Assembly (NCBI GenBank): GCA_029247265.1
Contig: JAQWLN010000009.1
Location: forward strand, 1-40,762
Direction of reading: 5' to 3'
Length of the DNA: 40,762 nucleotides
Source of the DNA: Fuerstiella sp.
GTDB lineage: Bacteria > Planctomycetota > Planctomycetia > Planctomycetales > Planctomycetaceae
Part shown: piece by piece, positions 1 through 40,762 of the stretch
How positions within the stretch are numbered: the first letter of the stretch is position 1
How the letters are laid out: each line of letters starts with the position of its first letter
Notes under the pieces: model-generated
The model's input: the letters and a program-made list of their open reading frames with translations, nothing else
Told to the model about the DNA's origin: nothing
Databases searched by the model: none
Made by a program: the position numbers and the translations under genes

Positions 1-471
1 GTCGTGGCTGTACGGAATTCCAAAGTACTCATCGAATCCCTGCTTCGTCGGCAGGAACGGGGGCTGGTCGCCGAGATGCCACTTGCCGAACAATGCCGTT
101 CGGTACCCCGCCCCTTTCAGCACCTCTGCGATTGTAATCTCGTCGGGATTCATTCCCTTTTTGTCTCCCGCCAGAAGCACCACGAAATCGGAACCGGTGG
201 CCATATCGATCCGTTTGGGGTAGCACCCGGTCATCAGAGCGGCGCGAGAAGGTGTACACACGGGAGCAGCGACATAGAAGCTCGTCAGACGGGATCCTTC
301 TGTCGCCATTTGATCGATGCGAGGCGTACTGACATGTTCTCCGCCGAAGCAACTGAGATCACCGTAGCCCTGATCGTCTGTAAAGATGACGACAAAGTTG
401 GGTTGATCCGCGGCCGCCAGCGGCTGAGCCAATCCGAAGAAAACAGGAAGAGCAAAATACAGAGTTTTCAT
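1..471 (-). CDS. Sulfatase, N-terminal part (3' end beyond window)
   Basis: Type I sulfatase of the alkaline-phosphatase superfamily, which hydrolyses sulfate esters after export. The 157 codons visible begin with a signal peptide (MKTLYFALPVFFGLAQPLAAA), followed by the metal-binding DDQGYGD. The CTPSR motif (CxPxR) holds the cysteine converted to formylglycine, and GKWHLG carries conserved active-site Lys and His. ATG 471-469 overlaps the stop of the preceding sulfatase in an ATGA junction, so translation is probably coupled. It is the fourth and last visible gene of a minus-strand operon with PSCyt/DUF1549/DUF1553, DUF1501 and a second sulfatase, a set associated in planctomycetes with sulfated polysaccharide use. 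The substrate cannot be told from sequence. The remaining two-thirds lies left of position 1. Confidence 0.93.
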   Translation of the reverse strand, partial: MKTLYFALPVFFGLAQPLAAADQPNFVVIFTDDQGYGDLSCFGGEHVSTPRIDQMATEGSRLTSFYVAAPVCTPSRAALMTGCYPKRIDMATGSDFVVLLAGDKKGMNPDEITIAEVLKGAGYRTALFGKWHLGDQPPFLPTKQGFDEYFGIPYSHD

Positions 472-1892
472 TTCTGCTTCTTTCGTCGATTCACAGACGG
501 TTTCCGAACGGGATGTCTTCTCTGCCGTTCCGTTGCAATGGCTTTGGCTGTCGCCGGGTTAACCGTGTCCCAGTCCTTTTCGTGGCTGATGACCGGACCG
601 TCTGGGAAAACGGACCCGGTCGGTCGCTGTTCAGCACCACGCTGCATGAATTCTCCAAGATCCTTCCGCGCAGCCTCGGCCAAATTCATCAGCTGCCGCA
701 CGACATCGGGATTGTCAACCGCCACGTTTGTGGTCTCGGCCTGGTCGACATGCAGGTTATAAAGAACGGGACGCTCAAGGCCAGCAAAGGCTTTGTTCTT
801 ATCCCAAAACGGCAGTTGCTCTTTGCTTCGAGGCAAATGCAGTTTCCAGTGGCCGTGACTCACGGCCTGCAGATTCTCGCAGTTGTAATAGTAGAACGGT
901 TCGCTGGCGTTTCGCTTGAGCGTCCTGCCATTGAAAAGTGGCAGCAGGCTTTCGCCGTCGTAGACACGGTCCGTCGGTAACGGAGCGCCCATGGCTTCCG
1001 ACAGCGTCGGGAACAGATCCATCGCGTTGACACTCGCGGCCGACACGGCTGACTTATTGATCAGGGCCGGCCAGTGGATGATGAATGGAACGCGATGACC
1101 GCCTTCCAGGGTGACGTACTTCGCTCCGCGGTATGGTTTGGCGTATTTGTTGTTTGTCGGCCCGTTGTCGGATGTGAAAATGATGATGGTGTTCTTCGCG
1201 AGACCCGCTTGTTTCAATGCGGCCATCATCTGACCAACGCTCCAGTCGAGTTCCTGCATCACATCGCCACGAACTCCATCCTGCGACGAACCCTGGAACT
1301 CTTTGCGCGCCTGATACGGCGTATGTGGATAGTTGTGAGCGTAGTACAGGAAGAACGGTTCGCCGGTCTTTGCCTGCTTGCGGATAACCGAGGTGACACG
1401 TTCCGTGTAGAGCTGCGTCAACCGATCGAGCGGTGTCTTTGCGAACACTTCTGCGTCGTCATCGAAGAACTTCGGTGAATGGGCGAAGTTGCAGGGCATT
1501 CCGTAGTAATGATCGAAGCCCTGTTTTCGCGGCAGAAATTCCGGCTCCGTACCGAGGTGCCATTTGCCAACCATGTGGGTGGCATAACCCTGCTGGCGGA
1601 ACCGCTCAGCAATCGTAATTTCATCCGGGTGGAGCCCAAGGAACCAATGTGCCGTGCGTTTCGGATTGATGCCCATGTAAAGTCCGGCGCGCTGAGGATA
1701 AGCACCGGTCAGAAAAGCTGCTCGTGACGGTGAGCAGATCGAAGCCGCGGTATGAAAATCAGTGAACCGGATACCTTCCGCAGCCAGGCGGTCAATGTGA
1801 GGTGTGCTGACCTGCTGTGCTCCATAGCAGCTAATGTCTGAGTAACCCAGATCGTCGGCAAGCATGAAGATAACGTTGGGCTTCGTACTCAA
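468..1892 (-). CDS. Sulfatase (start codon problematic)
   Basis: Formylglycine-dependent sulfatase, 474 residues from the first conventional start (TTG at 1892). Visible motifs: MLADDLGYSD (metal ligands), CSPSRAAFLTG (CxPxR cysteine motif), GKWHLG, and TSDNGP (metal-binding Asp-Asn). A family-typical basic tail ends near RRKKQK. The TTG start gives no signal peptide, although its tandem neighbour has one. The same frame is open upstream, and codons 1985-1893 read as a good signal peptide (KTTVQVLCQVSITLACTISASA), but the codon in front of it is ATA and the extension has no ATG, GTG or TTG. The true start could therefore be ATA (1985), a CTG (1964), or TTG (1892), or the gene may have lost its start. 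Its stop overlaps the next sulfatase's ATG (ATGA, 471-468). The product is clear; the 5' end is not. Confidence 0.85.
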   Translation of the reverse strand: MSTKPNVIFMLADDLGYSDISCYGAQQVSTPHIDRLAAEGIRFTDFHTAASICSPSRAAFLTGAYPQRAGLYMGINPKRTAHWFLGLHPDEITIAERFRQQGYATHMVGKWHLGTEPEFLPRKQGFDHYYGMPCNFAHSPKFFDDDAEVFAKTPLDRLTQLYTERVTSVIRKQAKTGEPFFLYYAHNYPHTPYQARKEFQGSSQDGVRGDVMQELDWSVGQMMAALKQAGLAKNTIIIFTSDNGPTNNKYAKPYRGAKYVTLEGGHRVPFIIHWPALINKSAVSAASVNAMDLFPTLSEAMGAPLPTDRVYDGESLLPLFNGRTLKRNASEPFYYYNCENLQAVSHGHWKLHLPRSKEQLPFWDKNKAFAGLERPVLYNLHVDQAETTNVAVDNPDVVRQLMNLAEAARKDLGEFMQRGAEQRPTGSVFPDGPVISHEKDWDTVNPATAKAIATERQRRHPVRKPSVNRRKKQK

Positions 1893-2107
1893 ATCAGGCG
1901 ACTCGGTCGCCTGAATGGCCGATGCTGAGATGGTACATGCCAGAGTGATTGAAACCTGACACAGTACTTGTACGGTCGTTTTTATTCCGCTTATTGCTCG
2001 AACGTTTTGTGAATGCCCGGCGCAGATAGCTTGTTCGTCGGCCTGAGTACTCAGTATATCAATCCCCGCTGTGGCATCGACGTCGGCGGTCCGGGAGATG
2101 CCGTCGT

Positions 2108-3565
2108 TCAGGCAATGATGTCGTGGATGACGTGACCATGGACATCGGTCAGTCGCATGTCGCGCCCGCTGAAGCGGAAAGTGGAACGAGTGTGGTCAAC
2201 ACCCATCAGGTGCAGCATCGTGGCGTGCAGGTCATGCATTTCCGCCCTGCTCTCAACGGCCTTGTAGCCAAACTCGTCCGTTGCCCCGTAAATCGTACCC
2301 GGATTCACGCCGCCACCAGCCAGCCAAATGGTAAAACCAAACTGGTTGTGATCGCGGCCGTTCTTGCCCTGAGCAAATGGTGTACGTCCGAACTCACCGG
2401 CCCAGACGACAAGTGTGTCGTCCAGCAGACCACGTTGTCTAAGATCCTTAAGCAGCGCGGCAATCGGCTGATCGACCGCTCGCGCGTTGTTCTCGTGTCC
2501 TGACTTCAGGTTCGAGTGCTGGTCCCAGCGGTCGCCACCAACCTTCGGGCAAGTCAATTCAATAAAACGAACGCCCTGCTCAAGCATGCGTCGTGCGATC
2601 AGGCATTGAGTCGCGTAGATGCGAGTTGGCTCGTACTTCGACTCCATGCCGTACATCTTCTGCAGATGAGCTGGCTCTTCAGTAAGTGACATCACTTCCG
2701 GAACAGCCATCTGCATCGCATAGGCCAGCTCGTAGTTCTGGATGGCAGACTCCAGACTGTCGTGCTTCCCAAACTTTGCCGCCGCCAGCCCGTCAAGCCG
2801 GTTGATGAGGTCAAGCTTCTCCCTCTGTTTCCGGGCCGTTGCTTCCAGCGGAGTAATGTTCGCGACACCGGTGCCGGACGGCTTGAAGACCGATCCCTGA
2901 TAACTGGCTGGCAGGAATCCGCTGCCGAAACAGTCCAGTCCCCCCGGCGGAATCAATCCTCCGTTCAGAACAACAAATCCCGGCAGGTTTTGGCACTCAC
3001 TGCCCAGACCGTAGTTGACCCACGCGCCCATGCCGGGACGACCCTGTAATCCGCTCCCAGTGTGCAAAAAGTAATTCGCAAATGTGTGCTCGGGAAAACC
3101 GGAGGTCATCGAACGCACTACGGCCAGTTCATCGACACATTCTGCCACGTGCGGAAAAAGTTCGCTGACCGGGATACCCGATTCGCCGTGCTGATCAAAC
3201 TTCCATGGACTGGCCAACAGGGTTCCGTTGTTATTGAACTGAGTTGGTTCAACAGCAAACAGCTGACCGGGATCCTTGCCGTTGTGTTCGTCCAGCATTG
3301 GCTTTGGGTCGAACGTGTCGACCTGGGACGGTCCTCCGTCCATATAGAGGAAGATCACGTTTTTCGCACGGACTTTATGGTGAGGGCCATGGCCGGCAGA
3401 CCCTGGACCGGATGAGCCTGCAGCGTCACTGGCAAACAGCGGATCCGACTGTAGTGCCGACAGTGCCAGAGCACCAAAGCCGCCGGCGCACGTTGTCAGC
3501 ATTTCGCGGCGTGTTGTCGGCAGTGACCGTTGGCGCTGACAGGGATATGCGTAGTGAATATTCAT
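2108..3565 (-). CDS. DUF1501 secreted protein (Tat-type leader)
   Basis: DUF1501 family, distantly related to the alkaline phosphatase/sulfatase fold; biochemical role not established. About 485 residues. The N-terminus carries a twin-arginine-like leader (TTRREMLTTCAGGFGALALS), suggesting Tat export. Core motifs: NVIFLYMDGGPSQVDTFDPK near the start of the mature domain, GEFGRTPF, GRDHNQFGFTIWLAGGG, and the C-terminal DLHATMLHLMGVDH and FRFSGRDMRLTDVHG. ATG 3565-3563 is chosen because it overlaps the upstream gene's stop as ATGA; a longer reading to 3619 would run into that gene. Planctomycete genomes commonly pair DUF1501 genes with PSCyt/DUF1549/DUF1553 genes, as here, so the two products probably act together in the periplasm. 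A 215-bp gap separates it from the sulfatase. Confidence 0.92.
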   Translation of the reverse strand: MNIHYAYPCQRQRSLPTTRREMLTTCAGGFGALALSALQSDPLFASDAAGSSGPGSAGHGPHHKVRAKNVIFLYMDGGPSQVDTFDPKPMLDEHNGKDPGQLFAVEPTQFNNNGTLLASPWKFDQHGESGIPVSELFPHVAECVDELAVVRSMTSGFPEHTFANYFLHTGSGLQGRPGMGAWVNYGLGSECQNLPGFVVLNGGLIPPGGLDCFGSGFLPASYQGSVFKPSGTGVANITPLEATARKQREKLDLINRLDGLAAAKFGKHDSLESAIQNYELAYAMQMAVPEVMSLTEEPAHLQKMYGMESKYEPTRIYATQCLIARRMLEQGVRFIELTCPKVGGDRWDQHSNLKSGHENNARAVDQPIAALLKDLRQRGLLDDTLVVWAGEFGRTPFAQGKNGRDHNQFGFTIWLAGGGVNPGTIYGATDEFGYKAVESRAEMHDLHATMLHLMGVDHTRSTFRFSGRDMRLTDVHGHVIHDIIA

Positions 3566-6500
3566 CTTAGAAAAATGAACTCCTTGGCGTTTACAAGGAC
3601 ATGAGCAAAGTCTGCCCACAGATCCGCGTCTTCGGTTGTGACGCCGCGTTCGACTGCCTGAGACGTCAGAAAGGCAGCGGCTGCATGGGTTTCCTGTGGA
3701 GTCGGTTGTCTGCTAACCCCCGACAGGTACATCCAGGTGATTCGCCGTTCAACGCCAGCATCCGGAATGTTCTGCAACGCCCGCTCGCCCCACTTGCGTG
3801 ACAGCTCTGCGACCAAAGGATCGTTTAGCAGGATCAGTGCCTGGGCCGGCACGTTGGACACATTGCGGCGGCCCATCGAACTGAATGGCACGGGCGTGTC
3901 AAACGTCAGCATGAACGGTGACAGAAAATTGCGACGCACAGCAACGTAGATCGAACGCCGCCCATCGCCGTCCAGCGGTCCGCTGTTCTTCGGGCGGCCA
4001 CGACCATCCATGAATGATGTCAGGTGAATCGGCACGGGAGGTCCGAAGGGCGTGCGATCAAGGCGGCCGGACAACGCCAGCAACGAATCACGAATCGCTT
4101 CACCCTGCAGACGACGAGGCGGTCGGTGATGCCACAGCAGGTTCTTCGGATCAGCTGCTATCGCCTGCTGATCGGCGTGACTTGACATCTGATAGGTTCG
4201 GGACAGCACGACGTACTTAATCAGGCGTTTGATACTGCGGCCCTCGGACAGGAACCGTGTCGCCAGGTGATCGAGTAATTCCGGATGAGTCGGTCGTTGA
4301 CCAAGAAACCCAAAGTCGTCGACAGTCGGGACGATCCCCCGTCCCATGAGGTGGTGCCAGATGCGATTTGCAATCACTCGCGACGTCAATGGATTCGCCG
4401 GGTCGTTGATCTGCTGAGCCAGTTCCAGCCTGCCGCTTGATGTCCTGAGTGACATAGGCGAACTGCCAGAGACTGCCGTCAGGAAGTGCCGTGGCTCGAC
4501 TGCACCGGGCTTTGATGAATTGCCGCGGATCAGCACATGATCGTCTTCGCCAGTGCCATCCATCATCGCCGGAGCAATTCGCGACGTGCGCACAATCTGC
4601 GCTGCAAGCCGCTCACGTTCCTTACTCCATTCCTGCACGACCGGAATCTCACTATTCATCGCGACTTTCGCGGCCCTGGTGTATTCCTTAAACGGCTTAT
4701 CGAACACCGCGAGTCGCCGGATCAGATCAGCAAGCCCATCGGCGTCCAGTCCCTGAGTCACCATGCGGACGGAAAGCTGAACGTTTTCAGCGGGGACAAA
4801 CTCAAGGTGCAGACGATGGCCAACATATCTTTCCAGATTCAATGTAACCCACCGTTCGCCGGCCTTGATGGGTTTGATTGTCTGCTTGTGAAGCGGTCCT
4901 GCGACAAGCCGGTGCGAATCCACACAGGCAACGACGTGTCCGACTCCATCGACCAGACAACTGACGTTGCCATGTCTTAACTTGAACGTCGGCGAGCGAA
5001 GGGTACGGCCGCTGCCGGGAATTTTTGCAATCGCACTTTTGTCCTGAACGTGCCCCTCAGTCATTGACTGAAGGTCCGACCAGATCAAGTCGCTGACGGC
5101 GGCGCCGAACTCCGCAATTCTGACTGCAGGTTCCGCACCGGCTTCCAGGTACGCTTGCCCTGCACGTTGCGGAGAGCGGCCAAAGGTGAAACCGTTTTGC
5201 AGGTATTGGTTGTGTGGGATGTTTCCATAGTCAACAACGATGGACTCATTATCGAAGTCGTCAGTTCGCGTTGGCGAGTGAAGACCCTGACTCTCAAGCA
5301 GTTCAAGAATCCGGCTTTGGAAAGTTTTGTCGACCTGGGCTATCTGATCCGCTACACGACGGTTCTGTTCCATTGATTCGAAGCGTACCTGTCGATAGTC
5401 GCTGCTTTGCAGAAATCCGGACAATGAGTAGTAATCGGCCGTGGAGATGGCGTCGAATTTGTGATCGTGGCATCGGGCACAGGCAACCGTGACACCAAGA
5501 AACGTCTTGGACATCACGTCAATCATATTGTCAAAGCGGTCCGCTTCGTCCTTGCGAATATCAACCGGTGAGTGAACCCACTCACCCAGAAACCAGAAGC
5601 CCGTGCCCAGTACAGATTCGTTGAAGTGTTGTGCTGGATGCAAACGCGGCTGCGGTAACAAGTCACCGGCGATCTGCTCGCGAACGAACTGGTCGTATGG
5701 CACATCCGCGTTTAACGCGCGAATGACATAGTCGCGATACTGAAAGGCGTTTGGCGTGTCGTTGTCTAACTCGTGTCCACGCGATTCTGCATAACGCACC
5801 AGATCCAGCCAGTACCGCCCCCACCGTTCTCCGAAATGCGGTGAGTCAAGCAGCTTGTCAACCACCCTCTCCACAGCCCTCGCGCCTTTGTCGGCGACGA
5901 ACGCCCCAACTTCTTCAGCCGTGGGTGGCAGACCAGTCAGGTCGAAGTAAAGCCGCCTCAGCAGTGCCGTTTGATCGACGGTGTCCGAAGGCTTCAGCCC
6001 GGCATTTTCAAGCCGGGCAAGAACGTAGCGATCAATATCGTTTCCAGGCCATGCATCATCTGCGACAAATGGTCGCTTGGGAGCGGTGATCGGCTGCCAG
6101 ACCCAGTGCTCGGTCTTCCGCTTTTCCAAATCGAATGATTCCTTATCTGCATCCGCAGTCGGTGCTAACTCCTGCGGCCACGGAGCTCCCATGTTGACCC
6201 AGCGAACGAGCGTTTCGATGTCGCGATCCGGCAACTTGCCCTTTGGCGGCATTTCGTATGACTCATACTGCACGGCTTCGATCAGCAGACTGCTGTCGGC
6301 GTCTCCCGGAACGATGACGGCGCCGGAGTCGCCACCGCGCAACTGCGCCGTCCGACTGTCGAGCAGCAGTTTCGCTTCAACACGTTTCGCGTTTACGCTG
6401 TGGCAGTTGTAACAGTGCCTGGCGAGTAACGGCCGCACCCGCTTTTCAAAGAACTCCAGCTTTGCTGCGTCTGGCATCCGCTCGTCAGCAAGCGACGACG

Positions 6501-6567
6501 CGCTGGCGACGTCAGCCCACAGAAAGGGTATCAACAAGACAATCAGGAATGGTCGAAAAACTGTCAT
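3562..6567 (-). CDS. PSCyt1-DUF1549-DUF1553 planctomycete cytochrome protein
   Basis: Large secreted planctomycete-specific protein of 1001 residues. A signal peptide (MTVFRPFLIVLLIPFLW...) precedes a PSCyt1 region with a CYNCH haem-c motif near residue 52 (RPLLARHCYNCHSVNAKR). DUF1549 (PSCyt2) follows, with WRYW-like RWGRYWLDLVRYAESRG and a second CxxCH (CARCHDHKFD). The C-terminal DUF1553 (PSD1) includes NRIWHHLMGRGIV and NVPAQALILLNDPLV. The family is widespread in planctomycetes next to DUF1501 and sulfatases; a redox role in polysaccharide breakdown is inferred, not shown. ATG 6567 is preferred over GTG 6570, having GGAA upstream. It is the first gene of the operon, and its promoter lies in the 147-bp divergent region shared with the regulator at 6715. 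Confidence 0.93.
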   Translation of the reverse strand: MTVFRPFLIVLLIPFLWADVASASSLADERMPDAAKLEFFEKRVRPLLARHCYNCHSVNAKRVEAKLLLDSRTAQLRGGDSGAVIVPGDADSSLLIEAVQYESYEMPPKGKLPDRDIETLVRWVNMGAPWPQELAPTADADKESFDLEKRKTEHWVWQPITAPKRPFVADDAWPGNDIDRYVLARLENAGLKPSDTVDQTALLRRLYFDLTGLPPTAEEVGAFVADKGARAVERVVDKLLDSPHFGERWGRYWLDLVRYAESRGHELDNDTPNAFQYRDYVIRALNADVPYDQFVREQIAGDLLPQPRLHPAQHFNESVLGTGFWFLGEWVHSPVDIRKDEADRFDNMIDVMSKTFLGVTVACARCHDHKFDAISTADYYSLSGFLQSSDYRQVRFESMEQNRRVADQIAQVDKTFQSRILELLESQGLHSPTRTDDFDNESIVVDYGNIPHNQYLQNGFTFGRSPQRAGQAYLEAGAEPAVRIAEFGAAVSDLIWSDLQSMTEGHVQDKSAIAKIPGSGRTLRSPTFKLRHGNVSCLVDGVGHVVACVDSHRLVAGPLHKQTIKPIKAGERWVTLNLERYVGHRLHLEFVPAENVQLSVRMVTQGLDADGLADLIRRLAVFDKPFKEYTRAAKVAMNSEIPVVQEWSKERERLAAQIVRTSRIAPAMMDGTGEDDHVLIRGNSSKPGAVEPRHFLTAVSGSSPMSLRTSSGRLELAQQINDPANPLTSRVIANRIWHHLMGRGIVPTVDDFGFLGQRPTHPELLDHLATRFLSEGRSIKRLIKYVVLSRTYQMSSHADQQAIAADPKNLLWHHRPPRRLQGEAIRDSLLALSGRLDRTPFGPPVPIHLTSFMDGRGRPKNSGPLDGDGRRSIYVAVRRNFLSPFMLTFDTPVPFSSMGRRNVSNVPAQALILLNDPLVAELSRKWGERALQNIPDAGVERRITWMYLSGVSRQPTPQETHAAAAFLTSQAVERGVTTEDADLWADFAHVLVNAKEFIFLR

Positions 6568-6588
6568 CACATTTCCGGTTGAACGAAC

Positions 6589-6694
6589 TGCGACACGCGA
6601 AACACATCGTGTCGTCAGCTTATTAGTCGATTATGTCTTCTATGAACCGATTGTCGAGGGTAATCTGCGACACTGTGTTAATGATTTGCGACAC
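6589..6694. promoter_or_regulatory. Divergent control region with repeated TGCGACAC
   Basis: The octamer TGCGACAC occurs three times, at 6589-6596, 6666-6673 and 6687-6694. An imperfect inverted copy GTGTCGTC lies at 6609-6616. The last two copies are spaced 21 bp apart in direct orientation, two helical turns, the geometry typical of AraC-family half-sites. They lie between the PSCyt-DUF1501-sulfatase operon (minus) and the XylR-like regulator (plus), so they are candidate operators for that regulator. Binding is inferred from repeat spacing and position only. Confidence 0.5.
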
Positions 6695-6714
6695 GATCAA
6701 CAAGCCTGAATGTC

Positions 6715-7254
6715 ATGGCACCGAGAGTTAAAACCCGGCGAAAGGTCGCCCTGCTCGTGGAAACCTCTCGTTCTTATGGACGCGACGTGCTGCGCGGTAT
6801 CGCACACTTCGCACGAACGCGAAGTGATTGGTCATTGTTGCACCGGGAAATGACCATTGATGTTCTCTTGCCGGAGTGGATGAAACAGACTGCGATCGAT
6901 GGCGTAATCGCCCGCGTCGACAATCGCACCATTAGTCCGCTTCGTCAGTTAGGCGTTCCCTGTGTCGACGTCCGCTGCAGCCGCAGCTTCACGGGCATTC
7001 CTCAGGTGGAAACGGATGATCGGATCGTCGCTGAACGCGCATTTGAACACCTGCGGGACTGTGGATTCCGGCGCTTCGCCTTTTGTGGTTTCCAGTTTGC
7101 CCATTTCTCTGACGCGCGGATTCGCTTCTTTCGAAAATTCGTCAAGGATGCCGGATGCCCGTTATCGGTCTACGAAACTCCCGGTGAACGCAATGCGCCG
7201 CTATTGAGCCTCGAAGAATCAGGACCGACCGACGCAGAAGCGATGTCCGCCTAG
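6715..7254 (+). pseudogene. XylR-like regulator, N-terminal half only
   Basis: This 179-codon frame matches only the N-terminal sugar-binding (LacI/periplasmic-binding-like) domain of XylR-type regulators. The family-typical opening RRKVALLVETSRSYGRDVLRG is present, as is VETDDRIVAERAFEHLRDCG and GFRRFAFCGF. It stops at TAG 7252-7254 in the middle of that domain, without the AraC-type DNA-binding domain, where full-length members are close to 400 residues. The matching C-terminal half lies on the other strand at 28846-29562. ATG 6715 follows directly after the operator-like repeats. It probably once controlled the divergent sulfatase operon. As it stands it could bind a ligand at most, not DNA. 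The last ten or so residues (PTDAEAMSA) may already be past the break. Confidence 0.8.
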
Positions 7255-7279
7255 CTCGCTTCGCTCGTGCCGCCTAGCT
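7247..7279. repeat. Short direct repeat at presumed rearrangement junction
   Basis: CCGCCTAGCT occurs at 7247-7256 and again at 7270-7279, separated by CGCTTCGCTCGTG. The first copy includes the stop codon of the truncated regulator. The 11-mer CGTGCCGCCTA at 7266-7276 recurs, same orientation, at 28838-28848 across the stop codon of the other regulator half. Direct rather than inverted copies would not by themselves explain an inversion, and the match is short. Confidence 0.4.
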
Positions 7280-7360
7280 GCTGCCGCAGACCTCGTGGCG
7301 GCATTGGACTACGGAGACGGTGGGAGAACACCTACCTCACGACGGTGGCGCACTCAGAGT

Positions 7361-8242
7361 TCAGGAACCGGATGTGACCACGGCATCCGCAAAGCTCTGC
7401 CCAATTTGCATTTTCAGCAGCTGATCACCAGATTCGATCACGACGGATTCTTCGGTGACCGTTACGACGCGGCCGCTGATAGCGGTTGTTTCAAAGTCTG
7501 CACCGGCCGGCAGTTTGTGAACCCGGTCACCGATCTGTTCGGTGATCCATGCGGTTGGTTTGCCGTTGCGATACGTCACGGCACTCAGGATGGTCAGTTT
7601 CATTGGATCCTGGGTATCAATGCCGATACCGAAGATATTGTCGCGGGCGATGACGTCGTAATCATGACGATTAGTTGACGCCAGCAAACTGGATTCTCCC
7701 TTGTTCAGTGATAGTCCTTTTGTCCCCGGAATCATCAGAGCCTCCACGCTCATCGACAGGTCAAACTGACCTGTCGCCCCGACAGGTGTCAATCGCAGTG
7801 TCATGATGCGGTGCAGCTGATCCGATTTTTCAACGCGGAACAGAGCAGAGGTAATTTCGTTCAGACTGCCGCGAGCCTGTACGGTGAAAGGCATCGATCG
7901 ATACAGGCCGCGCCGATTGGCCGGTGACCCGGAATCCACAGTCGCGTTTCGCAGTCTGGCGGAACGGACGGTTTCCAGCAGCCAGTTGCGATACAAAGAA
8001 CGAGCTGTCTCAGTGTCTGACGGCAGAGATTTCTTCTGCCATTTTTCAATCTTCTGGCCGGCGGCGCGACCATCAGCCAGCAGTTTTTCCTGTTTGCTGA
8101 TGTTGTCCTGCAATTCACGGTTGTCGCCCTGCAGTTCACGTAACGGTCCCTGAATCATGGACGACAGCACATAATCGCCGACGCGCACGACAGCCATTAA
8201 AATCAGCATGCCAAGTAGTAACTGTTGTCGAGTCAAGTTCAT
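7361..8242 (-). CDS. gspM: GspM/PilO-like protein with C-terminal GspC/PilP-like domain
   Basis: Inner-membrane T2SS assembly protein, 293 residues. One N-terminal transmembrane segment (about residues 8-28, LLLGMLILMAVVRVGDYVL) is followed by a coiled coil (LRELQGDNRELQDNISKQEK) and a PilO/GspM-type periplasmic domain. From about residue 190 a second domain begins with YDVIARDNIFGIG and continues as a small beta domain (GKPTAWITEQIGDRVHKLPAG, then SGRVVTVTEESVVIESGDQ). That resembles the homology region of GspC/PilP, which in other T2SS contacts secretin N0. No separate gspC is visible, so this fusion may supply it. The start overlaps the gspL stop (ATGA 8242-8239). It is the last gene of the cluster in its present arrangement, and no terminator follows before the presumed breakpoint at about 7250. 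Confidence 0.75.
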   Translation of the reverse strand: MNLTRQQLLLGMLILMAVVRVGDYVLSSMIQGPLRELQGDNRELQDNISKQEKLLADGRAAGQKIEKWQKKSLPSDTETARSLYRNWLLETVRSARLRNATVDSGSPANRRGLYRSMPFTVQARGSLNEITSALFRVEKSDQLHRIMTLRLTPVGATGQFDLSMSVEALMIPGTKGLSLNKGESSLLASTNRHDYDVIARDNIFGIGIDTQDPMKLTILSAVTYRNGKPTAWITEQIGDRVHKLPAGADFETTAISGRVVTVTEESVVIESGDQLLKMQIGQSFADAVVTSGS

Positions 8243-9822
8243 GGCCTCCCTCCATTTGTCTGCGACAACGAGGTGGGTGATTCATTGTCGGAATTCGCTG
8301 CGCCACCAGTCGTTGCGCTCGACTCACCGACAGGTGGCTTCTGATTCTTCAACGGCTCAGGTGTGTCAGAAAGATGGCTCGAATAGTCCTTCCGGGGTCG
8401 ACTTTCTACTCGCATGGTCGTCTGGAAGCTCCAGACGCTCTTCTTGCCGTCCTTAACCTCCCGAATGCCAGGTGTGCGAAGTTGGTGGTATTGGTCTCGC
8501 AGACTTGCTTCCATCTTCCCAATCGCATCCGGGGAACTGCTATTACCGCGGAATGAAATGACAGACGAAGAGCCGGAAGGGCTGGCTGAAAACTGCTGTA
8601 CTGTCAGTTCTGAGCTGGACGGCATGCGGATAGTGAGATCTCGCAGTTCATCCAGCCAGCTCATTCGTGACGCTTCCCAGGCCGTCAGAACTTTTGCCAG
8701 GTTGCGTTTTGAGCGAGTTTTTTTGACCAGCTCGTCCAGTTCGCCTGCACGCGCCTGCAGTCTCGTATTGTCTGCGGTGATATCCGCAAACTGCGAATGC
8801 ACAAAGTACCAGCCTCCTGCCAGGAGCAGAGCAATCCCAGCCACGATTGCCAGCACTCGGTTCCGTTGATTGACAGGTCGGGGTGGACGTTTGGGGTTGG
8901 CAAAATCCACCGCTGGTCGCACTCCCAGTGCCTCTTCTTTCAAGGCAGCGATCAACGGAGCGTAGGCGCCGACGGCAGCGTCTCCGGCTTCTCCGTCCAG
9001 AAGCGAACGAGATGATACTCTTCGAACGTCCACCGGAAACTGATTATTGAGAGCATCGACCAGGATCGCTGCTTCGATTTCAGAACCGACCACAACGATA
9101 TCCGAAATTTCAACATCCTGTTCAATCTGACTGCCAGCGGAAATTACCGTTCGCTGCAGTTCCGAAGTAATGTACTCCGCCGCCTCGAGCCCCCGCATGG
9201 CTCGCCCCAGACGAATGGTTCGAGACAATCGGGGAAGACCATTTTGAGCGATCAGGACATGAGTCGCTTCGGCCCCCTGGCTCACAACCATAACGGCCTT
9301 TGAGCCAGTCTCGGTCGCGGCTGCTGCAAAGACCCGCAGCGGCTGAGTAATCACCACAGCTCGGACCACTGAGCAGCCCGAATTCTGCACAACATCCTGA
9401 ATCTGCTGTTGTTCCGTGGCAGGCAGTACCATCGCACTAACGCTGCCTACTGCAGTTTCGGCAGACGGATAGGGCACGAAGTCGATGACGCTGTCATCCG
9501 AAAAACCGGTCAACTGCCGCAGTGCCATATTGCGCACAATCGTCGGCAGTTCCGCATTTGATGCGGGCGGAACCGGGAAGCTGACAGAATCAACGACACC
9601 ACGATTTACACACAGTACGAGCGTCGCTTTAGTAGCTTTCAGGTCCCGCACGAGCGAGCAAACGCGGTCGGCAACCGAAGTCGAAGCCTCGTCACTGATT
9701 TCTTCAAGGTCAATATTTCGTTCCCCGGCCTCCACCACGCGCAGCACGCCGTCGCGTTCCGCAGTGCCAAGCACATAACGGATAAAAGTCGAATTCCAGT
9801 TGATTGCAAGGAGCCTAGGCAT
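8239..9822 (-). CDS. gspL: GspL-like protein (PilM-type actin fold plus PilN-like part)
   Basis: Cytoplasmic-to-inner-membrane platform protein of the T2SS, 527 residues. Residues 1-300 resemble the actin-like PilM/GspL cytoplasmic domain (opening RLLAINWNSTFIRYVLG; later VVVVGSEIEAAILVDAL region). A single transmembrane helix follows at about 325-342 (VLAIVAGIALLLAGGWYFV). After it come a coiled coil and a PilN-like periplasmic domain (SWLDELRDLTIRMPSSSELT). The last ~50 residues are a Ser/Thr/Pro/Asn-rich tail. In the family this protein links the GspE ATPase to GspM and the pseudopilus. It lies 66 bp after gspK and overlaps gspM by ATGA. Fold and position support the call; overall similarity to proteobacterial GspL looks low. 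Confidence 0.78.
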   Translation of the reverse strand: MPRLLAINWNSTFIRYVLGTAERDGVLRVVEAGERNIDLEEISDEASTSVADRVCSLVRDLKATKATLVLCVNRGVVDSVSFPVPPASNAELPTIVRNMALRQLTGFSDDSVIDFVPYPSAETAVGSVSAMVLPATEQQQIQDVVQNSGCSVVRAVVITQPLRVFAAAATETGSKAVMVVSQGAEATHVLIAQNGLPRLSRTIRLGRAMRGLEAAEYITSELQRTVISAGSQIEQDVEISDIVVVGSEIEAAILVDALNNQFPVDVRRVSSRSLLDGEAGDAAVGAYAPLIAALKEEALGVRPAVDFANPKRPPRPVNQRNRVLAIVAGIALLLAGGWYFVHSQFADITADNTRLQARAGELDELVKKTRSKRNLAKVLTAWEASRMSWLDELRDLTIRMPSSSELTVQQFSASPSGSSSVISFRGNSSSPDAIGKMEASLRDQYHQLRTPGIREVKDGKKSVWSFQTTMRVESRPRKDYSSHLSDTPEPLKNQKPPVGESSATTGGAANSDNESPTSLSQTNGGRP

Positions 9823-9888
9823 GACATTGAATGCTAGCCTGCAGTGAAATCCGTGCGAAACCTGTTGGTCACGTCGGGCTCAATCAGT

Positions 9889-11556
9889 CTATTCAAAACC
9901 TTCAGATTTTTGTTCCAATTCACCTAACGAAACGGACAACCCCAGTTCCGCAAGGTCCACCCAGTCTACTCGGCGCGGAGGGTCATTGGCAGCATCGATT
10001 GTGACTTTACGTCGCAGGAAAGGCCCGCCGATTCGGCGATACACGATGATCTCGGCCGAATGAACATCGCCTCGTGTTGTGATGTGAGAATAGATCCGTC
10101 GAAACGTCGATAAATCTAAAATCTGCCGCGTCAGAAGCCAAACCGTCGATGATCGCTCTGTGGTGTCCAGAGTCATCCGCTGCTGAACAATCCGGGAAGC
10201 AATCGCCGGATCACCAATGAGTGCACTCAGCACCTGCTCAGAGGCCGAATTGATGTTGATCCGCCCGGTCAACACGTTGGACAACGCCGTCGTCGTTTGT
10301 TCTTCAAGCAACCGAAATTGTTGCAGACTTTCGGCACTGTCAAGCTTCAATGGGCTCTTCGCGAGCAGCCCGATTGCTGATCCCGAAGCCGATGATGGCA
10401 GTTGCACCGACGAGCCAACCAGATCTGCCAGACTTGAGATCTGATGCAGGCTTAAGGTTGTATTATTCGTGGCCACCCCCGCTTCCAATGGACCGACGCC
10501 AGGGGCTGCGGTGTCGGTTGTGCCGTACATTCGAGCTAACCGAATAAAGCGAGCGACTTCCGGCGAAAGAAACCTGCCAAGCTGCGATTCGAAATCATCC
10601 AGACTGGTATGTGCATCTTCGTTGAGCGCCAGTCGTGGCCGTCCACTGCCATCGAAATTCCGTTCAGCGCTGTGGATTGTGAGATACGAGGACCACGCCG
10701 TCGAATCCTGCGTATCTGACTGACTCGATAGCCCCGAAGTGCCATAAAAGCTGTCGCGTCCAACACCTTTGACAAACAACAGTTCCTCCAGTGAGTCGGG
10801 TAGTGCATTACGTGGCCGGTACGGCTCTGCCAGACGCTGATAGTAATCCGACTCCGCACCAAACTGGCGCGGTTGATCATCAGCATCGATCCAGTCCAGA
10901 ATCGAATCGGCAGCTTCATCTGTCATTCCCGGAATCTGCATCAGTCCGCGATGTCCGTCGCCGGGATTTTCCATATCCCATGCCAAAACGCGTGCCAGGT
11001 GCAGCTTTGCGGACTCATTCTGCAAACCAAATGTGAGTCTTTGCTGCGGGGCGCCGTCATACAATTCTTCCAGCAAGTCGCCATCAACATTCGCCGTCGG
11101 ATCTGCCGCGTTGTTCGGCAGGCTGTGTACCACTGAAAAACGGCAGCTTTCATTGTTCCCACCGATCACCGAGACATCGTCACCGGCCCCGCGAAACAGA
11201 TCAACCTGAGACACAACGCGCGACTGGAACAGAGTCGAATTTTCAGAAAGCGTCTCAGATTCGATCATCGAAGTCGCCTGTTGCTCGGCTATCGCCAACA
11301 GAAAAGTTTCGGCGCTGGCCATCGTTTGCTGCGCCTGTAGCAGGTCACCGTTGATTTTGGCCGCTTCGTACTCTGTCGTCATGTCCGCCAGAAACCCAAA
11401 ACCGGCCAGGGCCAGCATCGCCACCAGAACAAGAACAACGATCAATACGACACCGCGGCGATCGCTTTGTGTCTGTGGTACTCTGTGCCAGGTGCAGGCG
11501 ACCAGTAAATTTGGGTTGGTAAATTCCTGTGTGTCTCTCTGGGCGTTTCTCATCAT
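9889..11556 (-). CDS. gspK: GspK, pseudopilus tip minor pseudopilin
   Basis: Minor pseudopilin of the pseudopilus tip complex with GspI and GspJ, 555 residues, longer than the usual ~320-340. The N-terminal part has a ~33-residue basic leader ending RRG|VVLIVVLVLVAMLALAGF, a prepilin peptidase site with the GspK-typical lack of Glu at +5. The large helical domain contains the GspK helix-hairpin-helix-like segments LMQIPGMTDEAADSILDWID and RININSASEQVLSALIGDPA. The C-terminal region ends in a basic/acidic tail. The start overlaps the gspJ stop (ATGA 11556-11553). No prepilin peptidase gene lies in this window, so processing must rely on one elsewhere. The extra length is spread between the two helical segments. 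Confidence 0.9.
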   Translation of the reverse strand: MMRNAQRDTQEFTNPNLLVACTWHRVPQTQSDRRGVVLIVVLVLVAMLALAGFGFLADMTTEYEAAKINGDLLQAQQTMASAETFLLAIAEQQATSMIESETLSENSTLFQSRVVSQVDLFRGAGDDVSVIGGNNESCRFSVVHSLPNNAADPTANVDGDLLEELYDGAPQQRLTFGLQNESAKLHLARVLAWDMENPGDGHRGLMQIPGMTDEAADSILDWIDADDQPRQFGAESDYYQRLAEPYRPRNALPDSLEELLFVKGVGRDSFYGTSGLSSQSDTQDSTAWSSYLTIHSAERNFDGSGRPRLALNEDAHTSLDDFESQLGRFLSPEVARFIRLARMYGTTDTAAPGVGPLEAGVATNNTTLSLHQISSLADLVGSSVQLPSSASGSAIGLLAKSPLKLDSAESLQQFRLLEEQTTTALSNVLTGRININSASEQVLSALIGDPAIASRIVQQRMTLDTTERSSTVWLLTRQILDLSTFRRIYSHITTRGDVHSAEIIVYRRIGGPFLRRKVTIDAANDPPRRVDWVDLAELGLSVSLGELEQKSEGFE

Positions 11557-12734
11557 TGCAGAAACCCGTCTGCAACGTCAGGCGATGTCGCGTCAGCTTT
11601 TCCCGGACTTCGCGTTGTATCCAGCAGGATAATCCGGCTGAATGTCCGTGGAACGATTCCTTCCCACGGATCTGATTCGTCCTGTCGTGTGGAGGTGCCT
11701 GTCGAATCCGTCGCTGAAAACGAATGGTTCAGATCTTTTTCCAGAATGCTGCCTGATTCCGTCGTCGCAGGGTTAAGACTTTCAAACTCTTCAGCTGTAA
11801 TCACATCCAGCGATATTCGAACAGCAGCGGGAAGAGTTTCCGCTCGGCTCTCTGGCCAGTCCGCTACCCAGTCCTGTCGATCAAAATACTGAAAACGACA
11901 GCCAACAACTTCCGGAATCATTTCATACGTTGACGCCACCACACTTTCCTGATCATCGCTCACATCACGAAGTGGTTCGTCCTGTGGAAACAACAGCGTT
12001 TCCAGCGTTGATCGATCAAGTGACACATCGTCATTAGAAAGGCTTCGTTCGGCAGTAGATCGCTGCGCCTGCAAAGCCTTAAGATCTGCGGCGTTCACCT
12101 GCAATCGATAGAGTCCCGATGGCAATGATGAAATCCCTTCTGTCTGCCCAAACGGCTGTAGCTGATAGATGACGGTCTGGAATTCAGCCACATGGACGAC
12201 GGAGCCTTCTCCGAAATCATCCGCATGTTGCGAACCGCCGCCAAGCTCGTTGAGCAGATCAATATCCGATGGCGCCTTCGTCGCCTTTAGCGGAGGTCGG
12301 CGCATTGTCAGTCGAATTGCTGTTGGCGTTCCGGTCAACATTATCCGGGCCGGTCCGTCATATCCGCGTGCTTCAATACCGGAGGCATCAGAGAATTCGG
12401 AAAATTCTTCGACACCGAATTCCGGTGTTGGGATCTCTCCATCACCTTCACCACCAGGCTGTGTCGACGACGATTCGACAGACTTCAGCGAAACAGCTGA
12501 AAGGTCTTCCGACAGAATCTGAAAAAGTGAACGAACTAACTGTTGTTCAGTTGTTTGAGATTGCCCCGCGGTCAGCAGACTGTTGTACATTGACATCACG
12601 CCCCATGTCACGGACATCAACGCCGCAACAAGGATCATTGCTATCAACATTTCGGCAAGCGTGTATGCGCTACGCAGCAGCCGGTCGAACGCGGGCACCT
12701 GGTTGTATGTTCTGGTGTAACACCGGTGGATCAT
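11553..12734 (-). CDS. gspJ: GspJ, minor pseudopilin
   Basis: Minor pseudopilin of 393 residues, longer than the usual ~200. The leader ends RSA|YTLAEMLIAMILVAALM, with the conserved Glu at +5, but the residue before the cleavage point is Ala instead of the normal Gly. The rest is a pseudopilin-type hydrophobic helix followed by a globular region (LVRSLFQILSEDLSAVSLK) and a Ser/Glu-rich stretch (about residues 82-110). The C-terminal part has a strand pattern typical of GspJ, VVGCRFQYFDRQDWVADWPE, then LPAAVRISLDV. It follows gspI by an ATGA overlap and precedes gspK by another, matching the H-I-J-K order of other T2SS operons. Confidence 0.88.
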   Translation of the reverse strand: MIHRCYTRTYNQVPAFDRLLRSAYTLAEMLIAMILVAALMSVTWGVMSMYNSLLTAGQSQTTEQQLVRSLFQILSEDLSAVSLKSVESSSTQPGGEGDGEIPTPEFGVEEFSEFSDASGIEARGYDGPARIMLTGTPTAIRLTMRRPPLKATKAPSDIDLLNELGGGSQHADDFGEGSVVHVAEFQTVIYQLQPFGQTEGISSLPSGLYRLQVNAADLKALQAQRSTAERSLSNDDVSLDRSTLETLLFPQDEPLRDVSDDQESVVASTYEMIPEVVGCRFQYFDRQDWVADWPESRAETLPAAVRISLDVITAEEFESLNPATTESGSILEKDLNHSFSATDSTGTSTRQDESDPWEGIVPRTFSRIILLDTTRSPGKADATSPDVADGFLQ

Positions 12735-13291
12735 CGGAATCCTCCGGCGTCAGAAAACAGCTCTCCTGCGGAGTCACTGCCGGACATTTCATCGAAACGC
12801 ACCCAGCGACTGAGTCGAAACTGCACTGGCCTTCGCAGCATCGACTCAGTCTGCGAGACCTCGACGGTAAGCCCGATGAGTCCCGGTGATTCCTGCACCG
12901 ACGCGATTCGCACGGAATACAACCAACGCGAACTTCCCGCCGAAGCGGAATCATCAACCGTTCCGGTGAAGACATCGTCATCAACGAGATCTTCCAGCTG
13001 CCCGAATCCAGCCGCAGGTAACGGCGTAAGTGGCGCCTCTTCGATCGATTCCATCGGCCGAAGTCCCAGCATGATTTCGTGAATCGTGTGTTCGCACAAT
13101 CGCTGAGCTTCGGACTGAAATTCTGCCTTATTGGCCTGAGTTCGTCCCATTCCGATAAGTCGTGACAGCACAACCACACTGCCCATCAGCAACGCCGTGG
13201 CCAGGATGACCTCCATCAAACTTATGCCACGTCGCCGCGGGCACGTTGAGACTGATTGTGACCTGGCAGGCACTGAGCAAATGCGTATCAT
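12731..13291 (-). CDS. gspI: GspI, minor pseudopilin
   Basis: Minor pseudopilin of 186 residues. The basic leader ends RRRG|ISLMEVILATALLMGSV, an orthodox prepilin peptidase site with Glu at +5. A short globular domain includes EFQSEAQRLCEHTIHEIMLG and the strand LIGLTVEVSQ near the C-terminus. GspI usually nucleates the tip complex with GspJ and GspK, whose genes follow directly. Start ATG 13291 overlaps the gspH stop, and its own stop overlaps gspJ's start (both ATGA), so stoichiometric coupled translation is likely. Confidence 0.88.
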   Translation of the reverse strand: MIRICSVPARSQSVSTCPRRRGISLMEVILATALLMGSVVVLSRLIGMGRTQANKAEFQSEAQRLCEHTIHEIMLGLRPMESIEEAPLTPLPAAGFGQLEDLVDDDVFTGTVDDSASAGSSRWLYSVRIASVQESPGLIGLTVEVSQTESMLRRPVQFRLSRWVRFDEMSGSDSAGELFSDAGGFR

Positions 13292-14052
13292 TGCGTTGTC
13301 TCATCAGACAAAGCAGCGATGCGGTCGTCAACGTTTATGGAAGCCCTGCGAAACGGAGACGAATAACTAACAGCGGATGTCAGCCCCCGCACCGTCACGG
13401 TAACAACGAAATCACGGCTACCATTGATTGTTACTGTGCTGTCCTCGCTGCGGCCATTGGGCCGGAAGGATATCGACTGAGAACGAAGCTCTGAAAAGCT
13501 GGCGCCGACGACATCCGCAGGCTCATCGGCGACGACATTACCTTCGCTCTGTTCCGTCAATGGAGGCGATTCGGCAAAGGTCACACCTTCAGGTAACAGC
13601 CCCTGGCGCAGGACAGACGATTCGTGAGAATTCACCAGCACGTTCTCCGTCGCCGCCCGACCTGTTTTCAGTCCGGACAGAGGACGAGAATCACCGGTCA
13701 TGGTCGACTGCTGCAGCGGCGACGCCCCCTTTCGCTCAATCGTCCAGCTGCGGCCGCCTGCTTCGAACTGAAATACCAGCGGTACTCCTTCTCGAATCGC
13801 CAGAGACCGCGTTTTTGCGAGCGCCGCTCGCACCTGACGAGCGCTGGACCGCAGTCGACTTTTGTCGAGCGGCCCCCGCAACGACGGCAACGCGAAGGCA
13901 GCCATCGCGGCCATAATGGCCAGCACGATCAACATCTCCATTAACGAATATCCGGCGCGCACACGAGCGGACGAACCAGAGGGGCAAGAGTTCGTCAGCT
14001 TCACGTGGCTGGCAGTTGGGTGTGAATGTATGGAGCGCATGATTGTTCTCAT
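13288..14052 (-). CDS. gspH: GspH-like minor pseudopilin
   Basis: Minor pseudopilin of 254 residues from ATG 14052, which has GGAAG seven bases upstream. The in-frame TTG at 14088 is less likely. The leader ends RVRAG|YSLMEMLIVLAIMAAMAA, a canonical cleavage site with Glu at +5. The LRSSARQVRAALAKTRSLAI segment and following GVPLVFQFE are characteristic of GspH/FimT. The middle of the protein (about 110-190) is Ser/Glu-rich and longer than in proteobacterial GspH. It is separated from gspG by 166 bp that contain one copy of the dispersed repeat, the only sizeable break in the G-to-K run. Confidence 0.85.
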   Translation of the reverse strand: MRTIMRSIHSHPTASHVKLTNSCPSGSSARVRAGYSLMEMLIVLAIMAAMAAFALPSLRGPLDKSRLRSSARQVRAALAKTRSLAIREGVPLVFQFEAGGRSWTIERKGASPLQQSTMTGDSRPLSGLKTGRAATENVLVNSHESSVLRQGLLPEGVTFAESPPLTEQSEGNVVADEPADVVGASFSELRSQSISFRPNGRSEDSTVTINGSRDFVVTVTVRGLTSAVSYSSPFRRASINVDDRIAALSDETTQ

Positions 14053-14119
14053 GAACTGACTTCCATGCCATTCGTCACATATCGTCAACAGAGCGTCAGA
14101 CGATATGTTGCCGAAACCT

Positions 14120-14220
14120 ACAGCGTTTCACGCTGACCGTGCTCGCGAAGAACGCATTTCGATAGCAGTTTCGTTACTCCCACGAGCCAGTATTGTCTAC
14201 GACAACAGGTAAATTGCTCT
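14120..14220 (+). repeat. Dispersed ~100-bp intergenic repeat, copy 1
   Basis: It begins with a small hairpin sequence ACAGCGTTTCACGCTGAC, contains ACTCCCACGAGCCAGTATTG and GTCTACGACAA, and ends TGCTCT. Two further copies lie at 35247-35336 (+) and 37868-37969 (-), with matching start, middle and end. This copy sits between gspG and gspH and its last bases include part of the gspG stop codon. No coding potential is apparent; it may be a REP- or MITE-like element. Confidence 0.8.
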
Positions 14221-14791
14221 AACTGGCGCCACTTTCGTCGCCCATGTCTGCACCGTCACCGCTGGTGCCGTCGCCAGTCCAGCTGACAACATCGTCGTCG
14301 GTGTTTTCCTGGCCATCGGGGCCAAAGGACCAGATGTCAGGCACATTGATCTTGTTGTGCGTCGCTGGAAACTCATAACGATAACTATTTCCCCAGGGGT
14401 CCTTCGGCAGTGTTTCCGTTTTGATATACGGACCGTCCCAGTTCGAACCACTGCCGGCGCTGCTTTCGTCATCACCTTCCAGTTCAACATCTTCTCCGCC
14501 GGCTGAGTCACCTTCACCCGAATCTGCCGTTGGAACGGCGACCAGAGCTGCGAGGCCCTGTTCGCTTGACGGAAAACGATTCATGTCGATGGCATATCGT
14601 TCCAGTGAGGACTGAAACATTCCAATTTGAGTCTTGACGGAATTAATGTCAGCCTTTGCTTTGCTGCCCAGAAGCCGCGGTCCCACCAGCGACACCAGCA
14701 GCACCAGGATAGCCATCACGATCAGCAGTTCGGTCAGCGTAAACCCCCTGCGAACGTTTGCTGCTGCAAATTTCGTTTGTCGTTTCAACAC
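14219..14791 (-). CDS. gspG: GspG, major pseudopilin
   Basis: Major pseudopilin, the subunit polymerised into the T2SS pseudopilus; 190 residues versus ~140-150 usual. The leader ends NVRRG|FTLTELLIVMAILVLLVSL with Glu at +5. The GspG signature follows: LERYAIDMNRFPSSEQGLAAL, then GPYIKTETLPKDPWGNSYRY and the calcium-loop-like DIWSFGPDGQENTDDDVVSW. An extra acidic stretch (residues about 112-139, rich in Gly, Ser, Asp and Glu) is inserted between helix and beta part, and the C-terminus is also acidic. The start is GTG but is preceded by a perfect AAGGAGG seven bases away, fitting high expression. It lies 138 bp after gspF, with a hairpin in the gap. Confidence 0.95.
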   Translation of the reverse strand: MLKRQTKFAAANVRRGFTLTELLIVMAILVLLVSLVGPRLLGSKAKADINSVKTQIGMFQSSLERYAIDMNRFPSSEQGLAALVAVPTADSGEGDSAGGEDVELEGDDESSAGSGSNWDGPYIKTETLPKDPWGNSYRYEFPATHNKINVPDIWSFGPDGQENTDDDVVSWTGDGTSGDGADMGDESGAS

Positions 14792-14798
14792 CTTGAAT

Positions 14799-14805
14799 CC
14801 TCCTT
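14799..14805 (-). promoter_or_regulatory. Consensus ribosome binding site of gspG
   Basis: AAGGAGG on the minus strand, seven bases before GTG 14791-14789. It is the strongest Shine-Dalgarno sequence I noticed in the cluster and fixes the non-ATG start. Confidence 0.8.
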
Positions 14806-14824
14806 TTTCTGTTCGTTAGTTTTT

Positions 14825-14839
14825 TGCGGTCGTACCGCA
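14825..14839. other. Hairpin between gspF and gspG
   Basis: TGCGGT-CGT-ACCGCA is a perfect 6-bp stem with a 3-base loop in the gspF-gspG gap. On the operon (minus) strand it is followed by A residues, so it is not an intrinsic terminator. It could act as an mRNA 5' stabiliser or processing site that raises gspG relative to gspE/F. Function is a guess. Confidence 0.35.
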
Positions 14840-14929
14840 ACCAGATTCGAGTTGCCACTCGGAGCTGTATCGCTCGCTTCCAACGGATCTCAGAAATTCG
14901 TCCGTCTTCCCGCTACGACGACTCCGGGG

Positions 14930-16138
14930 TCAACTCATCGACGTACTCATCTCAAACACGGGCAACAGCAGAGCCACAATTACAAACAGCACTGCACTGC
15001 CCATTACCATTAACAACGCCGGTTCGATCAGACGAACCATTGTGTCCAATTGCCGAGCCACCTTTTTGTCGATGTTGTCGGCAATATTGTTCAGAACGTT
15101 TTCCAGATTGTTGGCCTCTTCAGCAATACTGATCATGGCCATCACGTTCGGGGGTAACAGTCCGCACTTCGAAAGCGGCCCGGACAGGCTTTCGCCCGCA
15201 GATATATTTTTCGCGGACTCCTGAATGGCCCGCCCCAGAACAACGTTGCCTGACGAATCGCTGCTGATGTTCAGAGCCTTCAGTATAGGAACTCCGTTCC
15301 GTAGTAACGTGCCCAGAATTCGACAGAATCGAGATGTCGCTCCGTTCAGGAAAATCGGTCCAAAAACAGGGACTTTCGTCTTGTAGCCATCAACGATTTC
15401 TCGCCCCCCTGGCGACGCTGTCCATTTCCGAACGCCGTACACCATTCCCGCCAGAGCCATCGCCACCAGGATCCCGAATCGCCCCAGAAAATCGCTCAAC
15501 CAAAGCAACGCCACGGTTGCGCCGGGTAAAGTCCCCTTACGTTCCAACTGAGCAAACAGGTCTGAAAACTTCGGTACAAAAAAGACGATCAGGACGATGG
15601 TCACGATCGAGCCCGCCGCGGCCAGAAATGCCGGGTACGCCATGGCCCCTTTGACTTTGGCCTTTAGCTCTTCAGTCCGTTCCAGAAACTCAGCCGTCTG
15701 CTGCAGCGACTCTTCCAGAAAGGCGCCTTCAGTTCCGGCCCGTACAATACTGATTGTCAGATCGTTAAATACATCCCCGTGAGCCCCCATCGCTTCATAT
15801 AACTGGGCTCCTTCAGAGATACGACTGCGGATGTCTGACAACACAGCCTGCATGCGTTCATGAGGTGTTTGCTGAATCAACACACTCAGGGCCTGCAGCA
15901 ACGGTACGCCGTTAGCCAGCAGATCAGCCAGCTGAGTGAGTGTGTTGGCTAATAGCTCGGCGTTGATTCGCCGATTCAGTTTCAGCGAAAACCCTGATGC
16001 CTTCGCCGGAATGACATCCAGTGGAAACAGCGAACGTTCGGTCAGTATCGCCATCACGTCACCGCGCGAATCGGCCGCAATCAGACCGTCGACGTCCTGA
16101 CCGGTGAGCGTTCTGGCGGTGTATGCGAATTCCTGCAT
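14930..16138 (-). CDS. gspF: GspF, T2SS inner-membrane platform protein
   Basis: Polytopic inner-membrane platform protein of T2SS/type IV pilus systems, 402 residues, the family's usual length. It shows the duplicated GspF domain: first copy around LLANTLTQLADLLANGVPLL through EGAFLEESLQQTAEFLERTE, second around RFCRILGTLLRNGVPILKAL through SIAEEANNLENVLNNIADN. Membrane segments are AYPAFLAAAGSIVTIVLIVF, FGILVAMALAGMVYGV and the C-terminal ALLMVMGSAVLFVIVALLLP. It works with GspE to extrude pseudopilin from the membrane. ATG 16138 lies nine bases after the gspE stop. Confidence 0.96.
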   Translation of the reverse strand: MQEFAYTARTLTGQDVDGLIAADSRGDVMAILTERSLFPLDVIPAKASGFSLKLNRRINAELLANTLTQLADLLANGVPLLQALSVLIQQTPHERMQAVLSDIRSRISEGAQLYEAMGAHGDVFNDLTISIVRAGTEGAFLEESLQQTAEFLERTEELKAKVKGAMAYPAFLAAAGSIVTIVLIVFFVPKFSDLFAQLERKGTLPGATVALLWLSDFLGRFGILVAMALAGMVYGVRKWTASPGGREIVDGYKTKVPVFGPIFLNGATSRFCRILGTLLRNGVPILKALNISSDSSGNVVLGRAIQESAKNISAGESLSGPLSKCGLLPPNVMAMISIAEEANNLENVLNNIADNIDKKVARQLDTMVRLIEPALLMVMGSAVLFVIVALLLPVFEMSTSMS

Positions 16139-16147
16139 CCCAGGTTT

Positions 16148-17866
16148 CTAATCTGCCTTGGTGACTCTCAGAACTTCATCAATGCTCGTGATTCCCTGAG
16201 CCACTTTCTTCCAGCCATCCTGGCGCAGAGTGATCATGCCACTGGCGATCGCCGCCTTGCGAATCTTGTCTGTCCCCGTGCGGTCGTGTGCCAACTGACG
16301 AATCTCTTCGTTCGTTTCCAGCAATTCGTAGATGCCCAGTCGCCCCGAATAGCCGGTGCCACGACAGTTCCGGCATCCCGCCGGACGGTAAATTGGTTCG
16401 CCGTATGCGATGTCGTCAAACGGAAAGTCTGAAGGCACTTCGTCGTGTGATGGAACGTATCCCTCGCGGCATTCACGGCACAGAGTTCGTACCAAGCGCT
16501 GAGCGACAATTCCTTCCACCGTGCTGGCCACAAGAAACGGTTCAACGCCCATATCAACAAGCCGCATGAACGCTCCGGCCGCATCGTTCGTATGCAATGT
16601 GCTGAATACCATGTGACCGGTCAGAGAAGCCTGCACCGCGTTTTCAGCGGTTTCAAAATCACGAATCTCACCGACAAGGACAACGTCCGGGTCGTGTCGC
16701 AGGATGCTTCGCAGGCCAGCGGCAAACGTCAGCCCAACCTTGTGATTCACCTGAATCTGATTAATGCCCTCAAGCTGGTACTCGATCGGGTCTTCTGTGG
16801 TGATGATCTTGTTGCGTTCGCTCTTGATTTCCGCCAGCGAACTGTACAGCGTCGTTGTCTTGCCGGACCCCGTCGGACCTGTCACCAGCACGATGCCGTG
16901 AGGCAGGCGAATGAGTTTCTGAAAACGCGCGTTGATGTCATCTTCCATGCCAATGCCGGACAGCGAAAACGTCATCGCGTCTTTGTCCAGGACACGCATG
17001 ACGACGCCTTCACCATGCAGCATCGGAATAATTGAGACTCGAACGTCCACCTCGCGGCCGGATACACGAATCCTGATTCGGCCATCCTGAGGAACTCGCT
17101 TTTCGGCAATATTCAGCCGAGCCATGATCTTCAAGCGACTGATGATAGCTGCCTGGAACCGATTCAACTCCGGTGGCAGCGGTTGAGTCTGCAGAACTCC
17201 GTCGATGCGGTAACGCAGCTTAAGACCTGACTCCTGCACTTCCATGTGAATGTCGCTGGCGCGGGCATTGACCGCTTCGACCAATATGTCGTTCACCAGT
17301 CGTACAACCGAAGCCTGCTGAGCCATGGCAGCGGCTTCGGATTCGTCGAACTCCAGATCACCGATGACTTCGAGTCCATCGGTTTCTTCTTCGGCCTGCG
17401 ATATCAGGCCATCAAGCGTCTCTGCTCCCACACCAAGATGTGACTTGATCAGCGTGGCCACTTCGTGCGGCAGGGCCAGTACAGTTCTGACAAACAGCCC
17501 TGTGGCTTCTGCGACAGCATCGGCGGCCTGCACGTCAAACGGATTTGAGACTGCGAGTTGCACAGATGAATCGCTGCACGAAACGGGAAACACTCCGTAG
17601 CGGTGCACCAGTCGAACAGGGAATCCCTGCAGGATCGAGTCGTCGATGTTTTCCTTCGACAAATCCACAACCGGAATCGACAGAGAGCGGCCAATCGCAC
17701 CCAACACGTCCAATTCGTTCTCAAACTGGAACTCGCGCGCAAACTGTTCCAATTGCTCTCCGGCAGAAAACAATTCCTGAACGCGTTTCAGTTCGTGAGG
17801 TGATAAACGGCGCGCAACATGCTCATCAGAGGCGGCGGCCTCACCGGACTGGAAGGCAATGCTCAT
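16148..17866 (-). CDS. gspE: GspE, T2SS secretion ATPase
   Basis: Hexameric cytoplasmic ATPase that powers pseudopilus assembly, 572 residues. An N1-type domain (about 20-150) precedes the catalytic part. Visible motifs are VRLVNDILVEAVNARASDIH, the Walker A loop GPTGSGKTTTLYSSL (about residue 328), the Asp box region (ITTEDPIEYQLEGINQIQVN), Walker B DPDVVLVGEIRD, and the His box GHMVFSTLHTNDA. A zinc-binding tetracysteine pair follows (CREC near 464, CRNC near 494), then the closing LGIYELL. ATG 17866 has AGGAA upstream. The 278 bp before it, after the giant repeat protein gene, hold no gene and no clear terminator. Confidence 0.97.
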   Translation of the reverse strand: MSIAFQSGEAAASDEHVARRLSPHELKRVQELFSAGEQLEQFAREFQFENELDVLGAIGRSLSIPVVDLSKENIDDSILQGFPVRLVHRYGVFPVSCSDSSVQLAVSNPFDVQAADAVAEATGLFVRTVLALPHEVATLIKSHLGVGAETLDGLISQAEEETDGLEVIGDLEFDESEAAAMAQQASVVRLVNDILVEAVNARASDIHMEVQESGLKLRYRIDGVLQTQPLPPELNRFQAAIISRLKIMARLNIAEKRVPQDGRIRIRVSGREVDVRVSIIPMLHGEGVVMRVLDKDAMTFSLSGIGMEDDINARFQKLIRLPHGIVLVTGPTGSGKTTTLYSSLAEIKSERNKIITTEDPIEYQLEGINQIQVNHKVGLTFAAGLRSILRHDPDVVLVGEIRDFETAENAVQASLTGHMVFSTLHTNDAAGAFMRLVDMGVEPFLVASTVEGIVAQRLVRTLCRECREGYVPSHDEVPSDFPFDDIAYGEPIYRPAGCRNCRGTGYSGRLGIYELLETNEEIRQLAHDRTGTDKIRKAAIASGMITLRQDGWKKVAQGITSIDEVLRVTKAD

Positions 17867-18144
17867 TGGGCAGGGTTCCTGCTAACGCAGGAAAACATTT
17901 TGGGGGGAGGGATATGTTGGGGCGGGATACTGAGTTCAGTCTGAGTTCATGCCAAAACCAACATTGTCAGTGATTCTACAGCTCAGACCTAGGCGAGACA
18001 AGGTTTTCTGCAAATGGCAGCGGCAGAGTCCCGGTTTTCGGAGGTGAGCAAAATCGCACACGCAGGCACTTCACCAGGGCACGGAACTGGGCAGGAAATC
18101 TCAGCCAAAAGGCTGTTATTCGCAGCTGAGAACCCGCTGCGAAC

Positions 18145-21100
18145 TCAGTCCAGCACGTCGCCGAGAATCTCCATCACGCGCGCGGCCTTTGTTTTCCTGA
18201 GCGGGAGTAGGGTCAATCCCCGTGCCCGGCTGGTTTGGGAGACTTCGTCAAGACTGGTCACCAGTTCGCTGACTTCCTCAAGAAGATCCTGTGGAGCTTT
18301 CACAACCAGCGAATTCGTATCCGTCTGAACTTCAATCGTGAGCAGAGGTGAGGCGGCGGCCGCATTAATCTGTCGCAGCACTGTCGCGACCTCGGAAGGA
18401 ACACCCTTGGGAATCGAGATCGTGCTACGGGCGCCACCAGCGGTCAGCTGTGGTCGGTAAATGCCTTGTAATACGTCTTCGATTCGTCCGGCGTCTGTAT
18501 ACTGCACAGGAATGACTTTCGTCACGTAGGCACGCTTGGTGTCTTCGAACTTGTCCGAATCGAGCACTTCGAGCAATTGCTCAATGCGACTTCGGTCGGA
18601 ACGACTGGCGTAAACGATCAGCGAGTTCAACCGTTCATCGGGGACCATAGCCACGTGACCAAAGGAAATCAGGCCCGCTGTATCGTCAAAGACCTGCTGC
18701 AGCGTTGTGGCAACATCGGACGCTCCGGCATTGGTCAGTTGATAGATGCTGAAATCTCGATTGCGACCACCAGACGGTCGAGAATAGATGGCACGCAGAA
18801 GAGACTCCATCTGATCCAGCGCCTCGGCATCGTCCGAAGCAATCGTCAGACGACCGTTACCGGGCATGATGACGACAGGCGTGCTGTCAGGGATATCACC
18901 TTTCTGCACAGAGGCCTGCTGACCGCTTTCAGGTTCCCCTGCCTCTGACCCTTCTTTGGGCTCGTCAATTTCCTCTGGCGGCACGGAAAACTGACCAGGC
19001 ACTTTCTTCTGACCAGGATGAAGCACTCTGATAGGATTCTTACGCAGCTTCGGCCAGAGGTCCTGAATTCGTTTGATAGCCCCGTCAACATCGTCGCCAA
19101 CCGGGATAACGCGTAGATTCCTGTTTGCGGAATCCGCACCGATCTCCAGACCAACCTCGCCCATCTTGACCATCAGCGACCTCATGTCGGCGATCTGACT
19201 GACCGATGCCTGAACCCACAATTGTTGCATGTCTTCGTCAGCGTGAATTTGTGGACGGGTCGCAGGATTCGGGAATCGGCTGCTGACCATCCGGTCAATG
19301 GCCGTCTGAGCAGCTCGCGGCTCTAGGTAAGTCAACTGGAAGACTTCAATCTGGCGTGGTTCGGGTTTCCCAAACCTGTCGATCGCATCCTTCGCAGCTG
19401 TGTGGCCGGCAACAGTTGTCGTTACCAGTAGGCTTCCGGTGGCGCTTTCAAAAATCACTTTTGCTCCGCGATCTTCCTCCTGCAGCACGCCGTCCACAAC
19501 CTCACTGATAACAAAGCCATCCATGCCGTGAACAGAATACATCTGCAGTTTCCGAACACTCGTCCCGTCCACGGGATCAAGATCCGCCAACAGTGTCGCA
19601 ATCGTTTCATGCTGATCGGGTCGAGCGACCGCGACCACGGTTTGACTGACGTCATCCAGTGAAAGACGTACCTCGTCGGCCCGAAGAAACAGGGCTTCGA
19701 GCACCTCCAGAACAATATAACCGTCCGCCTGATTCAGCCGATAAGTTTTCGGCACGGGACTGTTTGCCGTTCGCGTCTTCCCCGTCATCTGCTGCACAAC
19801 CTGCTCAATGGTCTTATGCTCTTCCGTAGAAGCCGTGGCGACAAGCACCTCGCGGCCAGCATCGGTCACAAGCGTCGCATTCGGGAACAGGGCCTGCAGT
19901 GCTTCCTGAGCTTCATCTGCCTCGCCGCGTGCCAGCTGGTAAGTTTTCGTTTCGACACCAGTACCGCCGACACGAGACATCGTAATTTGCTGAATCAGAG
20001 TCGCGATCTTCTGCTGCTCGTCCGGCGGAGCACTCACTAGTATCTGATCGCTGCGTTTGCCCGCGGAAATGGTCACGTCTTTGGACACAAGTGGCTCAAG
20101 AGCCGATTTGACGGTCAATCCATCCAGCGGCAGAACGCGGTAGACGGCCAGATCCCGTTCAACGTCTTCGGTCGGATCTCCATCGAACTGACTGATCAGA
20201 TCCTTAATCACGTTGTGCTGATCTTCCCGAGCCACAGCAACCAGCCGGCCGGTCCTGTCGTTCACGGCAAAACGAACGTTGTCCAGGCGAGTAAAAAGTT
20301 CAGCAAGCAGGTCTTCGGTATATGCTGCCGACACGTTGTTCGTCCTGTATACGACCGGGTATGAAGCGTTCTCGGTCATATCGACCCCAGCGATCTGCTC
20401 AGCGATTTCTCTGATCCTGACGTGCTGTTCGGCGGTGGCCGTTGCGACAATCAGTTTCCGATCACGGTCGGTCACAATGGTTGCATCAGGATACAGAGCC
20501 AGCAGTACCTCCTGAGCTTCGTCAGCGTTGGGAGCTCCGACCAGATATGTCTTTGTTTCAAGTTCGCCTTCGGGCTGCAGGTTGGACGTAATCTGATCGA
20601 TCGTCGCCTTGATCAGGTCCTGCTTCTCCGCAAATGCTCGCACGTACAAGCGGCGCCCGGTGGGATCGACGGTCAACTGCACATCGCCGTCCAGCAATGG
20701 TTGCAGCACTGTCTGTACAGCTGCCGGATCAGAACCGCGAATGTCGAAGATTGCCAGCGTCTTCTTCTTTACTGGACTTTTGGCTGCCACCAACTGCGCC
20801 AGAACTTTCGATAAACGTTCATGATCAACAAGTGAAGCAACGACAGCAATTTGGTCCGGGTGTGCTCCGGTCGTGATCGACGCAGCCGGCACACTTTGTG
20901 ACAGAACAGTAACTGCTGACGGACCAAGATCTCTTACGGAATACAGCTGCAGTGTGGTTTCGGCCGCAAAAGGTTTTTCTGCCGTCAGCTGGGTCAGCGT
21001 CGCCTCGATCTTCTGATGCTCTTCAGTAGATACTAGGGCAAGCAACCGTTTGCCATCGGTTGTGGCGGTGAAGGTGACCATTGGCACAGCCGTGCCCAGT

Positions 21101-24100
21101 ACAGTTTGAGCGTTGCTGCCACCGGCAGTTTCGATATCGTAGAACCTTAACGTCCGATCAGCATTCGCGGCCGGTGACCCGGACAGTTGTCCCAGTGTCT
21201 CCTCAATTCGTTCCCTTGTTTCATCGTCAACCCACCCGATCAAGGATTTCCCATCGGTGCCCTGCAGAAACGAAATTCCCGGCGCGACCTGAGCAAGCAC
21301 AGACTGTCCGGTCGCGATGCCGATTTCGCTTACGTCAAACGCAGTGATGGATCTGTCCTCTGGAGCAGAACGCGTTCCTTCGACAATGTCCCGGATGATG
21401 GCATGATCCTGAGCCTGGCCCCAGGCCAGCAGCTTTTCGTCTGCGAAGACAATCTTTGCATCCGGTACAGCCGTGGCAAGCATCGCCGTGACACCCGGCA
21501 CGTCCGCATCAGCGATGGCATATGTTTTCACTTCCGCGCCGGCTTCACCGGCCGCATCTGACATGGCCTCCACCGCGCGGCGAATGGCGTTGTGATCCTG
21601 CGTCGTCGCCAGCGCAGTCATCGTCTGAGCGAGTGGATCGATAACAACCGTTGAATCGGGAAAGGCATTCTGAAAGAACGTTTGCTCTGCCGTCGTGTTG
21701 CTGTGTGACATCGGATACACAACGACGGTGCGTTCCCTTAGTGGAGTCGACGCAGAACGAAGTGCGTCCAGCAGTTCGGCCACCTGCTGCTGATGGGTCA
21801 GTCGAGCCCTGACAATCAGCGTCTGGCCGGTCGTATCGTGAATGACTGTCGCACGAGGGACCTCTGAAGTCAGCAACTGCATCGCATTGGCCGGGTCAAT
21901 CCCTTTGACGGGATAAACCATCAACTTGATCTCTGTGTCACCGTCGACATCTGAATCCAGCTGTTCGATCGCAGACTTAATGGTCTCGTGCAGCTGTGAT
22001 CGAGCGTTAATCATCAGTCGCCCGGCCACAGTGTCGACGGTTATGTTCGCATCCGGAAACAACTGGATGAGCACCGCAGAAACGCTGTTCGGATCCACTT
22101 TGCGAATCGGGTAGACAATCAGCTTTGGCTTTTGCTTCGGCGGCACCTCGCGATGAAGCTGAGCCAGCACTTCGGTCACAATTTCCTGTTGTGATGGCTT
22201 CGCCCAGACCGTCATCTCTCCGGGCTGAGCATCCGTCAACACCTGTAGTCCGGGCAGCTCAGAGCTCAGACTACTTAATAGTGCCGTAAAGCGAGTCCGC
22301 TGAGCGGCCGTCACGTCGTAGACCTTTAGCGATCGCTTTTCATCAGCAGGCGCTGATTTTTCCAGCTTATCAAGAGTCGCTCGCAGCACGGCATGGTCAG
22401 CCTTTGCAGCAACCACGGACAGTCTGTCGGACGCCGCTTCGAAGGTTATTTGTGCGGCGGGAAGCATTGCCTGCAGGACGGACGCCGCGTTTTCACCGGA
22501 CGCTCTGATCAGCGGATAGAACTGCAATTCCGGAAGTTCACCAGTGGCATCGCGTGCGACCTGAGCGATCGTTGCAGTAATGACATCGTGGTCTTTGGTG
22601 GTTGCGGTAATCAGCAACCGACGACTGGAACTGTCAACAGTGACGGACGCCGTTGGCGTCAGAGTCGTGAGCAGCGAAGTAACCGTTTCCGGTGCCACGT
22701 TTGCCGCCAGCGGGTAGGACTTCAGCAGTGCGTCCGTGGTGTCCTGGTCACTGACAACCTGTTGCAGCACATTCTCCACCGACGCATGATCTTCCACAGA
22801 TGCAATTACCAACAGGCGTTTGTTGGCGACATCATCTGTAATCTGAGCAGCCGGAGTCAGTGTTGACAGCAGCGATATCACGCTGGCCGTATCAACGCCC
22901 ATTGTGTCGTAAGTCTTCAGCTGCTGGTCTGGTTTGGCCAGATTCTCCGCCAACTGCAGCAGCGTGCTGCCAACCAATTCATGTTTTTCCGGTGGAGCAA
23001 CAATTAGTAGACGTTCGTTGGCTGTATCCGTGGTAATGGTGGCTTCCGGCACAACAGTACCGAGCACAGACGTCGCTGCAGCACTAATTGAAAGGTCGAC
23101 GGGATATGATTTCAATTCCGCCGGTTTCTTATTCGCAACCTGAGGTTCCAGCTGCTCCAACAGACTGAGAATAGCCTGATGGTCGGACAATGTTCCGATC
23201 GCGATCAGACTTCCCGTTCGACTGTCAATGGTCACTTTGACTTCCGGCATCAGCGACGTCACCAATGTTTGTGCTGCGGCCGGATCCATTTCTGACAACT
23301 GATAGACTTCCAACTGAGTCGTCCCACCGACAGGCTGCTGAGCCTCAAGTTCCTCCAGTGATCGGGAAATCCTAATCTGATCAGTCGCATTTGCCCATGC
23401 CACAAGTTTTCGACTTGCCTCGTCGTAACGAAACTCACCATCGGGACTGACCAGCTTCATCGTTGCCAGCAGTTCGGCCGTGTCGCGTACACGAGCGGAA
23501 TACAATTTCAGCAGTGGCTGTTTGTCAGGCCCCTGATTCGATTCCAGCTGTCCGATGATCGTCTTCGCTTTTTCCTGTTCCGTAGGAATTGCGTTAATGG
23601 AGATTTGACTGGCTGTTGCATCAATCACAATCGTTCCATCGACAATCTGCTTCAGCACTTCACCGGCCTGCTCCGGGTTGGCATGTTCGATCGGATAAAT
23701 CACTAACTCCGGTTTGGGAGCGGGGGCCGCTGGCTTCGGGGTGGCTGCCTTCTTAGGCAGCGGGATTCTGTTGACAACCTGCTGAATGGTTCGTACTGTC
23801 GCCGCCGAATCTGCCACCAACAACTGTTGAGTCGCCGCCAGCATATCGGCTTTACCATACGTCCCCAGCAATGGGGTAATTTCTGTCAGAGTCTCAGCGG
23901 CCGGTCGCCCTTCCAGTGGAATCAGCACGCTGATGAATTCAAAGCGGCCCCGATTCTCAAGATCCTCCAGCGTGACGCGCGGAATTGCACCGTCCGGCAG
24001 TCCACCTTTCAGGTTCAAACACATCACCAGTCGCTCACGACGGACAAGTGTGAAGCCCTTCGTCAGCAGCCAGCCATTCAACAGATCGATTGCTTCTGTG

Positions 24101-24558
24101 GGAGTGTATTCTTTACTGTCGGAGTAGTTGAATGTTCCCGGTGGAGCTTCATCCATGACCAATGACAGACCCGCTTCATCTGCTACCCAATCCAGCACGG
24201 CTTCCCACTTCTGCAGTCGAAAGTTGAATTTCAATTTCGGCTGCGAGAACAGCGTCGCAAACGCTGCCTGTTGTTCAGCGGTAAGCAGTGCTGACAGCTT
24301 CTGTTCTGCGGCGGCGTGCAAACCGGCTTTCGCACCGTCTTCTGCAGCAGCCACCGCTTCATTGCGTTCGGCCATGATCGCAGCGATGGCCGCGTTCTGT
24401 TCATCCGTGAGCGCAAGCGCTGCAGCGGTGGGCTCATCGGCCAGTCGCACATACTCGGCTGCAACTTCTGCCAACTGCGCGAACGAAGTCGGTGCTGCGA
24501 CGAACATCGAAGTCGCAGCCAGCAGGAACGGGACGATCAGTTTGCGCTCGTTTTTCAT
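18145..24558 (-). CDS. Giant secretin-N-domain repeat protein without a secretin barrel
   Basis: Predicted periplasmic protein of 2137 residues. ATG 24558 is chosen because it gives a clean signal peptide (1-27, MKNERKLIVPFLL...TSFA|Q). Residues ~40-105 are an Ala/Glu-rich helical segment with two LTxEQ-type motifs (ALTDEQNAAI, LLTAEQQAAF). Residues ~108-185 look like a secretin N0/STN domain. After that come about 26 tandem modules of 60-90 residues. The typical pattern is LxxYP(I/L)...A..VL..L.P.A.ITxD...RLLV.A...DH..I...L.QL, the alpha/beta ring-building fold of secretin N1-N3. There is no C-terminal secretin domain. The last module stops after ~25 residues (LTLLPLRKTKAARVMEILGD). It is the first gene of the T2SS cluster, so a structural role around the secretin vestibule is inferred. 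An outer-membrane or scaffold role is possible. Confidence 0.85.
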   Translation of the reverse strand: MKNERKLIVPFLLAATSMFVAAPTSFAQLAEVAAEYVRLADEPTAAALALTDEQNAAIAAIMAERNEAVAAAEDGAKAGLHAAAEQKLSALLTAEQQAAFATLFSQPKLKFNFRLQKWEAVLDWVADEAGLSLVMDEAPPGTFNYSDSKEYTPTEAIDLLNGWLLTKGFTLVRRERLVMCLNLKGGLPDGAIPRVTLEDLENRGRFEFISVLIPLEGRPAAETLTEITPLLGTYGKADMLAATQQLLVADSAATVRTIQQVVNRIPLPKKAATPKPAAPAPKPELVIYPIEHANPEQAGEVLKQIVDGTIVIDATASQISINAIPTEQEKAKTIIGQLESNQGPDKQPLLKLYSARVRDTAELLATMKLVSPDGEFRYDEASRKLVAWANATDQIRISRSLEELEAQQPVGGTTQLEVYQLSEMDPAAAQTLVTSLMPEVKVTIDSRTGSLIAIGTLSDHQAILSLLEQLEPQVANKKPAELKSYPVDLSISAAATSVLGTVVPEATITTDTANERLLIVAPPEKHELVGSTLLQLAENLAKPDQQLKTYDTMGVDTASVISLLSTLTPAAQITDDVANKRLLVIASVEDHASVENVLQQVVSDQDTTDALLKSYPLAANVAPETVTSLLTTLTPTASVTVDSSSRRLLITATTKDHDVITATIAQVARDATGELPELQFYPLIRASGENAASVLQAMLPAAQITFEAASDRLSVVAAKADHAVLRATLDKLEKSAPADEKRSLKVYDVTAAQRTRFTALLSSLSSELPGLQVLTDAQPGEMTVWAKPSQQEIVTEVLAQLHREVPPKQKPKLIVYPIRKVDPNSVSAVLIQLFPDANITVDTVAGRLMINARSQLHETIKSAIEQLDSDVDGDTEIKLMVYPVKGIDPANAMQLLTSEVPRATVIHDTTGQTLIVRARLTHQQQVAELLDALRSASTPLRERTVVVYPMSHSNTTAEQTFFQNAFPDSTVVIDPLAQTMTALATTQDHNAIRRAVEAMSDAAGEAGAEVKTYAIADADVPGVTAMLATAVPDAKIVFADEKLLAWGQAQDHAIIRDIVEGTRSAPEDRSITAFDVSEIGIATGQSVLAQVAPGISFLQGTDGKSLIGWVDDETRERIEETLGQLSGSPAANADRTLRFYDIETAGGSNAQTVLGTAVPMVTFTATTDGKRLLALVSTEEHQKIEATLTQLTAEKPFAAETTLQLYSVRDLGPSAVTVLSQSVPAASITTGAHPDQIAVVASLVDHERLSKVLAQLVAAKSPVKKKTLAIFDIRGSDPAAVQTVLQPLLDGDVQLTVDPTGRRLYVRAFAEKQDLIKATIDQITSNLQPEGELETKTYLVGAPNADEAQEVLLALYPDATIVTDRDRKLIVATATAEQHVRIREIAEQIAGVDMTENASYPVVYRTNNVSAAYTEDLLAELFTRLDNVRFAVNDRTGRLVAVAREDQHNVIKDLISQFDGDPTEDVERDLAVYRVLPLDGLTVKSALEPLVSKDVTISAGKRSDQILVSAPPDEQQKIATLIQQITMSRVGGTGVETKTYQLARGEADEAQEALQALFPNATLVTDAGREVLVATASTEEHKTIEQVVQQMTGKTRTANSPVPKTYRLNQADGYIVLEVLEALFLRADEVRLSLDDVSQTVVAVARPDQHETIATLLADLDPVDGTSVRKLQMYSVHGMDGFVISEVVDGVLQEEDRGAKVIFESATGSLLVTTTVAGHTAAKDAIDRFGKPEPRQIEVFQLTYLEPRAAQTAIDRMVSSRFPNPATRPQIHADEDMQQLWVQASVSQIADMRSLMVKMGEVGLEIGADSANRNLRVIPVGDDVDGAIKRIQDLWPKLRKNPIRVLHPGQKKVPGQFSVPPEEIDEPKEGSEAGEPESGQQASVQKGDIPDSTPVVIMPGNGRLTIASDDAEALDQMESLLRAIYSRPSGGRNRDFSIYQLTNAGASDVATTLQQVFDDTAGLISFGHVAMVPDERLNSLIVYASRSDRSRIEQLLEVLDSDKFEDTKRAYVTKVIPVQYTDAGRIEDVLQGIYRPQLTAGGARSTISIPKGVPSEVATVLRQINAAAASPLLTIEVQTDTNSLVVKAPQDLLEEVSELVTSLDEVSQTSRARGLTLLPLRKTKAARVMEILGDVLD

Positions 24559-24852
24559 CAGAACACTTTTGCAGTGTGAGTGCTGTCCAAGGCGGGAGTG
24601 TAACGACAGCACGACGTGGGCGGGTGGCTGGCGGGACCAGCCAAGAAATTCCGTATTCCCCTTAGCTTATCTGGTCTGGGGATATGTCTCCAGTAAATTC
24701 CGATCCATCGAAGATGACGGGACCTGCCGAATATTAACTTCTCGCTGTTTTCAGGCACAAACGCCCCGGCAGAGCCGGACGGGAATCCCGCATGCATTTC
24801 GGGCTGGTCGTCGGGCCCATTTCCGAGAATAGGCGGGCAAAGCTGTCTGCGC

Positions 24853-24888
24853 AAAAAAGCCCCCGATCCTTTGTACTATGTACGGGGG
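24853..24888 (-). terminator. Intrinsic terminator after ppdK
   Basis: On the minus strand CCCCCG (24888-24883) pairs with CGGGGG (24865-24860), followed by C and six T (24858-24853). It lies 38 bp after the ppdK stop. It separates ppdK from the giant repeat gene, whose promoter should lie in the remaining ~290 bp (24559-24852); I see nothing else recognisable there. Confidence 0.8.
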
Positions 24889-24926
24889 ACCGGGCACGTA
24901 GTTTCTGTTTGACCTGGTGTCGAGGA

Positions 24927-27659
24927 TTAACCAGCTTCGACAGCAGCCTGTGCCGCCGCCAGCCTGGCGATAGGAATTCGACGTGGACTGCAACTAACGT
25001 AGTTCAGGCCGATTTCGTGACAGAAGTACACAGACTTCGGATCGCCACCGTGTTCGCCGCAGATGCCGATCTTCAGGTCAGGTCGAGTTTCACGACCGTC
25101 CGCCACAGCAATCTTCATCAGACGGCCAATGCCGGTCTGGTCGATCGTCTGGAACGGGTCAGCAGGCATGATGTCGTTTTCGGTGTAGTAACCGATGAAG
25201 CCCTTGTAGTCGTCTCGGCTGATGCCCAGACCGGTTTGGGTCAGGTCATTGGTACCGAAGCTGAAGAACTCGGCGGTATCGGCAATTTCACCAGCTGTCA
25301 GAGCAGCTCGAGGGATTTCGATCATCGTGCCGGTCATGAAGTCGACCGTCACGCCCTGTTCTTCGAATACTTTCGCGGCGGTTTCTTTGATGATCGCTGT
25401 CTGGTTGTCAACTTCCGCCTTGTAGCCGGCCAGTGGGATCATGATTTCCGGATGACATTCGATGCCTTCCTTCTTCAGAGCACAAGCCGCTTCAAGGATC
25501 GCTCGAGCCTGCATGGCGGTGATTTCCGGATAGACGATACCCAGACGACAGCCACGGTGACCGAGCATTGGATTGGACTCAACCAACTCGGCAACTCGAC
25601 GCTTTACATCATCTTCCGTCACTCCGAACGTCTTTGCCAGCTTGCCAGCCAGTGTCGGATCTTCGTGCATGTGGTGTTCTGAGAGGAACTCATGCAGCGG
25701 TGGGTCCAGCAGGCGAACAGTGACAGCTTTGTCACCCATTGTCTTGAACAGGTGAGTGAAGTCGTCGCGCTGAAAGTTGATCAGCTTGGCCAGAGCGGCT
25801 TCGCGATCGGCTTTCTTTGTAGCGAAAATCATCTCCCGCATTTCGTCCAGATGATCGAAGAACATGTGTTCTGTGCGACACAGTCCCACGCCTTCTGCAC
25901 CCAGCTGAATCGACACTTCCGCGTCGTGAGATTCTGTGTTGGCTCGCACGTTCAGCGTTCGATGTTCATCCGCCCATACCATCAGCTGAGCGTAACGCTG
26001 ATAGACTTCAGATTCTTCCGGATTCATGCTACCCGTCATGACTTCCATGACTTCCGAAGGACTGGTTTCAATCTTGCCAGTGAAGACTTCGCCACTGAAG
26101 CCATCGATGGACATCCAATCGCCTTCTTTCAGCACAGTGTCACCAACCGTGATGGTACCGGCTTCGTAGTCGATGTTCAGAGCATCGCAACCACAGACGC
26201 AGGTCTTGCCCATCTGGCGAGAAACCAACGCCGCGTGCGAAGATGCTCCTCCGAAGGCCGTCAGAATTCCGTTGGCAACCTTCATGCCTCGCAGGTCTTC
26301 CGGGCTGGTTTCTTTGCGAACCAGAACCAGCTGCAGGTCGTTGTCAGCATTCCACTGTTCTTCTGCGTCCGAAGCGTGGAAAACAATCCGTCCCGTGGCC
26401 GCACCTGGGCCGGCATTGATACCTTTGGCCAGCAGACGATTCTCGCCTTCCGCCTTCTTCTTATCAGCCGGATCAAAAATCGGCTGCAGCAGCTGATTCA
26501 GGTCGTCCGCAGGAATTCGACGTTTTTCCAAAGCGGTTTTTTGATCGATAAGCCCTTCGTTGACCAGATCAACAGCGATTCGGACCGCGGCAAATCCCGT
26601 TCGCTTGGCATTACGAGTCTGCAACATCCAGACTTTTCCATTTTCGACGGTGAACTCGATGTCCTGCACATCCTTGTAGTGCTGCTCAAGAGTCTGGCCG
26701 ATGTTGGTCAGCTGCTCGAAAGCTTCCGGCTTATCAATGTGCAGAGTTTCTTCAACTCGTTTCGGAGTTCGCGTACCGGCAACAACGTCTTCACCCTGAG
26801 CATTGATCAGGTAGTCGCCGCAGAATCCCGGTGTTCCGTCAGAACAGTTGCGTGTCAGGCCAACACCCGTCGCACATTCGTCGCCCAGATTACCGAAGAC
26901 CATCGCCTGAACGTTGGTCGCGGTACCCCATGAGTGAGGAATACCGTACTGACGACGGTATACCATCGCCCGGTCATTCATCCAGCTGCCGAACACAGCC
27001 CCAATGCAGCCCCAGAGCTGCTCCATCGGATCTTCCGGGAAGTCGATCCCGGCTTCCTTCTTGATAACAGCTTTGAAGTCGACAACGATCTGCCGCAGAG
27101 CCTCGACACTCAAATCACTTTCGTGTTCTGCTCCGACGGCTTCACGAGCCTTTTCAAGAATGTCTTCGAAGTGATCAGGATCATTCTTGTTTTCCGGTTT
27201 TAGATCCAGAACAACATCACCGTACATCTGAATCAGTCGGCGATAACTGTCCCATGCAAAATGCTCGTTGCCGGACTGCTTGATCAGGGCGTGGACAACT
27301 TCTTCATTGATGCCAATATTAAGGACCGTGTCCATCATGCCGGGCATTGATTCGCGGGCGCCCGATCGGCAGCTCAACAGCAGTGGATTTTCCGGATCTC
27401 CATACTTCTTACCCATCACCTCTTCTGCGTTCTTGATGGCAGCATTGACCTGATCCGCCAGATCTGCAGGAAACGTGCGATCGTTCTCGTAGAAAACGGT
27501 GCAGACTTCGGTAGTGATGGTAAAGCCTGCTGGTACGGGCAGGCCGATGCGGCTCATTTCTGCCAGGTTGGCTCCTTTGCCGCCAAGCAGTGCTTTCTGA
27601 GTTGTATTGCCGTCTGCCTTGCCATCGCCGAATGTGTAAACGTACTTAGTGTCTGCCAT
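24927..27659 (-). CDS. ppdK: Pyruvate, phosphate dikinase
   Basis: Cytoplasmic enzyme interconverting pyruvate + ATP + phosphate and phosphoenolpyruvate + AMP + pyrophosphate; 910 residues, normal family length. The N-terminal ATP-grasp domain opens with YTFGDGKADGN and GGKGANLAEMSRIGLPVPAG. The central swivelling domain carries the phosphorylated histidine in GGASSHAALVSRQMGKTCVC (near residue 471). The C-terminal PEP/pyruvate TIM barrel has GVGLCRTEHMF, GHRGCRLGI and FSFGTNDLTQTGLG, with an active-site CGEHGGDP close to the end. ATG 27659 follows 510 bp without a gene, and an intrinsic terminator follows the gene, so it is monocistronic. The PPi it makes or uses links it functionally to the membrane pyrophosphatase at 38384. 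Confidence 0.97.
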   Translation of the reverse strand: MADTKYVYTFGDGKADGNTTQKALLGGKGANLAEMSRIGLPVPAGFTITTEVCTVFYENDRTFPADLADQVNAAIKNAEEVMGKKYGDPENPLLLSCRSGARESMPGMMDTVLNIGINEEVVHALIKQSGNEHFAWDSYRRLIQMYGDVVLDLKPENKNDPDHFEDILEKAREAVGAEHESDLSVEALRQIVVDFKAVIKKEAGIDFPEDPMEQLWGCIGAVFGSWMNDRAMVYRRQYGIPHSWGTATNVQAMVFGNLGDECATGVGLTRNCSDGTPGFCGDYLINAQGEDVVAGTRTPKRVEETLHIDKPEAFEQLTNIGQTLEQHYKDVQDIEFTVENGKVWMLQTRNAKRTGFAAVRIAVDLVNEGLIDQKTALEKRRIPADDLNQLLQPIFDPADKKKAEGENRLLAKGINAGPGAATGRIVFHASDAEEQWNADNDLQLVLVRKETSPEDLRGMKVANGILTAFGGASSHAALVSRQMGKTCVCGCDALNIDYEAGTITVGDTVLKEGDWMSIDGFSGEVFTGKIETSPSEVMEVMTGSMNPEESEVYQRYAQLMVWADEHRTLNVRANTESHDAEVSIQLGAEGVGLCRTEHMFFDHLDEMREMIFATKKADREAALAKLINFQRDDFTHLFKTMGDKAVTVRLLDPPLHEFLSEHHMHEDPTLAGKLAKTFGVTEDDVKRRVAELVESNPMLGHRGCRLGIVYPEITAMQARAILEAACALKKEGIECHPEIMIPLAGYKAEVDNQTAIIKETAAKVFEEQGVTVDFMTGTMIEIPRAALTAGEIADTAEFFSFGTNDLTQTGLGISRDDYKGFIGYYTENDIMPADPFQTIDQTGIGRLMKIAVADGRETRPDLKIGICGEHGGDPKSVYFCHEIGLNYVSCSPRRIPIARLAAAQAAVEAG

Positions 27660-28170
27660 TTTGGGTTAGACCTCGTCCGGTAGTGTCGTGGTGATCACGA
27701 CGAAAGTGTGGCGCCGAGAATTGACGCGTAGGATGCCCCAACCTGTTTTCTATCAACAACTTGGGGATTCTAAACAGAACGAACGACCACCGGCGCGCAA
27801 CCACGCATCACCAGACTGGCGTTCAAACGAGCGACCACGGTAACACCGGTTCCGACAAACTTCAAGCACTTCAGAAAGTGACCAGAAACGAGAGAAAACG
27901 CTGATTTGAGCGAGATTCTGCGCCAGCTTCACAAAACGCTCTTGCGAGCCCGAAGCTCTTCGGCAGAATGGCTGATTCAACGTTTGGTCCCCAGCAACGC
28001 GGAATCGTCAAAACATTGTGTTGCGCCAGGATTTACGCCACGGGAAGTAGGTGCTAATACTATTTCCAGTGGACGCAGGCACAGGCCTCTTCCGAATCTG
28101 TGGAGAGTCGACTTGTGTTCAGTCAGTTCGACTCGGAAGAGTCCGGCTACAGATTTCGGAGTGGTTTCAT
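27660..28170. other. Gene-free divergent region between ppdK and aroH
   Basis: The 511 bp hold no supportable gene; open frames here lack family-like composition. The promoters of ppdK (minus) and aroH (plus) must lie here, but no operator or riboswitch was recognised. Confidence 0.5.
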
Positions 28171-28542
28171 ATGTCAGTGCGTGGCATTCGAGGAGCGACC
28201 TCCGTCGACGCCGATGTGCCGGAGCAGATCCGCGAAGCAACACAGGAACTGATTGAAGAAATCCTGAAACGTAATGAGATCACAGACTTCGATGATGTGA
28301 TTTCTGCCGTCTTCACCACCACCCAGGACCTGGTGTCAGCGTTTCCTGCCGAGGCCGCTCGCCACATTGGAATGACGACTGTCCCTCTGCTGTGCGCTCT
28401 GGAAATCCCCGTCGCCGGTTCCATGCGGAAATGTGTTCGCATCTTGCTGCACGTGAATAGTGACCGGAAACCTGCCGATATTGAGCACGTATATCTTCGT
28501 GAAGCCGAGAAACTGCGGCCTGATATGAAGAGCGCTCAGTAG
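28171..28542 (+). CDS. aroH: Chorismate mutase, AroH type
   Basis: Monofunctional AroH-class chorismate mutase, converting chorismate to prephenate in Phe/Tyr synthesis; 123 residues, a trimeric enzyme in the family. The residues known from the Bacillus subtilis enzyme fall at the same numbers here: Arg7 (MSVRGIRGAT), Cys75 and Glu78 (LLCALEIPV), Arg90 (KCVRILL) and Tyr108 (EHVYLREA). That numbering also fixes ATG 28171; the frame is open further upstream, but the extra residues are not family-like. It is a single gene, divergent from ppdK. Inside the presumed inverted segment it would originally have pointed the other way. Confidence 0.95.
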   Translation: MSVRGIRGATSVDADVPEQIREATQELIEEILKRNEITDFDDVISAVFTTTQDLVSAFPAEAARHIGMTTVPLLCALEIPVAGSMRKCVRILLHVNSDRKPADIEHVYLREAEKLRPDMKSAQ

Positions 28543-28595
28543 CTTAGCCCCAGAAACGTTGCTCGGAACGATTTCGCGTAGATGGATTACGCCGA

Positions 28596-28832
28596 TTGCC
28601 CCGGAACGAATTGCACGAGCGGAAGTCCATTCCAGACCGGATTCGGGTGGACTCCGGGTCGGAAACTCCTAAAAAAGACGGCCTGCATTTGGCCATCTCT
28701 TATCAGACATTGCTCGACCTTGAGCGGGTAAGCGACTTGGCACGGTATCGTGGAGTCTGTCGGGACTGGGTTGACCCGGTACTGAATCGACTGAACCAAG
28801 TGGGGTCCAGAACCGGAGAGAGTGCCACCTGA
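28596..28832 (+). CDS. Small ORF with possible HTH; remnant
   Basis: This 78-codon frame is not clearly recognised. The segment GLHLAISYQTLLDLERVSDL followed by ARYRGVCRDWVDPVLNRLNQ has the spacing of a helix-turn-helix. It recalls small HTH proteins encoded next to serine site-specific recombinases in planctomycetes and other bacteria (LA..F..L...G.V.dyA.LA...gVsRArvtQIm.LL). No recombinase remains nearby, the Shine-Dalgarno is weak, and the ends look unrelated, so it may be a decayed fragment or chance. It lies between aroH and the broken regulator half. Confidence 0.3.
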   Translation: MPRNELHERKSIPDRIRVDSGSETPKKDGLHLAISYQTLLDLERVSDLARYRGVCRDWVDPVLNRLNQVGSRTGESAT

Positions 28833-28845
28833 ACCGGCGTGCCGC

Positions 28846-29562
28846 CTACACTTCATGTAACTTCATTCTTCGTCGGTATTCTCCGGGCGTCTGACCGACC
28901 TCTCGCTTGAAAACGGCATTCAGGCTTTCTTTGTGACCGTATCCGGCCAGTGGAGCGATTTGTTCAAGCGTCCTATGTGTTTCCTGCAGCAGTTGCTGAA
29001 CTCTGGTGACTTGCGCTGCGGTGATCTCTTTATGAGGTGTACTGTTGAGCTCAGCGCGAAAGCGGCGTTCCAGTTGCCGGCGTGACAGCGAAGCGAATCC
29101 GGCAACATCGTTCACATCGATGCCGTGGCATGCGTGTTCGCGGATGAATCGACAGACGCGGGCGAGCTCACGATCTTCAATTGCCATGACCTGTGTGGAC
29201 ATCCGTTGCACCACGCTCACTGGCGGAACATATTCGACGGCCGTTGGCGCCGGTTTGCCATGCATCATGGCATCAAGAATTTCAGCAGATCGGTAACCCA
29301 CGCGTTCTGCATCAGTGCGAACACTGGACAAAGGCGGATCGCTCAGCGGACAGATGGCGTCATCATCATCCACTCCCAGGACTCCAATATCGTCGGGCAC
29401 AGCAAGATCCAGTGCTCGACATGCATTCAGAACCTGTTGTCCTCGAATATCGTTGCAGACGAACAGCCCGGTAGCCTGTTTTCAGGCAATTCGTGCGCCC
29501 TGAGTTGCAGATTTGAGATCATTCGGTGGCAGCATCTGCAGGAACCGCCGGAAACAATCAGT
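28846..29562 (-). pseudogene. XylR-like regulator, C-terminal half only
   Basis: The reading on the minus strand begins around FRRFLQMLPPND, passes an in-frame TGA (29484-29482), then continues through GLFVCNDIRGQQVLNACRAL, VPDDIGVLGVDDDD and LSSVRTDAERVGYRSAEILD. It ends in a complete AraC-type DNA-binding domain (LARVCRFIREHACHGIDVND, SLSRRQLERRFRAELNSTPH, YGHKESLNAVFKREVGQTPG). The N-terminal ~170 residues of the family are absent, and upstream codons are unrelated. This is exactly the part missing from the plus-strand fragment at 6715-7254; together they give a normal ~400-residue regulator. A 184-residue frame from GTG 29400 is open and might still be expressed, but no promoter or Shine-Dalgarno supports it. 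Confidence 0.8.
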
Positions 29563-29730
29563 CCCTCTCACTGGTCCCGGTCAGCTGGCCGGGTTGGTGC
29601 TGTTTGCACATTGTGCCTGTCCTGTTTGCGGCATACGCTCGGCGGTTTTCAGGCACTTCTGAGGCACGAAACCTCTCGTGGTGCGCACGGATTACCACTC
29701 GACACGCTGTTTTCCAGATCGAATGCGTCC

Positions 29731-32700
29731 ATGAAGGGACTGTGCATATCCATAATCACCGTTGCGGTGGTCTGTTGTGAGCTGTCGCCCGGCGCCTATG
29801 CTCAAAGGGCGAATGATCAGCTTAAGGCTTATTCACTGCAATATGTCGAGCCTGACGAAGCACGGCGAATGCTGACCGAGCTTTTGGGTGAAGAAGTGAG
29901 CGACGTCCGAATTATCGCTGACGCAAATAAACGTCAGCTTGTTGTGTCCGGTGCCCAAGACGTTCATCAGCTGGCTGCGGAGTTGATTCGGCAGATCGAC
30001 CAGCGGAGTTCGTCAACGCAACAGAGCAGCGAGCCATCCGTTCTGAAAACGTATCGGATTCGTCGAACGCAGGCGAGCCATGAGTTGGACCTGATTCGAA
30101 AACTGGTCGGCCGGAATGCTCGCGTGACGCTTGATGGTAGCCGGGATCAGGTCATTGTTGTGACCTCTGAAAGCAATCACAGTCTGCTGGAACAGGCGCT
30201 TCCCTCGGCTCAGGCACGGGATTCTCAAACACTGCGGCAATTACCCGGCAGAAAGCCTCTGTCCTGGCCGTCCGAACAACGATCCCAATCGATTGAAGTG
30301 GCAGATCCGTCAGTTCTGTTTCCACGAAGTGCGATCAACTCAGCGAGGGCGAAATCGGCATTGCGGGAGTACCAGTTGAGACGCATTACAGTCGAGCAGT
30401 GTCAACAGGCTTTCAAAAGTTTGCTTGACCGGAAACTTTTCGATCTTGGCGATAACCGATTTCGATATGCCGCAGGTGGTTCCAGTATCTCGATTGTCTT
30501 TCGTACTAACAACAACGTCTGTCAGCTCGACGGTGATCAGAAACTGGTTGACCAGTTCGTGTCGCTCATGACCAGGTTTGAAGATTCTCAGGACAAAAAC
30601 TCACCTGGCGGTATTCGGTTCGTTCCACTGCGGAATGTGAATCCTGAAGTACTGAATCGAGCGATAAGGGTCTGGCGCCAATCTTCAGGCCCACAGCAGG
30701 AAACGCTAAAGGGCGTTCAGGGGGCATTCTCTGATCGCAGCGAATCGATGATTCGTCCGGCTGGATTCGTGCAGGTTCAACCCTCTGAGGATCCCGGTCA
30801 GGCGAACGGGAATGGCCGCCCCGACAGCGGTACGGGGCTGCGGCGTCCGTCTTCGGACGTTGAGGTACAACCACTTCCGGATCTGGACGTGCTGATCCTC
30901 CGCGGGCGTGATCCCGACGTAGACGAACTGGTCAAAATTATTCAGGAAATCGAACGACTCAGTGACGAAACCTCTCCGGGAATCGAAGTCTACTTTCTGC
31001 GGCACGTCAAAGGGGAAGCCCTGAACGAATTGATCGAAGATGTACTGGATGATCTGACAGGGCCTCTTCAGGGGCGAATCGCAATCACGCCCCTTGTGAA
31101 ACCGAATGCCTTGCTGCTGATTGGTTGGGGAGAAGCCGTCAATGCGGCAAAGAAGCTGATCGAGAAGCTCGACCGATCAGTGAACCCCAGTACTCAGATG
31201 CAGGTGTTCTCACTGAAACATGCTCCTGCCGCTGAGGTCAGCACAATGCTGGAGGAGTTTCTGAATGGTCGTGGTGGGCTGGCTCCGGATGTCAACGTCA
31301 CGGCCAATCCACGGACTAACAGTATTATTGTTAACGGTTCGCCGCGAGACATGGAGGAAGTGTCTCAGTTGATCCAGCGATTGGACGTGAACACTGCCGC
31401 GTCCGTGAATCAGGCCCGGATGGTTCGACTGAAGAATTCGCTTGCGGCTGACGTCGCGGCCACGATTACAACAGCGATAAGCGCTGCCAGAGGTGGCGGC
31501 AATGGCCGGTCGGCAGCTTTGGAATTGATGCTGGTGCAGCCGAATGGAGAAAAGGTAGTCGCCTCCGGATTTCTGGACGAAGTGACGCTGACTCCGGATT
31601 CCAGAACGAACAGCGTCTTTGTCAGTGGCCCGGAAGAAAGCCTTCCGCTGGTTGAGCAGTTGATTGAACAACTTGACGAATCTCCGGCCGCGTCTGCTCA
31701 GATCAAAGTTTTTCAGGTGTCCAACAGTGACGCCAGTGACCTGGTGACAGTTCTGCGATCCCTGTTTCCTGAGGCGGCGTCCACGTCCATGGTGCCTCAG
31801 CTGGCGACTGCCGAAGGCGAATCGTCAATGGTTCCCGTTCGATTTTCCGTCGACATCCGCACCAATACGATTGTTGCCACCGGCGCGGCAGGTGACCTGC
31901 AAATCATCGAAGCACTGTTGCTGCGACTTGATCAGACGGAATCCCAGGAACGCGTCAATCATGTATACCGGCTGAAGAATTCGCCGGCGACGGACGTCGC
32001 TCAGGCTGTCAACGATTTTCTTCGCAGCGAGCGGATTGTTAGTCAGGCAGCGCCTGGCCGACAAAATCCGTTTCAGCAGATTGAACAGGAAGTCATTGTC
32101 GTCCCGGAACCCGTGCGTAATTCACTGATCATCAGTGCGACCCCGCGTTATTTTGAACAGATCATGGAGCTGGTCGAAGATCTGGATGACGAGCCGCCGC
32201 AAGTGATGATTCAGGTGATTCTGGCGGAAGTGGATCTGAATAATTTCCATGAGTTCGGAGTTGAAGTCGGACTGCAGGACAGCCTGCTGTTTGACAGAAG
32301 TCTGCTTGGGGAACTTCTGACGACAACCGTCAGCTCTTCACTTTCCACGCCGGCCGGAGTTGTTACGACCACAACAGACAACATCATCGGTGCAACCAAC
32401 GCACCGGGTTTCGACTTTAACAACAGCCCACTCGGTAACAGCGGCAGTACTCAGTCAACGGGGACAGCCGGTAATGCGGCGGGTCAGGCCCTGTCGCATT
32501 TCAGCCTTGGTCGAACCAACAGCGATCTGGATTATGGCGGACTCGTACTGTCTGCCAGTAGCGAAAATGTCAGTGTGCTGTTGCGAGCTCTTGACCAATC
32601 GGGCAGCATGGAAGTGCTGAGTCGTCCACAGGTCATGACGCTGGACAATCAGCAGGCCTTTATCCAGGTTGGCCAACGCGTGCCGCGTGTGGTGAGCAGC

Positions 32701-33579
32701 TCCATCACGCAGTTTGGGCAGGTCAACAGCGTAGCTATGGAGGATGTCGGCTTGCTTCTGGGCGTAACACCGCGTATCAGCCCGGAAGGCAATGTCGTTA
32801 TGGAAATTGATGCCGAAAAATCGAAAGTCGGGAAGGAAAGCGACGGCATTCCAATTTCGGTGTCCGCCGACGGGGCGATCATTCGTTCACCACGCGTCGA
32901 CGTGACCACAGCTCAAACCACCGTCAGTGCTGCCAGCGGGCAGACGATCGTCATCGGTGGGCTGATTATGACCGGCAACGATTCAATCACCAAGAAGGTT
33001 CCATGGTTGGGGGATGTTCCGCTTCTGGGCAGACTGTTTCGCTACGATGGATACACCAGTGTTCGAAAAGAGTTGCTGATCATTTTGACGCCACACGTAA
33101 TTCTGGGTCAAAGTGATGCTGAGTATCTGAAGCAGGTCGAAATGTCGCGAATGTCATGGGTGTCGTCCGATGTTTTCGACTGGCTGGGGGCGGGGCCTGC
33201 CGACTATGGCACGCTGGATGATGGCGGAGTGCCGGTCATCTACCCGGACGAATCCCCTTCGGTCGAGCCATCAGAAGTTGACCTGATACCGACGCCGGAT
33301 ACGAACGTCACCGACCCGGTACTGCCTGGAACGGGAGCGGCGCTGCCCGTGCCGCCAGAGATTCCTCTCTCCGGGCCGCTGCAAAGTCAGAAGTCTTCAG
33401 TGGAGGCCGGCAGAGTTACCAGGGTCAATTTCAGTGAAGAATTAACGAATTCAGACGTTGGCAACCGCGTCCTGCCTGAATCGGACTCAACAACGGAATC
33501 AGCAACTCAGAAGGTCGGCGAAAAAGTCGGTGGCAGAACGAAACGGTGGTTTGGCTGGTTGCGGGGGACGGACCAATGA
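29731..33579 (+). CDS. gspD: GspD, T2SS secretin with expanded N-domain array
   Basis: Outer-membrane secretin channel of 1282 residues, about twice the usual 650-700. Signal peptide MKGLCISIITVAVVCCELSPGAYA is chosen as the start; the frame is open upstream only because it runs antisense to the broken regulator. About nine ring-building modules follow (e.g. LKAYSLQYVEPDEARRML, MQVFSLKHAPAAEVSTML, VNHVYRLKNSPATDVAQAV); I see no clear N0. The secretin domain starts near VMIQVILAEVDLNNFHEFGV and shows VLSRPQVMTLDNQQAFIQVG, LLLGVTPRISPEGNVVMEID, VPWLGDVPLLGRLF and RKELLIILTPHVI. A ~165-residue Pro-rich extension ends WFGWLRGTDQ. It is separated from the other gsp genes by ppdK, aroH and regulator debris. 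The next gene overlaps it by ATGA. Confidence 0.95.
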   Translation: MKGLCISIITVAVVCCELSPGAYAQRANDQLKAYSLQYVEPDEARRMLTELLGEEVSDVRIIADANKRQLVVSGAQDVHQLAAELIRQIDQRSSSTQQSSEPSVLKTYRIRRTQASHELDLIRKLVGRNARVTLDGSRDQVIVVTSESNHSLLEQALPSAQARDSQTLRQLPGRKPLSWPSEQRSQSIEVADPSVLFPRSAINSARAKSALREYQLRRITVEQCQQAFKSLLDRKLFDLGDNRFRYAAGGSSISIVFRTNNNVCQLDGDQKLVDQFVSLMTRFEDSQDKNSPGGIRFVPLRNVNPEVLNRAIRVWRQSSGPQQETLKGVQGAFSDRSESMIRPAGFVQVQPSEDPGQANGNGRPDSGTGLRRPSSDVEVQPLPDLDVLILRGRDPDVDELVKIIQEIERLSDETSPGIEVYFLRHVKGEALNELIEDVLDDLTGPLQGRIAITPLVKPNALLLIGWGEAVNAAKKLIEKLDRSVNPSTQMQVFSLKHAPAAEVSTMLEEFLNGRGGLAPDVNVTANPRTNSIIVNGSPRDMEEVSQLIQRLDVNTAASVNQARMVRLKNSLAADVAATITTAISAARGGGNGRSAALELMLVQPNGEKVVASGFLDEVTLTPDSRTNSVFVSGPEESLPLVEQLIEQLDESPAASAQIKVFQVSNSDASDLVTVLRSLFPEAASTSMVPQLATAEGESSMVPVRFSVDIRTNTIVATGAAGDLQIIEALLLRLDQTESQERVNHVYRLKNSPATDVAQAVNDFLRSERIVSQAAPGRQNPFQQIEQEVIVVPEPVRNSLIISATPRYFEQIMELVEDLDDEPPQVMIQVILAEVDLNNFHEFGVEVGLQDSLLFDRSLLGELLTTTVSSSLSTPAGVVTTTTDNIIGATNAPGFDFNNSPLGNSGSTQSTGTAGNAAGQALSHFSLGRTNSDLDYGGLVLSASSENVSVLLRALDQSGSMEVLSRPQVMTLDNQQAFIQVGQRVPRVVSSSITQFGQVNSVAMEDVGLLLGVTPRISPEGNVVMEIDAEKSKVGKESDGIPISVSADGAIIRSPRVDVTTAQTTVSAASGQTIVIGGLIMTGNDSITKKVPWLGDVPLLGRLFRYDGYTSVRKELLIILTPHVILGQSDAEYLKQVEMSRMSWVSSDVFDWLGAGPADYGTLDDGGVPVIYPDESPSVEPSEVDLIPTPDTNVTDPVLPGTGAALPVPPEIPLSGPLQSQKSSVEAGRVTRVNFSEELTNSDVGNRVLPESDSTTESATQKVGEKVGGRTKRWFGWLRGTDQ

Positions 33580-34547
33580 TCAAGGCTGCTTTTAGCGACA
33601 GTTCCTTCGCAAAGACTTCCTGTGTTTTAATGTTGGCGTGTTTCATTGCGTTCGCGCCGGGTTGTGCAACGCTGACGAATCTGCCAGTTAACTGGCTGGA
33701 AGAGAAGCCCGAATTTTTTACGCCTCACCAAATCATACCAGTCTGGTCGGACACGGTATTACATCAGGCTGGGCGGAAGGGAGCCCGTGGTTGTGGCGGG
33801 CGAATCATGTTCTACCCGTCTGAAGGAAAGCGAGCGGTGCGCGTTGATGGTTCCCTTGTGGTCTACGTCTGGGACGAGTCGCTGCAGGTGCAAGACCGCA
33901 GGCCAAGCCGTAAGTATGTCTTCAAGGCCAACGATCTGCAGAATCACCACAGTAAATCGAAGATCGGAGAATCGTACAGCTTCTGGATCCCGTGGGACGA
34001 CACTGGCGGTGCACAGAAAGAGTTGACGCTGGTCGCTCGATTTGTGGGTACCAACGGTGCCGAAATCACCTCTGCGCCATCAAAAGTCATTCTTGCGGGG
34101 GCGGTGCCGCTGCCCGTTCGGAATACTGTAGGCGGGGATGCCGAATCAGGTCCGATTGCAGATGGTGTGCAGCAGGTCTCATTTGAACTCAAGTCAGAAC
34201 AACGTCAGCAGCGTAAGCCCTACCCTGGCCTGAACACGTCCGAAATCCATTTGACGCAGGGATTCACGGAAAGGAATCTCAGCAGGCAGGCTCAGGCATT
34301 TACCTCTGATGAACTGTTGGGAAATACCACAACTCAGGAAGTCAGAGAAAACCCTGATGCGGTGACCTCGGCAGATCAGGAGGCGACCTTGACGCCGCCT
34401 GGAGTGCCTATCGAACCACCTGAAGATCGTTCTTTACGTTTTCAAGACCGGGTTCGAACATCACGAGAAGCTCAGCGATCTGTCGGTCGTGCTCTGACTG
34501 AACGGTACCAGTCAGAATCGCGGACCGCCGTGTGGGAGAAAGACTGA
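33576..34547 (+). CDS. Predicted lipoprotein coupled to gspD
   Basis: Not a family I recognise by name. 323 residues from ATG 33576, which overlaps the gspD stop (ATGA). A lipoprotein-like signal is visible (SCVLMLACFIAFAPGCATLT); Cys in APGC is the likely lipidation site. A beta-rich domain follows with VDGSLVVYVWDESLQVQDRR, SYSFWIPWDDTGGAQKELTL and VARFVGTNGAEITSAPSKVI. The C-terminal ~130 residues are low-complexity and charged. Its coupling to the secretin suggests a role with the channel, possibly pilotin-like, but nothing in the sequence proves this. The last 140 bp overlap the convergent BON gene. Confidence 0.72.
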   Translation: MIKAAFSDSSFAKTSCVLMLACFIAFAPGCATLTNLPVNWLEEKPEFFTPHQIIPVWSDTVLHQAGRKGARGCGGRIMFYPSEGKRAVRVDGSLVVYVWDESLQVQDRRPSRKYVFKANDLQNHHSKSKIGESYSFWIPWDDTGGAQKELTLVARFVGTNGAEITSAPSKVILAGAVPLPVRNTVGGDAESGPIADGVQQVSFELKSEQRQQRKPYPGLNTSEIHLTQGFTERNLSRQAQAFTSDELLGNTTTQEVRENPDAVTSADQEATLTPPGVPIEPPEDRSLRFQDRVRTSREAQRSVGRALTERYQSESRTAVWEKD

Positions 34548-35010
34548 TCTGAAATCCGCGCTGCTCACTCAGGCTGTTGAGCGCGGCGGAATAGGCAGGT
34601 CTGACAACAGCGTGGCCACTTTGCTGAGGCTGCCGCGCAAAGTTCGGAGAAAGTCGCGCCGCGTAGAGTCCGGTCGTCTTTCGCACGCGTGCGCGGTTAA
34701 CTCTTGCCGTTGGTTGTTCACGCAGCCCTGTGACGGAATCTGTGACTTCGCCGTCGTTTGTCGCCTGGACGTTGCCGATGAACGCTGCTGCTTCGTCACG
34801 GTCGGATCCGACAAAATTGTTCGCCGCGCGCTGTCCGCGCACAAACCTCCGAGTTTCATCAACAGATCCCGCTGATTCCAGCGCCGTCATCTGCTGGCCC
34901 CTGGTGTTTCGGCCAATACTTCTTGGGCCAAACAACTGCGCTTTCGCCTGCTCAGCGGGCACGGCCATACAGATGATCAATACAAACCACCCACCGTTAA
35001 TCCGACTCAT
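34408..35010 (-). CDS. Secreted protein with C-terminal BON-like domain
   Basis: 200 residues. A signal peptide (MSRINGGWFVLIICMAVPAE, likely cut at AKA|QLF) precedes an Arg/Gln-rich, probably flexible region, itself containing RFVRGQRAANNFVGSDRDEA. The last ~70 residues read as a BON domain: YSAALNSLSEQRGFQISLSP followed by AILTGTVQSEHDRQIAELLV and PGLENVKNDLQVV. BON domains are small envelope or lipid-binding modules. The 3' end overlaps the lipoprotein gene's 3' end by 140 bp on the opposite strand. Both frames have family-like features, so both are probably real. Confidence 0.7.
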   Translation of the reverse strand: MSRINGGWFVLIICMAVPAEQAKAQLFGPRSIGRNTRGQQMTALESAGSVDETRRFVRGQRAANNFVGSDRDEAAAFIGNVQATNDGEVTDSVTGLREQPTARVNRARVRKTTGLYAARLSPNFARQPQQSGHAVVRPAYSAALNSLSEQRGFQISLSPTRRSAILTGTVQSEHDRQIAELLVMFEPGLENVKNDLQVVR

Positions 35011-35246
35011 TGTTTCGCGCTTTCTAGGATCAGTGAATGGTCATCCGAACACGCCACTCAGGAATTTAAAACTACCCTGATGCAGCTGTTTCAGTATCGT
35101 CTGCATTGTACCACAGCCTCAAGAACTGCGCACTAATGTTCAACTCTTCCATTTCTGCGGAATACGATAGCTGCGCAGCCGGGCCATCCATCCAGGTCAC
35201 CCGAGTCACTCAGTATCATCCACAGCGATTCTCTGCTCATTTGTCG

Positions 35247-35336
35247 ACAGCGTTTCACGCTGACTTGTGGCCGCAAATCGCGATTTTCTTTACTCCCGCG
35301 AACCCATACCGTCTACGACAAAGGGTAAAACGCTCT
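35247..35336 (+). repeat. Dispersed ~100-bp intergenic repeat, copy 2
   Basis: It shares the opening ACAGCGTTTCACGCTGAC, the central TACTCCCGCGAACCCATACC, GTCTACGACAA, and the GCTCT end with copies 1 and 3, but is about 10 bp shorter in the middle. It lies in the 595-bp gap between the BON gene and metY. A flanking CG before ACAGCG is shared with copy 3. Confidence 0.75.
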
Positions 35337-35362
35337 GACAAATTGTGCTTCTTCATGTCCTG

Positions 35363-35437
35363 ACGAAATGAGTGCCTCGGGACGGCAATGCCCGGCTTCG
35401 TGGTGCCCCGGATATCTGTAACAGCCAGGCTGCAGAT
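35363..35437 (+). ncRNA. Structured leader upstream of metY (candidate)
   Basis: Two foldable elements precede metY. ACGAA (35363-35367) can pair with TTCGT (35397-35401) around an inner CGGG/CCCG stem. ATCTG (35414-35418) pairs with CAGAT (35433-35437) around AGCC/GGCT. The stretch ATGAGTGCC...GGTGCCCCGG recalls part of SAM-IV riboswitches, and a SAM sensor ahead of metY would make sense. However, I cannot find the closing P1 helix, and GGCAAT replaces the usual GGCAACC. The rest of the 35011-35605 gap holds the repeat copy and nothing else recognised. Confidence 0.25.
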
Positions 35438-35605
35438 CACTCAACTTTTGTCACGGATTGGTTGCAGAACATGTACGTTCCTGATGAAGTGTGAATGCAC
35501 AGAATCGGCACGGTCCGCGAACACAGCAGTGCCCCATGCTGATCGACGCCGTTACAGGAACCATTATTCCCAATCACTTCAAGAACGAATGAAAGTCCCA
35601 AGCTG

Positions 35606-36892
35606 ATGAAGTTCGAAACAACGTGCATTCATGGCGGCGCACAGCCGGATCCAGTCACCAACTCTCGCGGCGTGACACTGCATCGGACCAGTTCTTACGT
35701 GTTTAACAGCACAGAACATGCAGCCGATCTGTTCGCTCTGAAGGAACTTGGTAACGTCTACACGCGGCTGATGAATCCAACGCACGATGTGCTTGAGCAA
35801 CGAGTTGCTCAACTGGAAGGTGGTGCCGGGGCGTTGGCGCTCGCTTCCGGTACCAGCGGTGTCTTCTACAGCCTGATCAACATCATGCAGGCGGGCGACG
35901 AGTTTGTGTCTGCCAACAATCTGTATGGTGGCTCATTCACGCAGTTCAACGACATCCTGCCGCAGTTTGGGATCAAGCCTCGATTTGTGGATCCGTCCGA
36001 TCCCCGGAATTTTGCTGCTGCCATCAACGATAAGACCAGGGCGCTGTTTTGTGAAACGGTCAGTAATCCGGGGCTGGAAATATCGGACCTGGAAGCCATT
36101 GCGAAGGTCGCTCACGACCACGGTCTGCCGCTGATTGTCGACAGCACGTTCAGTACTCCGGCATTGCAACGGCCGATTGAATACGGGGCTGACATCGTAG
36201 TGCATTCACTCACAAAGTGGATGGGTGGTCACGGGACTGGCATCGGAGGCATTGTTGTCGATAGCGGAACATTTGACTGGAAAAGCGACAAGTTCCCGCT
36301 GATGAACGAACCGGACAGCAGTTACCACGGGATCCGCTGGGCACATGATCTCGGCGATTTAGCGCCATTGGCGTACATCCTGCGAATGCGAGTCATACCG
36401 CTGCGGAATCTGGGCGCCTGCATTTCGCCCGACAACGCATGGATGTTTTTGCAGGGCATCGAAACGCTGCCGTTGCGAATGGAAAGGCACTGCGAGAATT
36501 CGCTCGCCGTCGCAAAACACCTGCAGGGCCATTCCTCTGTTGAATGGGTGCGATACCCCGGTCTGGAACGGGATTCAAATTACGAAAAGGCGCAGAAGTA
36601 TCTTGGCGGAAAGGGTGGCTCGATGGTGATCTTCGGTATCAAGGGCGGAGCGGCGGCTGGCAGCCGATTCATTGAAGCTCTGCAAATGTTTTCACACCTG
36701 GCCAATGTGGGTGATGCCAAGAGTCTTGCCATTCACCCTGCCACCACCACGCACTCTCAGATGACTGAAGAGCAGCAGGCTGCCGGCGGCATTCCGCCCG
36801 AAATGGTGCGGCTATCGGTTGGTATTGAACACATCGACGATATTGTCGCGGATCTGGATCAGGCTCTGCAGGTGGCACAGGGGCAGGCATGA
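35606..36892 (+). CDS. metY: O-acetylhomoserine (thiol)-lyase, Cys/Met metabolism PLP family
   Basis: Cytoplasmic PLP enzyme of the trans-sulfuration family, 428 residues, the length of MetY-type sulfhydrylases rather than the ~380 of MetB/MetC. The probable reaction is O-acetylhomoserine + sulfide to homocysteine. The N-terminus shows [20 protein letters not shown] and [20 protein letters not shown]. The PLP-binding glycine loop is [10 protein letters not shown]. The Schiff-base lysine is Lys204 in [16 protein letters not shown], the extended form typical of MetY. Near the C-terminus [20 protein letters not shown] and [13 protein letters not shown] are family signatures. A related O-acetylserine or O-succinylhomoserine substrate is not excluded. 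It is a single gene with a long, possibly structured leader. Confidence 0.92.
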
Positions 36893-36944
36893 ACACTGTG
36901 GCACGAGGCGGGAAACCAGACCGTGACTCGACGCGGCTGAGCGT

Positions 36945-37745
36945 TCAGGCCACGCTACGAATATCTGCTGGAGTGTCGAAGTCTGTTGTTTCGTCAGCCG
37001 GCGCGTCCTCCAGAGGTTCGGCGGAAGGAATCGCATCGTCTGGATAGACGCCGATCTGGCCGAGCAGTTCGAGGACGGACTCGTCACCTTGTATCAGTCG
37101 CTGCCCAAGCAGGTCCAGACGGTCCATCTCCTTCTGGATCTTCTCAGTGACCTCAGAAATCTGTTCTCGATTTAGATCCGAAGCGACTTCAATCGGGGCT
37201 CCTGCCAGAAGAATCATTTTAGAAAATGGTTTGGGCACCATCATGTCCGACCAGCCGCCGGGAACCGACCAGTAACTTGTGCCCGTCAGAGTTGTCGGGA
37301 CGACCGGTCGTCCGGTACGTGAAGAAAGATAGACAATACCGTCCTTCATGACTCGTCGTGGTCCTCGCGGGCCATCAGGAGTGATGCAGACATGCAGGTC
37401 CGGCTGATCGATTAATTGTTTTGTCGCTTGCGCTCCGCCGCGACTCGCCGAGCCTCGGACCGGCGTGATCCCCGCGAGTCTCACGGCATGGGCAAGGTAA
37501 CCGCCATCCTGATGTCGACTGATCAGGCCAGCCAGTTTGTACGTTCTTAGTGAGTACACCGCTGTGACAATGGCGTCGTGCCACATGCAGAAGCAGAATC
37601 GTGTCGGCCCTGTGGGACGCCCGTAAGGTGTTGCGTCAGCCTCCACCTTGTGGTGCTCGATAGACACCGTCTGGAACAATGCACGCAAGAGCCATGTGCC
37701 AATTCGGGCTATAAGCCAGTTTGCGAAGGAATTGCGAATTTTCAT
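36945..37745 (-). CDS. DUF374 / lysophospholipid acyltransferase-like protein
   Basis: 266 residues from ATG 37745, which has AAGGA nine bases upstream; the alternative TTG at 37769 is weaker. It belongs to the DUF374 branch of the PlsC-like acyltransferases, membrane-associated and presumed to act on lipid A or phospholipid precursors. Family features visible: a hydrophobic N-terminus (FANWLIARIGTWLLRALFQ), CMWHDAIVTAVYSLR in place of the HX4D-type motif, SRHQDGGYLAHAVRLAGITP, VRGSASRGGAQATKQL, and CITPDGPRGPRRVMKDGIVY with LSSRTGRPVVP. The last ~60 residues are acidic and variable. It converges with metY, 52 bp apart. The exact substrate is unknown. Confidence 0.85.
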   Translation of the reverse strand: MKIRNSFANWLIARIGTWLLRALFQTVSIEHHKVEADATPYGRPTGPTRFCFCMWHDAIVTAVYSLRTYKLAGLISRHQDGGYLAHAVRLAGITPVRGSASRGGAQATKQLIDQPDLHVCITPDGPRGPRRVMKDGIVYLSSRTGRPVVPTTLTGTSYWSVPGGWSDMMVPKPFSKMILLAGAPIEVASDLNREQISEVTEKIQKEMDRLDLLGQRLIQGDESVLELLGQIGVYPDDAIPSAEPLEDAPADETTDFDTPADIRSVA

Positions 37746-37867
37746 TAAGAAGCGTCCTTGCCTCTTCAAGCGATCGAAGCAACGGCGTGCGGGCCGAGGT
37801 ATCGCCTGCAGGAATCTTAGAGAATCGGTCCGTGATTGGATATCTCAGGCTGACCTCGGGAGGCACT

Positions 37868-37969
37868 AGAGCAGTTTACTTATCGTCGTCGACAATACTG
37901 GCCCGTAGGAGTGACGAGACCACTATCGAAAAACGTTCTTCGAGCCCATGAGTCAGCGTGAAACGCTGT
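37868..37969 (-). repeat. Dispersed ~100-bp intergenic repeat, copy 3
   Basis: Read on the minus strand it begins ACAGCGTTTCACGCTGAC, continues with GAAGAACG and TTTCGATAG (both shared with copy 1), then GGGCCAGTATTGTCGACGAC, and ends CTGCTCT. It is the copy most similar to copy 1. It lies ~120 bp upstream of the acyltransferase gene. Confidence 0.8.
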
Positions 37970-38337
37970 CGTCGAGCAATCGTTGTGTGGTCGGCTGCGC
38001 CACGTGTTGCATGTTAGCGTAGCGGAATAAGACAGAACGTCAAACGCGAGTGAGGCCCTGATGGCGACGGACACTGGGCAGATTTCGTGGACACCACCAG
38101 AAACTGCCCGTATTTAAAGTGTTGGAAGTATTTCCAAAAAACGGCCATTATTGTCTACAAATGGCACGCCGACTGCTAGTCTGCAACAGCAGGACATGGC
38201 TGTGTACGGTGATTATTCGACTGCGGATCGCAGTACTATACATTTTGACACAACGAAAGTTCCGGACGGTGCTCGCTTATTCATAGGGAGATGACTTCTG
38301 AGTTCTTCTCAAGCGTTATCTGCGAGCCAAATTTTCA
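37970..38337. other. Gene-free stretch between repeat copy 3 and the hppA terminator
   Basis: No frame of convincing composition, no RNA gene recognised. Promoter elements for the leftward acyltransferase gene may lie at its left end; nothing else is seen. Confidence 0.5.
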
Positions 38338-38371
38338 GAGGCTTCGTTTGCTGTAAGGCAAACGAAGCCTC
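38338..38371. terminator. Strong hairpin terminator after hppA
   Basis: A perfect 14-bp stem, GAGGCTTCGTTTGC (38338-38351) with GCAAACGAAGCCTC (38358-38371), and a 6-base loop. It starts 12 bp after the hppA stop. On the hppA (minus) strand only TGAAAATTT follows, and on the plus strand GTTTGTTT, so it may stop transcription from both sides or mainly protect the hppA mRNA 3' end. Confidence 0.75.
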
Positions 38372-38383
38372 GTTTGTTTCAAT

Positions 38384-40549
38384 TCAAATCAGCCACGGTG
38401 CGATGACCAGAGCAGTGACTGAGACAAGCTTCAGAAGGATGTTCAACGCCGGACCCGAGGTGTCTTTGAATGGGTCGCCAACGGTATCTCCGACAACTGA
38501 TGCCGCGTGAGCGTCACTGCCCTTGCCGATCGTTTCATCACCGACGGTGATGCCACTTTCGATCATCTTCTTAGCGTTGTCCCATGCACCGCCAGCATTA
38601 GACTGAAAGATGGCCAGCAGAACTCCACTGACAGTAACGCCTGCCAGCAGTCCACCCAGCATCTCCGCACCTCCCAGAAAGCCGGTAAGAATAGGTGCGA
38701 CGATCGCCAGTAGGCCGGGCAACACCATTTCCTTCAGCGACGCTCGTGTTGAGATGGCAATACACTTGTCGTACTCGACTTTTTCCATGGCGTTCGCAAA
38801 CGTCCGACTGTCTTCGCTGGACCACTCTTCCTGAAGTACGTCTTCGTTCTTCGTGCAGACCGCGAGGCCAAGTTTGATTTCCGGAATGTCGGCGAACTGT
38901 CGTCGTACTTCGTTGATCATCATTCGAGCAGCTCGACCAACTGCCTGCATCGCCAGTGCAGAAAACAGAAATGGTACCATGGCCCCGAGTAACAGCCCGG
39001 CCATCACAACGGGCTGAGCAATATCAATCGATGTTAATCCAGCGGTTGTCATAAAGGCAGCAAACAAGGCCAGTGCTGTCAGTGCTGCCGAACCGATGGC
39101 AAAGCCTTTGCCGATGGCGGCTGTCGTGTTTCCTACAGCGTCCAGTTCGTCCGTTCGTTTTCTGACTTCCGGCGGCAAACTGGTCATTTCAGCAATGCCG
39201 CCTGCATTGTCGGCAATTGGTCCATAGGCATCCACTGCCAGCTGAATTCCCGTGTTGGACAGCATTCCCACGGCGGCGATGGCAATGCCGTACAGTCCGG
39301 CAAAGTGGTGAGCACCGATGATGGCGGCCGCGATCAGCACGATCGGAATTGCGGTCGACAGCATTCCCACGCCCAGACCGGCAATGATGTTGGTGGCTGC
39401 TCCGGTTACTGACTGTTCCGCAATTTCCCGCACAGGCTTTCCACCGCATCCGGTGTAGTATTCCGTGACAATGCCAATCAACAGACCGCAGCCAAGGCCG
39501 ATCAGTGTCGCCCAAAAGACGCCCATGCGACCGAGTTCCTGTCCGGCAAACGTCCATGTCGGTGGCATGATACTTGTTATGATGACCAGACTGGCAATCA
39601 GCATGAAGCCGGCAGCCACAAGTTCACCTCGGTTTAATGCCTTCTGTGGACTTGTGGATTCGTCCGCATTCACGAAGAACGTGCCAACGACCGAGGCGAG
39701 TACTCCGGCGGCGGCGAGAAACAACGGCAGCATGACGGCGGAAATGCCGTCCAGAGTGCCGGAGAACTCAGGCAGCTGAGAATATGCCGCTCCCAATACC
39801 ATCGCGCCGATGATGGAGCCGACGTAGCTTTCGAAGAGGTCCGCTCCCATTCCCGCAACATCGCCAACGTTGTCGCCAACGTTGTCTGCGATCGTCGCCG
39901 GATTCAAAGGGTGATCTTCCGGGATGCCTGCCTCAACCTTGCCGACAAGGTCTGCACCGACGTCAGCCGCCTTCGTATAGATTCCACCACCGAGTCGTGC
40001 GAACAGCGCTACCGAAGACGCACCGAAGGAGAATCCGGTCAGGACGTTAATTGTCTGAGCGAGGCCATCTTCCTGCAGTCCAAATTTTTTAGAGTAGAAA
40101 ATGAACAGGCTGCCAAGTCCGATGACCCCGAGTCCGACGACGGATAGTCCCATGACGCTGCCGCCGCTGAAGGCCAGTTTCAAGGCAGGTCCCAGTCCGG
40201 TTCGGGCCGCATGTGCCGTGCGAACGTTTGCCTGCGTGGCGATTCGCATTCCCAGAAATCCAGCCAGACCCGAGAATAGTGCTCCGATCGCGAAGGACAT
40301 GGCGATGAGCGGGTGAGAGTGCTCCTGGGAGCCGGAAGCGTATAGCAGTCCGCCGACGACAAGTAGAAAGACAAGCAGGACGGAGTATTCCGCCTTCAGG
40401 AACGCCATGGCTCCGCGGAGAATACGACCGGCGATCTGCTGCATCTGCTCTGTGCCGGAATCCTGCCCGACCACCCACCAGTATCGGTATGCGCTAAACG
40501 CGAGTCCGACTGCACCAATCACTGGAACGCAAAAAGCCACCGTGTTCAT
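38384..40549 (-). CDS. hppA: Membrane ion-pumping pyrophosphatase, K+-dependent type
   Basis: Integral membrane pyrophosphatase coupling PPi hydrolysis to cation export; 721 residues with about 16 membrane helices. Substrate-site motifs are [19 protein letters not shown] (DX7KXE), [20 protein letters not shown] and the C-terminal [36 protein letters not shown] has Ala where K+-independent enzymes have Lys, indicating K+ dependence. The Glu in GADLFESY sits at the position seen in Na+-pumping members, so Na+ (or Na+/H+) transport is plausible. ATG 40549 is preferred: AAGGA lies eight bases upstream, and the adjoining ATG 40552 is an alternative. The frame is open to 40747 but those residues are hydrophilic and not family-like. 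Monocistronic. Confidence 0.96.
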
Positions 40550-40762
40550 CATCTGCATCCTTGTGAGCTCAACCCTGTGTAATCGTCCATTTTGGAGTTT
40601 GTTACCCTGTCGGTCTTGCTGCGGACAGTCTGTTTTACCTTGTTTCTTGATCATCACCAATAATTTCTTCAACCGCGAATAGGGCCATCGTGGTCTTGCA
40701 TCAGGTGACCTTCCATGCTTGCCCCAACTGGACACCAAACGGCACACTGACAGTCGTCTGAT

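Follow-up and report, generated by a model that had tools for sequence, protein, structure and literature searches.

The stretch of DNA analysed here (the window, 40,762 nucleotides) corresponds to G000:C164:1-40762 in the draft genome of a Fuerstiella sp. (G000; 6.53 Mb in 280 contigs, 90.5% complete). Its left side carries sulfatase, DUF1501 and PSCyt1/DUF1549/DUF1553 genes (468-6570, minus strand; Pfam), divergent from the N-terminal part of a XylR-type regulator (6715-7276, plus strand). There follow, rightward, the type II secretion genes from gspM to gspE and the gene for a giant protein, all on the minus strand, then a pyruvate phosphate dikinase (PPDK) gene (24927-27659, minus strand; Pfam PPDK_N, PEP-utilizers), a chorismate mutase gene (28051-28542, plus strand; Pfam CM_1), the C-terminal part of the regulator (28846-29474, minus strand) and, on the plus strand, gspD with a lipoprotein-like gene. 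A literature search of titles and the openings of abstracts found nothing in them on this locus.

The gspM-like gene (7361-8242, minus strand) has no Pfam match and was named by its position, directly before gspD in six relatives. The gspL to gspE genes (8239-17866, minus strand) gave matches to T2SSK_1st/T2SSK, T2SSJ, T2SSG, T2SSF and T2SSE, with H, I and L lacking a Pfam match and likewise named by position. Adjoining gspE is the giant protein of 2155 aa (18145-24612, minus strand), with eight Secretin_N stretches and no Pfam match to a Secretin domain; several planctomycetes encode related giants in the neighbourhood of gspE or gspD. The secretin gene gspD (29731-33579, plus strand; Pfam Secretin, E 1.8e-44, and Secretin_N) is preceded by a conserved leader (29475-29730, plus strand) that is identifiable, by identity to relatives G001 and G002, as part of the old gspM-gspD spacer. 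It is followed by the lipoprotein-like gene (33546-34547, plus strand), without a Pfam match and found after gspD in 33/33 loci (L108-L140). The constituents expected of type II secretion, namely Secretin, the ATPase (T2SSE), GspF (T2SSF) and the major pseudopilin GspG (T2SSG), were all present by Pfam, and the gsp genes in the window are still open frames. Single stops occur in the aligned H rows (G001, G002) and in the giant-protein row (G002), where the window ORF starts may have been placed too far upstream.

The N-terminal piece of the regulator matched PBP1_XylR (E 4.3e-8 on 6715-7254) and Peripla_BP_3 at profile positions 2-55, and the C-terminal piece matched HTH_18 (E 2e-19) and Peripla_BP_3 at profile positions 102-167 (on 28846-29400), that is, the end of the sugar-binding lobe and an AraC-type HTH. 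In G002 both pieces match, on one strand and without overlap, a single 412-codon open frame (78% identity to G002:C90:73976-74509 and 82% to G002:C90:73325-73876, the two matches being separated by 99 nt). The XylR N-terminal domain, the periplasmic-binding-type domain and the AraC HTH are therefore in one frame there, flanked by the same divergent DUF1553 neighbour, whereas in the window they are divided between two pieces, one on each strand, with 22 kb separating them. A search of the source genome with each half as query (E ≤ 0.001) returned the self-match only and no paralogue, so that the assignment of the halves is not confused by one. What the window holds is the remains of a XylR-type AraC regulator, not a member of that class, and for annotation purposes the two pieces should not be taken as two genes. 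Intact regulators are present in G002, G003, G004 and G006, those of the last three being possibly paralogues. In G003, pieces on C145 and C101 resembled another split regulator, a reading that was rejected: both reach contig ends, and the frame on C145 continues open through the site at which the window gene is broken.

The first-pass annotation had proposed that the two halves are one gene, and the alignment of both to one full-length homologue bears this out; the places and strands it gave also hold, with both ends requiring correction. The N-terminal half had been ended at 7254, where its ORF stops at an in-frame TAG (7252-7254, plus strand) aligned to tryptophan in 5/5 homologues (4 genomes), but the homology continues to 7276. 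The C-terminal half had been extended to 29562, 88 nt too long, its true end being at 29472-29474. In alignments with G001 and G002 the excess, 29475-29562, falls in the gspM-gspD spacer and not in the regulator, and the in-frame TGA of the half as originally proposed lies within it.

The same-genus comparison set consisted of eight genomes, G000 included. The nearest named relatives found were two Fuerstiella MAGs, G002:C90 (JAQWOH010000019.1) and G001:C75 (JAPYTO010000075.1). G001 is probably the closer of the two to the window, because synonymous differences are lower against G001 than against G002 in 11/13 genes compared. By blastn, window 7360-28577 matches G002 52027-73180 in the sense opposite to both flanks. 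Window 645-7274 runs from G002 83147 to 73950 in four pieces, one gap of which holds about 2.3 kb extra in G002; window 29472-28822 then continues at G002 73948-73298, window 28577-7360 at G002 73180-52027, and window 29493 onward from G002 51946. Window positions 7274 and 29472, some 22 kb apart, hence meet at G002 73950 and 73948. The order in G002 is regulator, chorismate mutase, PPDK, giant Secretin_N protein, gspE-M and gspD, and on the gspD side the reversal relative to the flank is also seen against G001 and G005. The inverted segment spans about 22.2 kb (7277-29471, limits ±3 shared bases).

These comparisons uphold the central proposal of the first-pass annotation. Gene calls and Pfam agree that all gsp genes E-M lie on the minus strand between the breakpoints, with gspD on the plus strand outside them. 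That a single flip repairs both the regulator and the secretion cluster is seen directly in G002, where the regulator is intact and all the genes stand in their predicted places, and a relative with the predicted order together with an exactly rejoined frame makes coincidence as unlikely as had been argued. As far as can be judged from sequence, the 22.2-kb inversion is real, and we put at about 94% the probability that it was a balanced event in the lineage of the window after the split from G001 and G002. One finding runs against this reading: the linkage of regulator and chorismate mutase was seen in G002 alone. The chorismate mutase of G001, at a contig end, adjoins other genes instead (the nearest being ScpA-like by reading of the frame), so that the placing of the regulator at this locus is drawn from G002 only.

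Both junctions could be placed to within 3 bases from the alignments and the rejoined frame, with CTA common to both sides at the left (7274-7276) and TAG at the right (29472-29474). Regulator homology on the left ends with CCGCCTA at 7276 and on the right, read on the minus strand, starts CTACCGGG from 29474. When the pieces are rejoined with CTA counted once, ...LASLVPP is followed directly by TGLFVCNDIRG..., in frame, with no codon lost or gained, and the rejoined regulator aligns without a gap to SLTPPTGLFVCNDIRG of G003. Of the reciprocal junctions, the regulator side is thus exact in frame, and the spacer side was aligned to G001 and G002, being weakly conserved there. Exact inverted matches between the junction areas reached at most 7 nt within 100-nt flanks (null 6-10, 30 pairs), 8 nt within 250 nt (null 8-11, 28 pairs) and 12 nt within 1 kb (null 10-12, from 5 pairs only). 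With no linking inverted repeat above chance, inversion driven by an IS, rRNA or other repeat was rejected; direct matches reach no more than 9 nt within 100 nt of the junctions, and such a match would not invert. Four stretches close to the junctions, folded as RNA, gave z-scores of -0.38 to -0.76. The 10-mer CCGCCTAGCT occurs both at 7249-7258, over the nonsense codon, and at 7270-7279, over the left junction, 21 nt apart, either by chance or through templated mutation.

A close relative of gspL (E below 1e-100) was found in G000, G001, G002, G005 and G007, all of the same genus. The synteny check on the predicted neighbours came out as expected in six relatives, with gspM directly before gspD on one strand in G001, G002 and G005 within the genus and in G022, L108 and L115 outside it. 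In G007 gspM is followed by another gene (sulfatase-like by reading of the frame), and gspD is on a different contig with a different upstream gene. Elsewhere, gspM and gspD lie on opposite strands (L129, L132, L133, L138 and G027) or on different contigs (G030), and in the single-contig G025 millions of bases separate them; loci L109 and L114 duplicate G007 and G001, respectively, and at the other loci examined no gspM match was found (E ≤ 1e-4), in several with 5-10 kb in view upstream of gspD (for example, L110, L111, L113, L126 and L136). It appears likely from this distribution that the gspM-gspD adjacency is ancestral for the genus and not for the phylum, and the present case accords with the variable placing of gspD and gspM elsewhere in the phylum. 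L129, L132, L133, L138, G027 and G025 resemble the window in having gspD separate from or opposite to gspE-M, but no inversion junction was traced in them and their arrangement may be older or independent.

It could be argued from such loci, and from G007 and G030, where gspD also stands apart from gspM, that the order in the window is the ancestral one and that of the relatives derived. Set against the intact regulators of G002, G003, G004 and G006, and the colinear gspM and gspD of the two closest relatives and G005, this has almost no chance of being correct. An assembly error, in which the contig was misjoined and the organism keeps the ancestral order, is conceivable in an incomplete draft of so many contigs, yet we regard it as very unlikely. 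There are two balanced, base-exact junctions sharing 3 bp, the window contains no N, a search of the assembly yielded no second copy of either junction region, and the N-terminal half carries an independent stop, as expected of a gene that is truly broken. Mis-assembly driven by repeats in particular is unlikely, since inverted matches between the junctions are no longer than those expected by chance.

The balanced and conservative exchange would suit a reversible switch (phase variation), in which a site-specific recombinase keeps part of the population in the ancestral order. The 7-nt inverted match near the junctions is, however, like that of random pairs, no recombinase family was among the Pfam matches of the 20 window proteins scanned, and the nonsense codon in the N-terminal half means that flipping back gives no full-length frame, which leaves this explanation almost no chance of being correct. 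We therefore retain a single balanced inversion as the explanation of the locus.

Small balanced chromosomal inversions can arise by illegitimate (non-homologous or microhomology) recombination. The present case is like these in its two reciprocal junctions, the absence of visible loss and the few shared bases, a likeness limited by its being one genome and by 3 bp being near chance. One of the breaks would have hit the XylR-type regulator gene, within its sugar-binding domain, and the other the gspM-gspD spacer on its gspM side, where conservation is poor. The ends probably rejoined at CTA/TAG without the help of repeats, through illegitimate end joining or template switching. Use of microhomology at the junctions is possible, although three or more shared bases are expected at a random junction with a chance of about 5%, and the 3-bp microhomology for this reason says little about mechanism. 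The event is of an ordinary kind, resolved unusually cleanly, and answers no large open question: in an uncultivated planctomycete a base-exact, repeat-less inversion breaks a regulator, and a relative keeps the ancestral order.

The first-pass annotation had also described the giant protein, gspE to gspM, gspD and the lipoprotein gene as one operon split by the flip. The colinear order stands, but the single operon was overstated, because a conserved leader of 256 nt stayed with gspD and because in several other planctomycetes, G007 among them, gspD does not adjoin gspM. The gspD side of the spacer, this leader, is 71% identical to G001/G002 (367/518 cells, gaps counted) and the gspM side 41% (74/180 cells, gaps counted). 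Given these features the secretion system may work as two transcription units. A consensus scan of 28500-29900 for a sigma-70-like promoter found none, which counts against the idea; the scan of the right side gave 0 promoter-like sites (0.6 expected) and 1 terminator-like site (1.1 expected). The spacer of more than 300 nt, with its conserved gspD-side part, may nevertheless hold a separate promoter for gspD.

The regulator itself would be dead, because its DNA-binding half now lies 22 kb from the N-terminal half and its promoter. Compared with G002 it still looks constrained overall (dN/dS 0.13). With G006, G003 and G004 as outgroups, 31 unique amino-acid changes were counted in the window against 18 in G002 (p 0.085), an excess that gives no more than a suggestion of strong pseudogene decay. 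Taken together, these values point to a loss that may be recent. Other copies of this type of regulator in the genus are broken as well: a truncated relative lies beside a DUF1553 gene in G001:C91 (L181:1-1318), and a second, with an internal part missing, in G004:C316 (L182:9086-9430).

In 4/5 relative loci (G002, G003:C145, G004:C259 and G006:C416, but not G003:C132) the regulator and a DUF1553 gene are divergently oriented, and the regulator was likely the former local regulator of the sulfatase/DUF1553 cluster. Two TGCGACA direct repeats lie between the DUF1553 gene and the regulator (6589-6693) and are shared by 4/5 aligned sequences including the window, the second repeat in G004 being TGCGTCA, one base different. 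Together they form a candidate operator for the XylR-type regulator.

In the flipped arrangement, gspE-M and the DUF1553/DUF1501/sulfatase cluster run in the same direction, with 790 nt from gspM to the DUF1553 gene. The flip could conceivably have rewired the carbohydrate cluster, destroying its own regulator and leaving its enzymes to be made by read-through from the gspE-M operon. If so, the enzymes would be expressed together with the apparatus that possibly exports them. On the read-through strand one terminator-like site lies between gspM and the cluster, no more than in shuffles, and the left side as a whole gave 1 terminator-like (1.2 expected) and 1 promoter-like site (0.4 expected). 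A promoter-like site facing the DUF1553 cluster remains, which counts against read-through, and we consider such rewiring unlikely.

A dispersed intergenic repeat of about 105 nt with sharp ends, beginning with the 6-bp inverted repeat CAGCGT TTC ACGCTG, occurs in the window at about 14115-14225 (plus), 35246-35340 (plus) and 37866-37970 (minus). It was rejected as a substrate of the inversion, since it would flip a different interval and lies at neither break. At gathering scores Rfam gave no match in the window, this repeat included, and a fold of 10 copies showed no compensatory changes. The repeat was found in 0/13 candidates in G003, 0/16 in G007 and 13/40 in G004, and there are at least 40 copies (40/40 candidates scored) in each of G000, G001, G002, G005 and G006.
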